From an uncultured Roseburia sp. (GTDB taxonomy: Bacteria > Bacillota > Clostridia > Lachnospirales > Lachnospiraceae): DNA of 64,000 nucleotides. A program made the position numbers and the translations under genes. Below the pieces are notes generated by a model. That model was not told the DNA's origin. It ran no database searches and was given only the letters and a program-made list of their open reading frames with translations. The stretch spans positions 1-64,000 of the forward strand of contig CANPGM010000003.1 in NCBI GenBank assembly GCA_947573605.1, given 5' to 3'. Positions 1 through 64,000 of this stretch are shown here, piece after piece (position 1 is the first letter of the stretch; the number at the start of each line of letters is the position of its first letter).

Positions 1-38
1 GTCGAACTTTTTTACTATAGATTTTGGAGGTGGTATTT

Positions 39-2033
39 GTGCAAACTGCACAAAATATATTCAAACTTCATAGCGAATACCAGCCCACTGGCGACCAGCC
101 GCAGGCAATAGAAGCCCTTGTGAAAGGTTTCCAGGAAGGCAATCAATTCCAGACTTTACTAGGGGTAACTGGAAGCGGAAAGACATTTACCATGGCAAAC
201 GTCATCCAGCAGCTCAACAAACCCACTTTGGTAATAGCGCACAATAAAACCCTTGCTGCCCAGTTGTATGGTGAGTTCAAGGAATTTTTCCCGGAAAATG
301 CAGTGGAGTATTTTGTATCCTATTATGATTACTATCAGCCGGAAGCCTATGTGCCTCAGACCGATACGTATATTGCAAAAGATTCCGCAATTAACGAAGA
401 GATTGACAAGCTGCGGCTTTCTGCGACTGCCGCGCTGGTGGAGCGGAGGGATGTGATCGTAATCGCTTCCGTGTCCTGTATATACGGACTGGGAAGTCCC
501 GACGATTACCTCGGCATGATGGTTTCTCTGCGTCCGGGAATGGAGAAAGACAGGGAAGAGGTGATCCGGTCGCTTGTGGATATTCAGTATACGAGAAACG
601 ATATGGATTTTCACCGCGGCACGTTTCGCGTACGCGGGGATACGCTTGAGATATTTCCGGCAAACTATGGAGATACGGCAGTTCGTATTGAGTTTTTTGG
701 AGACGAGATTGACCGGATTACAGAAATCGATGTGTTGACGGGAGAAATCAAATGCCGTCTGGAACATTTTGCGGTCTTTCCGGCTTCCCATTATGTTGTG
801 CCGCAGGAAAAGATTTTAAAAGCCTGCGTAGATATTGAAGAGGAACTGGAGGAGCGTATTCGATATTTTAAAGGAGAGGACAAGCTGATAGAGGCGCAGC
901 GGATTGCGGAGCGGACTAATTTCGATATTGAAATGCTGAAAGAAACGGGTTTTTGCAGCGGGATTGAAAATTATTCGAGACACCTTGCGGGACTGCCGGC
1001 GGGTGCGACGCCGCATACGCTGATGGATTATTTTAAAGATGATTATCTCATCATTGTGGATGAGTCTCATATTACGATACCGCAGGTCGGCGGCATGTAT
1101 GCGGGCGACCAGTCGAGGAAGACAACGCTTGTAGAATATGGTTTCCGTCTGCCGTCCGCAAAGGACAATCGGCCGCTGAATTTTGAAGAGTTTGAAAGCA
1201 AGATTGACCAGATGCTGTTTGTTTCTGCAACGCCGAATGTTTATGAGAAGGAACACGAGCTGTTTCGGACGGAACAGATTATTCGTCCGACGGGTCTATT
1301 GGACCCGGAGATCTCCGTGCGTCCGGTTGAAGGACAGATTGACGATTTAATCGGCGAAGTGAATAAAGAGACAGCGAACCGTCATAAAGTATTGATTACG
1401 ACGCTGACAAAAAAAATGGCGGAGGATTTGACCGATTACATGAAAGAACTTGGAATTCGCGTCAAATATCTCCATTCCGATATCGATACGCTGGAGCGTG
1501 CAGAGATTATAAGAGATTTACGTCTGGATGTATTTGACGTCCTGGTCGGTATTAATCTGCTGCGCGAAGGACTGGATATACCGGAAATCACACTTGTGGC
1601 AATATTGGACGCGGATAAGGAAGGCTTTTTACGCTCCGAGACGTCGCTGATTCAGACGATTGGACGAGCTGCAAGAAACAGTGAAGGCCATGTCATTATG
1701 TATGCGGATAGGATGACGGATTCTATGAAAAACGCAATCGGAGAGACGGAGCGGCGCCGTAAAAAGCAGCAGGAATATAATCGGCAGCATGGCATTACGC
1801 CTACGACGATTCAGAAGTCCGTCCGGGATTTAATCAGCGTATCAAAGAAGGTTGCCGAAGAGGAACTGAATTTTAAGAAAGATCCGGAGTCCATGAACAA
1901 AGGGGAACTGGAAAAACTGATTGCCGACATACAGAAAAAAATGCAAAAGGCGGCGGCCGATTTGAATTTTGAAGCAGCGGCCGAATACCGGGATCAGATG
2001 ATGCAGTTGAAAAAAATGGTTCATGAAATGTAA
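39..2033 (+). CDS. uvrB: UvrABC excinuclease subunit B
   Basis: UvrB is the helicase-like damage-verification subunit of nucleotide excision repair; it is loaded by UvrA and then recruits UvrC. The protein shows an N-terminal Walker A (GVTGSGKT), the UvrB beta-hairpin region with [14 protein letters not shown], a DESH box, helicase motif VI (QTIGRAARN) and a C-terminal UVR coiled coil ending near KKMVHEM that contacts UvrC. The frame is open from TTG 24, but TTGGAGGTGG at 24-33 is an obvious ribosome binding site, so GTG 39 is the better start (664 aa, normal for the family). uvrA follows 59 bases downstream on the same strand, which suggests one operon. Its promoter, and any LexA box, lie left of the window. 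Confidence 0.97.
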
Positions 2034-2092
2034 GTGCAGGTCAGAAAGGGATTGAACATGAAGGTTGGTTTGGAAGGAGCTTAGTTATAAAA

Positions 2093-4942
2093 ATGAAGGA
2101 TTCGGAGAACAGAAAGTATATTAAAATCAGAGGTGCGAACGAGCATAATTTAAAAAATATAGACGTGGATATTCCGAGAGATTCTTTTGTCGTGCTGACC
2201 GGACTTTCCGGTTCAGGAAAATCTTCTCTGGCATTTGACACGATATATGCGGAAGGGCAGCGGCGTTATATGGAGTCGCTGTCTTCGTATGCAAGACAGT
2301 TTTTAGGACAGATGGAGAAGCCGAATGTCGATAAAATCGAGGGCCTTTCTCCGGCGATTTCGATTGATCAGAAATCGACGAATCGAAATCCGCGTTCTAC
2401 CGTGGGAACCGTAACGGAAATTTACGATTATTTCCGTCTGCTCTATGCCCGAATCGGAATCCCGCATTGTCCGAACTGCGGAAAGGAGATAAAAAGACAG
2501 TCGGTAGATCAGATGGTCGATCAGTTAATGGAGCTGCCGGAGCGGACGAAAATACAGCTTCTTGCGCCTGTCGTCCGGGGCAGAAAAGGGGAACACCAAA
2601 AGCTGTTGGAACAGGCGAAGCGAAGCGGATACGTCAGGGTGGTTGTGGACGGAAATCTCTATGAATTGTCTGAAGAAATTAAACTGGAAAAAAACAAAAA
2701 ACACAATATCGATATTGTTGTTGACCGTCTGATGATAAAAGAAGGGATTGAAAAGCGCCTGACAGATTCCATTGAAAATGTTCTTTCTCTGTCGGAAGGA
2801 CTGATGACGGTAGATGTGGCAGAGAAAGAGCCGCTCCGGTTTTCCGATAGTTTTTCCTGCCCCGACTGCGGCATCAGCATCGATGAAATAGAACCGAGAA
2901 GCTTTTCCTTCAACAATCCGTTCGGCGCCTGTCCGACCTGTTATGGACTTGGGTATAAAATGGAATTTGACATTGATTTGATGATTCCAGATAAAAAGCT
3001 TAGCATTTCCCAGGGGGCGATTCAGGTTATGGGCTGGCAGTCCTGTACGGATAAAAACAGCTTTACGTATGCCATCTTAACGGCAATGACAGAGGAATAC
3101 GGCTTTTCCCTGGATACGCCATTTGAAGAATATCCTGATCAGGTCAAATCGGTTCTGCTGCACGGAACGGACGGGAAAGAATTGAAAGTACATTATAAAG
3201 GACAGCGCGGAGAAGGCGTCTATGATGTGGCGTTTGAAGGGTTGGTCCGCAATGTACAGCGCAGATACCGGGAGACGTCGTCCGAGGTGATGAAGCAGGA
3301 ATACGAACAGTTTATGCGGATTACTCCTTGCGAGAGCTGTAAGGGAAAACGTCTGAAGAAAGAGTCGCTTGCCGTTACGGTTGGTGGGAAAAATATCTAT
3401 GATATGACTTCTTATTCGGTAAAAAAACTGAAGGAATTTTTAGGAGAGCTGGAGCTGACCAGGCAGCAGCATTTGATCGGCGATCAGATACTAAAAGAGA
3501 TACGCGCGCGCGTCGGTTTTTTGAATGAGGTGGGATTGGATTACCTTTCTCTGGCAAGGGGGACGGCGACGCTGTCGGGAGGAGAAGCGCAGCGAATCCG
3601 CCTTGCAACCCAGATCGGTTCCGGTCTTGTAGGAGTGGCTTATATTCTGGACGAGCCTTCTATCGGATTACATCAGAGGGACAACGATAAGCTGCTTGGC
3701 GCACTGATGAATTTAAAGGACATCGGAAATACGCTGATTGTGGTGGAGCACGACGAAGATACGATGCTTGCGGCGGATTATATTGTGGATATCGGTCCCG
3801 GCGCGGGTTCTCACGGCGGAACTGTGGTGGCCTGCGGGACGGCGGAAGAGATTATGAGCTGCCCGGATTCGATTACAGGCGCGTATTTAAGCGGCAGACT
3901 CCGGATTCTGGTTCCATCCGAGCGTCGTAAACCGAGCGGTTTTCTGACGGTAAAAGGAGCGAGAGAAAATAACTTAAAAAAGATTGACGTGAAAATTCCG
4001 CTCGGTATTATGACATGTATTACGGGGGTTTCCGGTTCGGGAAAAAGTTCGCTGACAAACGAGATTTTGTATAAGCGTCTGGCAAGAGACTTAAACCGGG
4101 CGAGATGCATTCCGGGTCTGCACGACGATATTCTGGGAATCGAACAACTGGATAAGGTAATTGATATCGATCAGTCTCCGATCGGAAGAACGCCGCGCTC
4201 CAATCCTGCGACCTATACCGGCGTATTCGATATGATCCGCGATTTGTTTGCGGGAACGCCGGATGCAAAGGCGAGAGGATACAAAAAAGGGCGCTTTAGT
4301 TTTAACGTAAAGGGCGGGCGCTGCGAGGCCTGTTCCGGCGACGGGATCATCAAAATCGAAATGCATTTTCTTCCGGACGTCTATGTGCCCTGCGAAGTTT
4401 GTGAAGGGCGCAGATACAATCGCGAGACGCTGGAAGTAAAATATAAGGGTAAGAGTATTTACGACGTACTGGATATGACCGTAGAAGAAGCGTTGGAGTT
4501 TTTTAAAAACGTTCCGACAATTGAACGGAAAATTCAGACGCTTTACGACGTGGGACTCGGTTATGTAAAATTGGGACAGCCTTCCACCGAGCTTTCCGGC
4601 GGGGAGGCGCAGCGTATCAAACTGGCGACCGAACTTAGCAAACGGAGTACGGGAAAAACGATCTATATTCTGGACGAGCCGACGACAGGGCTTCATTTCG
4701 CTGATGTGCACAAATTAATCGAAATATTGAGACGGCTTTCGGAAGGAGGAAATACCGTTGTTGTTATTGAACATAATCTGGATGTGATTAAGACGGCCGA
4801 TTATATAATCGATATGGGACCGGAAGGCGGCGACGGAGGCGGAACCGTGATTGCAGAGGGAACGCCGGAGGAGATTGCAAAGGTCAGAAAATCCTATACC
4901 GGACAATACGTGAAAAGGTATCTGGAACAAAAAGAAAAATAA
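2093..4942 (+). CDS. uvrA: UvrABC excinuclease subunit A
   Basis: UvrA is the dimeric ATPase that finds bulky DNA lesions and loads UvrB. The 949-aa length is normal. Two ABC ATPase modules are visible, with Walker [10 protein letters not shown] near residue 36 and GVSGSGKSS in the second half. There are two LSGGEAQRI signature motifs and two ILDEP Walker B motifs. Cysteine pairs of the zinc modules occur as CPNCGK, CPDCG, CPTC, CESC, CEAC and CEVC. The start ATG follows a GGAAGGAG ribosome binding site. It forms an operon with uvrB, closed by a strong hairpin terminator just after the stop codon. Confidence 0.97.
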
Positions 4943-4957
4943 TCGTGTTACGCAATA

Positions 4958-4996
4958 CAAAAAGCTGTAGGGCAGGAAATGCCGTACAGCTTTTTT
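4958..4996 (+). terminator. Rho-independent terminator after uvrA
   Basis: The left arm AAAAAGCTGTAGGGC pairs with the right arm GCCGTACAGCTTTTTT (one mismatch) across a short loop and ends in six T residues. The A-run on the left side means it can also stop the convergent gene at 5021-5434. Confidence 0.9.
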
Positions 4997-5020
4997 GCAC
5001 TGTTTTAAAATAAAATGTAG

Positions 5021-5434
5021 TTACTGAGTTGCAGCGATGGAATATGCCCAGTTTGCAAATTTGTCGGCAAGCGGAATCTTCGCTTCATTTCCTTTTGAAA
5101 CTCTGATCAGCCCGATTATTCCAAAAATCAGGATAGCCAGTGAAATAATATTTTCCGCAAGACTGCTGAATGTTCCCCAAAATGTTCCGATAAAAGGAAT
5201 CATATGCACGAAGTGAAACATATCGAAAAGCAGATCTATGACGCTGTCAGCAAGCCTGTCAAACAGCGCAAGGCAGATTGCCTGAATCACCTGACGGCTT
5301 GCCCATTCGTTTTTCTCGGCGATGATCACAACGCCTGCCAGCAAAAACAGCGGGGTCGTGTAACCTAAAAGCGCAAAGACAAACGCCAGTACCGCGTAGA
5401 ATGAAAGCCTGATGCCGTATTTTCCTTTTTCCAT
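5021..5434 (-). CDS. Small multi-pass membrane protein, DUF4870/Tic20-like
   Basis: This is a 137-aa hydrophobic protein of unknown function. Its start ATG lies about 9 bases after AAGGAGG (5445-5451 on the complement). Hydrophobic stretches occur around residues 10-38 (FYAVLAFVFALLGYTT), 50-90 and 95-115 (IISLAILIFGIIGLIRVSKG), so three or four membrane segments are likely. The general layout and the ending GLIRVSKGNEAKIPL...FANW resemble small DUF4870/Tic20-like membrane proteins, but no catalytic motif is visible. It is transcribed alone, convergent with uvrBA, from a clear promoter with a palindrome in its leader. Confidence 0.7.
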   Translation of the reverse strand: MEKGKYGIRLSFYAVLAFVFALLGYTTPLFLLAGVVIIAEKNEWASRQVIQAICLALFDRLADSVIDLLFDMFHFVHMIPFIGTFWGTFSSLAENIISLAILIFGIIGLIRVSKGNEAKIPLADKFANWAYSIAATQ

Positions 5435-5459
5435 CCGAAAAAATCCTCCTTAGATAAAG

Positions 5460-5474
5460 ATAGAACCGTTCTAT
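5460..5474 (-). promoter_or_regulatory. Palindromic operator candidate in the leader of the membrane protein gene
   Basis: ATAGAAC-C-GTTCTAT is a perfect 7-base inverted repeat with a one-base centre. It lies between the -10 element and the ribosome binding site of the gene at 5021-5434, where a bound repressor would block transcription. It is not a LexA box, because the spacing between GAAC and GTTC is one base rather than four. Confidence 0.45.
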
Positions 5475-5488
5475 ATGTTCATCTTTCT

Positions 5489-5516
5489 ATTATATAGGAT
5501 TCTGATTCAAATGCAA
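5489..5516 (-). promoter_or_regulatory. Sigma-A promoter of the membrane protein gene
   Basis: On the complement strand, TTGCAT (5511-5516), a 16-base spacer and TATAAT (5489-5494) form a good housekeeping promoter, about 55 bases upstream of the start codon at 5434. Confidence 0.7.
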
Positions 5517-5654
5517 TGGGGCGAAAGTTTCATTCTTATAGACGTAATTATTATTGTTTCTGAAAGAGCAGCCGCTCTTGACAAGAGGAGCGTTAATCGA
5601 AAAAAGGAAGGAAAGAGATACGGAAGAGAACGAAAAAGCAAGATGGATTGGGGA

Positions 5655-5689
5655 GTGCGTCCCGGCAGTCCCTGACTGCCGAAACGCAT
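5655..5689 (+). other. Strong stem-loop in the 5.5-6.2 kb gap
   Basis: GTGCGTCCCGGCAGTC and GACTGCCGAAACGCAT pair as an 8-bp plus a 5-bp stem with a 2x2 internal loop and a three-base loop. No T-run follows, so it is not a classical terminator. A second small hairpin (CGGC-ATCT-GCCG) lies about 30 bases further on. The gap from 5517 to 5992 otherwise shows no credible gene; it is AT-rich apart from these hairpins and a palindrome at 5884-5901. Confidence 0.4.
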
Positions 5690-5883
5690 GAGTTATGAAA
5701 AATTATAATAGCTGTCCGGCATCTGCCGAACCTGTCTGCTAATACAATGAGTATTATAACCATAAAATGTGACGATTATGTGATAAAAATATAAAAAAAA
5801 GAAAAAATGCAGTGAGCATTCATATTCATAACCATGCCTTTCTCTCAGTATGCGAACATTGGGCCGCAGGCACAATATTCGCA

Positions 5884-5901
5884 AGACAAACAAGTTTGTC
5901 T
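5884..5901. promoter_or_regulatory. Palindrome upstream of the mbl promoter
   Basis: AGACAAAC-AA-GTTTGTCT is a perfect 8-base inverted repeat with a two-base centre. It lies about 90 bases upstream of the -35 element of the mbl/flagellar promoter. The tight loop suits a dimeric protein-binding site better than an RNA hairpin. No regulator could be named. Confidence 0.4.
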
Positions 5902-5992
5902 GTTGAAAAATTTATTTTTCACATGATAATCCTGTAAAATATTAAAAAATTCTTATTTTTCAATGGAAAGACATATTATGGGAAAAAATGCT

Positions 5993-6020
5993 TTGAAAAA
6001 AATAACTTTTTGTATATAAT
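5993..6020 (+). promoter_or_regulatory. Sigma-A promoter of the mbl-flagellar rod operon
   Basis: TTGAAA (5993-5998), a 16-base spacer and TATAAT (6015-6020). It leaves an untranslated leader of about 155 bases before the start codon at 6182. Confidence 0.65.
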
Positions 6021-6118
6021 AGGAATGTATATGCAAAAATATGTTTAAATGCATTTTTATGCCCACCCGGGCATGGAAAATTTACCATATATGTGAATAA
6101 TATGAAATATTTGAAACA

Positions 6119-6163
6119 GGAACGCGGAAAGAGCTGTCCGCATTCCGAGGTTGAGGTCCGGAA
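6119..6163 (+). promoter_or_regulatory. Leader hairpin with an alternative pairing, before mbl
   Basis: GGAACGCGGA (6119-6128) pairs with TCCGCATTCC (6137-6146) with one mismatch. TTCCG (6143-6147) can instead pair with CGGAA (6159-6163), next to the ribosome binding site. The two pairings exclude each other, so a regulatory switch is possible. The leader does not match a riboswitch class recognised here. A second hairpin, ATGCCC-ACCC-GGGCAT, lies near 6059-6074. Confidence 0.35.
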
Positions 6164-6181
6164 AGAAAGGATGGATTTGGT

Positions 6182-7168
6182 ATGGATATCGGAATCGATT
6201 TAGGTACGGCAAGTATACTGGTATATATTAAGGGCAAGGGAGTCGTTTTAAAGGAACCGTCTGTAGTGGCATTTGATCGAGATACAAATAAAATTAAGGC
6301 AATCGGAGAAGAGGCCAGGCTGATGCTCGGGAGAACGCCCGGAAATATTGTGGCGGTAAGACCGCTGCGACAGGGCGTTATTTCGGATTATACGGTTACG
6401 GAAAAGATGATAAAATATTTTATCCAGAAAGCAATCGGGAAAAAGACGTTTCGGAAACCGCGTATCAGCGTCTGTGTTCCGAGCGGGGTGACGGAGGTTG
6501 AAAAAAAGGCGGTTGAGGACGCCACATATCAGGCGGGAGCTCGTGAAGTGGCGATTATCGAGGAACCAATCGCCGCGGCAATCGGCGCAGGAATTGATAT
6601 TGCAAGGCCATGCGGGAATATGATTGTCGATATCGGAGGCGGTACGGCGGATATTGCCGTGATTTCACTCGGAGGTTCCGTTGTCAGCACTTCCATAAAA
6701 ATTGCGGGAGATGATTTTGACGAGGCGATCGTTCGTTATATGAGAAAAAAGCACAACCTTTTAATCGGAGAACGAACGGCGGAGGATATTAAAATAAAAA
6801 TCGGAAGCTGTTTTCCGCTGGCGCAGAATGAGGTGATGGATGTACGCGGCCGAAATCTGGTGACGGGACTTCCGAAAACGGTTACGGTGTCTTCCGAGGA
6901 GACGGAGGAAGCGCTGCGTGAGCCGACATTGCAGATAGTAGAAGCAGTTCATTCCGTGCTGGAAAAGACGCCGCCGGAGCTTGCGGCGGACGTAGCCGAC
7001 CGCGGAATCGTGCTGACGGGCGGCGGAGCGCTGCTGCGCGGACTCGAAGAACTGATTGAAGATAAAACAGGCATCAATACGATGACGGCAGACGAACCGA
7101 TGACCTGTGTTGCCATCGGTACGGGCAAGTTTGTAGAATTTCTGGCAGGAAAACGGGATGACGATTAA
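6182..7168 (+). CDS. mbl: MreB/Mbl family actin-like cell-shape protein
   Basis: This is a bacterial actin homologue that forms membrane-bound filaments guiding lateral wall synthesis. The 328-aa protein shows phosphate 1 motif GIDLGTAS near residue 4, IDIGGGTADIAVIS (phosphate 2) near residue 152 and GGGALLRGLEEL (adenosine motif) near residue 279. The N-terminus is slightly short compared with MreB, and an AAAGAAAGGA ribosome binding site precedes the ATG. The gene order with two flagellar rod genes directly downstream matches the mbl-flhO-flhP cluster of Bacillus, which supports the Mbl assignment over MreB. The cluster is driven by the promoter at 5993-6020. Confidence 0.9.
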   Translation: MDIGIDLGTASILVYIKGKGVVLKEPSVVAFDRDTNKIKAIGEEARLMLGRTPGNIVAVRPLRQGVISDYTVTEKMIKYFIQKAIGKKTFRKPRISVCVPSGVTEVEKKAVEDATYQAGAREVAIIEEPIAAAIGAGIDIARPCGNMIVDIGGGTADIAVISLGGSVVSTSIKIAGDDFDEAIVRYMRKKHNLLIGERTAEDIKIKIGSCFPLAQNEVMDVRGRNLVTGLPKTVTVSSEETEEALREPTLQIVEAVHSVLEKTPPELAADVADRGIVLTGGGALLRGLEELIEDKTGINTMTADEPMTCVAIGTGKFVEFLAGKRDDD

Positions 7169-7239
7169 AGTTTTCGGCAGGACCTGCCGATATATATAAA
7201 GGTAAATGCAGACAGAGATCTGGGATAAAGGAGCGGCAG

Positions 7240-8034
7240 ATGGTTAAAGGTTTATATACGGCGTATACCGGAATGTTAGATGCGCAGAACAGAATGGATA
7301 TTCTGACGAATAACCTTGCAAATGCGGACACGAACGGCTACAAAAAGGAAGGGGCAACGACGCAGACATTTGCGGACGAGATGGCAATCCGTATTAAGGA
7401 TACTTCCTATTATGGTCTGCCGAAGCGTTTGGGCACGATGAGTATGGGCGTTCATATCGGAGAGACATATACCGATTATACGCAGGGAAATTATAAAGTT
7501 ACGGATAATCTGACCGACTTTGCATTAGACGGCGACGGATTTTTTGCGATTTCCTATACGGACAAGGCCGGAAATACTTCCGTCAAATATACGAGAGACG
7601 GAGCGTTTGCAATTAACAGGCAGGGATATCTGGTGACGAAGGACGGCGATTACGTATTAAATGCGGCGGGCGCGATGGGATCGAATCCCAACGCCTATAT
7701 TCAGGTGAATCCGAACGAGAAAATCAGAGTGGATGAGAATGGGAATATCTTCCAGGATGATCAGTTGGTTGCAACGATCGGCGTTGTGAATTTTGAGGAT
7801 TACAATTATCTTGCCAAATACGGCGAGAATTTATATGATCTTGTAGAAGGCGGTACGGTGATTGCTTCTGATGCGATTGTGAATCAGGGCTGTATCGAGG
7901 CCTCCAATGTCAATATTGTTTCGGAAATGGTAGATATGATTACAATTGCGAGAGCTTATCAGGCGGGACAGAAAATCATCAATACGGCGGACTCCATGCT
8001 TGACAAGGCTGTGAATCAGGTAGGAAAAGTATAG
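7240..8034 (+). CDS. flgF: Flagellar basal-body rod protein (FlgF/FlhO type)
   Basis: This is a rod subunit of the flagellar axle. The 264-aa protein has the N-terminal rod signature with ANNLANADTNGYKK, then the FlgE/F/G-type middle domain (ALDGDGFFAI, YTRDGAFAINRQGYLV), and a C-terminal heptad region (SNVNIVSEMVDMITIARAYQ). AAAGGAG precedes the start by about 8 bases. It sits between mbl and a second rod gene with only 13 bases to the next start, so the genes are cotranscribed. FlgF and FlgG paralogues are hard to separate by eye; the first position and the Bacillus FlhO order favour FlgF/FlhO. Confidence 0.88.
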   Translation: MVKGLYTAYTGMLDAQNRMDILTNNLANADTNGYKKEGATTQTFADEMAIRIKDTSYYGLPKRLGTMSMGVHIGETYTDYTQGNYKVTDNLTDFALDGDGFFAISYTDKAGNTSVKYTRDGAFAINRQGYLVTKDGDYVLNAAGAMGSNPNAYIQVNPNEKIRVDENGNIFQDDQLVATIGVVNFEDYNYLAKYGENLYDLVEGGTVIASDAIVNQGCIEASNVNIVSEMVDMITIARAYQAGQKIINTADSMLDKAVNQVGKV

Positions 8035-8047
8035 GAGGTAAACTGAT

Positions 8048-8863
8048 ATGATGCGTTCACTATTTTCTGCTGCGACCGGAATGCGCGCCCAGCAGACAAA
8101 CTTGGATAATATTTCGAATAACCTGGCAAATACGAATACGGTCGGCTATAAAACGCAGAAGGCGGAATTTAAATCGCTGCTTTATCAAACGCTGCAGACG
8201 AAAACGACAACCGCGAACGGGGAGCAGAAACCGATTCCCGCTCAGGTTGGACTTGGCACGAGGATTGCCGCCAATACTTCTATTTTTACGGAAGGACCGT
8301 TGATGGAAAGCGAGAGGCCGAGCGATTTTGCAATTGACGGCCAGGGATTTTTTGCGGTTCGCGGTTCCGACGGAAATGTTTACTATACAAGAAACGGAAG
8401 TTTTAACTGGAGTATCGGCCCGAACGGGACAATGCTTACCACTTCCGACGGATATCCGGTTTTGGATTCTAACGGACAGCCGATTATGCTTCCGAACGGA
8501 GTTCAGGCGGAACGCGTGTCGGTCGGAGAGGACGGTTCGTTCAGTTACATAAATGCGGCAGGTCAGCCTGTCAATATGAATCAGAGATTTGGAATTTATC
8601 AGTTTAACAACCCGGCAGGTCTTGAGAGAATGGCGTCGAGTCTTTGGAGCGAGACGGATGCATCCGGCGCTCCGCTCAACGAAGCGACGAATAACGGACT
8701 GCAGAGAAGCACGATTATCCAGCGCTATCTGGAAGGCTCTAACGTGCAGGTGTCGGATGAAATTGTAAATATGATTATTTCGCAGCGTGCGTATCAGTTA
8801 AACTCAAAGGCGATTACGACTTCGGATGAAATGCTGGAACAGGCGAATAATCTGAAACGATAA
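8048..8863 (+). CDS. flgG: Flagellar basal-body rod protein FlgG/FlhP type
   Basis: This is a distal rod subunit. The 271-aa protein carries SNNLANTNTVGYKTQKAEF at the N-terminus, the DUF1078-like middle domain (AIDGQGFFAV, YTRNGSFNW) and the C-terminal SNVQVSDEIVNMIISQRAYQLNSK-type helix that packs in the rod. An AGGAGG site at 8035-8040 precedes the tandem ATG codons 8048 and 8051; either could be used. It is the third gene of the mbl-flgF-flgG-flgJ operon. Confidence 0.9.
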   Translation: MMRSLFSAATGMRAQQTNLDNISNNLANTNTVGYKTQKAEFKSLLYQTLQTKTTTANGEQKPIPAQVGLGTRIAANTSIFTEGPLMESERPSDFAIDGQGFFAVRGSDGNVYYTRNGSFNWSIGPNGTMLTTSDGYPVLDSNGQPIMLPNGVQAERVSVGEDGSFSYINAAGQPVNMNQRFGIYQFNNPAGLERMASSLWSETDASGAPLNEATNNGLQRSTIIQRYLEGSNVQVSDEIVNMIISQRAYQLNSKAITTSDEMLEQANNLKR

Positions 8864-8899
8864 TCCGATAGCTGCAATAGAGAAAGGAAGGTATCTCGA

Positions 8900-9259
8900 A
8901 TGAGCGTTTCCATGGACAGTATGGCTTCTATGTTGAATACGGCGGCCAATAATCCGATTTTGAATCAGAGTTCCGGAAAACTGCAGAATACGTTGGATAA
9001 GGTGTCCGGCGATTCTTCGGAGGAAGAGCTTAAGCAGGTCTGCAAGGATTTTGCATCTTATTTTGTCGAGGAAGTTTTAAAAGAAGTAAAAGAAAATATG
9101 GCCGCAGAGGAGGAAGATTCGGATTCTTCTATTTCGGCTATGACGGATTTTCAGATGGACAGTGTAATTGAAACGCTGGCGGACGATCTTGTGGACGAAG
9201 TGGGAAGCGGCTTTGTTCAGCAGCTTTATGAACAAATGAAGCGCAACTATAATTTGTAA
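8900..9259 (+). CDS. flgJ: FlgJ-like rod-binding protein
   Basis: This is a 119-aa protein matching the rod-binding domain found at the N-terminus of FlgJ, a cap or chaperone for rod assembly. The diagnostic region runs from about residue 46 to the end (LKQVCKDFASYFVEEVLKE, then MTDFQMDSVIETLADDL and GFVQQLYEQMKRN). There is no muramidase domain, as is usual for the single-domain Gram-positive form. It follows AAAGGAAGG and lies 37 bases after flgG. Confidence in the family is good; the symbol is by analogy. Confidence 0.82.
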   Translation: MSVSMDSMASMLNTAANNPILNQSSGKLQNTLDKVSGDSSEEELKQVCKDFASYFVEEVLKEVKENMAAEEEDSDSSISAMTDFQMDSVIETLADDLVDEVGSGFVQQLYEQMKRNYNL

Positions 9260-9286
9260 TCATGATTTTATACATTTAGATTAAGA

Positions 9287-9306
9287 AAACGTCGAGTCAG
9301 ACGTTT
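9287..9306 (+). terminator. Weak hairpin after flgJ
   Basis: AAACGTC-GAGTCA-GACGTTT forms a 7-bp stem with a 6-base loop about 28 bases after the flgJ stop codon. It lacks a proper T-run, so it is at best an inefficient terminator. Confidence 0.3.
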
Positions 9307-9313
9307 ATAAACA

Positions 9314-9399
9314 GGCTGTTGTATCAGGTAAGATATGTCGGAGCCGGTGGTTGTTTCTTCTATACCACACTCTGTAGATTATTACCTGATATGGCAGCC
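9314..9399 (+). ncRNA. Long-stem structured leader upstream of recD2
   Basis: GGCTGTTGTATCAGGTAA (9314-9331) pairs along 18 positions with TTACCTGATATGGCAGCC (9382-9399). Fifteen pairs are Watson-Crick and three consecutive ones are G-U, which points to an RNA structure. The 50-base apical part has a further GTGGT/ACCAC pairing. It ends about 40 bases before the recD2 ribosome binding site. No known RNA family was recognised. Confidence 0.45.
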
Positions 9400-9451
9400 G
9401 CTTTACTTTTTAGGAGAATGCGAAGCGCTTTTTTAGTCAGGAGAGAGGATT

Positions 9452-11656
9452 TTGGAAAAGATAGAAGGGTATGTGGATCACATTGTTTATCGAAACGCGG
9501 AAAACGGATATACGGTTTTGAACCTTGTATGCATGGAGGAGGAGATTGTCTGCGTCGGTACGTTTTCCGCTATTTCGGAAGGGGAAAATATTGAAGCATC
9601 CGGTGATTACACGGAGCACCCGACCTACGGAAAGCAGTTTAAAGTTACGGCTGTAAAAGAAGTTGAGCCGAAGGACAGAGAGGCGATTGAGCGGTATCTC
9701 GGTTCCGGCGCGATAAAAGGAATTGGTCTGGCGCTGGCGGCAAGAATTGTGAGACGGTTTAAGGAGGACACGTTTCGGATTATCGAGGAGGAGCCGGAAC
9801 GCCTTTCCGAAGTAAAGGGAATCAGCGAGCGGAAGGCAATGGAGATTGCCGCGCAGGTAAACGAAAAGAGGGATTTGCGCCAGGCAATGATTTTTTTGCA
9901 GCAGTACGGTATAAAAATGAATCTGGCAGTGAAAATTTATAACCGATACGGACAGGAGGTCTATGGGATTATCAAAGAAAATCCGTACCGGCTTGCCGAC
10001 GATATCGAGGGCGTCGGGTTTCGGACTGCCGACGAAATTGCAGGCCGCGTGGGAATTCGGGCGGATTCTGATTTTCGGATGAAGAGCGGTATTTTGTATA
10101 CATTGATTCAGGCGGCTGGAGAAGGACATACCTACCTTCCTCAGGAAGAATTAAAACGGCGTGCAGGAGAGCTTTTGGAAACCGACACGGCGCATATGGA
10201 TAAACACTTTATGGATCTGGCGATCGAACGGAAAATTATGATGAAGCAGCAGGGGGGACTGACCGGGATCTACGCGGCTTCGTTTTATTATATGGAAGCG
10301 AATACGGCGGCGATGTTAAAGATGTTGGACGTCGGATATGAGGTGTCGGATGCAATCATTGAAAAACAGGTGCATACCATAGAAAAACAGACGGGAATGG
10401 AGCTGGAAGAGCATCAGATGCTTGCGGTGAAAGAGGCCGCGCGAAACGGTCTTTTGGTCATAACCGGAGGGCCGGGAACAGGAAAAACAACGACAATTAA
10501 TACAATTATCCGTTTTTTTGAAATGGAGGACATGGATATTTATCTGGCTGCACCTACCGGACGCGCCGCGAAACGAATGAGCGAGACGACCGGATTTGAG
10601 GCCAGGACGATTCACCGAATGCTGGAGCTAAACGGCGGAATGGAAGGCGCGGCAGGGTTTGAACGAAACGAGAGGAATCCGCTTGAGACAGATGTAGTGA
10701 TTATAGACGAAATGTCAATGGTCGATATTTCACTGATGAATGCGCTGTTAAAGGCCATTGCTGCGGGTACGAGGCTGATTTTAGTCGGCGATGTAAACCA
10801 GTTGCCGAGCGTCGGGCCGGGAAGCGTGTTAAAGGATATTATCGATTCGGGCGTCTGTCATGTTGTGAAACTGACAAAGATTTTCCGTCAGGCTTCAGAG
10901 AGCGATATTATTGTAAACGCGCATAAAATTAACCGCGGCGAGGAAGTGACGCTTGATAATAAAAGCATGGATTTCTTTTTTCTGAAACGCTATGAAGCGG
11001 ATGTTATTATAAATGTTGTTCTGCAATTGATAAAGCAAAAACTTCCGAAATTTGTAGAAGCCGAGCCGTATGATATCCAGGTTTTAACGCCAATGAGAAA
11101 AGGGCTGCTGGGCGTGGAACGGCTGAATACGATTCTGCAGATGTATTTAAACCCGCCCGAAGAAGGGAAAAGAGAAAAGGAGCATGGGAGTATTATCTTC
11201 CGCGAGGGAGATAAGGTCATGCAGACAAAGAATAATTATCAGTTGGAATGGGAAATAAGGACAAAATTCGGGCTTACCGTGGATAAGGGAATGGGGATTT
11301 TTAACGGAGATACGGGAATTATCCGGGAAATCAATGATTTTGCTGAAACAATGACGGTGGAGTTCGACGAGGGCAGAATGGTCGATTATTCGTATAAGCT
11401 TTTGGACGAGCTGGAACTTGCGTATGCGATTACGATTCATAAATCACAGGGCAGCGAGTACCCGGCGGTTGTGATTCCGCTGTTAAGCGGCCCCGCAATG
11501 CTTTTGAACCGGAATCTGTTATATACGGCGGTTACAAGGGCAAGAAGGTGCGTAACGCTGGTCGGAAACGACAGAGTTTTTGAAGAGATGATAAAGAATA
11601 CATCGCAGCAGAAACGATACAGCGGACTGTGCGAACGGCTGAAGGAACAGGTGTGA
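9452..11656 (+). CDS. recD2: RecD2-type 5'-3' DNA helicase
   Basis: This is a superfamily 1B helicase that unwinds DNA 5' to 3' and is thought to act in replication-fork repair without RecBC. The 734-aa protein has the N-terminal OB-like and helix-hairpin-helix region (GSGAIKGIGLALAARIVRRF, VKGISERKAMEIA), Walker A GGPGTGKTTT near residue 341, Walker B VIIDEMSM, motif III GDVNQLPSVGPG, and a C-terminal UvrD-like part with the YAITIHKSQGSEYP and YTAVTRAR motifs. The start is TTG 9452 behind an AGGAGAGAGGA site. It stands alone, after the flagellar operon and a structured leader. Confidence 0.93.
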   Translation: MEKIEGYVDHIVYRNAENGYTVLNLVCMEEEIVCVGTFSAISEGENIEASGDYTEHPTYGKQFKVTAVKEVEPKDREAIERYLGSGAIKGIGLALAARIVRRFKEDTFRIIEEEPERLSEVKGISERKAMEIAAQVNEKRDLRQAMIFLQQYGIKMNLAVKIYNRYGQEVYGIIKENPYRLADDIEGVGFRTADEIAGRVGIRADSDFRMKSGILYTLIQAAGEGHTYLPQEELKRRAGELLETDTAHMDKHFMDLAIERKIMMKQQGGLTGIYAASFYYMEANTAAMLKMLDVGYEVSDAIIEKQVHTIEKQTGMELEEHQMLAVKEAARNGLLVITGGPGTGKTTTINTIIRFFEMEDMDIYLAAPTGRAAKRMSETTGFEARTIHRMLELNGGMEGAAGFERNERNPLETDVVIIDEMSMVDISLMNALLKAIAAGTRLILVGDVNQLPSVGPGSVLKDIIDSGVCHVVKLTKIFRQASESDIIVNAHKINRGEEVTLDNKSMDFFFLKRYEADVIINVVLQLIKQKLPKFVEAEPYDIQVLTPMRKGLLGVERLNTILQMYLNPPEEGKREKEHGSIIFREGDKVMQTKNNYQLEWEIRTKFGLTVDKGMGIFNGDTGIIREINDFAETMTVEFDEGRMVDYSYKLLDELELAYAITIHKSQGSEYPAVVIPLLSGPAMLLNRNLLYTAVTRARRCVTLVGNDRVFEEMIKNTSQQKRYSGLCERLKEQV

Positions 11657-11774
11657 AAGAACGGAAGTTGCGCTTTAAAGCGAACGGCGCTTTGGAAAAG
11701 ACTTGCTAAAAGAGATGTAGAAAAATAACGTTGCGGATTGCGCAGGAACTATCATAAACAACCGTTCACGAATT

Positions 11775-11809
11775 AAGGGCAGAGCCGGATCATCCGGTTC
11801 CGCCCTTTT
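11775..11809 (+). terminator. Bidirectional terminator between recD2 and the flavin reductase-like gene
   Basis: AAGGGCAGAGCCGGAT pairs with ATCCGGTTCCGCCCTTTT. The stem is GC-rich, ends in four T residues, and has the matching A-run on the left for the convergent gene. Confidence 0.85.
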
Positions 11810-11814
11810 ATAAT

Positions 11815-12321
11815 TTATCTGGCCATAACATCAATAATTTCAGCTACATACATGGTATGCATATCATGATCGGCATACCATTTCTCTTTGATGTCCGGTA
11901 TGAGGAAATGTTCTTCCGTAATCGGAACGGCGGCCATTTTCTGACAGAGTATTACGAGGCTGCCTTCGTCAACGTAGGGGATTCCGAGCTTATATGCAAG
12001 CGTCAGACCGGCTTCCGCTATTTTATTTTCTTCACGGCCCGAGTGGCTTCCGCAGTAGCTTAACGCTTCTTTATAGTTGCCGTCAAAGAAAGTAACGGAG
12101 AAAAAGTCGCCGTCATCGACAAATTCTTTTGTATATCTGGAGTCGCGGATAAAAATAAACGCTACATTTTTTCCCCAGAGGACGCCGAATCCGCCCCAGC
12201 TTACGGTCATGGTATTTGACTTTTTTTTGCTGCCTGCAGTAACGAGTGCCCAGTCTTTTCCGATTTTAGTAAACGGATTCAGTTCCAGTAAGTCAATAGG
12301 AAATGGTTGAAACGCATGCAT
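11815..12321 (-). CDS. Flavin reductase-like FMN-binding split-barrel protein
   Basis: This 168-aa protein belongs to the flavin reductase-like split-barrel family, which binds FMN. The N-terminal half has KDWALVTAGSKKKSNTMT followed by SWGGFGVLWGKNVAFIFIR, the usual FMN phosphate and ribityl contact region. FFSVTFFDGNYKEALSYCG is a second conserved block. The substrate is not known; relatives in Clostridia are annotated as flavin reductases or flavoredoxins. It is monocistronic, divergent from ilvE, with its own promoter at 12423-12451. A ribosome binding site (AAAGGACATT) lies just before the ATG. Confidence 0.82.
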   Translation of the reverse strand: MHAFQPFPIDLLELNPFTKIGKDWALVTAGSKKKSNTMTVSWGGFGVLWGKNVAFIFIRDSRYTKEFVDDGDFFSVTFFDGNYKEALSYCGSHSGREENKIAEAGLTLAYKLGIPYVDEGSLVILCQKMAAVPITEEHFLIPDIKEKWYADHDMHTMYVAEIIDVMAR

Positions 12322-12422
12322 AATGAAATGTCCTTTCTTTTTTTTATATATCGTTCCCCTCTCTTGTCAGGAGAGGGCATTTACGGGCAAAACGGCGTTT
12401 GCCTGTGATTTTCCCTGATAAT

Positions 12423-12451
12423 ATTATATCGCCATATGGGAAAAAAGTCAC
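12423..12451 (-). promoter_or_regulatory. Promoter of the flavin reductase-like gene
   Basis: On the complement, GTGACT (12446-12451), a 17-base spacer and TATAAT (12423-12428). The roughly 95-base leader holds two hairpins (CCTCTC/GAGAGG and GGCAAA/TTTGCC), whose role is not evident. Confidence 0.6.
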
Positions 12452-12524
12452 GACAAACTTTCATTAGAACTTTTCTTCACACTATAACCGCAGAATATAA
12501 GGTTTATAAGCCGCCGGAATAATC

Positions 12525-12553
12525 TTGACACTAAAAAAAGAAAGTATCATAAT
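12525..12553 (+). promoter_or_regulatory. Promoter of ilvE
   Basis: Consensus TTGACA (12525-12530), a 17-base spacer and CATAAT (12548-12553), leaving a leader of about 30 bases. No T-box or leader peptide was seen, so control by tRNA is unlikely. Confidence 0.8.
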
Positions 12554-12591
12554 AAGTGCAATGCAATAAGAAACAGTCAGGAGGTTTTGTT

Positions 12592-13659
12592 ATGGATATC
12601 AGATTTGAAAAGAGAGAAGTATTAAAGGAAAAACCGGATCAGAAAAATCTTGGATTCGGTAAATACATGACGGATTATATGTTTGTGATGGACTGGACGA
12701 AGGACGGCGGCTGGACCGACGCCAGAATTGTACCGCACGGACCGATTTGCCTGGAACCGTCCTGCGTGACGCTGCACTATGCACAGGAGACGTTTGAGGG
12801 ATTGAAGGCGTATCGTACCGCGGAAGGGAAAATACAGCTCTTTCGTCCGGAAATGAATGCAAGAAGAATGATTCGCTCAAATGAAAGGCTTTGTATGCCG
12901 GCATTTCCGGAAGAGATGTTTGTAGAAGCGGTAAAGGCGCTTGTAAAGGTAGAGGAGGACTGGGTTCCCTCGGAGCCGGAGACTTCTCTGTATATCCGGC
13001 CGTTTATGTTCGCAACGGAAGCGGCGCTCGGCGTTCATATGGCAAGCGCATATCAGTTTATGATTATCTGCTGTCCGGTTGGAGCTTATTACGCCGAAGG
13101 AATTAATCCGGTGAAAATTCTTGTAGAGGACGAGCTGGTCCGCGCCGTAAAAGGCGGAACCGGTTTTACCAAATGCGGCGGAAATTACGCCGGTTCTATT
13201 TTAGGACAGGTGAAAGCGGAAAAGATGGGATATTCCCAGGTGCTCTGGCTGGATGGAGAGCACCGTAAATATGTAGAAGAAGTCGGTACTATGAATATTA
13301 TGTTTAAGATTTCGGGAGAAATCTACACGGCGCCGGTGAATGAAGGAACCGTACTTGCGGGCGTTACAAGAGATTCCATGATTCATTTGCTGAAAGACTG
13401 GGGTTATAAAGTAAACGAAACGCGGCTTTCCGTAGATGATCTGATGAAAGCGGGACATGACGGTACATTAGAAGAAGTATTCGGAACCGGTACCGCGGCC
13501 GTAATTTCTCCGGTCGGCGAGCTTTGCTATAAAGAAGACGTTGTGACCGTCAATCACTTTCAAATAGGTGAACTGACGCAAAAGCTCTATGATACGCTGA
13601 CCGGAATCCAGTGGGGAAAGCTTCCGGATAAATACGGCTGGACGGTAGAGGTAAAATAA
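12592..13659 (+). CDS. ilvE: Branched-chain amino acid aminotransferase
   Basis: This is a class IV PLP enzyme that interconverts leucine, isoleucine and valine with their 2-oxo acids, using glutamate/2-oxoglutarate. The 355-aa protein belongs to the longer class II type BCAT, with LEPSCVTLHYAQETFEGLKAY in short form near the start, the PLP lysine in GGTGFTKCGGNYA, VEEVGTMNIMF, and GTVLAGVTRDS near the phosphate-binding cup. ATG 12592 follows AGGAGG at 12579-12584 by 7 bases; the open frame upstream of it is not used. It is transcribed alone and converges, 8 bases apart, with the HD/MBL fusion gene. Confidence 0.95.
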   Translation: MDIRFEKREVLKEKPDQKNLGFGKYMTDYMFVMDWTKDGGWTDARIVPHGPICLEPSCVTLHYAQETFEGLKAYRTAEGKIQLFRPEMNARRMIRSNERLCMPAFPEEMFVEAVKALVKVEEDWVPSEPETSLYIRPFMFATEAALGVHMASAYQFMIICCPVGAYYAEGINPVKILVEDELVRAVKGGTGFTKCGGNYAGSILGQVKAEKMGYSQVLWLDGEHRKYVEEVGTMNIMFKISGEIYTAPVNEGTVLAGVTRDSMIHLLKDWGYKVNETRLSVDDLMKAGHDGTLEEVFGTGTAAVISPVGELCYKEDVVTVNHFQIGELTQKLYDTLTGIQWGKLPDKYGWTVEVK

Positions 13660-13667
13660 GTCTTTCT

Positions 13668-14891
13668 TTAAATTTGGAAATCCGATTTATGACCCGGATA
13701 AATATGATATCCTTTGCAGTTCTGCTTTAAATAAGCGAGGGAACGCGTCATCTCGGTTTCATTTCCTCCGGGAAGCGACGTTTTGCCGTGACGGCCGTCT
13801 GCAAAAAGGAGATCGCCTGTGAATGCCGAATTTCCGGTAAAGAGGGCCATTGAGCCTTCGGTGTGTCCCGGCAGCAGCTTCGTTTGAAACAGGAGATTTC
13901 CAAGACGGATTTCGTCTCCGTCGGTAAGAAGGAGATCCGCAGGAACCGCCTTGTATTTATTTACTACGTAGGGACGTTCGTTTATGGATGTTTCGTCGGT
14001 AAGTCTCGGCGCGTCCATTCTGCTTATGAGAATTACCGGATTTAAGGCTTCTTTCAGAGCCTTTAATGCGAGAACGTGGTCGGCATGGCCATGTGTGACG
14101 AAGATATATTTTATTTGAAGACTGTTTTTTTGTACCTCCTGTAATATTTTCGATGCGTCGTCTGCCGGATCGATAATCATCGCCTCTTTTGTTTTTCTGT
14201 CAAATACAAGGTAGCAGTTGGTAAAGCAGTCTCCAAGTACAAGGCGGATAATTCCCGGATTTTCCGGGGATGCAATTTCTGTTAAATCCTGTATACATTC
14301 GGTTACATAACCGGACTTTCGACCCGTTTCGATTTTGGAACGGGTTTCTTCGTTGACAGCGTCTTTTAACCCCTGCAATCCCGGAACTGCCGCGACTTCA
14401 TCAGCTCCATAGGTAAGTTGGAGGTCGTATTCCAGAGGAATCCAGGTACGGAGATCACTTTCGTTGTGTGCGAGCACGGCTTCCATCTTATCAAGGGCTT
14501 TATAAAGCGCAGCCTCTTTTGAGGCATCCGGCATCTGAGCCCGATTCATTTCGGCAAATAGATCCGTTAAGCGTTCTCTGTAAAAATCAGGGAGTTTTTC
14601 TATCCATTGCACAAGCAGGCGGTCTTCTTTTTCTCTGTCGGCGTCTGTTTTCTGAAATGCCGGGATATCTCCGGTAAATATTTCTCCGATATCGTGAAAC
14701 AGACACATTTCAATGAGACGGTTTTGGTTCAGATCCGGAAACCTGTCCGCCAGAAAATAAGCCATCATACACAATCGCCAGCTATGTTCCGCCACACTTT
14801 CATGGCGTCCCATCGAGGTATAGGAGTGCCGGGTCTGATTCTTCAGTTTTTCAAGCGTATGCATAATTTCCAGATAGTTTTTCCAGTCCAT
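13668..14891 (-). CDS. HD-domain (YfbR-like) and metallo-beta-lactamase fusion protein
   Basis: This 407-aa protein joins two metal hydrolases. Residues 1 to about 185 match the YfbR/HDDC2 HD family, which removes phosphate from 5'-deoxynucleotides: HESVAEHSW at 30-38, HD at 66-67 (CLFHDIGE), and DKMEAVLAHNESDL with the later aspartate. Residues from about 205 to the end form a glyoxalase II-like metallo-beta-lactamase fold: GDCFTNCYLVFD, THGHADH near residue 266, a LLPGHTEGSMAL histidine, FTGDLLFADGRHG and a final YPGHKS. Both active sites look intact. The gene has its own promoter; an AGGAGGA site precedes the ATG. The joint function is unknown. Confidence 0.85.
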   Translation of the reverse strand: MDWKNYLEIMHTLEKLKNQTRHSYTSMGRHESVAEHSWRLCMMAYFLADRFPDLNQNRLIEMCLFHDIGEIFTGDIPAFQKTDADREKEDRLLVQWIEKLPDFYRERLTDLFAEMNRAQMPDASKEAALYKALDKMEAVLAHNESDLRTWIPLEYDLQLTYGADEVAAVPGLQGLKDAVNEETRSKIETGRKSGYVTECIQDLTEIASPENPGIIRLVLGDCFTNCYLVFDRKTKEAMIIDPADDASKILQEVQKNSLQIKYIFVTHGHADHVLALKALKEALNPVILISRMDAPRLTDETSINERPYVVNKYKAVPADLLLTDGDEIRLGNLLFQTKLLPGHTEGSMALFTGNSAFTGDLLFADGRHGKTSLPGGNETEMTRSLAYLKQNCKGYHIYPGHKSDFQI

Positions 14892-14942
14892 ATCATGTCC
14901 TCCTTTGGTCGATAAATGCGCGGCAGTACGCCGTTTTGCTTT

Positions 14943-14971
14943 ATTATAACGATAGTTGGAGAGAATCTCAA
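14943..14971 (-). promoter_or_regulatory. Promoter of the HD/MBL fusion gene
   Basis: On the complement, TTGAGA (14966-14971), exactly 17 bases, then TATAAT (14943-14948), about 55 bases from the start codon. It is back to back with the rtcB promoter. Confidence 0.75.
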
Positions 14972-14986
14972 TAGTGTTACTGCGTA

Positions 14987-15015
14987 TTGTGAATTGAGGG
15001 ATTCGTGTGTATAAT
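14987..15015 (+). promoter_or_regulatory. Promoter of rtcB
   Basis: TTGTGA (14987-14992), a 17-base spacer and TATAAT (15010-15015), about 74 bases upstream of the rtcB start codon. Confidence 0.7.
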
Positions 15016-15088
15016 AGAAAAGGCGGAAAGAAACGGATTGAAACAGAGCGATGAATTTCGTTTTGTATGGCTTTGATGCGGAGGGGCT

Positions 15089-16312
15089 ATGATAGAACTG
15101 AAAGGAAAATATAACGAAGCGAAAATTTTTACAGATGTGGTGGATGAAGCATCCATTTCTCAGATACTTCTGTTACTGAACCAGGAATTTGTATCCGGCA
15201 GTAAAATAAGACTGATGCCGGACGTTCATGCGGGCGCGGGGTGTACGATCGGAACGACTATGACGATTACCGATAAAATTGTTCCGAATCTTGTAGGGGT
15301 AGATATCGGCTGCGGAATGGAGACCGTAAAAATAAAAGAAAAGCATATCGAGTTACAGAAGCTGGATAAACTGATTTATGAAAAAATCCCGTCCGGGTTT
15401 CATGTACGGGAGAAAACGCACAGATATTTTGACGAAATCAATCTCGAAGAATTGTATTGTTATAAACACATTAATCCGGACCGCGCCGAAAAAAGCCTGG
15501 GAACGCTCGGAGGAGGCAATCATTTTATTGAAGCGGATAAAGATGAAGAAGGCAATATTTATATTGTAGTTCATTCCGGCAGCCGTCATCTGGGGCTGGA
15601 AGCGGCTAATTATTACCAGGAGGAGGGCTATCAGCGGTTAAACGGCTCTGCAAAAGAGGATGTGGAACATCTGATTGCGGAATTAAAGGCGCAGGGCAGA
15701 GAGCGGGAGATACAAAAAAGCATCGCGGCGTTAAAGAATACGAAACATACGAATATTCCGAGGCAGCTTGCATATGTGACCGGAGATCTGTTTGACCGGT
15801 ATATCCATGATATGAAAATCATTCAAAGGTATGCAGAGCGGAACAGGCAGGCGATGACGGATGAAATTGTAAAGGGTATGAAACTTCATGTCACAGAACA
15901 ATTTACAACCATCCATAATTATATTGATACGGACGCCGGGATATTAAGAAAGGGAGCCGTGTCCGCGCGAAAAAATGAAAAACTGCTGATTCCGATCAAT
16001 ATGAGGGACGGTTCTTTGATTTGTATCGGAAAAGGAAATGACGACTGGAATCAGTCGGCGCCGCACGGCGCCGGGCGGCTAATGAGCCGATCGGAGGCAA
16101 AGGGATCGTTTACGGTATCGGAATTTAAAAAACAGATGAACGGCATATATACTACATCTGTAAACAAAGATACTCTGGACGAGTGTCCGATGGCTTATAA
16201 AGGAATGGAGGATATTGTAAATAATATCGGCGATACGGCTGACATAGTACAGGTGATCAAACCGATTTATAATTTTAAGGCAGGCGGGGAAGAGACGAAT
16301 GCTTACCGGTAA
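15089..16312 (+). CDS. rtcB: RtcB-family RNA ligase
   Basis: RtcB is a GTP- and Mn-dependent ligase that joins 2',3'-cyclic phosphate (or 3'-phosphate) and 5'-OH RNA ends. The 407-aa protein is of the shorter bacterial type. It shows the metal-binding MPDVHAGAGC and GVDIGCGM motifs, LGGGNHFIE, HSGSRHLG, and the SAPHGAGR segment holding the histidine that becomes guanylylated. A GCGGAGGGG site precedes ATG 15089. No archease, RtcA or RtcR gene is adjacent, so it is an orphan ligase. It could serve RNA repair after toxin damage, but nothing nearby shows the target. Confidence 0.92.
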   Translation: MIELKGKYNEAKIFTDVVDEASISQILLLLNQEFVSGSKIRLMPDVHAGAGCTIGTTMTITDKIVPNLVGVDIGCGMETVKIKEKHIELQKLDKLIYEKIPSGFHVREKTHRYFDEINLEELYCYKHINPDRAEKSLGTLGGGNHFIEADKDEEGNIYIVVHSGSRHLGLEAANYYQEEGYQRLNGSAKEDVEHLIAELKAQGREREIQKSIAALKNTKHTNIPRQLAYVTGDLFDRYIHDMKIIQRYAERNRQAMTDEIVKGMKLHVTEQFTTIHNYIDTDAGILRKGAVSARKNEKLLIPINMRDGSLICIGKGNDDWNQSAPHGAGRLMSRSEAKGSFTVSEFKKQMNGIYTTSVNKDTLDECPMAYKGMEDIVNNIGDTADIVQVIKPIYNFKAGGEETNAYR

Positions 16313-16429
16313 CTGCTGGACTTTTATTTCATAACATAGTATAGTAAACACATTGAACCTTGAAAACTACATAAAATAGTGTTACAGTTTCAGATACGTA
16401 ATCCTGTAGGCGGAAACGACAGGCAGGGT

Positions 16430-16600
16430 ATGTCCCTTCTAGCGCCATGTACCTGTTGGAGCGGAATAACAGGTTGACGAGGAAAAGGGTGATCGAAAAT
16501 TCGGCGGATGCCCTTTCGTACCGCCCAGTACGAGATATGCCGTTAAATATGCGGGTAACTGCAAAACAAAAACGGTATAATGGGATGAATGGAATGGATT
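16430..16600 (+). ncRNA. glmS ribozyme (self-cleaving, GlcN6P-activated)
   Basis: The conserved core is directly readable: AGCGCC at 16441-16446 with the cleavage point just before G16442, GTTGACGAGGA at 16473-16483, GGG..ATCGAA at 16487-16496, and TCGGCGGATGCCC at 16501-16513, followed by the P3/P4 region to about 16600. It is established that glucosamine-6-phosphate is the cofactor for cleavage and that cleavage lowers glmS mRNA stability, giving product feedback. The rest of the 16313-16667 gap shows only a weak promoter-like TATAGT at 16340. Confidence 0.96.
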
Positions 16601-16667
16601 TGTGTCTGCGCGCACTTGACACAAACTTGTTATGCGTAAAAAAACGTGCGCGGAAATGGGGATATAT

Positions 16668-18488
16668 ATGTGTGGAATTATCGGCTATACGGGAAGTGAA
16701 GACGTAAAAGAAATTTTGCTGGATGCGCTTGAGCTGTTAGAATACAGAGGATATGACAGCGCGGGCATTGCGGTAAAAGAGGAGAAGACAGGTGAGACAA
16801 AAGTATGCAAATGCGCCGGAAGGGTCAGCGACCTGCGTATGATCTGTGAAACGGAAAAGCTTTTGTCGACCTGCGGAATCGGTCATACAAGATGGGCGAC
16901 GCACGGCGGAGTAAATGACAGCAACGCGCATCCGCACAGGTGCGGCAGAGTGACGCTGGTGCACAACGGAATCATTGAAAATTACAGAGAGCTGGCGTCG
17001 GACAGCGGCCTGACGGATAAACTGGTATCGGAGACGGACAGCGAGGTCGTAGCGGCGCTGCTTAATTATTATTATAAGGATGATCCGAAAGAGGCAATTA
17101 AAAAAACGGTAAAGAGACTGACAGGAACATTTGCGCTGGTAATTTTGTTTGAAGACTGTCCGGACGTAATATATTCCGTAAGAAATGTCAGTCCGATTGT
17201 AGCGACACTTTGTAAAGAAGGCGCGATGCTGGCTTCCGATTTGACGGCGCTGTGTCGATTCACGAACGAATATTTTGTAGTTCCGGAATATCATATTTTA
17301 GAGCTGCACAAAGATCATATCGTAATGACGGATTTTGACGATCATGTTGTAGAACCGGAATTTTTAACGGTTGACTGGCAGCTGAATGCGGCCGGAAAAA
17401 ACGGTTATCCGTTTTATATGGAAAAAGAGATTATGGAACAGCCTTTGGCCATCGAACAAACAATCAGAGGGCGTATCGTGCACGGACTCCCGGATTTTAC
17501 GGCAGACGGAGTGCCGGATCATATTTTTACGGACTGCGACAGAATCTGTATTGTGGCGTGCGGGACCGCAATGCATGCGGGGCTTGTCGCACAGGCGCTT
17601 GTAAAGTCAATCATTCATATGCATATTGACGTAGAGCTGGCTTCCGAGTTTATGTATTCGGATCCGGTGATAGATGAAAAGACACTTGTAATTGCCGTTT
17701 CGCAGTCGGGAGAAACCATCGATACGCTTGAGGCGTTAAAGTATGCGAAGAAGCGGGGAGCGACCTGCCTTTCGGTTATCAATGTCAAAGGCTCGTCAAT
17801 TGCGAGAGAGAGCGATTATGTGCTTTATACCTGCGCCGGTCCGGAAATTGCGGTTGCAAGCACAAAGGCGTATACGACACAGCTTTCGGTATTTTATCTG
17901 ATGACGGCAAAAATGGCGCAGCTTCGCGGTATTTTTACCGAAGAGGAGACGCTTTGTTTTATCAGAGAACTTGAGCGGACGCCCGATACGATCAAAGAAG
18001 TTTTAGAGTCAAGAAAAGAAATTCATATCGTTGCAAAGAAGGTTTTAAGCGCAAAAGATTTATTTATGATTGGCAGGGGACTTGATCATTCGGCTCTGTT
18101 AGAGGGTTCTTTAAAACTGAAGGAGGTTTCCTATATTCATTCGGAGGCATATGCGTCGGGGGAGTTAAAACACGGACCGATTGCGCTGATTACGCAGGAT
18201 ACGCCGGTCGTAGCGGCGGCGACGCAGGAAAAGCTGCTTTCAAAGGAGCTTTCCAACATCAGAGAAGTAAAATCGCGCGGAGCGGATGTTCTGCTTTTTA
18301 TTAAAAAAGCGCTTGCGGGAAATCTGGATCAGGAGTATGAAGTAATTACGCTGCCGGATATGAGAGATGAGTTTATGGTATTGCCTACGTCTGTAGCTTT
18401 ACAGCTTCTGGCTTATTACGTATCTTCCGACAAAGGGTTTGACGTAGATAAGCCAAGAAATCTTGCGAAGGTAGTTACCGTGGAATAA
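16668..18488 (+). CDS. glmS: Glutamine--fructose-6-phosphate aminotransferase
   Basis: GlmS makes glucosamine-6-phosphate from fructose-6-phosphate and glutamine, the entry to UDP-GlcNAc and the cell wall. The start is fixed by chemistry: MCGIIGYTG begins at ATG 16668, so that Cys2 becomes the N-terminal nucleophile of the glutaminase domain (residues 1 to about 240, with GHTRWATHG and HNGIIENY). Two SIS isomerase domains follow (CGTAMHAG, SQSGETIDTL, then GRG...LEGSLKLKEVSYIH), ending in NLAKVVTVE. The length of 606 aa is normal. Expression is under the upstream ribozyme. The pathway continues with glmM at 52748 in this window. Confidence 0.97.
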   Translation: MCGIIGYTGSEDVKEILLDALELLEYRGYDSAGIAVKEEKTGETKVCKCAGRVSDLRMICETEKLLSTCGIGHTRWATHGGVNDSNAHPHRCGRVTLVHNGIIENYRELASDSGLTDKLVSETDSEVVAALLNYYYKDDPKEAIKKTVKRLTGTFALVILFEDCPDVIYSVRNVSPIVATLCKEGAMLASDLTALCRFTNEYFVVPEYHILELHKDHIVMTDFDDHVVEPEFLTVDWQLNAAGKNGYPFYMEKEIMEQPLAIEQTIRGRIVHGLPDFTADGVPDHIFTDCDRICIVACGTAMHAGLVAQALVKSIIHMHIDVELASEFMYSDPVIDEKTLVIAVSQSGETIDTLEALKYAKKRGATCLSVINVKGSSIARESDYVLYTCAGPEIAVASTKAYTTQLSVFYLMTAKMAQLRGIFTEEETLCFIRELERTPDTIKEVLESRKEIHIVAKKVLSAKDLFMIGRGLDHSALLEGSLKLKEVSYIHSEAYASGELKHGPIALITQDTPVVAAATQEKLLSKELSNIREVKSRGADVLLFIKKALAGNLDQEYEVITLPDMRDEFMVLPTSVALQLLAYYVSSDKGFDVDKPRNLAKVVTVE

Positions 18489-18492
18489 AAGG

Positions 18493-18515
18493 GGCGGATG
18501 AACCGCCTGTTTTTT
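18493..18515 (+). terminator. Terminator after glmS
   Basis: GGCGG-ATGAA-CCGCC followed by TGTTTTTT, five bases after the glmS stop codon. Confidence 0.9.
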
Positions 18516-18545
18516 GCCGGGCAGGATTGCGTATCTGAGACTGTA

Positions 18546-18604
18546 AACAGGAAAGAACGCGGTTTTTATTGGGAATCAAGAAAAGCCGCGTTCTTTCTGT
18601 TTTC
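18546..18604 (+). terminator. Long second hairpin between glmS and sleC
   Basis: GAAAGAACGCGG (18551-18562) pairs perfectly with CCGCGTTCTTTC (18586-18597). Pairing extends into TTTT/AAAA on the loop side and into CAG/CTG on the outer side, with TGTTTTC after it. It is long enough to terminate transcription from either direction and insulates sleC from glmS. Confidence 0.7.
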
Positions 18605-18631
18605 ACAAAAGTATTACGTCTGCATATGATA
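18605..18631 (+). promoter_or_regulatory. Sigma-K-like promoter of sleC
   Basis: AC (18605-18606), a 16-base spacer and CATATGATA (18623-18631) fit the Bacillus sigma-K pattern AC-N16-CATANNNTA exactly. It begins immediately after the insulating hairpin and lies about 100 bases before the start codon. Mother-cell expression of sleC would suit this. The motif is short, so chance is possible. Confidence 0.45.
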
Positions 18632-18733
18632 AGTAAAAAATATTATTTCAAACTGTTTATTCGGGTCAGATCTCAGGAACTGTATATGAGATTGCGCCGG
18701 GTATAAGAATGAAATGTATGACGAGGTTTTTTC

Positions 18734-19426
18734 ATGCAAAATATCAGATTTATGCAGACAGAGGGGATTGATAAAGGAGATCTGAAGGTAGAGGTTGTAG
18801 GGAGCAGAGACAATCAGCCGATTCGGGATGCGCAGATTTCGATATCCTACTCAGGAGAACCGGACTCCGTCATAGAAGAGGTGAACACGGATGAAAATGG
18901 GATGTCAGAATCATTATCGCTTAATACGCCTCCACTTGAATACTCTATGCAGCCCGGGGAAAACCAGCCGTTCTCTCAATACACTATTCAGGTCAGTGCT
19001 CCGGGATATCGCCCGTTCGCGATCTCGGGGATCGAAGTGTTCTCAGGTCAGCTGTCCCTCCAAAGGGTGCGGCTGTCAGAAGAGGAAGCGCCGGGGAACC
19101 CGATAGATACGATTGTAATTCCGGTAAATACGCTTTTCGGAAATTTTCCGCCTAAAATCGCGGAATCGGAAATAAAGCCGATTGCAGAATCGGGAGAGAT
19201 CGTATTAAGCAGAGTGGTAATACCGGAATATGTCGTTGTGCATGACGGAGCGCCCACCGATCCGACTGCCGCAAATTATTATGTAAGATATCGGGATTAT
19301 ATTAAAAATGTGGCATCTTCGGAGGTTTACAGCACCTGGCCGGATGCAACGCTGCGGGCGAATATTCTTGCCATTATGTCGTTTACGATGAACCGTGTCT
19401 ATACGGAGTGGTACGGAAATCAATAG
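18734..19426 (+). CDS. sleC: SleC-like spore cortex-lytic protein, 5' segment (gene interrupted)
   Basis: This is the N-terminal 226 codons of a SleC-type protein, followed by Gly-Asn-Gln and a stop that belong to inserted DNA. SleC is a pre-pro cortex-lytic enzyme of clostridial spores, activated by Csp proteases at germination. Recognisable family segments are LEYSMQPGENQPFSQY, LFGNFPPKIAES, IPEYVVVHDGAPTD, DYIKNVASSEVYSTWP and FTMNRVYTEWY. Those after about residue 140 belong to the mature enzyme region. The match stops exactly at Trp-Tyr, where the homologous sequence resumes in frame at 42064. The ATG is preceded by GACGAGG. The joined protein would have 420 aa, close to the roughly 440 aa of SleC. 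As it stands, the segment lacks its C-terminal half and should be inactive. Confidence 0.85.
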   Translation: MQNIRFMQTEGIDKGDLKVEVVGSRDNQPIRDAQISISYSGEPDSVIEEVNTDENGMSESLSLNTPPLEYSMQPGENQPFSQYTIQVSAPGYRPFAISGIEVFSGQLSLQRVRLSEEEAPGNPIDTIVIPVNTLFGNFPPKIAESEIKPIAESGEIVLSRVVIPEYVVVHDGAPTDPTAANYYVRYRDYIKNVASSEVYSTWPDATLRANILAIMSFTMNRVYTEWYGNQ

Positions 19427-19430
19427 ATTT
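19395..19430 (+). repeat. attL: left junction of the element
   Basis: Host sequence ...ACGGAGTG meets the core GT (19411-19412) and element sequence ACGGAAATCAATAG. The GAAATCAA arm at 19416-19423 is the mirror of TTGATTTC at the other end. Confidence 0.75.
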
Positions 19431-19619
19431 CATTGGATTTGCTTTTCCATCCGCGCCGCCGTCAATGCATCCGGCCGCAAACGTATGTGTGAAAGAATGA
19501 AAGTTTCTTTGAGAACCGTTTAAAAGATAAACATTCGAATTTCGGGTGAAAAAATAAAAAATATGGATAATTTGCCAAATATCTTAGCAATATCGAACCA
19601 TTTTTATAAGGAAATTTTA

Positions 19620-19648
19620 TTGACTGATATATCTGTTAATGCTATAAT
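19620..19648 (+). promoter_or_regulatory. Promoter of the element's polysaccharide operon
   Basis: TTGACT (19620-19625), 17 bases, TATAAT (19643-19648). It is the only strong promoter seen before the long run of cargo genes. The remainder of the 19427-19619 stretch holds no credible gene. Confidence 0.8.
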
Positions 19649-19695
19649 CCTAACAAGGTAATTAAGAAGTGATGTCGAGCTTTGATAGTTTTGTC

Positions 19696-19733
19696 TTTCG
19701 TGAATTTGCTTATTTCACGAAACCCTAAGCAAA
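19696..19733 (+). promoter_or_regulatory. Two mutually exclusive hairpins in the operon leader
   Basis: TTTCGTGAA (19696-19704) pairs perfectly with TTCACGAAA (19714-19722). The loop of that hairpin, TTTGCTTA (19705-19712), pairs perfectly with TAAGCAAA (19726-19733). The two helices share their loops, so only one can form fully. The second ends a few bases before the AAAGGA ribosome binding site of the helicase. This could be a translational switch or an antitermination element; no known family was recognised. Confidence 0.5.
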
Positions 19734-19757
19734 ATCGGCAAAGGATATGGTATCAGT

Positions 19758-22121
19758 ATGGGGCTTTATTTATACCCGCACAATCAAACCGCATATGAAA
19801 AAGCTTTGCGCCTGATGGAGAAAGAGGGCAAGGCTGCAGTGATTCATCCGACCGGGACAGGGAAATCCTTTATTGCCTTTAAACTGGCGGAAGAACGCCC
19901 TAAGGCACGTATCTGCTGGCTGTCTCCAAGCGAACATATTGTAAAAACGCAGCTTGAGAATCTGCGAAAATCCGCAGAATCGGATCGTAAGCGGCAGAGT
20001 ATTTCGGAAACAGGGTTTCGAAACATTACGTTTTTGACTTACACGAAGCTTATGCTGATGAAGCAGGAGGCATTTGAGAAACTGAATCCGGACTATATTA
20101 TTCTGGACGAGTTTCATCGCTGCGGCGCCGCGGAGTGGGGGAAAAGTGTAGAAAAATTGCTTGCGCAATATCAAACCGCGAAAGTTTTGGGTCTGTCCGC
20201 GACCAATATTCGATATCTTGACGGACAGCGCGATATGGCGGACGAGTTGTTTGACGGAAAAATTGCGTCGGAGATGACGTTGGGAGATGCAATTGTAGAC
20301 GGGATTCTCCCTGCGCCGCAATATATCATTTCTCTTTATTCCTGTAAAGAAGATTTGTCAAATTTAAAAAACAGGGTCGATGCCATAAGTAACAAAGCGA
20401 TTCGAGCAGAGAACGAAGAGATTTTCGAACAGTTAAAGCGGACGCTTCAAAATGCGGACGGACTGGATCGTATCTTTGCCCGGCATATGAAGAAGAGAAA
20501 CGGCAGATACCTTGTTTTTTGTATGGATAAAGAACATATGGAGGAAATGGCAGCCAAAGCGCATGATTGGTTTTGGCGCATAGACGACGAGCCGCACTGT
20601 TACGTCGTGTATTACGGCAATCCGGAAGCAGACAGGGAATTTACAGCTTTTAAGGATGACAAAAGCGATCATTTAAAGCTGCTTTACTGTATTGATATGT
20701 TAAATGAAGGCGTCCATGTGGAAGGAATCGACGGGGTGATTTTGCTGAGGCCGACGGTGTCTCCGATTCTCTATCTGCAGCAGATCGGGCGCTGTCTTGC
20801 GGCGGGGAAGAAATCCGCGCCGATTATTTTTGATATTGTAAATAATTTTGACAGCTTATATTCCATTGATTCAATCGAAGATGAGATTCAGGAAGCGCTA
20901 TTAAAACGGGACGTTTCTTTAACCGAACGAAAGCGATTTTCAGAGAGGTTTCGGAGCACGGACGAGTCAAGGGATTGTCTGAAATTATTTGAAAAACTGA
21001 AAAGAAGCCTCTCCTCCGCATGGGAGATTTATTATAGGGCGGCCGAAGATTTTTACAGAAAAAACGGCAATTTAAATATACCAAAAACTTATATGACGGA
21101 AAGCGGGCTTGCGCTGGGCGCATGGATTATTACGCAGAGACGCGTTTATGCGGGGAAAATTCCGGGCAGGCTGACAGGCGAACAGATAAAAAAGCTCAAT
21201 GCGGTTGGCATGGAGTGGGAAAGTAAATCGGAGCAGCGATTTATACAGGGCTGCGAGGCGCTTGCGGCATATAAAAACGAACATGGCAATACGGACGTGA
21301 AGGCCGATTATGTGACAGAAGAAGGATTCCGACTTGGGAAATGGGTCAGCGCCATGAGGCAGAAAAAGAAATTCGAACAGCGGAAGGCGGGAGACGAGAC
21401 GGCATTTGCGGAGGATTGGATGGAAAAGCTGGATGCGCTGGGAATGATATGGGACCGGCACGACTGGAAATGGGAGCAGAATTTTCAGGCAGCGGAGAAA
21501 TATTACAAAGAGCACGGGAACCTTTCCGTACCGCGCGACTGCGTTACGGAAGACGGTATGCGGCTTGGAGTCTGGCTTGAGAATCAGAGAGAAAGATATG
21601 CCAAAGGAAAGGAAGACGCCGTGCCTCTTGGTACGGAACGGATTAGCAGATTAAACGCCATAGGCATGGAATGGGAAAAAAAGAATGACAGCTTATGGGA
21701 TAAATATTATGCCCTTGCCAGATTATTTTATGAAGAAAACGGCCATCTGAATGTTCCGGCGGGTTACTGTGCGGACGGTCTGGAGCTCGGAAAATGGATT
21801 TATTCACTGCGGCGAAAGAGGCAAAATCCATCGTCTTCCGGCAGAAAGCTGACGGAGGACCGCATTCGGAAGCTGGACGCTATCGGAATGGACTGGAACA
21901 GGGATGCATGGGAGGTTAAATACCGACTGGCCGAAGATTATTACAGGGAACACGGTAACTTAAAGATTCCGTCGGATTTTGTGACAAAGGAGCGGATATG
22001 GCTCGGAAAATGGGTGTATGAGCAAAAGAAGAGCTGTAAAAACCGGACGCTTTGTGAAGAACGGAAGAAGAAACTGGAAGAAATCGGAATTGAATGGACA
22101 AATACGGGGAGAACGGAATGA
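19758..22121 (+). CDS. Superfamily 2 helicase with five C-terminal helicase-associated (HA) repeats
   Basis: This is a 787-aa DEAD/DEAH-like ATPase. The Q-like motif YPHNQTAYEKA is at residues 6-16, Walker A HPTGTGKS at 30-37, the DEFH box at 117-120, motif III GLSAT, and motif VI QQIGRCLA. From about residue 420 to the end there are five repeats of about 70 residues with the pattern aromatic-x6-Y-x5-G-N/H-L-x-V/I-P ... L-G-x-W ... L-x-x-I/L-G-M-x-W, the helicase-associated domain. The biochemical role of this class is not established; it may remodel DNA or transcribing complexes. Its stop codon overlaps the start of the sugar transferase (ATGA), so it is the lead gene of the polysaccharide operon. 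Confidence 0.85.
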   Translation: MGLYLYPHNQTAYEKALRLMEKEGKAAVIHPTGTGKSFIAFKLAEERPKARICWLSPSEHIVKTQLENLRKSAESDRKRQSISETGFRNITFLTYTKLMLMKQEAFEKLNPDYIILDEFHRCGAAEWGKSVEKLLAQYQTAKVLGLSATNIRYLDGQRDMADELFDGKIASEMTLGDAIVDGILPAPQYIISLYSCKEDLSNLKNRVDAISNKAIRAENEEIFEQLKRTLQNADGLDRIFARHMKKRNGRYLVFCMDKEHMEEMAAKAHDWFWRIDDEPHCYVVYYGNPEADREFTAFKDDKSDHLKLLYCIDMLNEGVHVEGIDGVILLRPTVSPILYLQQIGRCLAAGKKSAPIIFDIVNNFDSLYSIDSIEDEIQEALLKRDVSLTERKRFSERFRSTDESRDCLKLFEKLKRSLSSAWEIYYRAAEDFYRKNGNLNIPKTYMTESGLALGAWIITQRRVYAGKIPGRLTGEQIKKLNAVGMEWESKSEQRFIQGCEALAAYKNEHGNTDVKADYVTEEGFRLGKWVSAMRQKKKFEQRKAGDETAFAEDWMEKLDALGMIWDRHDWKWEQNFQAAEKYYKEHGNLSVPRDCVTEDGMRLGVWLENQRERYAKGKEDAVPLGTERISRLNAIGMEWEKKNDSLWDKYYALARLFYEENGHLNVPAGYCADGLELGKWIYSLRRKRQNPSSSGRKLTEDRIRKLDAIGMDWNRDAWEVKYRLAEDYYREHGNLKIPSDFVTKERIWLGKWVYEQKKSCKNRTLCEERKKKLEEIGIEWTNTGRTE

Positions 22122-23542
22122 ATAACAAATTTCATGACGCCTCATTAAAACTAATCAAAATGTTTAATGTGGTACTCATAACAATACCTTTTGCCCTTGT
22201 CTGGATGTACTATTACGCAGAGCGGACCGACGCGCCGTATTATGCAAAAGGAAATTGGCTGATTATTGTTTTGTTTTTGATTCTTTATACCATATACGGA
22301 CATGTTTATGATGCGTTGCTTTTACAGATCAGTCATATATCGGAAATGGTGTACAGCCAGAGTCTTTCGGCTGTGATATCGGACGGCATTATGTATATTG
22401 TGTGCTGGCTGCTGACGAAGCATCTGCCTGCGGTTTGGCCGCTTCTGCTTGTTCTGTTTGCGCAGGTTCTATTATCGGCGCTTTGGGCAAATGTGTTTCA
22501 TCGATGGTACTTTCGCAAGTTCCCGCCCAAACGGACTGCAGTCGTATATGATATGCGGGAAGGAATGGAAAAGCTTTTAGAGGAGTACGGACTGGATAAA
22601 AATTTCTGTGTGGAAGCCGCGGTAAGCGTAGAGGAGTGTCTTGCAAACGGGATGACGGTTCTTAACGGTATGGAAACGGTATTTTTATACGGAATACACA
22701 GCCGCGAACGAAATATCCTCCTGAAATATTGCGTCGCAAATAAAATTGCAGTTTATGTGATTCCCAGAATCGGCGACGTGTTAATGAGCAGCGCAAAACC
22801 GGTACATATTCTTCATTTGCCGATTCTTCAGGTAAAGCAGTATGCGCCTTCCGTAGAATATGTTGTAGTAAAGCGTTTGATAGATCTTATCGTATCGGGG
22901 GCGGCGCTTATCTGCCTTAGTCCGATTATGCTAATTACAGCTATCGTTATCAAGGCGGAGGACCGCGGTCCGGTTTTCTATAAACAGTGTCGGCTGACAA
23001 AGGACGGAAAAAAATTTATGGTATTGAAATTCCGCAGTATGAGAGTAGATGCGGAAAAAGACGGCGTTGCGAGGCTTTCCAGCGGGGAGCATGACGACCG
23101 GATTACTGTTGCGGGCAGGATGATCCGAAAAATGAGAATTGACGAGCTGCCGCAGCTTTTGAATATTATAAAAGGCGATATGTCGATTGTCGGTCCGAGA
23201 CCGGAGCGGCCGGAAATTGCGGCGCAGTATGAAAAAGAATTGCCGGAGTTTGCATTGCGTCTTCAGGCAAAGGCCGGTCTGACCGGATACGCGCAGGTCT
23301 ACGGGAAATACAATACAAGTCCCTATGACAAGCTGCAGATGGATTTAATGTATATAGCAAAGCCGGGGATATTAGAGGATATCCGGATTATGTTTGCCAC
23401 GGTAAAAATATTGTTTTTACCGGAGAGCACGGAAGGAGTTGCAAAAGGCGCGGTGACTGCCATGACGCCGGAACAGCCGGAGCTATCCTCTTTGGGTAAG
23501 GAAAATAAGGTGATAAATGCGGTCGGCAGTATGAGGGACTAG
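22118..23542 (+). CDS. Polyprenyl-phosphate sugar-1-phosphate transferase (priming enzyme)
   Basis: This membrane enzyme of the bacterial sugar transferase family (PF02397) starts the repeat unit by moving a sugar-1-phosphate onto undecaprenyl phosphate. The 474-aa protein has about four membrane segments within residues 1-130, a central cytoplasmic region, another hydrophobic helix (LIDLIVSGAALICLSPIMLI) and the catalytic domain with KFRSM, IDELPQLLNIIKGDMS, VGPRPERPE and GLTGYAQVYGKY. ATG 22118 overlaps the helicase stop and follows GGGGAGA; an in-frame start at 22094 is less likely. The donor sugar cannot be read from sequence. Confidence 0.92.
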   Translation: MNNKFHDASLKLIKMFNVVLITIPFALVWMYYYAERTDAPYYAKGNWLIIVLFLILYTIYGHVYDALLLQISHISEMVYSQSLSAVISDGIMYIVCWLLTKHLPAVWPLLLVLFAQVLLSALWANVFHRWYFRKFPPKRTAVVYDMREGMEKLLEEYGLDKNFCVEAAVSVEECLANGMTVLNGMETVFLYGIHSRERNILLKYCVANKIAVYVIPRIGDVLMSSAKPVHILHLPILQVKQYAPSVEYVVVKRLIDLIVSGAALICLSPIMLITAIVIKAEDRGPVFYKQCRLTKDGKKFMVLKFRSMRVDAEKDGVARLSSGEHDDRITVAGRMIRKMRIDELPQLLNIIKGDMSIVGPRPERPEIAAQYEKELPEFALRLQAKAGLTGYAQVYGKYNTSPYDKLQMDLMYIAKPGILEDIRIMFATVKILFLPESTEGVAKGAVTAMTPEQPELSSLGKENKVINAVGSMRD

Positions 23543-23543
23543 G

Positions 23544-24365
23544 ATGGATTACTCTGTACTTATGTCTGTTTATAATAGAGAAAAACCGAAATATCTGGCT
23601 CAGGCGATGGAGAGCATAGCGTCTCAGACCATTCCGACGGATGATTTTGTGCTTGTCTGCGACGGGCCGTTAAACGACGGATTGGAGCAGGTGATATCCG
23701 ACGGGAAAAAGTTATTCGGAGACGCCCTTCATCTTGTGCGTCTGGAAAAAAACGGCGGGCTTGGAAATGCCCTGAATACGGGGATTAAGTATTGCAGACA
23801 TGATCTGGTTGCGAGAATGGACAGCGACGATATCAGCCTCCCCGGACGGTGTGAAAAACAACTGGCTGCATTTGAAAACGATCCTTCGCTTTCCGTACTC
23901 AGCGGAACAGTGCTGGAATTTAAGGATTCGCCGGAGTATGTTTCCGGGAAAAGGGAGCTGCCCCAAAAGCATGAAGAAATTCTGGCGTTTTCATGCAAAC
24001 GGAATCCCTTTAATCATCCGGCTGTAATGTTTCAGAAATCGGCGGTGGCTGCGGCGGGCGGTTATGATGAGTCGTACCCGCTTTTTGAGGATTATTATCT
24101 GTGGATTCGTATGCTTCAAAACGGCTGTAAGGGCTATAACCTGAAGGAACCTCTGCTGTATATGAGAACGCCGGAGGATTTGTATCTGCGCCGCGGAGGA
24201 AAAAAGTATGCAAAAGATATGCTGCGGTTTCATAAATGGCTGCTGCGTTCGGGATTTACGAAACCGCTTCAGTTTCTTACCGGCGCCGTGCCGCATGCGC
24301 TTGTATGCGTGCTGCCGAACCGGGTGCGCCGGGCGGTATATAAGGGACTGCGTGCCCGCTGCTGA
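23544..24365 (+). CDS. Glycosyltransferase family 2
   Basis: This 273-aa GT-A fold transferase probably adds a sugar to the lipid-linked repeat unit. The N-terminus SVLMSVYNREKPKYL, the GGLGNALNTGI segment and the metal-binding RMDSDDISLP (DxD) are typical, and FEDYYLWIRMLQNG is the usual acceptor-side acidic motif. It starts one base after the sugar transferase stop codon, so translation is probably coupled. The linkage and sugars are unknown. Confidence 0.9.
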   Translation: MDYSVLMSVYNREKPKYLAQAMESIASQTIPTDDFVLVCDGPLNDGLEQVISDGKKLFGDALHLVRLEKNGGLGNALNTGIKYCRHDLVARMDSDDISLPGRCEKQLAAFENDPSLSVLSGTVLEFKDSPEYVSGKRELPQKHEEILAFSCKRNPFNHPAVMFQKSAVAAAGGYDESYPLFEDYYLWIRMLQNGCKGYNLKEPLLYMRTPEDLYLRRGGKKYAKDMLRFHKWLLRSGFTKPLQFLTGAVPHALVCVLPNRVRRAVYKGLRARC

Positions 24366-24410
24366 TTAGTACGCCGGAGTAATTTCGCAGGATGACAGAA
24401 GGAGAGGCAG

Positions 24411-25481
24411 ATGAAAAAAAAGGTTGCTTATGTGATTAACAGAATAGAAAGAGGCGGCCCCAGCAACGTTGTTTTAGGAATCATCCACAATCTGGATCAC
24501 TCACAATTTGAACCGGTATTAGTTACGCTGTTTTGCGGAAATGACGAAACGATTGTAACGGAATTGAAAGAGAAAGGCATTTCGGTGATTGAGTGCCAAA
24601 ATAACAGCAGAATGAAATATCTGCTGTTCGGGCACAGAGAATTAAAAAGAATCGTGAACGACAGGTTGATTCAAGTCATACATAGTCATGGTTTTGTGCC
24701 GGATATCGTTTCCTCCCGGATGCACAGGAAGGTAAGGAAAATCAATACCATTCATAACAATATGTATGAAGATTATATCTTTACTTACGGGAAATGGAAA
24801 GGATTTCTATATACCAGGATTCATTTACGCGCAATGAGAAAGCTGGACTTGTGTGTCTGCTGTTCAAAGACAGTGCAAGAGGTGATGCAGAAGCGTCTGA
24901 AAAATGTGACGTACATTCGAAACGGCTGCGGAGAAATCGATACCTGCAATTATGAATCAAGAGAAACATTAGGAATACCGGATGGCGCCGTCGTTTTTAT
25001 CTATGCAGGGCATTTTTCGCCGTGTAAAAGAACGCTGCAGCTGGTAAATCATTTTCATCATTTTCGTCAGGAAAATGAATATTTAGTCATGATAGGGGAC
25101 GGTCCTGAACATAAAAAGTGCAGGGAGGTTTGTGACGATCATATTAAATTCCCGGGAGTTTTAAAAAATCCTTATCCGTATATGAAGATGGCTGACATAT
25201 ACGTATCAGAGTCTGCTTCGGAAGGATTTTCTGTGTCAATACTTGAAGCGCTGACCTGCGGTCTGGGATTGTTTTTATCGGATATTCCGTCTCATAAAGA
25301 GGTATTCGACATTTCGGAGGAAACTTATTTGGGCGAATATTTTTCGGAGAATCAGTTTTCCGAAAAACTGCAGAGCCTTCGTTTAAATTTTTCTGCAATA
25401 GAGAAAGCGAAGATAAAGGATTTTAAAAGAAAGTATCTTTTGGACAGTAATATGGCAAAGCAATATCAAATGCTGTATTAG
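24411..25481 (+). CDS. Glycosyltransferase family 4/1
   Basis: This is a 356-aa GT-B retaining-type transferase. The N-terminal domain starts with KKVAYVINRIERGGPSNVV, the usual GT4 entry, and has the IHSHGFVPDIVSSR segment. The C-terminal domain has FIYAGHFSPCKRTLQLV, LVMIGDGPEHKKC, and the donor-binding SESASEGFSVSILEALTCGL (ExxxxxE) region. AGGAGAGG precedes the ATG. It is the third sugar-handling gene of the operon. The specificity is not known. Confidence 0.9.
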   Translation: MKKKVAYVINRIERGGPSNVVLGIIHNLDHSQFEPVLVTLFCGNDETIVTELKEKGISVIECQNNSRMKYLLFGHRELKRIVNDRLIQVIHSHGFVPDIVSSRMHRKVRKINTIHNNMYEDYIFTYGKWKGFLYTRIHLRAMRKLDLCVCCSKTVQEVMQKRLKNVTYIRNGCGEIDTCNYESRETLGIPDGAVVFIYAGHFSPCKRTLQLVNHFHHFRQENEYLVMIGDGPEHKKCREVCDDHIKFPGVLKNPYPYMKMADIYVSESASEGFSVSILEALTCGLGLFLSDIPSHKEVFDISEETYLGEYFSENQFSEKLQSLRLNFSAIEKAKIKDFKRKYLLDSNMAKQYQMLY

Positions 25482-25494
25482 GGGAGATCTAATA

Positions 25495-26583
25495 GTGAAG
25501 GTATGTTTTTTAATTGCTGATATAACAAGCAGGGGCGGGACGGAACGCGTTACGACAATCATTGCGAACGGGCTGGTTGAAAAAGGCCTGGAAGCAGGAA
25601 TTATTTCATGCAGAGGAAAAGGGAGCAGTTTTTTCTTTCTGAATGAAAACGTAAAAACGCATTTTCTGAGTGCGGAAGATATCAAAAATCCAATCAAAAG
25701 AAAGTTTTCCAACGTTTCTGCGATTAAGAAGTGCGTAGAACAAAACCATTATGACGTTCTCGTTGCGGTCGATATTTATTTATATCTTTATCTTTTCCCG
25801 CTGCAGATGAAAAGGAAATGCAAATGCGTTGCATGGGATCATTTTAATTATTATATTTCAAGTCACAGAGGCGCAAAACTGGCTAAAATACTTGCTGCAA
25901 AATATGCGGATAAAGTAGTGGTTTTAGGAAAAAACGACCTGCAAAATTACAGGTCGCATTTTAAGAGAGCAAAAAATCTGACATGTATTTATAATCCTGT
26001 CGCATTTCAGAAAACGGAATATAAAAATCCGCATGTGCACCGGGTAATTGCCGCGGGTAATCTGACGGAAGCAAAAGGATTCGATTTACTGATAGACGCA
26101 TGGAATCTTATAGAGAAAAACAAGAAACTGGAACAGGATTGGAAACTGGACATTTTTGGAAACGGTGAACAGAAAGAGATGCTGCAAAGCAAAATCAGGG
26201 GTTACGGTTTAAAAAGGGTAACACTGAAAGGATATGCAAATAATCTTGAGGCGGAATTGATGAATTCGGCTGTTTTTGTTTTGTCTTCGCGTCATGAGGG
26301 GTTTGTTCTGGCGCTGTTAGAGGCCCAGGCAAAAGGACTTCCCTGCGTAAGTTTTAACTGTAAAGAAAGTCCGGCGGAGATTATTGACGACGGGGTGAAC
26401 GGTTTTCTTGTCGAGGAAGGAAACATCGAACAGTTGGCTGAAAAAATGGGGATTCTTATGAACGATTCTGCGCTAAGGATAAAATTTGCGTCCGAGTCTC
26501 AAAAAGATTTAGGACGTTTTGAACCGGAAAGAGTGATAGAACAGTGGGAAACGCTGCTTTATCAGCTGCTTGGAGGGCGATGA
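25495..26583 (+). CDS. Glycosyltransferase family 4
   Basis: This 362-aa GT-B transferase starts at GTG 25495 behind GGGGAGA. The N-terminus CFLIADITSRGGTERVTT has the glycine-rich loop. The C-terminal half has AAGNLTEAKGFDLLIDAW, LDIFGNGEQKEML, and VLSSRHEGFVLALLEAQAKG with the EGF...E donor-site motif, as in EpsF/CapM-like enzymes. It lies 13 bases after the preceding GT4 gene and probably acts on the same repeat unit. Confidence 0.9.
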   Translation: MKVCFLIADITSRGGTERVTTIIANGLVEKGLEAGIISCRGKGSSFFFLNENVKTHFLSAEDIKNPIKRKFSNVSAIKKCVEQNHYDVLVAVDIYLYLYLFPLQMKRKCKCVAWDHFNYYISSHRGAKLAKILAAKYADKVVVLGKNDLQNYRSHFKRAKNLTCIYNPVAFQKTEYKNPHVHRVIAAGNLTEAKGFDLLIDAWNLIEKNKKLEQDWKLDIFGNGEQKEMLQSKIRGYGLKRVTLKGYANNLEAELMNSAVFVLSSRHEGFVLALLEAQAKGLPCVSFNCKESPAEIIDDGVNGFLVEEGNIEQLAEKMGILMNDSALRIKFASESQKDLGRFEPERVIEQWETLLYQLLGGR

Positions 26584-26584
26584 A

Positions 26585-27745
26585 TTGCAGAGTGTTTTTA
26601 TGGGCGTATCCATTTTCTATGTTTTTATCTTTATAACAGGGATAATTGGAGCGAATAAAATTAAAATATCAAGAAAGATGCGCAAGCTTTCTTTTGTTCT
26701 TTTCGCATTGTCGCTGTCGCTCATTGCGTATGGCGTGACGCCTCCTCCGAACTGGGATCTGGCGCGGCATTTTGAGTGGTTAGATATTATCAGGAAAAGC
26801 GATCTGTCATTATTTGAATTTTTGTTTCAAAACAAGTCCGGAATCGGAGGATGGCTTTATAAGAACCTGATCGGATTTAATTTTCTAAGATATATTGTTG
26901 CAAAAATGTTTACTACTAACAATGCGATGCCGTTCCTGTGCGTACTGTTGGAGTATCTGATTATCGGATATATTTTTATAGACTGGTCAAAGGACAATAA
27001 TTACAAGGGGAGAGTAAATTTTACTTCTCTTTTATTATGTTTCGCGCTGTTTCCGTTTCCATATGCAGTATCGGGGATTAGAAACACGCTGGCAGTTGCA
27101 ATTGTCAGTTTAGGTATCTATCAGTATTTGTATAAAGGAAAGCCGATTGCTGTATTTATCGTTTTTGCGGCTATTGCAGTTACGATACATCCTGCAGTAT
27201 TTTTTGCCGTGCCTTTTGTGTTTTTTGTACGCTATGAAACCGGAATAAAGGGGTTTTTGATCGTTTTCGGCGTTACATTGTTTATTGATTTGGCGACAAC
27301 CTATTTTGCAAGCTCAGGTTTTTCTTTTTTGGCGCTGATGGCGAGAACCTATAAGCATTATACATCAGAAAATCAATATCGGGGCGACAGATATGCATTA
27401 TATGGAAACGTTCTGATTATAGGGATCTTTCTCTTTGTTTATCTGATTGCAAAGAAAAATGAGGGAATCAATAAAAACTGGGATAAAAGGCAGATTGCCG
27501 TCTATTCGTTTTTAACATATTATATGTGCTTTATACTTGGAAATATCGGAAACTATGATATGGTAACAAGGCCGTCCTATTTGCTCGGAGTATTTTCTCC
27601 TGCGCTGACTTCTTTAATTGTGAACACGGAAAAAAAGTCCCGCTCAAAAACAAAGCTGATTTTGTATATCGTGAAGCTGGCAGTTTGCGGAATATGTATG
27701 TATGTTTGTTACAAACACACAATTATTCTTCTGCAGGGATACTGA
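26585..27745 (+). CDS. EpsG-like polysaccharide polymerase (Wzy role)
   Basis: This polytopic membrane protein of 386 aa has about ten hydrophobic segments. It carries the EpsG-family features: an early aromatic/proline stretch (YGVTPPPNWDLARHFEW) and the SGIRNTLAVAIVSLGIYQY segment containing the conserved R-N/Q pair, followed by IHPAVFFAVPFVFF. Such proteins polymerise lipid-linked repeat units. The frame opens at TTG 26570, but GGAGGG at 26572-26577 makes TTG 26585 the better start, one base after the preceding stop codon. Confidence 0.82.
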   Translation: MQSVFMGVSIFYVFIFITGIIGANKIKISRKMRKLSFVLFALSLSLIAYGVTPPPNWDLARHFEWLDIIRKSDLSLFEFLFQNKSGIGGWLYKNLIGFNFLRYIVAKMFTTNNAMPFLCVLLEYLIIGYIFIDWSKDNNYKGRVNFTSLLLCFALFPFPYAVSGIRNTLAVAIVSLGIYQYLYKGKPIAVFIVFAAIAVTIHPAVFFAVPFVFFVRYETGIKGFLIVFGVTLFIDLATTYFASSGFSFLALMARTYKHYTSENQYRGDRYALYGNVLIIGIFLFVYLIAKKNEGINKNWDKRQIAVYSFLTYYMCFILGNIGNYDMVTRPSYLLGVFSPALTSLIVNTEKKSRSKTKLILYIVKLAVCGICMYVCYKHTIILLQGY

Positions 27746-27792
27746 TTTGACGGATACAAAGGAGCTGTAAAACGGCGGTACGGAGGTTTGTT

Positions 27793-28899
27793 ATGCAGAT
27801 TGCATGGGTATGCGACACGGCTTATCAGATATTAAATTGTATCATTTATACACGATCAAACGGGAAAGATACCGTTGATTTATATATTGGGCATCAGTTT
27901 GTAAATTCGGAAGAGATTGAGAAAAAATTAAGGGAGACAGGTTTCTTTCGAAGGATTGTTCCCTACAGACCGCTGAAAAATGAACGCGGCGTAGCAGGCA
28001 CGATTAAAAAGATGTACGGAATCGTTTCACCGCGGTACCGTTTGGGAAGAATGCTGATCCATTCGGATGATCTGCAGCGGATTCCAAACAGGTATGATGC
28101 GGTTTTTATAAGTGTTCCGGCATATTTTCAAATTTCACTGGCCTTTTTTTCAAAAGCGCAGCGGATTTGTTATTTTGATGACGGGATGGGAAGTTATTTT
28201 GGAGATGTCTCGAATCCGCAGAAAAAGACAAGGATAATGTATGCTTTCCTTGGCCATAATTTAAAAAAACTAAAGCCGGATGCGCTGTATCTCAATCAGC
28301 CGGATTTTTGTCAGAGCAAAATGGATTGTCCCAGATTTCCGCTGCCGGAGTTAAACAGAGACGATTCGGATGCAATGGAGCTTCTCTCCAAAATTTTTAA
28401 TTATAAAAGAGACGGTTACTATACAAAATACCGTTTCATTTACCTGACGCAGCCGAACGACGACGGCCTGGAGAAGGTGGAACAGGTGGATGAAAAGATA
28501 ATCCGCCTGCTTGCGGAATACGGTAAAGATGTGCTTCTCAGACCGCATCCGCGTCAAAAACAGGTGAATGCGGGAGGGCTTTTGGAGGATCGTCACCGCG
28601 ATATGTGGGAGCTGATCTGTGCCGATCAGATTCGGGACGACCATGTTTTAATCGCGGCTTTTTCTACATCCCAGATTATTCCGAAGTTATTCTATAACAA
28701 AGAGCCGTATATTATTTTCTTATACAATCTGTATCCTATGCTGGTGAAACCGGAGAATCGAATCGAGATGCTGAATTTAACGGAAACCATTAAACATCAT
28801 TACCGGAAGCCGGAAAAGGTGTTTGCGCCGGATACGTTTGAAGCGCTTGCGTCCTGTATGCGCAGGATTGCGGGCGGCGGGAGGAAAAATGAGTCATAA
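27793..28899 (+). CDS. GT52-like putative nonulosonate (sialyl-type) transferase
   Basis: This 368-aa protein begins with WVCDTAYQILNCIIY, much like the start of family 52 (CMP-sialic acid-dependent) and related transferases. A central CYFDDGMGSY lies where those enzymes have the catalytic aspartate. LLRPHPRQK gives the R-x-HP motif that binds the CMP-sugar phosphate, and AAFSTSQIIPKLFYNKEP gives the serine motif. The same operon makes CMP-pseudaminic acid, so this is the most likely enzyme to add it. The family assignment is by motif pattern only. Confidence 0.65.
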   Translation: MQIAWVCDTAYQILNCIIYTRSNGKDTVDLYIGHQFVNSEEIEKKLRETGFFRRIVPYRPLKNERGVAGTIKKMYGIVSPRYRLGRMLIHSDDLQRIPNRYDAVFISVPAYFQISLAFFSKAQRICYFDDGMGSYFGDVSNPQKKTRIMYAFLGHNLKKLKPDALYLNQPDFCQSKMDCPRFPLPELNRDDSDAMELLSKIFNYKRDGYYTKYRFIYLTQPNDDGLEKVEQVDEKIIRLLAEYGKDVLLRPHPRQKQVNAGGLLEDRHRDMWELICADQIRDDHVLIAAFSTSQIIPKLFYNKEPYIIFLYNLYPMLVKPENRIEMLNLTETIKHHYRKPEKVFAPDTFEALASCMRRIAGGGRKNES

Positions 28900-30301
28900 C
28901 AGTAAGGCGTTAAAATCGGGCGTCTGGTATACCGCTTCTAATTTTCTGATAAAAAGTCTGGCATTTATTACGACGCCGATTTTTACGAGAATGCTGTCGC
29001 AGGAGCAGTTTGGAGCGTTTAATAATTACGCTTCCTGGCAAAGTATACTTACCGTGTTCGTAACGCTGAATTTAAGCGCAACGCTAATCAGCGCCCGATA
29101 TGATTTTGAAAAAGATTTAAACAGATATAACTGTTCCATGCTTGCGCTGGGAGCGTGTTCTGTGCTGATATGCGGAGTGATTACAAATGTATTTGGCGCG
29201 TTTTTTTCCGATTTATTCGAATTAAGTCGATCTTACATGAACCTGATGTATCTTTTTTTGCTTTTTAATCCGGCAATCGAGCTTTTTCAGTCAAACGAAA
29301 GGTTTTTTTATAAATATAAGATGTCTGTTCTTATGGCGCTCCTGCTTGCCGTGGGCACGACGGGTCTTTCTGTTTTGCTGATTTTTATCATGCCGGACCG
29401 GCTGCTGGGGCGGACGCTCGGCGCGGTGCTGCCTACGGCGTTCCTGGGCGGGGCGATTATTGTGTTTTATATCATAAAAGGAAAAGGAATAAAACTGTCG
29501 TATTGGAAATATGCGCTGCCGATCTGCCTTCCATATATCCCTCATTTGCTGTCGCTTACGCTGTTAAATGCAATGGATAAAACAATGATTACAAAACTGT
29601 GCGGATCGGAGGATACGGCATTGTACAGTCTGGCGTATACCTGCGGCATGATAGTGGTACTGTTTTTGACTTCTTTAAATACAGCGTTTAATCCGTGGCT
29701 GGCGGAGCATCTGCATTCCGGGGAATATGAGGAAGTGTACCGTTTTTCGAAAAAGTATATTCTGGCGTTTTGCGGGCTGGCGGCAGGCGTTATGCTTTTT
29801 GCGCCGGAAGCGCTCCTTCTGATGGGAGGGGAGTCTTATATGGCGGCAAAATACGTCATGCCGCCGGTTGCCGCCGGTTGCGTCTGCCAGTTTTTATATA
29901 CCATGTTTGTAAACGTGGAACAATACATGAAGAAAACAGTGGGAATGGCTGCCGCCAGTGTGTCCGCGGCGCTTCTTAATTTTGTTCTGAACCTGGTTCT
30001 GATTCCGAAATATGGCTATATTGCCGCAGCTTATACGACCCTTATAAGCTATTTGTGGCTGTTGGCGTTTCATATGTTTTTAGTATACAGAATGAAGCTG
30101 GGAAGAATTTACGACTATAAATTTATATTGGGTGTAATAGGAGTGAATCTGGCTTTTACAGGGATCGTGAATTTTGTTTATACAAATTTTTGGATTAGAG
30201 GCTTGTTGCTTCTTATCTATATAGGGACATTTTTCCTGGTTCTGTTTAAATACAGGAAAATGATTTTTACTTTTATCAAAAGAAGAAAAGTTTCCGAATA
30301 A
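28889..30301 (+). CDS. wzx: Oligosaccharide flippase (Wzx-type)
   Basis: This 470-aa polytopic protein of the MOP superfamily moves lipid-linked repeat units to the outer face of the membrane. About 12-14 hydrophobic segments are spread along the length. The N-terminus KSGVWYTASNFLIKSLAFIT, the TPIFTRMLSQEQFGAFNNYAS-like stretch and the C-terminal NLVLIPKYGYIAAAYTTLIS are typical of this family. ATG 28889 follows GGGAGG and overlaps the end of the GT52-like gene; upstream in-frame codons are not needed. Confidence 0.92.
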   Translation: MSHNSKALKSGVWYTASNFLIKSLAFITTPIFTRMLSQEQFGAFNNYASWQSILTVFVTLNLSATLISARYDFEKDLNRYNCSMLALGACSVLICGVITNVFGAFFSDLFELSRSYMNLMYLFLLFNPAIELFQSNERFFYKYKMSVLMALLLAVGTTGLSVLLIFIMPDRLLGRTLGAVLPTAFLGGAIIVFYIIKGKGIKLSYWKYALPICLPYIPHLLSLTLLNAMDKTMITKLCGSEDTALYSLAYTCGMIVVLFLTSLNTAFNPWLAEHLHSGEYEEVYRFSKKYILAFCGLAAGVMLFAPEALLLMGGESYMAAKYVMPPVAAGCVCQFLYTMFVNVEQYMKKTVGMAAASVSAALLNFVLNLVLIPKYGYIAAAYTTLISYLWLLAFHMFLVYRMKLGRIYDYKFILGVIGVNLAFTGIVNFVYTNFWIRGLLLLIYIGTFFLVLFKYRKMIFTFIKRRKVSE

Positions 30302-30344
30302 TTGCGGAGGCTGATTTGAAAATTAGATATAGAGGAGATTTAGG

Positions 30345-31349
30345 TTGCAAAGTGAGATTAAAAGAAACCATATGGCGGATATTGTGAAGGGAATCTGCAG
30401 TATTTTTGTTGTAACTACCCATTTTGCATGGAGCGATGCAGAGCGTCGTTTTTTCCTGTTTCCGTTTTGGATTGATATGGCGGTTCCTGCTTTTATGATT
30501 ATTTCGGGGTACGCGAACGCGGTATCTTTTGAAAAAAACCGGACGGACAGTCTTAGTAAGGCATATGCGCCGCAGAATATTGCGGATAAATTCATCCGGT
30601 ATACGCGGCCGTTTGCAGCTGTCTATTGTCTGGAAGCGCTGTTAATGATTGCAAAGTACGGGGCGGGACTGGAATCCGGCTGGCTTACAGGCTGGATATC
30701 GGGCGGATTCGGACCGGGCAGTTATTACTTTCCGATACTGGTACAGCTTATCTTTTTGTTTCCGCTGATTTATTTTTTGATTCGCAGGTATGGTCACTTT
30801 GGTCTATTGATCTGCGGCGTGATGAACGGATGTTATGAGGTTTGGCAGTACGGTCTTAATATGAAGGAAAGTTGGTACAGACTGCTTGTTTTTCGCTATC
30901 TTTTGCTGATTGCGTTTGGCTGTTATCTGTATTTAGGCGGAAAAAAGCGAAATCCTGTCATAGCTTTTGGAGGATGTGCAGGGTGTATTTTTATTATTCT
31001 TGTAAAATATGCAGGATATTCTCCTGAAATCCTGCGATACTGGAGCGGAACATCCTTTCTTGCGGCTATGTATATTATGCCGTTAATGGGAAAGCTTCTT
31101 GTATCTCCTGTATGCGCTTCCTTACGGTGCGGATCTTTGGAAAGACTTGGAAGGGCTTCTTATCATATTTTCCTGGTGCAGATGATGTATTACTGTTTTT
31201 TATCAGAACCGATATACAGAATAATAAAGATTCGTGCGGCGGCGCTTGTCGTCGATGTCTGCCTGTGCCTTTTCGGAGGGTATCTGTTTTATCTTGCGGA
31301 GGGCAGATTTACCGCGAACATAAAGACGCAGATTCGAAAATATACATAA
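30345..31349 (+). CDS. Acyltransferase family 3 membrane protein
   Basis: This 334-aa protein with about ten membrane segments belongs to the acyltransferase 3 family, whose members O-acetylate or O-acylate sugars. It begins RNHMADIVKGICSIFVVTTHF, where a histidine in the first helix is usual for the family; the FVVTTHFAW segment provides it. The start is TTG 30345 behind AGGAGA. It probably decorates the polysaccharide made by this operon. Confidence 0.78.
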   Translation: MQSEIKRNHMADIVKGICSIFVVTTHFAWSDAERRFFLFPFWIDMAVPAFMIISGYANAVSFEKNRTDSLSKAYAPQNIADKFIRYTRPFAAVYCLEALLMIAKYGAGLESGWLTGWISGGFGPGSYYFPILVQLIFLFPLIYFLIRRYGHFGLLICGVMNGCYEVWQYGLNMKESWYRLLVFRYLLLIAFGCYLYLGGKKRNPVIAFGGCAGCIFIILVKYAGYSPEILRYWSGTSFLAAMYIMPLMGKLLVSPVCASLRCGSLERLGRASYHIFLVQMMYYCFLSEPIYRIIKIRAAALVVDVCLCLFGGYLFYLAEGRFTANIKTQIRKYT

Positions 31350-31385
31350 AAGATTCTACTTTCATTTTCAAGGGAGGAAATAACA

Positions 31386-32381
31386 ATGTTGAATGACAAA
31401 AGTATTCTTGTAACCGGAGGAACGGGGTCTTTCGGCCATCATTTTGTGGACTATGTGTTAAAGCGTTATCAGCCGAAAAAGATTATTATCTATTCGCGGG
31501 ATGAGTATAAGCAGTTCATTATGGATAATCGGTATAAGGAGCACCGCGAGATCCTGCGCTACTTTATCGGAGACGTCAGAGACGAGGCGCGTCTGCGTAT
31601 GGCGATGAAAGGCGTGGATTATGTCATTCATGCAGCGGCTTTAAAGCAGGTTCCGGCCTGCGAATACAATCCGAACGAAGCGATTAAGACAAATGTGAAC
31701 GGCGCGATGAATGTGATTACCGCATCTCTCGACGCGGGAGTTACAAAGGTAGTTGCTTTATCGACAGATAAGGCGGTCAATCCTATTAATCTGTACGGCG
31801 GGACAAAGCTGGTTTCGGACAAGCTCTTTACTGCTGCCAATTCCTATTCCGGCGCCGGGAATACCCGTTTTGCAGTCGTACGGTATGGCAACGTAGCCGG
31901 AAGCCGCGGTTCGGTCATTCCGTTTTTCCAGAACATTATTGAGAACGGCGGGACCGAACTTCCGATTACGGATTACCGGATGACACGTTTCTGGATCAGT
32001 TTGGAGCAGGGCGTAGAACTGGTGATTAAGGCGCTCTCGGAGGCAAAGGGAGGGGAGACGTTTATTTCCAAAATTCCTTCTTTTAAAGTAAAGGATCTGG
32101 CGCAGGCAATGCTTCCGGGCTGCAAGATGCCGGAGGTCGGCATTCGTGAAGGGGAAAAGCTGCATGAAATCATGGTGACGCGCGAGGATTCCATGCATAC
32201 CTATGAGTACGAAAAGCATTTCATTGTCTACCCGCACTATAACTGGTGGGGAAAACAGGACGTTATTCCGGGCGGAAAACCGGTAGCGCCCGAATTTGAA
32301 TACAGCTCCGGCACGAATACGGAATGGTTAAGCGTAGAAGATATCCAAAGACTGTTAAAAACAGATCTGGATCGGCATTAG
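31386..32381 (+). CDS. pseB: UDP-GlcNAc 4,6-dehydratase (inverting), pseudaminic acid pathway
   Basis: PseB takes UDP-GlcNAc to UDP-2-acetamido-2,6-dideoxy-beta-L-arabino-hex-4-ulose, the first step to pseudaminic acid. The 331-aa short-chain dehydrogenase-like protein has the NADP motif VTGGTGSFG at residues 9-17, STDKAVNP with Thr127, Asp128 and Lys129, and the Tyr137/Lys141 pair in LYGGTK. The soluble single-domain form and the sequence RMTRFWISLEQGVELV distinguish it from membrane-bound FlaA1/CapD homologues. A GGAGG site precedes the ATG. The rest of the pathway follows directly. Confidence 0.95.
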   Translation: MLNDKSILVTGGTGSFGHHFVDYVLKRYQPKKIIIYSRDEYKQFIMDNRYKEHREILRYFIGDVRDEARLRMAMKGVDYVIHAAALKQVPACEYNPNEAIKTNVNGAMNVITASLDAGVTKVVALSTDKAVNPINLYGGTKLVSDKLFTAANSYSGAGNTRFAVVRYGNVAGSRGSVIPFFQNIIENGGTELPITDYRMTRFWISLEQGVELVIKALSEAKGGETFISKIPSFKVKDLAQAMLPGCKMPEVGIREGEKLHEIMVTREDSMHTYEYEKHFIVYPHYNWWGKQDVIPGGKPVAPEFEYSSGTNTEWLSVEDIQRLLKTDLDRH

Positions 32382-32449
32382 AATCCCGGACACATGGTAT
32401 TTTTCGTTCGGATATCAGATTTTGCAAAGCAAAGTCATGGGAGGATTGT

Positions 32450-33649
32450 ATGGAACAATTAGCGATAAAGGGCGGCAGTCCTGTCCGCAATGAGAAAATT
32501 TTTTACGGACATCAGTGGATTGACGAAGAAGATATTAAGGCGGTAAGCCGGGTGCTTTGCAGCGATTACCTGACCTGCGGTCCGGCGGTGAGCGAAATGG
32601 AGCGCGTTTTAGAGGCGTATACGGGGGCAAAACATGCTGTGGCGGTTTCTAACGGAACCGCGGCGCTGCACTGCGCCTGCATTGCGGCGGGAATCGGGCC
32701 GGGCGACGAGGTGATTACTACGCCGCTTACTTTTGCGGCAAGCGCAAACTGCGCGCTTTACTGCGGCGCAAGACCTGTATTTGCGGACGTAGATCCGGAA
32801 ACTTACAATATCGACCCGGAGAGTATTCGTTCGCATATCACAGACAAAACAAAGGCGGTCGTTGCCGTTGATTTTACGGGGCAGGCGGTGAAGCACGAAG
32901 AAATCCGCGCGCTCTGCGACGAGTACGGTCTTGTGTTTATTGAGGACGCCGCGCATGCGATAGGCACAACCTACAAAGGGAGGCAGGTTGGTTCCCTTGC
33001 GGATATGACCTGTTTCAGCTTCCATCCGGTAAAGACCGTGACCGGCGGCGAGGGAGGCGCCATCCTTACCGACAGGGAGGACTTTTATCAGAGACTTGTT
33101 CTTGCACATACACATGGAATTACACATGACGAGAATATGATGGAGGACGGCCCGCATGAAGGACCGTGGTGCTATGAACAGATTTCGCTTGGATTTAATT
33201 ACCGGATTACAGATTTTCAGGCGGCTCTGATTACAAGCCAGATGAAAAAACTCGACCGGTTTGCGGCGCGGCGCAAGGAAATCGTAAAAGCATATAACGA
33301 CGCTTTTTCAGAAGTCCCTGGGATTATTTTACAAAAGGAAATCCCGGAATCGGATACCTGCAGACATCTTTATATCATCCGCCTTGACTTTGAAAAGCTC
33401 TCCTGCACGCGCAGGGAATTTTTTGACGCGATGAGCGCGGAAAACGTGCAGTGTCAGATTCACTATGTCCCGGTTTACTGGTTTCCGTATTACAGACATT
33501 TGGGCTATGAGAAAGGTCTTTGTCCGAATGCGGAGGATGTTTATAAAGGGATTATGAGTATTCCGCTGTATCCAAAGATGAATGATACGGATGTTGCGGA
33601 TGTGATTCATGCGGTAAAAAAAGTGGCGCGCGGATATGAGACTGCGTAA
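32450..33649 (+). CDS. pseC: UDP-4-amino-4,6-dideoxy-N-acetyl-beta-L-altrosamine transaminase
   Basis: PseC transfers an amino group from glutamate to the 4-keto sugar made by PseB. This DegT/DnrJ/EryC1-family PLP enzyme of 399 aa shows NGTAALHCA, TPLTFAASAN, EDAAHAIGT and the PLP lysine near residue 195 in SFHPVKTVTGGEGG. The later GFNYRITDFQAALI and HLYIIRLD blocks are also typical. GGGAGG at 32439-32444 fixes ATG 32450; the longer open frame upstream overlaps pseB and is not supported. Confidence 0.95.
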   Translation: MEQLAIKGGSPVRNEKIFYGHQWIDEEDIKAVSRVLCSDYLTCGPAVSEMERVLEAYTGAKHAVAVSNGTAALHCACIAAGIGPGDEVITTPLTFAASANCALYCGARPVFADVDPETYNIDPESIRSHITDKTKAVVAVDFTGQAVKHEEIRALCDEYGLVFIEDAAHAIGTTYKGRQVGSLADMTCFSFHPVKTVTGGEGGAILTDREDFYQRLVLAHTHGITHDENMMEDGPHEGPWCYEQISLGFNYRITDFQAALITSQMKKLDRFAARRKEIVKAYNDAFSEVPGIILQKEIPESDTCRHLYIIRLDFEKLSCTRREFFDAMSAENVQCQIHYVPVYWFPYYRHLGYEKGLCPNAEDVYKGIMSIPLYPKMNDTDVADVIHAVKKVARGYETA

Positions 33650-33730
33650 GGCAAAAAATGGGCGCAAGCACAGTATGAAGTGAAATTCCAACGCACGCAG
33701 CAAAGCTGCGGAATGGGGGTTAGCAGGAAA

Positions 33731-34435
33731 ATGACGGATAAAAATATTGCGATTATTACGGCGCGCGGCGGCTCTAAACGCATACCCAAAAAGAATATAC
33801 GGAATTTTTGCGGAAAACCGATTATTGCATACAGTATTACGGCTGCAATAGAAAGCGGTATTTTTGAGGAAGTGATGGTTTCTACAGACAGTGAAGAAAT
33901 TGCAGATATTGCGAGAGCCTGCGGCGCATCTGTTCCGTTTATGAGAAGCGAAGAGACGAGCAGCGATTATGCCACGACAAGAGATGTGCTGCTGGAAGTT
34001 TTGAAAAAGTACGAAGAATTGGGCAAGTCGTACGATATTATGGCGTGTCTTTATCCAACGGCTCCGTTTATTACGCCGGAAAAGCTGCAGAAAGCTTTAA
34101 ATGAGATGAAAACGCGCGGCGGATGCGGGGTGATTCCCGTCACACGTTTTTCCTTCCCGCCTCAGAGAGCCTATGTGATAAGAGACGGAGCGCTTGTTTA
34201 CAATCAGCCGGAATTTGCAAACTGCCGCTCACAGGATTTGGAGCCCTTATATCATGACGCGGGTCAGTTTTATTTTTACGACGCGAAGGAATACCTGAAA
34301 CAGAACGGGGAAATAAAAGGCAGCCTTCTTCCGTTTCTTCTTCCGGAAACGGAAGTTCGGGATATCGATAACGAGGAAGACTGGCTGATTGCCGAGCAGA
34401 GCTACCGCGCCATGGTAAAAAGAGCGGGAAAATAA
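33731..34435 (+). CDS. pseF: CMP-pseudaminic acid synthetase (pseudaminate cytidylyltransferase)
   Basis: PseF activates pseudaminic acid with CTP. The 234-aa protein of the acylneuraminate cytidylyltransferase family has AIITARGGSKRIPKKNIR at the N-terminus, GKPIIAYSI, STDSEEIADIA, LYPTAPF and the metal-binding EVRDIDNEEDW motif near the end. GNPs of the NeuA kind are longer; the length and FSFPPQRAY favour PseF. ATG 33731 lies after AGCAGGAAA; an in-frame ATG at 33680 adds an unlikely tail. It sits between pseC and pseI. Confidence 0.93.
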   Translation: MTDKNIAIITARGGSKRIPKKNIRNFCGKPIIAYSITAAIESGIFEEVMVSTDSEEIADIARACGASVPFMRSEETSSDYATTRDVLLEVLKKYEELGKSYDIMACLYPTAPFITPEKLQKALNEMKTRGGCGVIPVTRFSFPPQRAYVIRDGALVYNQPEFANCRSQDLEPLYHDAGQFYFYDAKEYLKQNGEIKGSLLPFLLPETEVRDIDNEEDWLIAEQSYRAMVKRAGK

Positions 34436-34453
34436 GGAAAGCAGGAGAAAGAA

Positions 34454-35494
34454 ATGTTCCATTTATTTGATTCCGTCCGTGCCGGAAAGGTATACATCAT
34501 TGCGGAAATGAGCGCCAACCATGCCGGAAAACTGGAGTATGCGCTGGAGATTGTACGAGGGGCGGCAAAGGCCGGCGCGGATTGTGTGAAAATACAGACG
34601 TATACGGCAGATACGATTACAATTGATTGTGACAGTGAAGCTTTTCAGATTCACGGCGGACTGTGGGACGGATACAAGCTGCATGACTTATACACAGACG
34701 CCGGGACGCCCTGGGAGTGGCAGGAGCGGATAAAACAGGAATGCGAGGCCTGCGGAGTGGATTTTTTATCCACGCCGTTTGACAATACCGCCGTAGACTT
34801 TTTAGAGCATATCGGTTGCGAGGCTTATAAAATCGCAAGCTTTGAACTGGTGGATATTCCCTTAATTGAATATGCCGCTTCAAAGGGAAAGCCGATCATT
34901 ATCTCCTGCGGCATGGGCAGCGCGGAAGAGATCGGGGAGGCGGTAGAAGCCTGCCGCCGTGTGGGAAACGAACATGTTGTACTGCTGAAATGCTGCAGCG
35001 AGTATCCTGCGGCGTGGGCGGATATGCATCTTTCCAATATCCCGGATATGAGAAAACGGTTCGGCGTTCCCGTCGGATTATCCGATCACAGTATGGGGAG
35101 TCTGGGCGCCGTGGCGGCAGCCGTCCTGGGGGCATGCGTAATAGAGAAGCATGTCTGTCTTTCAAGGGAAATCAAAAATCCGGACAGTGAATTCAGTATG
35201 GAAATGCAGGAGTTTGCGCAGATGGTCAAGGATGTAAAAAACGCGGCTCTGGCAAAGGGCGAGGTCCGTTACGGTCCGAATCCGGGGGAGGCGGAGAATT
35301 TAAAATTCCGCCGCAGTCTGTTTGCCGTGGCCGATATGAAAGAGGGAGAAACATTTACGAAAGAGAATATACGCAGCATTCGTCCGGCGCAGGGGCTTTT
35401 ACCGAAGTATTTAAAAGAAATCATTGGGAAGAAGGCGTCGCGTGATATTCGGCGCGGAGAACCGATGTCGGCGGAGATGGTAAGGAGGGATTGA
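34454..35494 (+). CDS. pseI: Pseudaminic acid synthase
   Basis: PseI condenses 2,4-diacetamido-2,4,6-trideoxy-L-altrose with phosphoenolpyruvate. The 346-aa NeuB-family protein has an N-terminal TIM barrel (IIAEMSANHAGKLEYALE, VKIQTYTADTIT, STPFDNTAVDFL, KIASFELVDIPLI, GLSDHSMGS) and a C-terminal SAF antifreeze-like domain from about residue 285 (RRSLFAVADMKEGE, RPAQGLLPKY). The KNPDSEFSME segment is of the PseI rather than the NeuB type. AGGAGAAAG precedes the ATG. The next gene starts one base after its stop codon. Confidence 0.95.
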   Translation: MFHLFDSVRAGKVYIIAEMSANHAGKLEYALEIVRGAAKAGADCVKIQTYTADTITIDCDSEAFQIHGGLWDGYKLHDLYTDAGTPWEWQERIKQECEACGVDFLSTPFDNTAVDFLEHIGCEAYKIASFELVDIPLIEYAASKGKPIIISCGMGSAEEIGEAVEACRRVGNEHVVLLKCCSEYPAAWADMHLSNIPDMRKRFGVPVGLSDHSMGSLGAVAAAVLGACVIEKHVCLSREIKNPDSEFSMEMQEFAQMVKDVKNAALAKGEVRYGPNPGEAENLKFRRSLFAVADMKEGETFTKENIRSIRPAQGLLPKYLKEIIGKKASRDIRRGEPMSAEMVRRD

Positions 35495-35495
35495 T

Positions 35496-36512
35496 ATGGC
35501 GCTTATGAAAGGGCAGAACGCCTGTTTCAGCAAAACGGTGACGGAGTCGGACGTTTATGGGTTTGCCGGTATTACGGGTGATTTTAACAGGGTTCATATA
35601 GACGAAGAGAAAGCAAAAAACGGGACTTTTGGAGAACGGATTGCGCATGGATTTTTAACGGCCGGTTTTATATCCACTGTTTTAGGGATGTACCTTCCCG
35701 GACCAGGGACGATTCTTCTGAATCAGAGTTTAAATTTTAAGCGCCCGGTAAAAATCGGTGATACCATTACGGCAAAAGCAACTGTGATGGAGGTATTGAA
35801 GGAAGACGAAGGAATTTATAAGCTGGAAACGGTTTGTACGAACCAGTTTCAGGAAGTTGTGATAGACGGAGAGGCGGTTGTAAAATATGCAGGCGAGTTG
35901 AGAGCGCAGGATACGGGGCGTACCGATACGTTTTACAGCAGTCAGGAATTAAAATCGCTTGGGTTAAAACGATGCGGCAAGAATGTATTCATCAGCAGGA
36001 ATGCGGTTTTATACCATCCGGAGCAATTGGAGATCGGAAACAATGTCAGAATCGATGATTTTACCACAATAAGCGGAAAGATTGTTTTGGGGGATTATAT
36101 CCATATCGCGCAGTTTTGCGGTCTATACGGAGGAAGCGAAGGAATATTTATGGACGACTTTTCAGGGATCTCTTCTAAAGTTACCATATATGCAACGTCG
36201 AATGACTATTCCGGAAATTCCATGACAAATCCGATGGTTCCTGCGAAATATAAGACAACCGATAAAAGCGAGGCGGTGCGTTTGTGCAGGCATGTTGTTG
36301 TCGGAAGCGGGTCCGTGATTCTGCCGGGCGTTACGATCAAAGAAGGGAGCTCGGTCGGAGCCATGAGCTTGTGCGGGAAAAGTCTGGACGCCTGGGGCGT
36401 TTATGCAGGCGCTCCGGCAAAGAGGCTGAAGGAGCGCAGCAAAAAGCTGCTGCAGCTGGAACGCCGGCTCAGGGACCACGAGGCAGCAGCCGGGGGGGGG
36501 GGGTATAGCTAA
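35496..36512 (+). CDS. MaoC hydratase-like domain fused to a hexapeptide acyltransferase
   Basis: This 338-aa two-domain protein has residues 1 to about 135 as a hot-dog MaoC/(R)-hydratase domain with the active-site pattern ITGDFNRVHIDEEKA (Asp and His present), AHGFLTAGFIS and FKRPVKIGDTI. Residues from about 160 to 315 are a left-handed beta-helix with repeated hexapeptides (VRIDDFTTISGKIVLGD, VVVGSGSVILPGVTIKEGSSVGA, GAPAKRLKERS), typical of sugar N/O-acyltransferases of the WbbJ/PglD kind. The fusion suggests that (R)-3-hydroxyacyl-CoA made by the first domain is handed to the second to acylate the pseudaminic acid precursor. That is inference. The frame ends just after a run of 12 G residues. 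Confidence 0.85.
   Translation: MALMKGQNACFSKTVTESDVYGFAGITGDFNRVHIDEEKAKNGTFGERIAHGFLTAGFISTVLGMYLPGPGTILLNQSLNFKRPVKIGDTITAKATVMEVLKEDEGIYKLETVCTNQFQEVVIDGEAVVKYAGELRAQDTGRTDTFYSSQELKSLGLKRCGKNVFISRNAVLYHPEQLEIGNNVRIDDFTTISGKIVLGDYIHIAQFCGLYGGSEGIFMDDFSGISSKVTIYATSNDYSGNSMTNPMVPAKYKTTDKSEAVRLCRHVVVGSGSVILPGVTIKEGSSVGAMSLCGKSLDAWGVYAGAPAKRLKERSKKLLQLERRLRDHEAAAGGGGYS
36492..36503 (+). repeat. Homopolymer of 12 G residues near the end of the MaoC-acyltransferase gene
   Basis: Twelve consecutive G residues encode the final glycines before Tyr-Ser-stop. With one G fewer, the frame would continue past 36512 and stop at 36568-36570, inside the next gene. With one more it would stop at once. Such tracts slip at high rate, so a phase-variable tail or phase-variable coupling to the next gene is plausible. 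Confidence 0.8.
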
Positions 36513-36550
36513 GATGCAGGCGGCCGCCGGACTCCCGGTATGGAGGCGGC

Positions 36551-37036
36551 ATGAAAGCGGGGTATGTTGAAACAGAGCGTCTTATTTTACGCGGTATTAC
36601 CAGGCAGGATGCTGACTTGATTGTAAAGTGGCGCGCCGATCCCGAGGTTTATAAATTTTTTCGGCTTCCGCATCGTCTGACGATGGAGGAACACTTGAAG
36701 TGGTACAGGGAGCGTTATCTTACGGACAGACAGCATTGTATCTGGATGGCGGTAAGGAAAGAAGACGAAGTCCCGGTTGGGATGTTCGGATTGAGAAAAT
36801 CAGGAAAGGAAGAGGCGGAAATCAGTTATCTGATTGCTCCTCGGATGCAGGGAAATGGATATGCGCAGGAGACGGCCGTCTCTTTGCTGTCATGGGCAAA
36901 AAAGGAATGGAATATCAGAACTGTTTTTGCGGAAATTCATTATGAGAACGGGCCGTCTGTCCGGTTTGTGCGGCGGCTGGGTTTTGAAGAAGCGGGGAAG
37001 AATAAGAATTTTCGGGTATATAAGAAAACAATGTGA
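36551..37036 (+). CDS. pseH: GNAT N-acetyltransferase, PseH-like
   Basis: This is a 161-aa RimJ/RimL-type GNAT enzyme. ETERLILRGITRQDADLIVKW starts the fold, with the acetyl-CoA loop in LIAPRMQGNGYAQETAVSLL and the C-terminal NGPSVRFVRRLGFEEAG. Its place between pseI and pseG suggests that it acetylates the 4-amino group of the UDP-sugar, the PseH step. GGAGGC precedes ATG 36551. The poly-G tract 48 bases upstream may affect its translation. The symbol rests on context more than on sequence. Confidence 0.78.
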   Translation: MKAGYVETERLILRGITRQDADLIVKWRADPEVYKFFRLPHRLTMEEHLKWYRERYLTDRQHCIWMAVRKEDEVPVGMFGLRKSGKEEAEISYLIAPRMQGNGYAQETAVSLLSWAKKEWNIRTVFAEIHYENGPSVRFVRRLGFEEAGKNKNFRVYKKTM

Positions 37037-37145
37037 TGATTTCCGGGCAGAGTGAAACGGAAAGTTTTGTTTCTGGTAATTCTGCTATTGGGGTATGCAG
37101 TCGACTGTTTTAAGAAAATAATAAGACAAAAGGTAAGAGGACGTT

Positions 37146-38198
37146 ATGATACTTTTTCGTGCGGACGGCAATAAAATAATCGGTTCCGGCCATATTATGC
37201 GCTGCCTTTCTCTTGCAGCGGCGTTTCGCCGAACGGGGGAAGAATGCACTTTTGTACTGTCGGACGATGCGTTTGCGTTGACCGTGCATAAAAACGGTTT
37301 TCCGGCCGAGATCTTGCATACGGATTTTAAACGGATGGAGTCGGAACTGCAGAAGCTTTTGGCGCTATTGAAAAGACTTCGGCCGACATGTGTCATCGTG
37401 GACAGTTATTATGTGACGGAGACTTATTTAAAAACCCTGAAAGAACAGCGCCCGGTTGTTTATATGGATGATCTTTCTGCTTTTGCTTATCCGGCCGACT
37501 GTCTTGTGAATTATAATATATTTGGCAGCTCTGCGGTGTATGAAACGCTTTACCGGGGGGCTGCCGCGTCTTTGCCGCAGCTTTTTCTGGGGCCTTCCTA
37601 CGCGCCGCTGCGGGAGGAGTTTAAACAGGTTAAAAAACGGCCGCAGCCTGTTCGGGTGAAAAATGTTCTGATTTCCACGGGCGGAGCGGATCCGGCTCAT
37701 CTGGGACTTCGCTGCGTGTGTTATCTTGCCAAAGCCAAAGGGAACTATGATGAATTTTGTTTTCACGTTGTCGTCGGAGCGCTGAATGCGGATGCGGATA
37801 AAATAACGGCAGCCGCGGAGGGTCTTAAGAATGTGGAAATTCTTAAAAACGTGAGCTCTATGAAGGATGTGATGCTGCATTGTGATCTGGCGGTTGCCGC
37901 CGCCGGAAGTACGCTTTATGAGCTGTGCGCCTGCGGCGTCCCGACGATTACTTATATTTTGGCGGATAACCAGAAGCAGGGGGCAAAAGCTTTTGAAAAA
38001 CAGGGACTTATGATATCGATTGGGGATGTCAGAGGAAACGATGCTGCGCCGGAAACGATCTTTCATGCAGTGAAAGCATTAAGCGATGACATGGAAAGAA
38101 GAATGGAGCTGTCGGCCGGAATGCAAAAAACAGTCGACGGCTGCGGCGCGGACAGACTTGCACAGGCATTGTCCGTGTGGGCGACGGGTATTTTTTGA
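37146..38198 (+). CDS. pseG: UDP-2,4-diacetamido-2,4,6-trideoxy-beta-L-altropyranose hydrolase
   Basis: PseG removes UDP from the diacetamido sugar before condensation by PseI. The 350-aa GT-B-like protein (MurG relative) starts with RADGNKIIGSGHIMRCLSLA, holding the conserved GxGHxxR motif with its histidine. It also has VVYMDDLSAFAYP, LLGPSYAPLREEF in similar form, ISTGGADPAHLGL and AAAGSTLYELCACGVPTI. The length is normal. It completes the set pseB, C, H, G, I, F needed for CMP-pseudaminic acid. Confidence 0.94.
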   Translation: MILFRADGNKIIGSGHIMRCLSLAAAFRRTGEECTFVLSDDAFALTVHKNGFPAEILHTDFKRMESELQKLLALLKRLRPTCVIVDSYYVTETYLKTLKEQRPVVYMDDLSAFAYPADCLVNYNIFGSSAVYETLYRGAAASLPQLFLGPSYAPLREEFKQVKKRPQPVRVKNVLISTGGADPAHLGLRCVCYLAKAKGNYDEFCFHVVVGALNADADKITAAAEGLKNVEILKNVSSMKDVMLHCDLAVAAAGSTLYELCACGVPTITYILADNQKQGAKAFEKQGLMISIGDVRGNDAAPETIFHAVKALSDDMERRMELSAGMQKTVDGCGADRLAQALSVWATGIF

Positions 38199-38330
38199 AA
38201 TGACGGAAAGAAAGACTTTTTGCGTGAAAAGGGATGCGTATGGCAGCAAATCTGTTTTTATGATTTGAAATTGCAGTCGTATCGGGGATATGGTAAAGTA
38301 AGGATAAATAAAACAGGAACCGTATCAGAT

Positions 38331-39227
38331 ATGAAACAGGAATTAATTGTTACCAGATATAAATTGCATAGTTGCAGTTCTTATATCCGTAAAGACATCC
38401 GCATTGCGCTTGTTGCAGATCTGCATGACCGTAAGCCGGATGAGCTGTTGTTTTTGCTTCGGAAAGAGCCGGTTGATTTTATTCTGGCAGCGGGCGATTT
38501 GATGGAACGCAGAGAAGAGGGCGTATCGGAATGGACGGAGGAAGCAATGCAGGAGTGGCAGGGGACGAAGGGAAAATGGCCTGTGTCCGATTTTCTTGCG
38601 AATGCTGCGGATGCGGCTGCCGGATGGTTATTTCCCGCGGAAAGACAGGAACGATCATGGAGCGAGGAAAACGGCAGATATTTTCTTCGGGAAGCTTCCA
38701 AAGTAGCGCCTGTTTATCTGGGAGTGGGCAATCACGAATGGTATTACCTGCCGAAGGATTATGAGGTGATGCAGAAATGCCATATAAGGCTGTTGGACAA
38801 TAAGGACGTCGTGGCGGAACGCGAAGCGGCGGCGGGTAAGGGCTGTATCTTAATCGGCGGTCTTTCCACCCGCTACGATTTGGAATGGTTAAAGCGGTTT
38901 TCCCGAAAGGAAGGGTACAAAATCCTGATCTGCCATCATCCGGAATACTATCTGCGTTTTATAAAAGGGACGCGATACGATAACTTTGATCTGATTGTTT
39001 CGGGCCACAGCCACGGCGGTCAGTGGCGGATCGGAGGACGCGGCGTTTATGCGCCGGGGCAGGGTATGTTTTCCAAATATGCTTACGGCATACACAATAC
39101 GGCCAAAGGCGCGCATGACGGAAAGCTGATTGTCAGCGCAGGGTGTGTGAACACGGTAAATGTACCGAGATGGGGCAATCCGTGCGAACTGGTTATAATC
39201 GAGATGAAAGCGGGCAGGTTGGATTAG
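38331..39227 (+). CDS. Calcineurin-like metallophosphoesterase (YkuE-type)
   Basis: This 298-aa metallophosphoesterase shows LVADLHDRKPDELL, AAGDLMERREE (GDxx metal ligand), GVGNHEWYY (GNHE), ICHHPEYY and VSGHSHGGQWRIG. The set of five motifs is complete. The ending SAGCVNTVNVPRWGNPCELVII fits the YkuE branch, which acts on lipid or nucleotide phosphodiesters. Its role in this polysaccharide cluster is not known. ATG 38331 has only a weak ribosome binding site. The frame is open upstream to 38220, so the N-terminus is uncertain. Confidence 0.8.
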   Translation: MKQELIVTRYKLHSCSSYIRKDIRIALVADLHDRKPDELLFLLRKEPVDFILAAGDLMERREEGVSEWTEEAMQEWQGTKGKWPVSDFLANAADAAAGWLFPAERQERSWSEENGRYFLREASKVAPVYLGVGNHEWYYLPKDYEVMQKCHIRLLDNKDVVAEREAAAGKGCILIGGLSTRYDLEWLKRFSRKEGYKILICHHPEYYLRFIKGTRYDNFDLIVSGHSHGGQWRIGGRGVYAPGQGMFSKYAYGIHNTAKGAHDGKLIVSAGCVNTVNVPRWGNPCELVIIEMKAGRLD

Positions 39228-39284
39228 CGGTAAATTATAATTTATCATAAAATATGCCATCGCGCATTTAGAAAGAAGAAAGAT

Positions 39285-39890
39285 ATGGCTTTAGAAAATA
39301 AACTTTATATTACAGATTCCACAGAACTGGCCAGAATGGAAGAAAAGATAAGTAAGAAAAAAGCTGTTGAATTATTTGAAAACGGATATCTGGACAATTA
39401 TGAAGCCGGGTCATTTCAGATGCTTGCGGCAATTCATAAATATTTATTTGATGAAATATATGAATTTGCGGGAAAAGTACGAACTGTAAATATTGCAAAA
39501 GGAAATTTTAGATTTGCGCCGGTGATGTATCTGCAGTCAGCGATTGAGAATGTTGAGAGGATGCCGCAGTCAACTTTTGATGAAATAGTTGAAAAGTATG
39601 TGGAGATGAATATAGCGCATCCATTCCGCGAGGGTAACGGGCGAAGCGCAAGGATATGGCTTGATTTAATTTTGAAAAAAGAGCTGAACATGGTCGTTGA
39701 TTGGAGTACAGTCGATAAGGAAGAGTATTTACTTGCAATGGAAAGAAGCCCAATTAAAGATATTGAAGTAAAATACGTTTTGAAACAGGCTTTGACTGAT
39801 AAGGTCAATGATAGAGAAGTGTATAGGAAAGGCATAGATTATAGTTATTATTATGAAGGTTATGCGATATACAAAGCAGAAGATTTATAA
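39285..39890 (+). CDS. Fic-domain AMP-transferase, class III (autoinhibited)
   Basis: Fic proteins transfer AMP or other nucleotides to target proteins. The 201-aa protein has the full active-site motif HPFREGNGRSAR starting at His112. The C-terminal helix carries S-Y-Y-Y-E-G (Ser187 to Gly192), matching the S/T-xxx-E-G/N inhibitory motif. Its position at the C-terminus places it in class III, like the small Neisseria Fic protein. No separate antitoxin gene is adjacent, which fits self-inhibition. It starts 57 bases after the phosphoesterase with AGAAGAAAGA upstream. The target is unknown; a maintenance or defence role for the element is possible. Confidence 0.85.
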   Translation: MALENKLYITDSTELARMEEKISKKKAVELFENGYLDNYEAGSFQMLAAIHKYLFDEIYEFAGKVRTVNIAKGNFRFAPVMYLQSAIENVERMPQSTFDEIVEKYVEMNIAHPFREGNGRSARIWLDLILKKELNMVVDWSTVDKEEYLLAMERSPIKDIEVKYVLKQALTDKVNDREVYRKGIDYSYYYEGYAIYKAEDL

Positions 39891-39905
39891 AAAATTGTAT
39901 TTGCA

Positions 39906-39924
39906 GGGGAGATGAAATCTCCCC
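39906..39924. terminator. Bidirectional terminator between fic and the small minus-strand gene
   Basis: GGGGAGAT-GAA-ATCTCCCC is a perfect 8-bp stem. It is flanked by AAATTTTTG on the right and, on the complement, by CAATTTTTTAT about 10 bases later. It ends the cargo operon before the recombinase region. Confidence 0.75.
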
Positions 39925-40076
39925 TACTCAAATTTTTGATTAATCGGCTGTATGCCTTCTTTTCTCGCATTGTGCGTTTGATTTTGATTCTCCGGCGTGA
40001 CTTTTTGCGTTACGCTGTTGAATTTGTTTTGATTTTTCTGTTCTTCTGCCTGTGATTTCTTATTTTTAGTATTCAT
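39924..40076 (-). CDS. 50-aa Asn/Gln/Lys-rich small protein, resembling small acid-soluble spore proteins
   Basis: This short frame on the complement starts at ATG 40074-40076 and stops at TAG 39924-39926. The product begins MNTKNKKSQAEEQKNQNKF and ends IQPINQKFE; it is very rich in Asn, Gln and Lys and has no hydrophobic core. The composition resembles gamma-type small acid-soluble spore proteins and the small Asn/Gln-rich proteins common in Lachnospiraceae. AAAGGG lies before the start, and a terminator follows. It is the only minus-strand gene in the element. A forespore-like promoter pattern is possible (GTATA, 18 bases, TACACTA on the complement, 40098-40127). The function is not established. 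Confidence 0.6.
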   Translation of the reverse strand: MNTKNKKSQAEEQKNQNKFNSVTQKVTPENQNQTHNARKEGIQPINQKFE

Positions 40077-40195
40077 TTTTCCCTTTCACCCCGTAGTTAG
40101 TGTAGACAAAAAGAATAAAAAGTATACCCCGGATGATTCAGATCATGCAAACGCCGAAAATCACTCTGATACACCGGAGACGCCTGTCCGCCGTC

Positions 40196-40222
40196 ATACC
40201 GGAGAATAAAACCGCATAAGCT
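40196..40222 (+). promoter_or_regulatory. Possible sigma-E-like promoter before the recombinase operon
   Basis: ATA (40196-40198), 16 bases, CATAAGCT (40215-40222) partly matches the Bacillus sigma-E pattern ATA-N16-CATACANT (6 of 8 in the -10). No convincing sigma-A promoter was seen in 40077-40255. This is weak evidence on its own. Confidence 0.25.
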
Positions 40223-40255
40223 GTCAGGATCAGGAGCAAACAAAAAGGCGTTCTT

Positions 40256-40435
40256 ATGAGTGAAATCGAAAAAGACAGAGTTGTATTTTCTCGGAGTTAC
40301 AGAAATCAAAAGAGAACGGTGATTCTGGAATTTCCAAAGCAGTCAAATCAGGCGGCAAATGACGCGCTTGCGGACAGACTCAAAGAACTTTATTTTCGAA
40401 AGTCTGAGAAGGAAGCGGGGGACGGTTATGAGTAA
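40256..40435 (+). CDS. 59-aa small protein translationally coupled to the recombinase
   Basis: ATG 40256 opens a 59-codon frame beginning MSEIEKDRVVFSRSYRNQKR and ending KEAGDGYE. The stop TAA overlaps the recombinase start (ATGAGTAA), so the two are probably coupled. The protein is charged and has a likely C-terminal helix (ANDALADRLKELYFRK). It has no family recognised here. Small genes next to large serine recombinases often encode the recombination directionality factor; the SP-beta RDF SprB has 58 aa. The size and position fit, but the assignment is a guess. Its ribosome binding site (AAAGGCG) is modest. Confidence 0.6.
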   Translation: MSEIEKDRVVFSRSYRNQKRTVILEFPKQSNQAANDALADRLKELYFRKSEKEAGDGYE

Positions 40436-42074
40436 AAAAGTGCGGACATTATTGAGAGTATCGTCAAGGCAGCAGCTTCATGAAAACGATATTCCGATTC
40501 AGAGGGCCGAGGCGAAGGCGTATATCGAGGGAAAGCCGGACTGGATTTTCGACGGCGAATACATGGAAAAAGCAGTATCCGCCTATAAAAACAGCGTAGA
40601 GGACAGAGAAGTACTGCTGCGGATCTTAGAGGATGCGAAAAAGCGTCAGTTTCAGGTACTGCTTGCCTATATGTCGGACCGAATCGGACGGAAAGAAGAG
40701 TACAGTACTTATGTGGCGGCGTTAAACCGTCTGGGCGTGGAAGTCTGGACCATTAAGGACGGACAGTTAAAAACAGAAGAACATATTGACCGGCTGCTTA
40801 ATTTTATCCGCTTCTGGCAGAACGAGGGCGAGAGCAGAAAGACCGGAATGCGGGTAAGAGACAGTATGCAGGAAATGGTAAAAAAGGGGCGGTTTATGGG
40901 CGGACGGGCGCCTTACGGATATCGCCTTATTGCGTCCGGGCTTGTCAGCAATCACGGAAGGCTGCTTAAAAAGCTGGAGATTGTGGAAGAACAGGCTTCC
41001 ATTGTCCGAAAAATTTACAGCCTGGCGGTATATCAGGGTTTCGGATACGAAAAAATAGCAAAGGCGCTAAACGCACAGGGAATACCTGCGATTACAACAG
41101 ACAAATGGAAATCCGCCACAATTGCAAGTATTTTAAAGAATCCGGTTTATATGGGCTATCCGGCGTACAATCGAAGGGTCAACCACGGGAGTTTTACAAG
41201 ACTTGACAGAAAAGACTGGGTCTATTCCGAGGAACAGATTGCAGAGCTTGTAATTGTACCGCCCCGGGTATGGGAGACGGCTCAGGAAATCAGAGAGGCG
41301 AGAAAAAAGACGCTTGCGGCGGCGCGGGAAGCAAACGGATTAAAGGAGAATGCTGCAGCGCCGTTTCGCACGGACGGAACGCTTGCTCTGACAGGGCTGG
41401 TTTTCTGCGGTTATTGCGGAAAACGGTTAAAAAACGGAAGCTGCATCAACCATTGGGTGATAAAATCAACCGGAGAGAAGAAAGCAGCCTATGCAGGGCG
41501 ATATCTCTGCCCGGAAAGGTGCAGAGAGCGGAACTGTTATGCAAAAGATTATCTGGAAGAGGCTGTTTTTCATGCGGCGGCCGGTTTTCTGAGTCATATA
41601 AAGACGATTGACATTTCAAAGGAGTATCACAGAAGGCGGGAACAGGAGATAGAACGTTTCAGAAGAGAGTTCTTTCGGACGGCAAAGGCGAGGAGAGAGC
41701 TGAAACTGGATATGGAAACATTGGAAGAAAAAATTCCGCAGGCGATCAGAGGGGAATATTATTTCAGCGCCGAAAAGCTGTCCAAACTGATAGCGGAAAA
41801 GGCGGAGACGTTTAAAGAACTTGCGGCGAAGGAAAGGGAGACAGAAGAACGGCTTCGGGAAGCGGAAGAATGTTACGGCGCGGACAAAAAAAGACCGACC
41901 GCCGCTTTGGACTGGGGCGAAGAATTTTTACATGCGGACACGGCGACAAAGCATATGATTTTATCCTCCTTTATTGACAAAATCATTGTAAAGAACGAAG
42001 AAATTGTGATAAAGTTAAAAGTAAAGCCCGGCGATTTTCAGGCGGAAACCGTTGATTTCGGCGTACCGGAATAA
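40428..42074 (+). CDS. Large serine recombinase (element integrase/excisionase)
   Basis: This 548-aa large serine recombinase has a resolvase catalytic domain at residues 1-150 (VRTLLRVSSRQQ with catalytic Ser12, AYMSDRIGRKEEY). A recombinase domain follows (GRFMGGRAPYGYRL, IAKALNAQGIPAI, ILKNPVYMGYPAYN), then a zinc ribbon (LVFCGYCGKRLKN, CPERCRERNC) and a long C-terminal coiled coil. The start at ATG 40428 is set by overlap with the small upstream gene. The last codons cross attR, so the Pro-Glu end and the stop codon are supplied by sleC DNA. In the excised circle the frame would run on for 28 residues from the left end of the element. It is the obvious enzyme for insertion and excision. 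Confidence 0.93.
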   Translation: MSKKVRTLLRVSSRQQLHENDIPIQRAEAKAYIEGKPDWIFDGEYMEKAVSAYKNSVEDREVLLRILEDAKKRQFQVLLAYMSDRIGRKEEYSTYVAALNRLGVEVWTIKDGQLKTEEHIDRLLNFIRFWQNEGESRKTGMRVRDSMQEMVKKGRFMGGRAPYGYRLIASGLVSNHGRLLKKLEIVEEQASIVRKIYSLAVYQGFGYEKIAKALNAQGIPAITTDKWKSATIASILKNPVYMGYPAYNRRVNHGSFTRLDRKDWVYSEEQIAELVIVPPRVWETAQEIREARKKTLAAAREANGLKENAAAPFRTDGTLALTGLVFCGYCGKRLKNGSCINHWVIKSTGEKKAAYAGRYLCPERCRERNCYAKDYLEEAVFHAAAGFLSHIKTIDISKEYHRRREQEIERFRREFFRTAKARRELKLDMETLEEKIPQAIRGEYYFSAEKLSKLIAEKAETFKELAAKERETEERLREAEECYGADKKRPTAALDWGEEFLHADTATKHMILSSFIDKIIVKNEEIVIKLKVKPGDFQAETVDFGVPE

Positions 42075-42082
42075 AGGATACA
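42050..42082 (+). repeat. attR: right junction of the element
   Basis: The element arm TTGATTTC (42052-42059), then GGC, the core GT (42063-42064) and host sequence ACCGGAATAAAGG. The stop codon of the recombinase (42072-42074) lies in host DNA. Joining the element halves gives an attP with 11 bases each side of GT, of which the outer 8 are perfect inverted repeats. Confidence 0.75.
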
Positions 42083-42648
42083 ATTTTACAATTACGTCCT
42101 CTACCGCGTTCGACCAGAAATTTACCTACGGCAGGAATATTTTCCGGAGTATTTCCGATATTGTAGACGAAATGTTTCAGAATTATCTGTCGCGGCCGAA
42201 TGTCCGCCAGCCGATTTTAACACAGTACTGCGACGGACAGCGTGTGACCTGCAGCAACTGGTTAAGCCAGTGGGGCAGTAAGTACTTAGGGGATCAGAAC
42301 TATGAGACAATAGAAATCATTCGTTATTATTACGGAAATAATATGTTTATAAATACCGCGGAGGAGGTATCGGGAATCCCGGCTTCGTGGCCGCGCGTCG
42401 ATTTAACCATAGGCTCTACCGGAGAAAAGGTACGCCAGATGCAGGAACAGCTTGCAAAAATCTCCGTAAGCTATCCTGCGATACCGGCCGTAACGCCGGA
42501 CGGGATTTACGGACCCGCGACAAGAGCGGCCGTCGAAAAATTTCAGTCTGTATTCGGACTTCCCGTTACGGGAATTGTGGATTATCGTACCTGGTATAAA
42601 ATCTCTGAAATATACGTAGCAGTCACGCGTCTTGCCGAACTGGTATAG
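42064..42648 (+). CDS. sleC: SleC-like spore cortex-lytic protein, 3' segment (gene interrupted)
   Basis: This is the C-terminal 194 codons plus stop of the gene that begins at 18734. It resumes with YRNKGYNFTITSSTAFDQ, exactly continuing NRVYTEW from the 5' segment. It goes on with GRNIFRSISDIVDEMFQNYL, FCDG-type QYCDGQRVTC, NWLSQWGSKYLGD and RYYYGNNMFI. It ends with a peptidoglycan-binding PF01471 domain (IGSTGEKVRQMQEQL, DGIYGPATRAAVEKFQSVF, VDYRTWYKI). No ribosome binding site lies in front. A TTG at 42052 opens the frame but is in element DNA, so this piece is unlikely to be expressed unless the element is excised. Confidence 0.85.
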   Translation, partial: YRNKGYNFTITSSTAFDQKFTYGRNIFRSISDIVDEMFQNYLSRPNVRQPILTQYCDGQRVTCSNWLSQWGSKYLGDQNYETIEIIRYYYGNNMFINTAEEVSGIPASWPRVDLTIGSTGEKVRQMQEQLAKISVSYPAIPAVTPDGIYGPATRAAVEKFQSVFGLPVTGIVDYRTWYKISEIYVAVTRLAELV

Positions 42649-42709
42649 CTTGGCTTTTTGCGGAATCTGTGATAAGATGTAAAAATATGAGCGACAATAG
42701 GAGAACTGC

Positions 42710-44515
42710 ATGGAAAAGTGGTTTGTAATGAACAAAAGAGCGGATTTTACCCGCCTGGGAGAATTGTTCGGAATCAGTCCGGTCACCGCGCGTTTAATCC
42801 GCAATCGCGGCATGGAGACGGATGACGATTTTAAACGTTACTTAAACGGCACGGCGAACGACTTATATGATCCGCATCTGTTAAAGGATGCAGAGCTTCT
42901 TGTGAAAATACTGAAACAGAAAATAAAAGAAGGAAAAAAGCTGCGGATTATCGGCGACTATGATATTGACGGTGTGATGTCGACCTATATTCTTCTTCGA
43001 GGAACGGAAAAATGCGGCGGTCTTGTCAGCGTTTTCATCCCGGATCGGATGAAGGACGGTTACGGCATGAACGAAAGCATGATCGAAAGAGCAAAGCTGG
43101 ACGGAGTAGATACGATTATTACCTGCGACAACGGAATCTCGGCATTACCCGAAATTGCGCTTGCAAAATCGCTTGGTATGACGGTATTGGTAACGGATCA
43201 CCATGAGATTCCGTTTACGGAAGAAAACGGGAAAAAAAGGTACTTAAGAAGCGAGGCGGACGCGATTGTCAATCCGAAGCAAAAGGATTGCGAATATCCG
43301 TTTAAAGAGCTGTGCGGCGCAGCGGTGGCGTTTAAAGTCATTCAGCTTTTGTACGAGGCGTGCGGTTTTTCGATGAAGGATGCGTATGAATTTTTTGAAA
43401 ACGTCGCATTTGCCACAGTCGGAGATCTCGTAGATTTAACCGGTGAAAACCGGATTTTGGCAAGAGAAGGCATAAAGGCGGTGCGGCAGACGCAAAATCC
43501 GGGCATGAAGGCGCTGATCCTTAAGAACGGCCTTTCGCCGGAGCAGATCGGTTCCTATCACTTCGGCTACGTATTGGGTCCCTGCGTCAATGCGGGCGGA
43601 CGTCTTGAAACTGCGCAGACCGCTCTTGCGCTTTTTTTGGAGAAGGATTCCCAAAAAGCGGAGGTAATTGCGGAAAGACTGGTAGAGCTGAATCAGCAGA
43701 GAAAGGCGCTCACCTTTGAGGGACAGGAAGCCGCCTGCAAGGCGGCGGAAGAAACATGCGCAGGCGATAAGGTACTTTCGATTTATCTGCCAAACGTGCA
43801 TGAAAGCCTCGCCGGAATCATCGCGGGACGAGTTCGTGAAATTTTTCACAAACCTGTTTTCGTGCTGACAAACGGAGAGAACGGAATAAAGGGTTCGGGC
43901 CGTTCGATCGAGACTTATTCCATGTATGAGGAAATGTGTAAATGCCGGGAGCTCTTTTCAAAATTCGGCGGTCATCCGATGGCGGCGGGACTTACCTTGA
44001 AATGCGGCGGGGACGAAAACGGTTCCAAAGCATTGGAAGCGGAGGACTACGCCGCATATGCGGAAGAATTTCGCAAAAAAATCAATGCGTGCTGCAGTTT
44101 GACGGAAGAAGATCTGGCGCCAAGAATCAAAGCCGACATGGCGATGCCTGCAGACTATGCCGACGCAGAGCTGATACGGGAATTTGATTTGTTAGAGCCG
44201 TACGGAAAGGAAAATGTTAAGCCTCAGTTTGCGGACAGGAATCTTTCTGTAGAAAGGGCGTATGTCGTCGGAAAAAACCGTAATGTATTAAAGATTCATC
44301 TGAAATCGGAGCAGGGCAGATCGGTATGCGCGGTATATTTCGGCGATATTGAGAAGCTGAAACGCTATTACAGTGAGAAATACGGCGCGTCGGAAGTGGA
44401 ACAGGCTTTTTTGGGCAGAAAAAATAAAATTCAAATGAGTATCATATACTATCCGGAAATAAATGAGTATAATGGGATGGAAAGCATTCAGATTGTGATT
44501 CGCAATTATCAGTGA
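42710..44515 (+). CDS. recJ: Single-stranded-DNA-specific exonuclease RecJ
   Basis: RecJ degrades single-stranded DNA 5' to 3' in repair and recombination. The 601-aa protein shows the DHH-family metal motifs IIGDYDIDGVMST near residue 80, TIITCDNGIS, LVTDHHEIP, and NPKQKDCEYPFKELCGAAV. It also has the DHHA1 GGHPMAAGL motif, followed by the OB-like domain (FAVRADMAMP-like region). GGAGAA precedes the ATG. It is the first gene after sleC and may be cotranscribed with the next genes, whose starts overlap. Confidence 0.94.
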   Translation: MEKWFVMNKRADFTRLGELFGISPVTARLIRNRGMETDDDFKRYLNGTANDLYDPHLLKDAELLVKILKQKIKEGKKLRIIGDYDIDGVMSTYILLRGTEKCGGLVSVFIPDRMKDGYGMNESMIERAKLDGVDTIITCDNGISALPEIALAKSLGMTVLVTDHHEIPFTEENGKKRYLRSEADAIVNPKQKDCEYPFKELCGAAVAFKVIQLLYEACGFSMKDAYEFFENVAFATVGDLVDLTGENRILAREGIKAVRQTQNPGMKALILKNGLSPEQIGSYHFGYVLGPCVNAGGRLETAQTALALFLEKDSQKAEVIAERLVELNQQRKALTFEGQEAACKAAEETCAGDKVLSIYLPNVHESLAGIIAGRVREIFHKPVFVLTNGENGIKGSGRSIETYSMYEEMCKCRELFSKFGGHPMAAGLTLKCGGDENGSKALEAEDYAAYAEEFRKKINACCSLTEEDLAPRIKADMAMPADYADAELIREFDLLEPYGKENVKPQFADRNLSVERAYVVGKNRNVLKIHLKSEQGRSVCAVYFGDIEKLKRYYSEKYGASEVEQAFLGRKNKIQMSIIYYPEINEYNGMESIQIVIRNYQ

Positions 44516-44535
44516 CAAGAGACGGAGGATTACAT

Positions 44536-45495
44536 ATGTTCGGTGGGAAACGTGAAAAGGAGCTTGCGGACGAGACGGTCCGGTTAAAAGAACTGCTTGC
44601 GGCGAGGGAAAAAACGTTAGCGCAGATCGGAAGCGAGAAGGACGAGCTTGAGGAACAGTTCGCGGCGCTAGCCGTTGCCAATTCGCAGATGGAAAAGGAA
44701 TTAAAGCTGGTAACGGAACAGCTTCGGAAGATGACGGAGCTTTCCGAAAAAAACCATGAAGAAGCAAAGGAGCTGAAGCAGGAACTTCTGCGCGCAAAAG
44801 ATCAGACCGGAAAAGCGGAGGAAGCGCAGGACGGATTTTATAATGAAGTAAAAGGTCAGAACGGAAGGATTTTGGAGATTGTCGAAAATAACAAGCATTT
44901 TACGACGCCGATGAAGACAATTACGGAACTTCCCGCCGATTACAGAGAGGGACGCGAACGGCTTGACGTTCAATTGGAGCAGATGGTGGATTTTTCCAAA
45001 AATATGGGGGTTCTTGCTTTAAACGCAGCGATCGAGGCCGGAAGGATGGGAGAGGCGGCGAAAAAGTTTGTGACGACGGCGGAAAATATCCATTCTTTTT
45101 CCAATGCATACGAAGCCGCAGCCATTGACGTGATCAAGCAGCTTGGTATGCTTGACGGCAAAATCGAACAGACAGAAGAGCAGACCAGGAATTTAAACCG
45201 CCTGCTGAAAGACAACAATGTTTCAATGGGACGGCTGTTGAAAGAAAGCAACAGCTCGATTCTGGAATATGAAAATCATAAATGTTCGGTGGGACAATTG
45301 GCGTCCAAAGGAGCAGCGGAAGATTTATCCGGCTTTTTGGAACGTTCGGATACAATTGCAGAAATGGAACGTCATATGGAAGAGGGACTTCTCGATATGG
45401 CGGAGCTTACGAAAGAGCAGAAAGAATGCGCCGGAAAAATGGAGCAGGCATTTGATAAGATCCGCCATGCGGTAAAGGAGGGAGCTTTTGAATGA
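44536..45495 (+). CDS. Soluble coiled-coil protein with a methyl-accepting chemotaxis signalling-like hairpin
   Basis: This 319-aa cytoplasmic protein has no membrane segment or ligand domain. Residues 1 to about 110 are a predicted coiled coil rich in Glu and Lys. The middle holds MGVLALNAAIEAGRMGEAAKKF, a shortened form of the chemoreceptor tip (ALNAAIEAARAGE), followed by more helices. The usual downstream half of the hairpin is diverged. It may be a cytosolic receptor or a regulator in a flagellated cell. ATG 44536 follows ACGGAGGA; the longer frame overlaps the recJ stop. Its stop codon overlaps the start of the next gene. Confidence 0.72.
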   Translation: MFGGKREKELADETVRLKELLAAREKTLAQIGSEKDELEEQFAALAVANSQMEKELKLVTEQLRKMTELSEKNHEEAKELKQELLRAKDQTGKAEEAQDGFYNEVKGQNGRILEIVENNKHFTTPMKTITELPADYREGRERLDVQLEQMVDFSKNMGVLALNAAIEAGRMGEAAKKFVTTAENIHSFSNAYEAAAIDVIKQLGMLDGKIEQTEEQTRNLNRLLKDNNVSMGRLLKESNSSILEYENHKCSVGQLASKGAAEDLSGFLERSDTIAEMERHMEEGLLDMAELTKEQKECAGKMEQAFDKIRHAVKEGAFE

Positions 45496-46433
45496 CGGAG
45501 GAACGCTTTTCTTTTCTATCTTCGGATAAAAAAACGTGGATTGACGCGGTGAAGTGGCTGCCGGACAACAAGGAGTATCATACGATTCTGCAAATCAGTC
45601 ATGGTATGCAGGAACATATCGACCGTTACAGGGGCTTTGCGGAATTTCTGACTGCGCGCGGTTTTCTGGTTGCAGGGCATACGCATCTCGGACATGGAAA
45701 ATCCGTGGCGTCGCAGGACGACTGGGGCTATATTGCGGACAGCGCTCCGGGGTATAAAATGGTTTCGGATATGCACAGGCTTCGGACGTTACTTCAAAGG
45801 GAGAATAAAAACATTCCTTATTTTATGCTGGCGCACAGCATGGGTTCTTATCTGCTCCGCAGATATATTACAATTTACCACAGAGGACTCGCCGGAGCTA
45901 TCATTGTCGGAACCGGTTGTGTGGAAGACGCCGTATCGAAAACGGGAATGGCTGTCTGTAAACTTATGGCAAAGATTTTCGGCTGGAGACATAGAAGCGC
46001 GCTTATGGAGCGGCTTGTCTTCTGCGGCCCTTACGACCGATTTGATAAAACGGGCCGGATTCCGGAGAAAAGCTGGCTTACGAAGGATACCGAATGCGTC
46101 AGAACGTATTATGCCGATCCGGCATGTACGTTTCGCTTTACACTGAACGGCTATTTCACGCTGATGCAGACGGCGTATTATGACAACCGGCCCGAATATC
46201 TGAAAAAGATACCGAAGTCGCTGCCGCTGCTTCTTATTTCAGGAAAAGACGATCCGGTCGGAAATATGGGACGGGGTGTAAAAAAAGTATATCGGGCTTA
46301 TCAAAAGGCCGGAATAAAGGACGTAACCTGTAAACTTTATAAAAATGACCGCCATGAGCTTTTAAATGAAACGGATAAGGAAACGGTGTACGAGGATGTT
46401 GTGTCATGGATATCCGCGCATATGCATGTCTGA
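45492..46433 (+). CDS. Alpha/beta hydrolase, monoacylglycerol lipase-like
   Basis: This 313-aa serine hydrolase has the lysophospholipase/monoglyceride lipase pattern: HGMQEHIDRY, HLGHGKS, the nucleophile elbow LAHSMGSYL, LLLISGKDDPVGNMG with the acid residue, and YKNDRHELLNE with the histidine. The start codon overlaps the previous stop (ATGA), so translation is coupled. The natural ester is not known. Confidence 0.88.
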   Translation: MTEERFSFLSSDKKTWIDAVKWLPDNKEYHTILQISHGMQEHIDRYRGFAEFLTARGFLVAGHTHLGHGKSVASQDDWGYIADSAPGYKMVSDMHRLRTLLQRENKNIPYFMLAHSMGSYLLRRYITIYHRGLAGAIIVGTGCVEDAVSKTGMAVCKLMAKIFGWRHRSALMERLVFCGPYDRFDKTGRIPEKSWLTKDTECVRTYYADPACTFRFTLNGYFTLMQTAYYDNRPEYLKKIPKSLPLLLISGKDDPVGNMGRGVKKVYRAYQKAGIKDVTCKLYKNDRHELLNETDKETVYEDVVSWISAHMHV

Positions 46434-46557
46434 ATCTTAAATTTTAATTAAAGAAGCCCGGAAGCGGTTGTTTTTGCAGGACGGACGCAGTAAAATAGAA
46501 TCTCTATTGGAAAGCGGCACAGACGGAAAAGAGGAACTGTGCGGAAACGGAGGTACT

Positions 46558-47640
46558 ATGAAAAAATTTTGCAAAAGACTGATCAGTCTCACGCTGTCGG
46601 CGTCACTTTTGTTTACTTCGGGAGCTTTGGTTTCGGCGGCCCCGGCTTCGGATCCGGATATGCTGATTATTGCAGCGGAAGGAGAAGCGCCTCAGGGCGT
46701 ATCGGACGACCCGGAACGCGGCGACACCGTTGAGAACGGCGGGGGCGCAACCGGTACAATTACGGAAAGCCCTTCGGAGATAAAGGGAGAGATTATTACG
46801 GATGTGAATAATGACGACGTGAAGATCGAAGCGAAGGATAAGCCGTATCTGGCGCTTGGCGCAAATTTGACAGACGAACAGAGGGGGATTGTTCTTGCGT
46901 TGATGGGGATTGCACCGGAGAATCTTGCTAATTATGACGTAGTTTACATTACGAATGAAGAGGAACATCAGTATCTCGAATCTTACATTGACGCTTCCAA
47001 AATCGGAACGAGGGCTCTTTCTTCGGTTGTGATTGTGGAACGCGAGAAGGGGAACGGCATCAATATTTCCACGCAGAATATTAATTACTGTACGGTCGGT
47101 ATGTATAAAAACGCGCTTACCACGGCAGGCGTTACGGATGCGGATATTATTGTAGCGGGACCGACTCCGATTTCGGGAACGGCTGCTTTAGTAGGTATTT
47201 TTAAGGCGTATCAGGAAATGACGGGCGAAGAGATTCAGGAAGAGGTTGTGGACGCAGCGCTTCATGAGCTTGTCGTTACCGGCCGGCTTGAAGAAAGCAT
47301 AGAAGGCCTGACAAAAGAAGAGGTAGAAGAGTTTGTTGCATATATTAAGTCGGTTATAGCGGAAAAAGGGCTTTCAGACGAGGCAAGTATTAACGAAGCG
47401 ATTGACGAGGCCTGCGACAAATACGGCGTGACTCTTTCCGACGAGGAGCGTGGGATGATTGTCGATCTGCTGTTAAAAATTACTTCGCTGGGGATTGATT
47501 TAAGCGGACTTGTGGATTACGCGGCAAAGCTTTATGACAATTTTAAAAACGGCGGCGGATTTTTTGAAGTGATCGGCGACTTTTTCTCCGAATTGTTTCG
47601 TTCTGTCGGAGATTTTTTTAAGAACCTGTTCAACAGATAA
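46558..47640 (+). CDS. Secreted DUF1002 protein
   Basis: This 360-aa exported protein has a signal peptide over about residues 1-30 (KKFCKRLISLTLSASLLF..., cleaved near ALVSAAPA). The mature part holds the DUF1002 core: LTDEQRGIVLALMGI, VYITNEEEHQYLESYI, IGTRALSSVVIVE and AGPTPISGTAALVGIFKAYQ. A Glu-rich linker and a C-terminal amphipathic helix (FFSELFRSVGDFFKNLFNR) follow. The function of DUF1002 proteins is unknown. ACGGAGGT precedes ATG 46558, and the upstream open frame is not used. Confidence 0.88.
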   Translation: MKKFCKRLISLTLSASLLFTSGALVSAAPASDPDMLIIAAEGEAPQGVSDDPERGDTVENGGGATGTITESPSEIKGEIITDVNNDDVKIEAKDKPYLALGANLTDEQRGIVLALMGIAPENLANYDVVYITNEEEHQYLESYIDASKIGTRALSSVVIVEREKGNGINISTQNINYCTVGMYKNALTTAGVTDADIIVAGPTPISGTAALVGIFKAYQEMTGEEIQEEVVDAALHELVVTGRLEESIEGLTKEEVEEFVAYIKSVIAEKGLSDEASINEAIDEACDKYGVTLSDEERGMIVDLLLKITSLGIDLSGLVDYAAKLYDNFKNGGGFFEVIGDFFSELFRSVGDFFKNLFNR

Positions 47641-47660
47641 AGAGGAAAGGCGGATGTGTC

Positions 47661-48380
47661 ATTACGACAATCGAATGGACGGAAGCGGCGGTAAGCGTTC
47701 TGTTTCCGCGCAGATGTCCGGTCTGTGATAATGTCGTTCGGATCGGAAGCCAAATATGCCCGGACTGCGTCGGGAAGGCCTTATTGATCGGCGAGCCGGT
47801 CTGTAAGAAGTGCGGAAAGCCGATTGCGCGGGCACAGGAGGAATACTGCGCGGACTGCAGAAGGAAAACGCATCCGTTCCGGCAGGGCAAAGCGGTGTTT
47901 GCCTACCGGAAGGAAATGAAGGTATCCATGTACCGTTTTAAATATGCAAACCGACGGGAGTATGCGGATTTTTATGCAAAAGAAGCGGGACGGCAATATG
48001 AAAAATGGATATCGAGACATGAGATAGAGGCAATTGTACCCATTCCCATGTACAGAGGAAAAAAGCGTCTGCGGGGTTACAATCAGGCGGAGGTTTTTGC
48101 GAAAAAGCTTGGAAAGGAGCTGCGCCTTCCGGTTGAAGGACGTCTGATAGAGAGGATTCGGAATACGACGCCGCAGAAAGAGCTGAATGACAGACAGCGG
48201 AAAGACAATTTAAAAGGGGCTTTTCAATTGCGAACAAATATAGTAAAATATAAGAAACTATTACTCGTGGATGATATTTATACGACCGGGAGTACGATGG
48301 ATGCGGTGGCCGGGGCGCTGATAGACGGCGGCGCCGAGCAAATATATTTTCTCTGTATCTGTGTCGGAGAGGGGTTTTAG
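47661..48380 (+). CDS. comF: ComF-family phosphoribosyltransferase-like protein
   Basis: This protein has two N-terminal zinc-finger pairs (CPVCDN ... CPDC and CKKCGKP ... CADC) and a phosphoribosyltransferase domain with PIPMYRGKKRLRGYNQAEVFA and VDDIYTTGSTMD. ComF is used in DNA uptake in competent bacteria, but homologues are widespread. The first ATG-type codon in frame is TTG 47784, which would cut away the first zinc pair. The coding sequence clearly continues upstream (EWTEAAVSVLFPRRCPVC). The only well-placed start after AAAGGCGG is ATT 47661, giving 239 aa. A frame slip with ATG 47654 is the alternative. It precedes yvyF, as in Bacillus. Confidence 0.82.
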   Translation: MTTIEWTEAAVSVLFPRRCPVCDNVVRIGSQICPDCVGKALLIGEPVCKKCGKPIARAQEEYCADCRRKTHPFRQGKAVFAYRKEMKVSMYRFKYANRREYADFYAKEAGRQYEKWISRHEIEAIVPIPMYRGKKRLRGYNQAEVFAKKLGKELRLPVEGRLIERIRNTTPQKELNDRQRKDNLKGAFQLRTNIVKYKKLLLVDDIYTTGSTMDAVAGALIDGGAEQIYFLCICVGEGF

Positions 48381-48422
48381 TATTTTCTGCGTCAGTGTAC
48401 GAAATTAGGAGGGATGGGAAAA

Positions 48423-48830
48423 ATGGAGGTAAGGAATTGCAAAAACTGCGGCAGGTTGTTTAATTATATGGGAGGAAAGCCGATTTGCCAACTATGCAAA
48501 GAGTCGCTTGAGGATAAGTTTAAAGAAGTAAAAGATTACATCAATAGTCATCCTAAGGTTTCGGTTCAGCAGGCGGCCGAAGACAACGACGTTTCGGTGA
48601 AGCAGATTAAGCAGTGGATTCGGGAGGAGCGTTTGATTTTATCCGAGCCTTCCCCGGACGGAATTACCTGCGAGCACTGCGGACAGCCGATTTGCAGCGG
48701 CCGTTTCTGTGAAAAATGCAAAGCGTCTATGGCCAATACGTTAGGCAGCGCGATTGACAAGCCGAAAGGATTTACCGTTGAGGATCCCAAGCAGCAGAAG
48801 GATAAAAATAAGATGCGTTTTCTCCAGTAG
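48423..48830 (+). CDS. yvyF: Flagellar operon protein of the YvyF/TIGR03826 family
   Basis: This 135-aa protein has paired cysteines at both ends (CKNCGRLFNYMGGKPICQLC and CEHCGQPICSGRFCEKC), likely zinc-binding, around a MerR-like helix-turn-helix segment (VSVQQAAEDNDVSVKQIKQWI). The family is found next to comF and flgM in flagellated Firmicutes and is linked to flagellar gene control. ATG 48423 has the right spacing to TTAGGAGGG at 48405-48413; ATG 48414 is too close. A strong terminator follows. Confidence 0.88.
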   Translation: MEVRNCKNCGRLFNYMGGKPICQLCKESLEDKFKEVKDYINSHPKVSVQQAAEDNDVSVKQIKQWIREERLILSEPSPDGITCEHCGQPICSGRFCEKCKASMANTLGSAIDKPKGFTVEDPKQQKDKNKMRFLQ

Positions 48831-48858
48831 GCGTTTTGAAGAGAACATTTGCTTTTTG

Positions 48859-48889
48859 GCAGGATCGTTAGTTCGATCCTGCTTTTTTT
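48859..48889 (+). terminator. Terminator after yvyF
   Basis: GCAGGATCG-TTAGTT-CGATCCTGC is a perfect 9-bp stem followed by seven T residues. Confidence 0.95.
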
Positions 48890-48984
48890 CTTTGAATTTC
48901 CGGGAGATTGTGTTATAATACGAATAAGAATGCACAATTGCGTGTAAAAAGTACGGAGCGGTGCACGCGGAAAGGCATGGGCGT

Positions 48985-49410
48985 ATGGTAAATGAAGAGC
49001 GTTTAAGGCATATGATTAAAATGGCGGCATTTGACGCAAATGAGGGTAAAAAGTGCAAACCGATGATACAATATGCAAGACATGATTATGTTTCTCTGCA
49101 GCTTCTTCGGGGGTTCGTGGCCGGGACGCTGGCGTTCGGGATGATCTTCGGGCTGTGGGCGCTGTATTCGATGGACCGGCTGATGCAGGAGATCAATACG
49201 ATGGATCTTATGGGATTTCTGACGTCCATATTGATTAAATACCTCATTTTTATGGCAGTTTACCTTGCGGCGACGTTTTTGGTATTTAACGGCAGGTATA
49301 CAAAAGGACGCAGAAAGGTAAAGAATTTTTTTGGCTGTGTGAAAAAAGTCAACAAGCTGTATGTACGCGATGAAAAGCTGAAGTCGACCGGAAACAGAGA
49401 TCGGAATTAG
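48985..49410 (+). CDS. Small two-helix membrane protein of unknown function
   Basis: This is a 141-aa protein, not recognised. The N-terminus is polar, then come two hydrophobic segments (LRGFVAGTLAFGMIFGLWALY and FLTSILIKYLIFMAVYLAATFLVF), then a basic tail (KGRRKVKNFFG, KLYVRDEKLK). ATG 48985 is preceded by GGAAAGG at a good distance; the open frame starts further up at GTG 48961. It lies directly upstream of another membrane protein gene and cdaA, which suggests a link to the envelope or to c-di-AMP signalling. Confidence 0.65.
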   Translation: MVNEERLRHMIKMAAFDANEGKKCKPMIQYARHDYVSLQLLRGFVAGTLAFGMIFGLWALYSMDRLMQEINTMDLMGFLTSILIKYLIFMAVYLAATFLVFNGRYTKGRRKVKNFFGCVKKVNKLYVRDEKLKSTGNRDRN

Positions 49411-49465
49411 AAAGAATTCAGGGCGGATGACCGGCAGGCCTGCGATTTTGCACGGGGAGGAAAAA

Positions 49466-50467
49466 ATGACAACTTTATTGGAACTGAAGGAGAAATTAAT
49501 ACGATTTTACAGTAAGGGAGAAGTGTACATTATTCCTGTAATACGTTTTGTAATGGCGCTTACCTTATTTTCTATGATTAACGGCAGTATCGGTTATATG
49601 ACCTCTATCAGCAAGTTTCCGATTGCACTGATTCTTGCACTGGTCTGTGCGGTGCTCCCGACGAATGTAATGCTTTTGGCGGCGGCGGCGGTGATATTGA
49701 TGGATTTTTATGCGCTGTCCATGGAGCTGTGCCTTGTGGCGCTTGTATTGTTTGTAATTATATATCTTGTCTATTTTCGATTTTCGCCTGGACACGGATA
49801 CAATGCGGTTCTGACGCCGATTTGTTTTCGATTTGGGATTCCCTATATTATGCCGGTAGGTTCCGGTTTGGTCTGCGAGCTGTATTCGGTATTTCCGATT
49901 ATCTGCGGTACGGTTCTTTATTATTTTATCGACGGAGTGCGGGAGAATGCGGCCGTTTTAAGCGATGCGGCAGATTTGGCGGAGAACTCTGCCTCTAAAA
50001 TTGTAGTGACAATTAATCAGCTGATCGGAAATAAGGAAATGTATCTGGTGATCGGGATTTTTACGGTTGCGACTGTGATTGTATATGTGGTCAGGAGGCT
50101 GGATATTGAATATGCGTGGACGATTGCATGGATTTCGGGAATTCTGTTTGAAGCGATCGGCTTAATAGCAGGTTATATGCTGCTTGGAATTGCAGGTAAG
50201 ACGGTCGGCGTTCTTGTGGGAAGTATTTTTTCCTGTGCGATCGCGTTTGTGATGCAGTTTCTGTTTTTTAATGTGGATTATTCGCGTACGGAACGTCTGC
50301 AATTTGAAGACGATGAATATTACTATTATGTAAAGGCAATTCCGAAAGCGGTGGTTTCCGGCACCGATAAAAAAGTAAAGCACTTTAACAGGGCGGATGA
50401 AAAAGAGCGCCTGAGTAAGAAAAAGTTTGCGGAAGAGCTGGAGATTGACGAGGATTTACTGGACTAA
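49466..50467 (+). CDS. Polytopic membrane protein of unknown function, upstream of cdaA
   Basis: This 333-aa protein has about eight hydrophobic segments between residues 20 and 275 (for example FPIALILALVCAVLP, LCLVALVLFVIIYLVYF, YMLLGIAGKTVGVLVGS) and an acidic cytosolic tail (FEDDEYYYYVKAIPK, EELEIDEDLLD). No family motif was recognised. GGGGAGG precedes ATG 49466. The gene sits 42 bases before cdaA in the same direction, so it is probably part of the cdaA-cdaR-glmM operon. Confidence 0.7.
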   Translation: MTTLLELKEKLIRFYSKGEVYIIPVIRFVMALTLFSMINGSIGYMTSISKFPIALILALVCAVLPTNVMLLAAAAVILMDFYALSMELCLVALVLFVIIYLVYFRFSPGHGYNAVLTPICFRFGIPYIMPVGSGLVCELYSVFPIICGTVLYYFIDGVRENAAVLSDAADLAENSASKIVVTINQLIGNKEMYLVIGIFTVATVIVYVVRRLDIEYAWTIAWISGILFEAIGLIAGYMLLGIAGKTVGVLVGSIFSCAIAFVMQFLFFNVDYSRTERLQFEDDEYYYYVKAIPKAVVSGTDKKVKHFNRADEKERLSKKKFAEELEIDEDLLD

Positions 50468-50509
50468 ACAGGAGAGACCAATCCTGTTGACGGGAAGGAT
50501 GTGAAGGTT

Positions 50510-51418
50510 GTGCAGGATGTCGCTGCTACGCTCAGTGATTTCTGGGAGAAGATCACATTAATGACCAATTTGCCGAAAACTATTACGGCGATTGATATCG
50601 TTGAGATTGTGATTATTTCTTTTTTGCTATACTATATATTGTTATGGATTAAAAAAACAAGGGCATGGACGCTGCTGAAGGGAATTTTTGTGATTCTTGT
50701 CTTTGTTCTGATTGCGGCGATTTTTCAGATGACTACGATTATCTGGATCGCGGAGCGTATTTTCAGTGTGGCGGTAATTGCGGTTGTCGTAATCTTTCAG
50801 CCGGAGATGCGGAAAGCGCTTGAAAATATCGGGCGGAAAAAGATCCTGATTAATCTGTTTAATTTTGATTCTTCCAAAAATGCCAATGCAAAATTCTCGG
50901 ATAAAACGGTGAATGAGCTTGTAAAGGCCTGCTATGAGATGGGGAAGGTGAAAACGGGAGCGTTAATCGTAATTGAGGATGATATCGTTCTGACGGAATA
51001 CGAACAGACCGGAATCGAGGTAGACGCCGTTTTGACAAGTCAGCTTCTGATTAATATTTTTGAAAAGAATACGCCGCTGCATGACGGCGCAATCATTGTA
51101 CGCGGAGACAGAGTCGTATCGGCGACCTGTTACCTTCCGCTGACGGATTCCATGAATTTAAGCAAGGAGCTGGGAACGAGGCATCGGGCCGCGATCGGAA
51201 TCAGTGAAGTCAGTGATTCACTTACGATTGTAGTTTCCGAAGAGACGGGTAAGGTTTCGATTGCCGCAGGCGGAGAGCTCTACCGGAATGTGGACGCTGA
51301 TTTCCTGAGAAATAAGCTGATATTCCTCCAGAAGAAGGAACAGGAAGTGTCAAAAATTGAGTTGTTAAGAAGGAGGCTTAAGGGTGCTAAAGAAGTTCGG
51401 AAGGAAGCTGGTCGATAA
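50510..51418 (+). CDS. cdaA: Diadenylate cyclase CdaA
   Basis: CdaA makes the second messenger c-di-AMP from two ATP at the membrane. Three N-terminal membrane helices (VEIVIISFLLYYILLWI, LLKGIFVILVFVLIAAIF, IFSVAVIAVVVIF) precede the DAC domain. That domain has LHDGAIIVRGDR (DGA motif) and LGTRHRAAIGISE (RHR motif), both intact. The frame opens at GTG 50501, but GGGAAGGAT sits too close to it; GTG 50510 fits better (302 aa). It overlaps cdaR by 35 bases and precedes glmM, the usual cdaA operon. Confidence 0.95.
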   Translation: MQDVAATLSDFWEKITLMTNLPKTITAIDIVEIVIISFLLYYILLWIKKTRAWTLLKGIFVILVFVLIAAIFQMTTIIWIAERIFSVAVIAVVVIFQPEMRKALENIGRKKILINLFNFDSSKNANAKFSDKTVNELVKACYEMGKVKTGALIVIEDDIVLTEYEQTGIEVDAVLTSQLLINIFEKNTPLHDGAIIVRGDRVVSATCYLPLTDSMNLSKELGTRHRAAIGISEVSDSLTIVVSEETGKVSIAAGGELYRNVDADFLRNKLIFLQKKEQEVSKIELLRRRLKGAKEVRKEAGR

Positions 51419-52697
51419 TATCGGTCTCAAACTGCTTGCGATTATCTTTGCGGTTGCCCTGTGGATGGTAGTCGTCAGTATCAATGACCCGACGATACGC
51501 AGGGCGGGAACGGTTAGCGTGACGCTGCAGAATCAGGAATATCTTACGGAAATGGGGAAATATTCGGATATACTGAGCGAAAACAATACGGTGACTTTTT
51601 TTTACTCTACCAATAAAAGTACCTATGAAAATCTGTCGTCCTCTGATTTTTCCGCACGGGCGGATATGGAGAAGATTGAGTATAACGCGGCGAACGGGAC
51701 ATGGCGCGTTCCGGTTGTGGTAATACCGACGAAATATGTAAGTAAAATCAATATAGAATCAAAGGACATCTATCTGGATGTTACGCTGGAGGATTCGAGC
51801 AATAAGCAGTTTTTTATTAAGGCGGTTGCAAACGGAACCGTAGCGGACGGCTGTGCGCTTGGAGATGTGGAAATCAACGACAGGAACGTGGTGCAGGTAT
51901 CCGGCCCGGCTTCCGTCGTCGGTATGATTGACTCTGTGGTTGCGGCAATTAATGTGGAAGGCATGTCCAGCGACATTACAGATGACGTGGTCTTGGAATA
52001 CCGGGATAAGGACGGAAATGAGATTGATACGACGAAGCTTCGGGTCAGTGTGAAGACAGTAGGCATACGGGCGCAGATTCTGGGAACGAAAGATGTCGCG
52101 CTCGAATTTTCGACAAGCGGAGATACGGCGGACGGATACCGGGTAAAGGGGATTACAAATATCCCGCAGCAAGTGCGCGTTAAGGGTAAAACAGCCGATT
52201 TGAATATGCTTGATAAGATCGTAATTCCGACCGAAGTATTGGATTTGACGGATGTGACGGAGAATATTGAGAAAGTGGTCGATATTTCCGCTTATCTTCC
52301 GAAAGGGATATCACTTGTGATAAACGGAGAAGCAAAAGTAAATGTCAGCATTGAAATTGAACCGATTGAGACAAAGGTTTTTCGAGTGCCGGTAAATAAC
52401 CTGGTGCTAAATGGACTGGGAAGCAATTACGTCGCTTCCTATGAGGAGGATTATGTTGATATTACCGTGACGGCCGGAAAAAGTCAGCTTGCCGAGCTGA
52501 CGGGAGCAAGCATTACGGGCGTGATAGAGGCGCACAATTTAGGAGTCGGCACCTATACCGTAAATGTGGCGTTTGATTTAGATCCGGAGATTTATACGGT
52601 TGCGGAATTGACGATCGAGCTTGAAATAGAGCGTCACGGGAACGGTACAGGCGCTGCTTCGAGCGACAGGGTTATTTCGCGCAAAGACGAATTATAA
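51384..52697 (+). CDS. cdaR: CdaA regulator CdaR (YbbR-domain protein)
   Basis: CdaR is an exported, membrane-anchored protein with YbbR repeats that modulates CdaA. The 437-aa product has one N-terminal membrane helix ([20 protein letters not shown]) and then four beta-rich YbbR-type repeats, seen in phrases such as [17 protein letters not shown] and [17 protein letters not shown]. The start is GTG 51384 behind AGGAGG, inside the end of cdaA, which indicates tight coupling. Confidence 0.92.
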
Positions 52698-52747
52698 TAA
52701 GAAAGACGGACTGCGCCTGTGTAGAATGCCGGGCGGCGGGGAAAGGC

Positions 52748-54109
52748 ATGGTTATTCTTATGGCTAGAATGTTTGGCACGGACGGAGTGCGGGGGATCGC
52801 AGGCTCGGAGCTGACAATAGAGCTTGCGACAAAGTTAGGACAGGCGGGCGCATATGTACTTACAAAGGAACGCGCACATCAGGCGACGATTATTGTAGGA
52901 TGTGATACGCGGATTTCCGGGGGAATGCTTGCAAGCGCTTTGATGGCAGGTATTTGTTCGGTGGGTGCGAATGCAATTTTTGTCGGAGTAATGCCGACGC
53001 CGGCGATCGCCTATCTGACCAGAAAATATAAAGTGGACGCCGGGGTTGTCATTTCGGCTTCTCACAATCCGATGGAATTTAACGGGATTAAGTTTTTTGA
53101 CGGAGAAGGCTATAAGCTTTCGGACGCCTTAGAGGATGAAATCGAGGAACTGATAAAAAATGATATGAAGGACGTCGCGCTTCCGATCGGCTCCGGGGTA
53201 GGGAAGATTGAGTATCGGTTTGACCTGCGGGACGAATACGTTAAATTTGTAAAGTGCTGCGTACCGTTAGACTTGACCGGTATGAAAATTGTAGTGGACT
53301 GCGCGGAGGGAGCGGCGCATTATACGTCGGTAAAAGCGCTTCGCGACCTGGGAGCGGAGCTTGTCGCAATTCATACGGACCCGGACGGAACGAATATCAA
53401 CGCAAATTGCGGCTCTACGCATATGGATGAGCTAAAGGCGCGCGTTGTATACGAGAAGGCGGCAATCGGCATTGCGTTTGACGGGGATGCGGACCGTATG
53501 CTTGCCGTAGACGAAAAGGGAACGCTTGTAGACGGCGATCAGATTATGGCAATCTGCGGGTTATTTATGAAGAAACGGGGACTTCTGAAAAAGGATACAA
53601 TTGTCGTTACCGTTATGACGAATCTCGGATTTGATCTGATGGGGAAGAGAGAAGGAATTTCGACGGTAAAGACAAAAGTAGGGGATCGCTACGTTCTGGA
53701 AAATATGAAGGAGAACGGATACAATATTGGGGGAGAACAATCCGGACATATTATTTTCCTTGACGACAATACGACAGGGGACGGTCTTTTAAGCGCGCTT
53801 CATCTGCTCCGTGTAATGGCGGAAACGAAAAAACCGCTTTCGGAGCTTGCGGCTGTGATGGAGGTTTTGCCGCAGGCGCTTGTCAATGCCAGAGTACCGG
53901 AGCACAAAAAAGATCAGTTTATGGAATATCAGGAAATTGCGGACGAAATAGAAGCGGTGGAAAAAAAGTTTCAGGGAGAAGGGCGCGTTTTAATCCGTCC
54001 GTCCGGAACGGAACCGCTGGTTCGCGTTATGATTGAGGGGAAAGATCAGAAGGTAATTGACGCGGAAGCGAAAAGACTTGCGGATTTGATTACCAAAATT
54101 ATGTTTTAA
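52748..54109 (+). CDS. glmM: Phosphoglucosamine mutase
   Basis: GlmM converts glucosamine-6-phosphate to glucosamine-1-phosphate for UDP-GlcNAc. The protein has [15 protein letters not shown] at the start, the phosphoserine loop [12 protein letters not shown] (Ser105 from ATG 52748), the metal site [20 protein letters not shown], and the phosphate-binding [12 protein letters not shown]. Either ATG 52748 or ATG 52760 could be the start; the second gives the usual N-terminus. It follows cdaR, and the product of glmS at 16668 is its substrate. Confidence 0.96.
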
Positions 54110-54160
54110 TGTTTCGAGCGTAAAGGCATATGAGGAAAATGTATTGGAGGAAATATCAGC

Positions 54161-54424
54161 ATGGTAAGCCAGAAGGTTAAGATTAAGAACCCGACCGGAC
54201 TTCATCTGCGGCCGGCGGGTATTTTATGCAAAGAGGCAATGCAGTATAAATCGCATATTACGTTTAAATATCGTCAGAATATCGCGAATGCAAAAAGTGT
54301 GTTAAGCGTGCTTGGCGCCTGCATCAAATCGGGAGACGAAATCGAACTCGTCTGTGAGGGAGAGGACGAGGAAGAAGCGCTTAAGTCTCTTGTCGCGGAG
54401 ATTGAGGACGGACTTGGGGAATAA
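54161..54424 (+). CDS. HPr-family phosphocarrier protein
   Basis: This 87-aa protein has the HPr active-site segment TGLHLRPAG with the histidine that is phosphorylated. NAKSVLSVLGACIKSGDEIEL carries the serine at the HPr kinase site, and the C-terminal helix is EEEALKSLVAEIE. It may be the general PTS HPr or a paralogue; no enzyme I gene is adjacent. GGAGG precedes the ATG. It lies 51 bases after glmM. Confidence 0.88.
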   Translation: MVSQKVKIKNPTGLHLRPAGILCKEAMQYKSHITFKYRQNIANAKSVLSVLGACIKSGDEIELVCEGEDEEEALKSLVAEIEDGLGE

Positions 54425-54468
54425 AAACAAAGCAATTTCATTATTTGGAATTTGCACGGAGAGTGTGC

Positions 54469-55431
54469 ATGGAAAGTAAGGAAAAAAAGTTAATTTCAGT
54501 TATCGTTCCTTGTTATAACGAAGAACAGTCACTGTATTATTTTTATGAGGAAATGAATCGTACGGCTTTGCAGATGCCGGACAATCTATTCGAATATCTG
54601 TTTATAGACGACGGCTCAAAGGATGGAACTCTTACCGTGATTCATGAGCTAATGGAAAAGGATGAGGCGGTAAAATGTATCTCCTTTTCAAGAAATTTTG
54701 GTAAGGAAGCTGCGATTTATGCCGGTATCAGCAATGCTTCAGGGGATTATGCCGTGGTAATGGACGCGGATTTGCAGGACCCGCCCGGACTGCTGCCAAA
54801 GATGTATCGTGCGGTGACGGAAGAGGGGTATGATTCCGCCGCTACACGCAGAGTCAGCAGAAAAGGGGAACCGCCGATTCGTTCGTTATTTGCGCGGGCA
54901 TTTTACCGACTTATGAACCGTATCAGTGATGTGGAGCTGATGGACGGCGCAAGAGATTACCGCCTGATGAATAGGCAGTATATGGACGCGCTTTTAAGTT
55001 TGAAGGAGTATAATCGGTTTTCCAAAGGGCTTTTCGGCTGGGTCGGTTTTCGGACAAAGTGGTTTGAATATGAAAACGTGGAGCGCGTAGCCGGAGAGAC
55101 AAAGTGGTCTTTCTGGAAGCTTTTTAAATATTCTCTTGACGGAATTGTCGGGTTTTCTTCCACTCCGCTTTATATCGCGTCCGTTCTTGGGACGGTTATG
55201 TGCGGAGTAGCGGCTCTTGCAATTATTTTTATTGTAGTCAGGCAGCTGATTTTCGGCGGTTCCGCCGACGGGTGGCCTTCTATGGTCTGTATTCTTATGT
55301 TTATCGGCGGGATTTTGCTTCTCGCGATCGGCGTCTTAGGGCTGTATCTTTCCAAAATATATCTGGAAGTGAAAGGGCGCCCGATTTATATTGCGAAAGA
55401 AAACAGTGTGAAAAACGAAAAGAAGGAATAG
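54469..55431 (+). CDS. Glycosyltransferase family 2, GtrB/dolichyl-phosphate mannosyltransferase-like
   Basis: This 320-aa membrane-bound transferase probably loads a sugar onto undecaprenyl phosphate. The GT-A domain shows SVIVPCYNEEQSLYYF, FIDDGSKDGTL, SFSRNFGKEAAIYAG and VMDADLQDPP. Two C-terminal membrane helices follow (IASVLGTVMCGVAALAIIFIV and MFIGGILLLAIGVLGLYLSKIYLE). ATG 54469 follows GGAGAG. Paired with the GtrII-like protein at 56373, it suggests side-chain glycosylation of a surface polymer, since GtrB supplies and GtrII-type enzymes use lipid-linked glucose. Confidence 0.9.
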   Translation: MESKEKKLISVIVPCYNEEQSLYYFYEEMNRTALQMPDNLFEYLFIDDGSKDGTLTVIHELMEKDEAVKCISFSRNFGKEAAIYAGISNASGDYAVVMDADLQDPPGLLPKMYRAVTEEGYDSAATRRVSRKGEPPIRSLFARAFYRLMNRISDVELMDGARDYRLMNRQYMDALLSLKEYNRFSKGLFGWVGFRTKWFEYENVERVAGETKWSFWKLFKYSLDGIVGFSSTPLYIASVLGTVMCGVAALAIIFIVVRQLIFGGSADGWPSMVCILMFIGGILLLAIGVLGLYLSKIYLEVKGRPIYIAKENSVKNEKKE

Positions 55432-55479
55432 AGCGCTTAGAAAACGGGATTACTTATAAGGATGGAGGCAGAAGTCTTT

Positions 55480-56376
55480 ATGAAGAAAATTTTGGTAACG
55501 GGCTGCAACGGACAGCTCGGACGTGCGATAAGACAGGAATACAGAGAAGAAGACGTTTCATTTATTCTTACGGATGTAACGCCGCAGGACGGAGTAAAGG
55601 CGCTTGACATTACGGATATTGAGCAGACGCTGCAGTTTATTTGCGCCGAAAAACCGGATGTGATTATGAATTGTGCGGCGCATACCAATGTCGACGCCTG
55701 TGAAAAGGAATGGGATCTGGCTTATAAAATAAATGCAATCGGTCCCAGAAACTTAAGTATTGCGGCGGAGAAAGCGGGAGCGAAGCTGATTCATGTTTCT
55801 ACCGATTATGTGTTTGAAGGAAACGGGACCGCGCCGTATACGGAGTTTGATTTGCCTAACCCAATCAGCGCATACGGGAAGACAAAGCTGGAGGGCGAGC
55901 TTTTTGTAAAGGAATTTTCGCGGAAACATTTTATTTTACGTACGGCCTGGCTTTACGGCGACGGCAAAAATTTTGTGAAAACAATGCTGCGTCTTTCCGA
56001 CAGCCACGAAGAGGTATCCGTTGTGTGTGATCAGCTTGGAAGTCCGACGAGCGCGGCAGAGCTGGCAAGGCTGATTCATCATCTCGAACCGACTGAGAAT
56101 TACGGCACTTTCCATGCGACTTGCGAAGGGGATACGAGTTGGGCGGAGTTTGCCGAAGAGATTTTCCGCCTTGCGGGAAGAAATACGAAAGTAATTCATG
56201 TAACAAGCGAACAGTATGCAAAAATGAATCCGGCGTCAGCGAAGAGGCCGGCATATTCGATTCTTGACAATTATATGTTAAAGCTGACGGATCGCTATCA
56301 AATGGCGGACTGGAAAGAGGCGCTGTCAGAATATATGAATTCGATTGTACGAACAGAAGGGAACCGGAACGAATGA
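55480..56376 (+). CDS. rfbD: dTDP-4-dehydrorhamnose reductase
   Basis: This is the last step of dTDP-L-rhamnose synthesis. The 298-aa short-chain dehydrogenase has the NAD(P) motif VTGCNGQLGRAI, NCAAHTNVDACE, STDYVFEG, and the catalytic YGKTKLEGE. ATGGAGG at 55462-55468 is the ribosome binding site and makes ATG 55480 the start. It is separated from rfbB, A and C by one gene; the stop overlaps the next start. Confidence 0.95.
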   Translation: MKKILVTGCNGQLGRAIRQEYREEDVSFILTDVTPQDGVKALDITDIEQTLQFICAEKPDVIMNCAAHTNVDACEKEWDLAYKINAIGPRNLSIAAEKAGAKLIHVSTDYVFEGNGTAPYTEFDLPNPISAYGKTKLEGELFVKEFSRKHFILRTAWLYGDGKNFVKTMLRLSDSHEEVSVVCDQLGSPTSAAELARLIHHLEPTENYGTFHATCEGDTSWAEFAEEIFRLAGRNTKVIHVTSEQYAKMNPASAKRPAYSILDNYMLKLTDRYQMADWKEALSEYMNSIVRTEGNRNE

Positions 56377-57941
56377 ATTGCGCGGTGTCGGCTGATATAA
56401 AGGAGTATATTCAAAAACATGGCAGGCTGATTTGGCTGTCCTTTGCCGCCGCGGCGCTTTGCTACGGATTTCTTGTTTTTGAAGGAAATATACGGATTGA
56501 TACGGAGGAGCTTATCAATGCGCCCGGATCGACGCTTGGATGGCTTCAGATCGGGAGGTATGGGCTTCCTTTTTTAAAACGTCTGCTGGGACTGTCGACG
56601 CATCATGTTCTTTTAAGCGGTATCTGGTTTTTTGTTTTTTTTATCCTTAGTATTCATACAATTACGTTTTTGTTTTATCATATCTTGAATAAGGACGAGC
56701 GCTATCCGTACTGGGTATTTGTGCTGCTGTATGCGTCGTCAAATATCTGGTGTTACCAGATATACTTTTCGATGCAGCAGGCGGAGGTGGCATGCGCGAT
56801 GTTTCTGATTGCGGCGGGAGCGTTTCTTTCCATGCGCGGCTGTTTTCTGACGACAGGAAAAAGCAGCCTTTTTTCCTGTTTGGGAGCCATTCCGTTACTG
56901 GTATTGGGATTCGGCGTCTATCAGTCATTTGTTGTCTACTATATTGCAATCTGCGTATCTGCTTTTTTGCCGTATCTGTGGAATCAAAGTCCCAAAAGCA
57001 GCGGGAGCGTCCTCTGCGGGATCGGAAAGCTGCTGCTTGGTTTTATCGTATCTTATTTGGCTTATACGTGGATTGCCAACACCTGGTTTATGTCCGGCGG
57101 GGAATATTTAAACGGAGAAAAAGGCTGGGGCAGGCTTGCGGCGTCCGAATGCATAGAGATAATCACTACAAATATGAAACACATCATTCGGATGCGTGGT
57201 TCGGAATATTTTTCCTTTTATACGATTGGGGCCGTTTTTCTTGTGCCGGCTGTTCTCTTTGTATGCAGGGAAAAATTTGCGAAACATGTATTTTTTTGCG
57301 TATTGTATGTATTAGCGGCCGCAGGTCTGCTGCTGACGCCGTTTCTGATGATGCTTTATAAAGGAGAAAAAGTAGTGACGAGGGCGCAGTTCGCGCTCCC
57401 GGTGATCGCGGCTTTTCTGGGGATGTATGTCATCGGATTAATTCCGACAAAGCGGTTCGGAAGACTTCGATATCCCGTTATCTGCCTTGCGCTGCTTGCG
57501 TCTTTTGTACAGTGGACATACTGCGCGCGGCTTGGGTTTACGGATCACGTCCGATATGAGTGGGATAGCGCGTATGCCGAAAAAGTTTTAACGGAGCTGA
57601 ACGAAGAGTGCGGCGGAGCGGAAAAAGAAAAACCGCTGATTTTTGTCGGGCGCAAAATACCGGAATTTACAGGGAGGCTTTGCGTCCGTAACGAGATGTT
57701 CGGATGGTCTTTTTTTGAATGGGATTATCATCCAAAGTACCCGACAAGGGCCACGCATCGTATCGTCGGATTTTTAAATGCCAGATACGGCGGCGGTTTT
57801 ATCGACGGATATACGGAGGAAATGCGCCTTGAGGCTTTAGAAGCAGCCGATTCGATGCCCCTGTTTCCGCAAAAAGGGTCCGTTAAAGAAACGGAAGATT
57901 TTATTGTCGTGCATTTATCGGAAATAAATGAGGAAACATAA
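56373..57941 (+). CDS. GtrII-like membrane glucosyltransferase
   Basis: This 522-aa polytopic protein of the glucosyltransferase GtrII type has an N-terminal region RIDTEELINAPGSTLGWLQIGR with the acidic loop expected for a GT-C enzyme. About ten membrane segments follow to residue 400, then a soluble C-terminal part of about 120 residues (PLIFVGRKIPEFTGRL, FFEWDYHPKYPTRATH). Such enzymes move glucose from a lipid donor to a polymer outside the cell. The start overlaps the rfbD stop (ATGA). It probably works with the GT2 at 54469. Confidence 0.75.
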   Translation: MNCAVSADIKEYIQKHGRLIWLSFAAAALCYGFLVFEGNIRIDTEELINAPGSTLGWLQIGRYGLPFLKRLLGLSTHHVLLSGIWFFVFFILSIHTITFLFYHILNKDERYPYWVFVLLYASSNIWCYQIYFSMQQAEVACAMFLIAAGAFLSMRGCFLTTGKSSLFSCLGAIPLLVLGFGVYQSFVVYYIAICVSAFLPYLWNQSPKSSGSVLCGIGKLLLGFIVSYLAYTWIANTWFMSGGEYLNGEKGWGRLAASECIEIITTNMKHIIRMRGSEYFSFYTIGAVFLVPAVLFVCREKFAKHVFFCVLYVLAAAGLLLTPFLMMLYKGEKVVTRAQFALPVIAAFLGMYVIGLIPTKRFGRLRYPVICLALLASFVQWTYCARLGFTDHVRYEWDSAYAEKVLTELNEECGGAEKEKPLIFVGRKIPEFTGRLCVRNEMFGWSFFEWDYHPKYPTRATHRIVGFLNARYGGGFIDGYTEEMRLEALEAADSMPLFPQKGSVKETEDFIVVHLSEINEET

Positions 57942-57951
57942 GAGTGTAAAC

Positions 57952-57980
57952 TTGTGTTGCCTTATAAAAAATGGTAAAAT
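57952..57980 (+). promoter_or_regulatory. Promoter of rfbBAC and the exporter genes, within an inverted repeat
   Basis: TTGTGT (57952-57957), 17 bases, TAAAAT (57975-57980). An 8-base inverted repeat, AGTGTAAA (57943-57950) and TTTACACT (57998-58005), frames the promoter and could bind a regulator. Confidence 0.55.
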
Positions 57981-58025
57981 ATTACAAAATGTTGTGTTTT
58001 ACACTAGGAAAGGAAAGAAAATGCT

Positions 58026-59105
58026 ATGAGAACATATCTGGTAACCGGAGGAGCCGGGTTTATCGGTTCGAATTATATTCACTATATGTTTCGTAAATAT
58101 GAGGATCAGATTCGCATAATCAATGTAGACGCGCTGACTTATGCGGGAAATCTGGAAAACTTAAGAAGCGTTGAGGGCAGAGAGAACTATACTTTTATAA
58201 AGGCTGACATCACGGACAGAGAAGCGATGGAACGGATTTTTAAAGAGAATGACATTGACCGCGTCGTACATTTTGCGGCGGAGAGCCATGTCGACCGCAG
58301 TATCAGAAATCCCGAAGTATTTATTAAAACAAATGTGCTTGGTACGGCGGTTCTGTTAAATTGTGCGCGCTCGGCATGGGAAAGAGAGGACGGCACCTAT
58401 CCGGAAGACAAGAAGTTTTTACATGTTTCGACGGATGAAGTTTACGGTTCGCTAGAGGATGACGGTTCTTATTTTTATGAAACGACCCCTTACGCGCCGC
58501 ACAGTCCCTATTCGGCAAGCAAGGCGTCGAGTGATTTTCTTGTGAAGGCATACATCGATACCTATCATTTCCCGGCTAATATTACGAATTGCTCCAATAA
58601 TTACGGCCCTTATCAGTTTCCGGAGAAGCTGATTCCGCTTATTATCAATAATGCGCTGCACGGGAAAAAGCTTCCGGTTTACGGCGACGGTAAAAATGTG
58701 CGCGACTGGCTCTATGTGGAAGATCATGCAAAGGCGATTGACATGGTCCAGGAAATGGGAAGGCTGGGAGAAACTTACAATATCGGCGGCCATAACGAGA
58801 AGCAGAATATAGAAATTATTCATATCATACTGGAAACGTTACAGGAGATGCTGCCAGAAGGCGATCCGAGAAAGGCGCTCGTCAGGGAAGACCTGATTAC
58901 GTATGTTGAAGACAGGAAGGGACACGACCGCCGCTATGCGATTGCGCCGGATAAAATCAAAGCGGAAATCGGCTGGGAACCGGAAACGATGTTCAAAGAC
59001 GGAATCAGAAAAACGATTGCGTGGTTTTTCGAGCATGAAGAATGGATGAGGAATGTAACGAGCGGAGACTATCAGAAGTATTATGAGGAGATGTATTTAT
59101 CATGA
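58026..59105 (+). CDS. rfbB: dTDP-glucose 4,6-dehydratase
   Basis: This is the second step of dTDP-rhamnose synthesis. The 359-aa extended SDR has [33 protein letters not shown] with Asp/Glu after Thr, and [12 protein letters not shown] with the catalytic tyrosine and lysine. AGGAAAGGAAAG precedes the ATG. It overlaps rfbA by four bases. Confidence 0.97.
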
Positions 59106-59980
59106 AGGGGATTATACTTGCCGGAGGCGCGGGAACAAGGCTTTATCCGCTGACAAAGGCGATTTCAAAGCAGATTATGCCGGTTTATGATAAACCGATG
59201 ATTTATTATCCGCTTTCGACGCTCATGCTTGCCGGAATCCGCGAGGCGCTGATTATTTCCACACCTCGCGATCTCCCGGTTTTTAAAGAGCTATTCGGCG
59301 ACGGGAGTCAGCTTGGGATGAGCTTTACTTATGAGATTCAGGAGGAGCCGCGGGGACTGGCCGATGCGTTTTTAATCGGCGAACGGTTTATCGGAAACGA
59401 TGCCGTGGCGCTTGTACTGGGCGACAATATTTTTTATGGACAAAGCTTTTCCAAAGTATTAAAAAACGCTGCGGAGCGTACCGAAAGTCAGTCGGGCGCG
59501 ACAATTTTCGGTTACTATGTAAGAGACCCGAGAGAATACGGGGTTGTGGAATTTGACGAAAACGGCATGGCGTTGTCCATAGAGGAAAAGCCGGAGCATC
59601 CGAAATCCAATTATGCGGTTCCCGGTCTTTATTTTTACGATAACGACGTGGTAGAAATTGCCAAAAATGTGAAACCTTCCGCTCGCAGAGAGATTGAGAT
59701 TACCAGTATTAATAATGAATATTTAAAAAGAGGAAACCTTTGTGTAGAAACACTGGGACGCGGCTTCGCATGGCTCGATACCGGAAATCACGATATGCTG
59801 CTTGCGGCTGCCGATTTTGTTTCCGCGTTTCAGAAACGTCAGGGATTATATATTTCCTGTATTGAAGAAATCGCATATAAGCGCGGATTTATTGACAAAG
59901 AACAGTTGGTCCGGCTGGCGCAGCCGCTTTTGAAAACGGACTACGGGAAATATCTGATGGAGATTGCGGAAGGTCTTTAG
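59102..59980 (+). CDS. rfbA: Glucose-1-phosphate thymidylyltransferase
   Basis: This enzyme makes dTDP-glucose. The 292-aa nucleotidyltransferase has [43 protein letters not shown] and the C-terminal [14 protein letters not shown]. Its start overlaps the rfbB stop (ATGA). The length is normal. Confidence 0.97.
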
Positions 59981-60034
59981 AATAAAGAGAAGTTTGGCGT
60001 ATTTGTTTGCAGGATGATTACGGGAGGGGATTCG

Positions 60035-60613
60035 ATGGGAAATATTAAAGTGACGCATGACTGCGGCGGTATTAAAGGGCTTGCAGTGATTGAACCGGAA
60101 GTGCACGGGGATAACCGCGGCTATTTTATGGAAACTTATAATTATCGTGATTTTGCGGAAGCGGGGATCGACTGCAGATTTGTGCAGGACAATCAGTCGG
60201 CCTCTAAAAAAGGCGTGCTGCGCGGACTTCATTCGCAGAAGGAATTTCCGCAGGATAAGCTGGTGCGCGTAATAAAGGGCGAGGTTTTTGACGTAGCGGT
60301 GGATGTAAGAGAGGGTTCGGAGACATTCGGAAAATGGTATGGCGTGCGGCTCTCAGAGGAAAACAAAAAACAATTCTTTGTTCCAAAGAATTTTGCGCAC
60401 GGATATCTCGTTTTGTCCGACTATGCGGAGTTTTGCTATAAGGTCACGGATTTCTATCATCCGAACGACGAGATCGGCATTATCTGGAACGATCCGCAGC
60501 TCGGTGTAGAATGGCCGATGCCGGAGGGCATGACGGAGAAGGATTTGATTTTCTCCGAGAAAGATAAAGTTTTGGAAGGACTTTCCGCTTATGTTAAAAA
60601 ACGCTTTGGATAA
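60035..60613 (+). CDS. rfbC: dTDP-4-dehydrorhamnose 3,5-epimerase
   Basis: This is the third step of dTDP-rhamnose synthesis. The 192-aa cupin has GDNRGYFMETYN, FVQDNQSASKKGVLRGLH with the catalytic histidine, DVAVDVREGS and FAHGYLVLSD. GGGAGGGG at 60022-60029 fixes ATG 60035. The end overlaps the start of the ABC permease, so the two are coupled. Confidence 0.96.
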   Translation: MGNIKVTHDCGGIKGLAVIEPEVHGDNRGYFMETYNYRDFAEAGIDCRFVQDNQSASKKGVLRGLHSQKEFPQDKLVRVIKGEVFDVAVDVREGSETFGKWYGVRLSEENKKQFFVPKNFAHGYLVLSDYAEFCYKVTDFYHPNDEIGIIWNDPQLGVEWPMPEGMTEKDLIFSEKDKVLEGLSAYVKKRFG

Positions 60614-61394
60614 TAGAAAGCTGGTTTTTTCTCTGGCAAAAGATGATTTTAAGAAAAAGTTTGCCGGGTCGAATCTGGGGATTCTGTGGGCATTTGTACA
60701 GCCGGTCATTACGGTGCTGCTCTACTGGTTTGTGTTTGAAAAGGGACTTCACGCCGAGGCTTCCAATTTACGAACCGGAATCAAAGTGCCGTATGTGCTC
60801 TGGCTGATGGCGGGACTCGTTCCGTGGTTTTATTTGCAGGAGGCGTGGAACGGAGCGACGGGGGTTTTAATCGAGTACAGCTATCTGGTAAAAAAAGTGG
60901 TGTTTCAGATTGACATTCTGCCGATAGTAAAAATGACGTCGGCGCTTTTCGTTCATCTTTTTTTTGTGGCGTTTACCGTGCTTCTTGCGTGCATACTGGG
61001 ATGTCCGCCGACTTTTTATACGCTTCAGGTATTCTATTATTCTTTTGCGATGATTTGTTTTCTGACAGGGCTTTCTTATGCCACGAGCGCGATCGTTTTG
61101 TTTTTCCGCGATTTAAATCAGATCGTTTCGATTGTAATACAGATCGGAACCTGGGCGACGCCGATTATGTGGAATATTGAAACGATGAATCTGCCGGAGT
61201 GGGCGATCGTGCTGTTGAAAATGAATCCGATGTATTATGTGGTTTCGGGATACCGGGACGCGCTGATAAACGGGGTCGGATTCTGGGAACACCCGCTGCT
61301 TACCGTATGGTTCTGGGTAATTACGGCTTTCTGCTATCTGCTTGGAACGCATGTGTTTAAAAAGTTAAAGCCGCTCTTTGCGGATGTTTTATAG
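60591..61394 (+). CDS. wzm: ABC-2 polysaccharide exporter permease (Wzm/TagG type)
   Basis: This 267-aa ABC-2 permease has six membrane helices. It begins LVFSLAKDDFKKKFAGSNLGILW, the usual cytosolic N-terminal helix of polysaccharide exporters, followed by FVQPVITVLLYWFVF. It later has the LIEYSYLVKKVVFQIDILPI and MNPMYYVVSGYRDAL segments. GGAAGGA precedes the ATG, which lies inside rfbC. With the next gene it exports a rhamnose-containing polymer made in the cytoplasm. Confidence 0.93.
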   Translation: MLKNALDNRKLVFSLAKDDFKKKFAGSNLGILWAFVQPVITVLLYWFVFEKGLHAEASNLRTGIKVPYVLWLMAGLVPWFYLQEAWNGATGVLIEYSYLVKKVVFQIDILPIVKMTSALFVHLFFVAFTVLLACILGCPPTFYTLQVFYYSFAMICFLTGLSYATSAIVLFFRDLNQIVSIVIQIGTWATPIMWNIETMNLPEWAIVLLKMNPMYYVVSGYRDALINGVGFWEHPLLTVWFWVITAFCYLLGTHVFKKLKPLFADVL

Positions 61395-61448
61395 AGTGCA
61401 GTTGAGATTCGTGTGAAAAATGAATGTTTCGCAGACTGAGAGAAAGGC

Positions 61449-62675
61449 ATGGCTATTATTATGGGAGAATTTGCAATCCGAATGCAGGAAGTCTCGAAAG
61501 TATACAAGCTGTATCAACGCCCGTCAGACCGTCTGGTGGATACGTTCGGGCTTCCCGGAAAAAGGAAATTTAAGGAGCATCGGGCGTTGTCCGGCCTTTC
61601 ATTTGACGTAAAAAAGGGAGAGACAATCGGGATTATCGGCACAAACGGCTCCGGTAAATCCACACTCCTAAAAATTGTAACCGGTGTATTGAGTCCGACG
61701 GAAGGGGAGGTTTTGATTGACGGAAGAATCTCCGCGCTTTTAGAGCTTGGCGCCGGTTTTAATAACGAATATACCGGGAGAGAGAACATTTATTTAAATG
61801 GAACGATGATGGGCTTCTCCCGTGAGGAAATAGAAACGCGGATACCGGAAATATTGAAATTTGCAGATATCGGAGACTTTATCGATCAGCCGGTAAAATC
61901 GTATTCGAGCGGTATGTTTGTCCGTCTTGCGTTTGCGGTGGCAATCAATATTGAACCGGAAATTCTAATTGTAGACGAGGCGCTGTCGGTCGGAGACGTT
62001 TTTTTTCAGTCCAAATGCTATAAAAAATTTGAGGAATTTAAAAGTCAGGGCAGGACAATTCTATTTGTCAGCCACGATTTAAGCAGTATTGCAAAATACT
62101 GCGACAGAGTGCTTTTGCTGAATAAAGGCGTACTGCTCGGCGAGGGAAGTCCGAAGGAGATGATAGACGCTTATAAACGGGTGCTGGTAGGGCAGGAGGA
62201 ACAAAGCGGAGCCGCCGCAGGCGGCGTGAATCCCGACGTGCAGCAGTACGGCAACGGGAAAGCGGTGATTACCGAAATTTTCGTAGAAGACGAGACCGGG
62301 CTGAAAAACAATTCTCTGCTGAAGGGAACTTTTTTTACCGTTCATATGATGGTAAGAATTGCGGAGGATATTGAATCGCCGATTTTTGCCTTTTCTATTA
62401 AGGATATCAAAGGAACGGAGCTGACCGGAACCAATTCGCTTTTGGAAAAAAGCTTTTTGCGGCCCGTGAAAGCGGGGGAGGAGCTTCATATTACGTTTCG
62501 TCAGCAGATGAATCTGCAGGGCGGAGAATATCTGTTGTCGTTCGGCGTGACCGGATATGAAAGCGATAATTTCTGCGTCTACCACAGACTGTACGACGCA
62601 GTCAATATTACGGTCGTTTCGGATAAGAATACGGTCGGCTATTTTGATATGAATACGGTAATGGTTGTAGAATAA
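61449..62675 (+). CDS. wzt: ABC polysaccharide exporter ATPase (Wzt/TagH type) with C-terminal substrate-binding domain
   Basis: This 408-aa protein has an ABC ATPase domain (Walker A GTNGSGKST near residue 70, signature YSSGM, Walker B ILIVDEALSVGD). After a linker at about residue 255, a Wzt-C-like beta-sandwich follows (AVITEIFVEDETGL, FTVHMMVRI, LQGGEYLLSFGV). That domain often recognises the polymer end. ATG 61449 or ATG 61461 may be the start. It is the partner of the permease upstream. Confidence 0.93.
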   Translation: MAIIMGEFAIRMQEVSKVYKLYQRPSDRLVDTFGLPGKRKFKEHRALSGLSFDVKKGETIGIIGTNGSGKSTLLKIVTGVLSPTEGEVLIDGRISALLELGAGFNNEYTGRENIYLNGTMMGFSREEIETRIPEILKFADIGDFIDQPVKSYSSGMFVRLAFAVAINIEPEILIVDEALSVGDVFFQSKCYKKFEEFKSQGRTILFVSHDLSSIAKYCDRVLLLNKGVLLGEGSPKEMIDAYKRVLVGQEEQSGAAAGGVNPDVQQYGNGKAVITEIFVEDETGLKNNSLLKGTFFTVHMMVRIAEDIESPIFAFSIKDIKGTELTGTNSLLEKSFLRPVKAGEELHITFRQQMNLQGGEYLLSFGVTGYESDNFCVYHRLYDAVNITVVSDKNTVGYFDMNTVMVVE

Positions 62676-62729
62676 AATAAAGGAAGAGCGCGGCAATCGG
62701 CGCATGTGAAAGCGGGCAGGGAGAAGGGT

Positions 62730-64000
62730 ATGGAAACGGGAAAGCAGGAAAAAATCGGAAAGGTGACATTAGATTATGAGTTTTATCCGGGGGAGGATGT
62801 CTACTGCGACGGAGCGATCGAAGATACGCTGTTGGAAATCGTGAAAGAGCATCCCTATGAAGAGGATTACGAAAAAATAATAACCGACATGGAAAGCTGG
62901 CCGGTACTCTATCATCTTTCCGGCCTGCGCGGCAATATTGTAAGCTGGATTCCTATGGATAAAGATACAAAAGTACTGGAAGTCGGATCCGGCTGCGGAG
63001 CGATTACCGGAACGCTTGCAAAGAAAGCAGGCAGCGTGACCTGTGTGGATTTGTCGAAAAAGAGAAGTATAATTAATGCGTACCGAAACAGTACGTGTGA
63101 AAACGTGCGGATTCATGTCGGAAATTTTAAAGATATCGAACCGACGCTGGCTTTTGATTACGATTATATATTGCTGATCGGCGTATTCGAATACGGACAG
63201 TCCTATATTGGCGGCAGTCGTCCGTATCAGGAATTTTTAACGATACTGCTTCGTCATTTAAAGCAGGGCGGACGTCTGATAATCGCAATTGAAAATAAAT
63301 TCGGATTAAAATACTGGGCGGGCTGCAGAGAGGATCATCTCGGCACTTATTTTTCCGGTCTGGAAGACTACCGGGGCAAAGAAGGAGTCAGAACGTTTAC
63401 GCAGAGAGGACTTGCGCGGCTGTTAAAGCTTGCCGGAGTCCGGGACTGCACTTTTTATTATCCCTATCCGGATTATAAATTTATGAATACGCTCTATTCG
63501 GAGCGGAGGCTTCCCAAAGAAGGCGAACTGTCCGACAATCACCGCAATTTTGATATGGACCGTCTCATGCTGTTTGACGAGCAGGCTGTGTTCGATACCG
63601 TAATCCGGGAAAAAGAATTTGCGCTTTTTTCCAATTCGTATCTGGTAATGACGGGCGAGCCGTTTGACGGACAGGAACTGGAAGTCTGCTATTCGAGATT
63701 TTCAAACGAGCGTAAATCAAAGTTCTGTATTCGTACGGACATTATGGTCAGCGAGAACGGGAAAAAATTTGTATTTAAATATCCGATGACGGAACAGGCC
63801 GCGGCGCATGTTGACAGAATCGAAAAGCATTACAAACGTTTGTCCGAAGAAAATACGATGCCCTGGCTTCATTTTGTACCGTCAAAGGCTTACGGAGACT
63901 GTATGGCTTCGCCGTTTATCGAAGGAGAGTCGCTTCTTGACCTTTTGCAGCGGGAAATCGCAGAGCACAGAGAACAGGAAGCGAAGGTTATGCTTTTGGA
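62730..64000 (+). CDS. Class I SAM methyltransferase-domain protein (partial, runs off the window)
   Basis: The frame opens at ATG 62730 behind GGGAGAAGGG and stays open to the last base, so the C-terminus is missing (423 codons seen). Residues about 70-190 are a Rossmann methyltransferase domain: VLEVGSGCGAITGTLAKKAG (SAM motif I), VTCVDLSKKRS, and YILLIGVFEYG. The remainder to the window end looks like an extra domain (NSYLVMTGEPF, KFVFKYPMTEQAAAHV). In polysaccharide loci such proteins modify or cap chain ends. That would fit the Wzt with a C-terminal domain, but it is inference. Confidence 0.8.
   Translation, partial: METGKQEKIGKVTLDYEFYPGEDVYCDGAIEDTLLEIVKEHPYEEDYEKIITDMESWPVLYHLSGLRGNIVSWIPMDKDTKVLEVGSGCGAITGTLAKKAGSVTCVDLSKKRSIINAYRNSTCENVRIHVGNFKDIEPTLAFDYDYILLIGVFEYGQSYIGGSRPYQEFLTILLRHLKQGGRLIIAIENKFGLKYWAGCREDHLGTYFSGLEDYRGKEGVRTFTQRGLARLLKLAGVRDCTFYYPYPDYKFMNTLYSERRLPKEGELSDNHRNFDMDRLMLFDEQAVFDTVIREKEFALFSNSYLVMTGEPFDGQELEVCYSRFSNERKSKFCIRTDIMVSENGKKFVFKYPMTEQAAAHVDRIEKHYKRLSEENTMPWLHFVPSKAYGDCMASPFIEGESLLDLLQREIAEHREQEAKVMLL

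Follow-up and report, generated by a model that had tools for sequence, protein, structure and literature searches.

A putative sporulation-timed intervening element in the germination gene sleC of a Roseburia and other Lachnospiraceae

Gut bacteria need SleC to leave the spore state during germination. In the 64,000-nucleotide stretch of an uncultured Roseburia sp. analysed here (the window), the sleC frame is interrupted by a long insertion. Has this gene been lost, or is it repaired when a spore is made? An earlier note on this DNA had proposed the latter, i.e. that excision of the insertion in the mother cell restores the gene.

Structure of the split gene and its element

The sleC frame that opens at 18734 stops at 19426 and its other half resumes at 42064, as the earlier note had read them. 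When the flanks were joined at the GT common to both junctions, they gave 420 codons in frame with no internal stops, and precise restoration of the gene from this shared core is therefore predicted. Core to core, the element measures 22,652 bp, in line with the previous estimate of about 22.65 kb. The features of the locus are:

18604 to 18630, forward strand: sigma-K-type promoter motif for sleC, CACA-N15-CATATGATA, situated 130 nt upstream of the ATG
18734 to 19426, forward strand: sleC 5' half, with 226 codons up to the GT core, after which the frame enters the element and stops
19411 to 19412: GT crossover core, left junction
19411 to 42062: intervening element, 22,652 bp
19758 to 22121, forward strand: DEAD/DEAH helicase with helicase-associated domains
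22094 to 38198, forward strand: surface-glycan locus (sugar transferase, glycosyltransferases, EpsG-like protein, flippase, acyltransferase, pseudaminic acid genes)
31386, 32324, 33680, 34454 and 37146: pseudaminic acid genes pseB, pseC, pseF, pseI and pseG, respectively
36551: pseH-like gene, under the cut-off
38220 to 39890, forward strand: metallophosphoesterase and Fic-domain protein
40194 to 40222, forward strand: sigma-E-type promoter motif, TCATACC-N14-CATAAGCT, situated 62 nt upstream of the small ORF
40256 to 40435, forward strand: 59-aa ORF that overlaps the start of the recombinase gene, a candidate recombination directionality factor
40428 to 42074, forward strand: large serine recombinase, 548 aa
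42063 to 42064: GT crossover core, right junction
42063 to 42648, forward strand: sleC 3' half, the remainder of the catalytic region and the peptidoglycan-binding domain

Related genomes with an intact sleC, for which the earlier note had suggested a search, were found. One of these, L004, aligned without gaps to the joined frame, with 354 of 420 residues identical (84%). The intact L004 protein in turn showed full-length similarity to the solved structure PDB 9h68, 'Spore cortex-lytic enzyme pre-pro-form' (E-value 1.8e-126, residues 12-419), which identifies the split sporulation or germination gene as sleC. The 26-bp arms that flank the GT contain 15/26 inverted-repeat matches. Among site-A loci, TGGT marks the left junction in 68 of 69 and GTA the right junction in all 64.

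The large serine recombinase was indeed the gene adjoining the right junction, and its stop codon falls within the right half of sleC. It contains Resolvase and Recombinase domains and a conserved active site: S12, which we take to be the catalytic serine, R85 and R88 are invariant in an alignment of 11 rows (A1). Its best matches among solved structures were SP-beta YokA and YokA-YotN. The 59-aa ORF that precedes it had no match in PHROGs or Pfam, and an overlapping small ORF accompanied the recombinase at 39 of 87 loci.

The cargo includes a glycan locus, as had been noted before, with PseB, PseC, PseF, PseI and PseG all scoring above the NCBIfam cut-offs. No phage structural genes were detected in the 18 window cargo ORFs scanned with Pfam, three of which were also run against PHROGs, so these ORFs do not mark the element as a temperate phage.

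Split sleC genes across Lachnospiraceae

Searching named genomes with the single recombinase protein gave no relatives, but a scan with an alignment found them. In all 78 named relatives kept, the recombinase occurs at one locus with a sleC half that breaks off at the same codon (77 from the main comparison, plus L158, where 19 residues at the end of the contig match), and in 70 of the 78 it lies within 260 nt of that half. Such consistent pairing is not due to chance. The elements ranged in size from 1.9 kb to the 22,652 bp of the window, the 43 sizes including at least one duplicate (L044/L168). The smallest, of 1.9-2.1 kb, carry no cargo and consist of the small ORF and the recombinase only.

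By hand classification, sleC is split in at least 33 of the 255 genomes of the family in which SleC was matched, a lower bound because only 47 of the 255 were viewed piece by piece. These are split at site A (G091, G101, G163, G202, G222, G247, G263, G374, G378, G408, G423), site B (G075, G083, G087, G106, G113, G116, G118, G154, G191, G223, G225, G253, G269, G276, G284, G287, G312, G315, G365, G428) or site C (G251, G345), with one half only seen in G101, G202, G222, G263 and G287. We excluded G133, G157 and G110, where the halves overlap or reach contig edges and assembly breaks are possible, as well as G006, G135, G189 and G210 (contig edges) and G280, where a split second copy lies next to an intact one. 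G264 was rejected as a split gene since it has a frameshift and is unsplit. Two distant recombinase clades appear to act on two sleC codons, so that some genes would be in three pieces. In any case, sleC is a recurrent target of such elements across many Lachnospiraceae, which was unknown to the earlier note. The splitting of one codon by related elements in many gut bacteria suggests that they may be removed during spore formation.

Genomes with a split sleC largely retain another spore gene. SpoIVA was present in 36 of 38 split and 12 of 12 intact genomes, and in none of 16 sleC-less ones. The 38 include G133, G157 and G110, all with SpoIVA and later excluded from the split counts, and G004, an assembly with 7% contamination that contains an intact copy besides the split one.

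Selection, promoter motifs and competing explanations

Should the element have destroyed sleC, a second SleC-like gene might do its work. The window genome does contain one, a 623-aa open frame 43% identical to the L004 SleC, and it is likewise intact in G462, G465, G468 and G469. Of the combination that the earlier note held against repair, a second intact sleC beside a decayed split one, the second copy is thus present, whereas decay of the split copy was not seen. The site-A split genes compared lacked stops in their matched halves, N or C; L048, which has two stops, is unsplit. The C half of one split gene, that of L132, is truncated, its match ending at residue 334. In seven related split pairs, taken from 26 hand-picked ones (L113/L134, L121/L116, L119/L117, L142/L143, L142/L035, L154/L174 and L164/L174), dN/dS of sleC was 0.008-0.057, although the N half of L154/L174 is itself near saturation (dS 3.11). 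Intact-intact pairs passing the same filter had medians of 0.14 (24 pairs) and 0.18 (12 pairs). More distant split-split pairs, with ratios up to 0.73 near synonymous-site saturation, were left unused. These values point to purifying selection on both sleC halves in the seven split pairs. The window lineage is unsuited to such a test of the split state, because the closest relatives have an intact gene and most synonymous sites have reached saturation. Measured against the outgroup L005, its sleC shows no excess amino-acid change (dN of the N half 0.212, versus 0.199 for L003-L005; C half 0.091 versus 0.106). Moreover, five other genomes have split sleC only, intact SleC being absent from the assembly, and in 28-4 both SleC copies are in two pieces. 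Cultured commensals that carry a split sleC include Schaedlerella arabinosiphila, Lachnospiraceae bacterium A2 and Hominisplanchenecus murintestinalis, and the assemblies of the last two contain no further SleC. Considering these results, we regard a dead gene as improbable.

An ordinary mobile element that favours a conserved sleC codon, leaving at random or under stress with selection on the revertants, would explain some of our observations. L109, L110 and L111 have recombinases that differ by a dS of only 0-0.05 against at least 1.27 for their sleC N halves; mobility alone accounts for part of the distribution, since some elements have spread very recently. The L110 and L032 elements contain replication-protein genes, and a virus contig of 145,752 bp has the recombinase and a seemingly intact attachment site but no sleC. 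Against this, the 1.9-kb elements have no space for transfer genes, and in the seven split pairs recombinase dS (0.57-1.47) and sleC divergence run roughly in parallel, so the element was probably inherited by descent there. The mother-cell-type motifs that precede the recombinase operon, described below, also speak against it. We consider this explanation unlikely, if somewhat less so than a dead gene. The full pseudaminic-acid locus could alternatively hint at a vegetative phase-variation switch for gain or loss of glycan cargo. This is very improbable, as the cargo differs in seven other elements (20 ORFs scanned), the minimal elements have none, and sleC is the target in each named relative kept.

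The sigma-E-type motif was found at a fixed distance in 37 of 78 recombinase operons and before 10 of 1528 control ORFs, the latter tested at one start each. The sigma-K-type motif preceded sleC in 29 of 110 cases versus 1.2 in shuffled sequence, with two duplicate genes (L029/L032, L056/L183) among the 29. Both patterns were refined after matches had been viewed, and nine redundant loci were removed from the recombinase promoter sets. At the recombinase operons, the strict sigma-K pattern (3/78 vs 1.8) and AC[AC]-N16..18-CATA (16/78 vs 12.7) stayed at shuffle level, and site-B elements lacked the sigma-E-type motif, with 2 of 21 versus 1.0 in shuffled sequence. A first scoring (p<0.05), weaker than the refined patterns, picked out only 18 of 79 recombinase operons and 14 of 20 spoIVA upstream regions, but it cannot tell sigma-E from sigma-K because 22 of 88 sleC upstream regions also passed. 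The sigma-E-type motif lies in frame with the small ORF in 24 of the 37 operons, so part of its conservation could be coding; the 13 out-of-frame cases make coding less likely as the sole cause. The small ORF and the recombinase seem to form a single operon, preceded by a predicted sigma-E-type motif. In C. difficile, sleC is reported to depend on sigma-K (PMC3789822).

Proposed excision and comparison with known elements

Taken together, the junctions, recombinase clade, selection, spoIVA retention, minimal elements and motifs support the earlier proposal of mother-cell repair, as far as sequence can. We think it likely that the window holds a sporulation-gene intervening element whose excision in the mother cell repairs sleC, as in skin and SP-beta. 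The recombinase would integrate the element at the GT where the Trp codon TGG meets the Tyr codon TAC, and there the element may stay a silent passenger while the cells grow. Sigma-E would switch on the small-ORF/recombinase operon in the mother cell, and the recombinase would excise the element at the GT and rejoin sleC in frame, probably with the small protein serving as its directionality factor. Sigma-K would next transcribe the repaired gene, and SleC would be packed into the spore. Since the mother cell dies, the spore-forming line would retain the element and its glycan cargo. The window copy would presumably behave like its relatives. With somewhat less confidence, we favour the broader view of a sleC-dedicated recombinase family across Lachnospiraceae that acts as a sporulation-timed DNA intron, with two distant clades at two codons and members from two-gene elements to glycan-locus carriers that mother cells discard.

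If true, programmed DNA removal would be common in spore formation of a major gut family, and a gene on which the revival of the spore depends would be a favoured target. Why sporulation genes gather such elements would become testable in several cultured commensals, and the family would offer a rich natural collection of recombinases together with the sites that they match. Split sleC in genomes or metagenome bins should then not be taken as loss of germination.

The skin element in C. difficile sigK uses a large serine recombinase and a small directionality factor that sigma-E controls in the mother cell (PMC5025042). Our element resembles it in the recombinase and the predicted in-frame repair, the directionality factor being only a candidate here. 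The targets differ, sigK encoding a sigma factor, and in skin the recombinase is constitutive and the factor alone is timed (PMC5025042), whereas here both seem to belong to one sigma-E-type operon. For SP-beta in B. subtilis spsM, the recombinase and a 58-aa partner are enough for mother-cell excision (SPmini; PMC4191935), a pair that matches our minimal two-gene elements, and its YokA is the best solved recombinase match. SP-beta is a phage, whereas the scanned window cargo contained no phage structural family. The non-phage gin element in B. cereus gerE is of similar size (28.6 kb) and also combines serine recombination with a small factor (GirX, 42 aa) and repair of a sporulation gene, but it has three recombinases versus one here, another target and another lineage (PMC5595907). 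Like our element, yin encodes a recombinase and interrupts a gene that the mother cell expresses late and that belongs to the germination pathway, in this case yabG of C. botulinum (PMC10747680). Its authors report yin from one strain only (PMC10747680), whereas the sleC elements are found in many Lachnospiraceae.

The split sleC gene in the window

A sleC-like frame begins at 18734 in the window and stops at 19426, and the rest of the gene restarts at 42064. The two junctions share a GT (19411-19412 and 42063-42064), and joining the flanks at this GT gives 420 codons with no internal stops, which align gap-free with the intact sleC of a relative (L004) at 354/420 identical positions. These exact junctions and the stop-free frame uphold the claim of the earlier note that sleC is split by a 22.65-kb element (22,652 bp) and would be rejoined in frame. 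L004 in turn matches PDB 9h68, the solved structure of the pre-pro-form of spore cortex-lytic enzyme (E 1.8e-126), and by this similarity of its intact relative the split gene is SleC. The outer arms of the element around the GT form an imperfect inverted repeat (15/26 positions match). Another imperfect inverted repeat, at 18542-18605 directly ahead of the sleC promoter motif, is likely the terminator of the gene upstream. The window lies on contig 3 of a 3.08-Mb genome that is 97% complete.

Features near the right junction:
40194, sigma-E-type motif, TCATACC-N14-CATAAGCT
40428-42074, recombinase with Resolvase and Recombinase domains

The recombinase stop codon falls within sleC sequence (42050-42074), so excision would swap its last residues for a longer tail from the element's left end. 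The closest solved structures for its clade are SP-beta YokA and a YokA fusion with YotN, which goes by sprB in the accessible text of PMC4191935.

Recombinase clades and insertion sites

Named genomes were scanned with an alignment of 11 recombinases from elements at the window's split codon (site A, a GT core in TGG-TAC), and the best 78 of 175 relatives were kept as loci. Among these best loci, 77/78 also hold one half of either sleC or a second SleC paralog, interrupted at the window's codon, and the remaining one (L158) has a 19-residue sleC match at a contig end. The recombinase lies at most 260 nt from the sleC half in 70/78 and 412-3835 nt away in seven, L158 being cut off. The left junction is TGGT in 68/69 loci and the right junction GTA in 64/64. 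When 299 family genomes were searched, ten recombinase hits passed E 1e-100, the window's included, and 8/10 were at sleC; the two weakest (~30% identical) had no sleC in 4.6 kb. This gene context links the clade of the window's recombinase to sleC.

The second SleC paralog is split at the corresponding codon by the same clade in loci L114, L116, L121, L122, L125, L140, L159 and L165. An IMG/VR virus contig of 145,752 bp (L300, region 7600-7800) that lacks a sleC match encodes a member of this recombinase clade (36%); after it comes an unbroken attachment-like site that has a GT core and CCACGAAT/ATTCGTGG arms, and whose right arm is similar to the left-junction arms of integrated elements.

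An uninterrupted sleC, which the earlier note had proposed to seek in related genomes, is common: the N half has a match in 51/60 relatives, most of them with a whole-length frame. In one member of the window's genus group (G007), a 14.1-kb insert sits at the very codon that is split in the window. Across the family, 255/397 genomes have a SleC match, paralogs counted. Searching 58 handles again piece by piece, of which 47 belong to these 255 genomes, and inspecting 71 loci (L032-L102) revealed split sleC in at least 33/255, classified by hand as 11 at site A, 20 at a site near residue 294 (site B) and two at a third site. The site-B recombinases form a distant clade, ~25% identical to the window's, and their junction core is TGACC, unlike that of site A. 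In the 3-4.5 kb retrieved for each of the site-B clade relatives L362, L364-L371 and L373-L380, sleC was not found, which suggests that this clade is bound less strictly to sleC. Both sites are occupied and sleC is in three pieces at loci L156 and L171 and in three genomes (G456, Hominisplanchenecus murintestinalis; G457, Lacrimispora saccharolytica An817; and G461); rejoining such a gene would take two separate excisions. Site-B type recombinases adjoin the site-B junction in L156 and L171.

Site-A elements measure between 1.9 kb and 22.65 kb (the window's element, larger than all others) in 43 loci with both junctions, a set with at least one duplicate in which limited flanks under-sample large elements. 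Only ~1.3 kb separates the sleC halves in Lachnospiraceae bacterium 28-4 (G464:C2:132922-134228), which leaves no room for the usual recombinase gene; this insert is possibly a remnant relying on the recombinase of another copy.

State of the split genes and sporulation

No stops were found in the matched N and C halves of the split site-A genes listed. One exception to wholeness is L132 (8139-8468), whose C half matches to residue 334 only and may reflect decay, further insertion or divergence. Judged from their sequences, most split sleC genes look functional. Of 26 pairs of loci picked by hand, seven had recombinase and sleC roughly alike in divergence (recombinase dS 0.57 to 1.47), so the split in sleC probably dates back to the common ancestor of each pair.

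Table. dN/dS of sleC in the seven pairs (N half; C half)
L113/L134: 0.024; 0.008
L121/L116: 0.048; 0.050
L119/L117: 0.029; 0.032
L142/L143: 0.057; N half only
L142/L035: 0.039; N half only
L154/L174: 0.030 (near saturation); 0.031
L164/L174: C half only; 0.040

The window lineage lies outside this pairwise test because sleC is intact in its closest relatives and most synonymous sites have reached saturation. Three elements (L109, L110, L111) have recombinase dS of 0-0.05, yet their sleC N halves have dS of at least 1.27; by this comparison they are elements that moved recently.

SpoIVA, searched in 69 genomes with three doubtful split cases set aside, was found in 36/38 split genomes, 12/12 intact ones and 0/16 without sleC. 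The two split genomes missing it (G014, G222) are 86-87% complete. This distribution suggests that genomes with split sleC keep sporulation. SpoIVA is present in the window genome, along with two uninterrupted sigma-E/K-type sigma genes, each of which scores under the NCBIfam SigK cut-off. The earlier note held that a second intact sleC beside a decayed split copy would speak against repair. A second SleC-like gene is indeed present as an intact 623-aa open frame, which counts against certainty for this genome, but decay is not seen: the split copy shows no excess amino-acid change relative to the outgroup L005. Split SleC is the only SleC found in draft assemblies G456, G457, G460, G461 and G463, and both copies are in two pieces in the draft G464.

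Proposed timing of excision; cargo and known elements

A small ORF, a candidate directionality factor chosen by a loose length rule under which not all need be homologous, directly precedes the site-A recombinase in 87/90 loci (redundant loci counted) and overlaps or abuts it in 39/87. The window's 59-aa ORF is 13-37% identical to the others in a 36-row alignment. A sigma-E-type motif lies 50-72 nt ahead of an in-frame small-ORF start in 37/78 elements, in frame with the small ORF in 24/37, compared with 10/1528 control ORFs of the same loci at 45-75 nt (one start tested each). It occurs within 520 nt of the recombinase in 36/78, versus 2.9 in shuffles and 5% of random equal-length windows, before spoIVA in 7/20 (shuffles 0.7) and before sleC in 8/110 (shuffles 2.4). 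A CACA-N15..17-CATA motif is found upstream of sleC in 29/110, where shuffles gave 1.2 (maximum 5), and upstream of the recombinase operon in 2/78. These promoter patterns were refined after hits were seen; the first scoring was weaker and without separation of the two promoter types. The sleC of C. difficile is reported as sigma-K dependent in the accessible text of PMC3789822. From the motifs together with this report, we infer an order in which sigma-E would drive the excision enzyme first and sigma-K would then read the repaired sleC.

By Pfam and NCBIfam, the window element carries a helicase, a sugar-polymer locus, a phosphoesterase and a Fic protein. PseB, PseC, PseF, PseI and PseG of the pseudaminic acid pathway are over cut-off, and a PseH-like gene is below it. 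No phage structural families were found among the 18 ORFs scanned. Seven other elements (20 ORFs scanned) carry other genes, replication-type proteins among them.

Elements of this class are described in sigK, spsM, spoVFB, spoVR, gerE and yabG (accessible parts of PMC10747680, PMC5025042, PMC5595907 and PMC4191935), and in the text available from PMC10747680 SleC appears only as a YabG substrate. The earlier note knew of no described sleC case, and our literature search (prophage, excision, recombinase, Lachnospiraceae, intervening elements since 2018), with subscription papers mostly outside its reach, likewise yielded none. The element class is known; within the reach of these searches, the sleC target, the tie of the clade to sleC, its spread and a two-gene minimal form are new. 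In the latter (L114, L116, L121 and L122, 1.9-2.1 kb), the small ORF is the sole gene seen besides the recombinase, resembling the laboratory SPmini construct of SP-beta as presented in the accessible part of PMC4191935.
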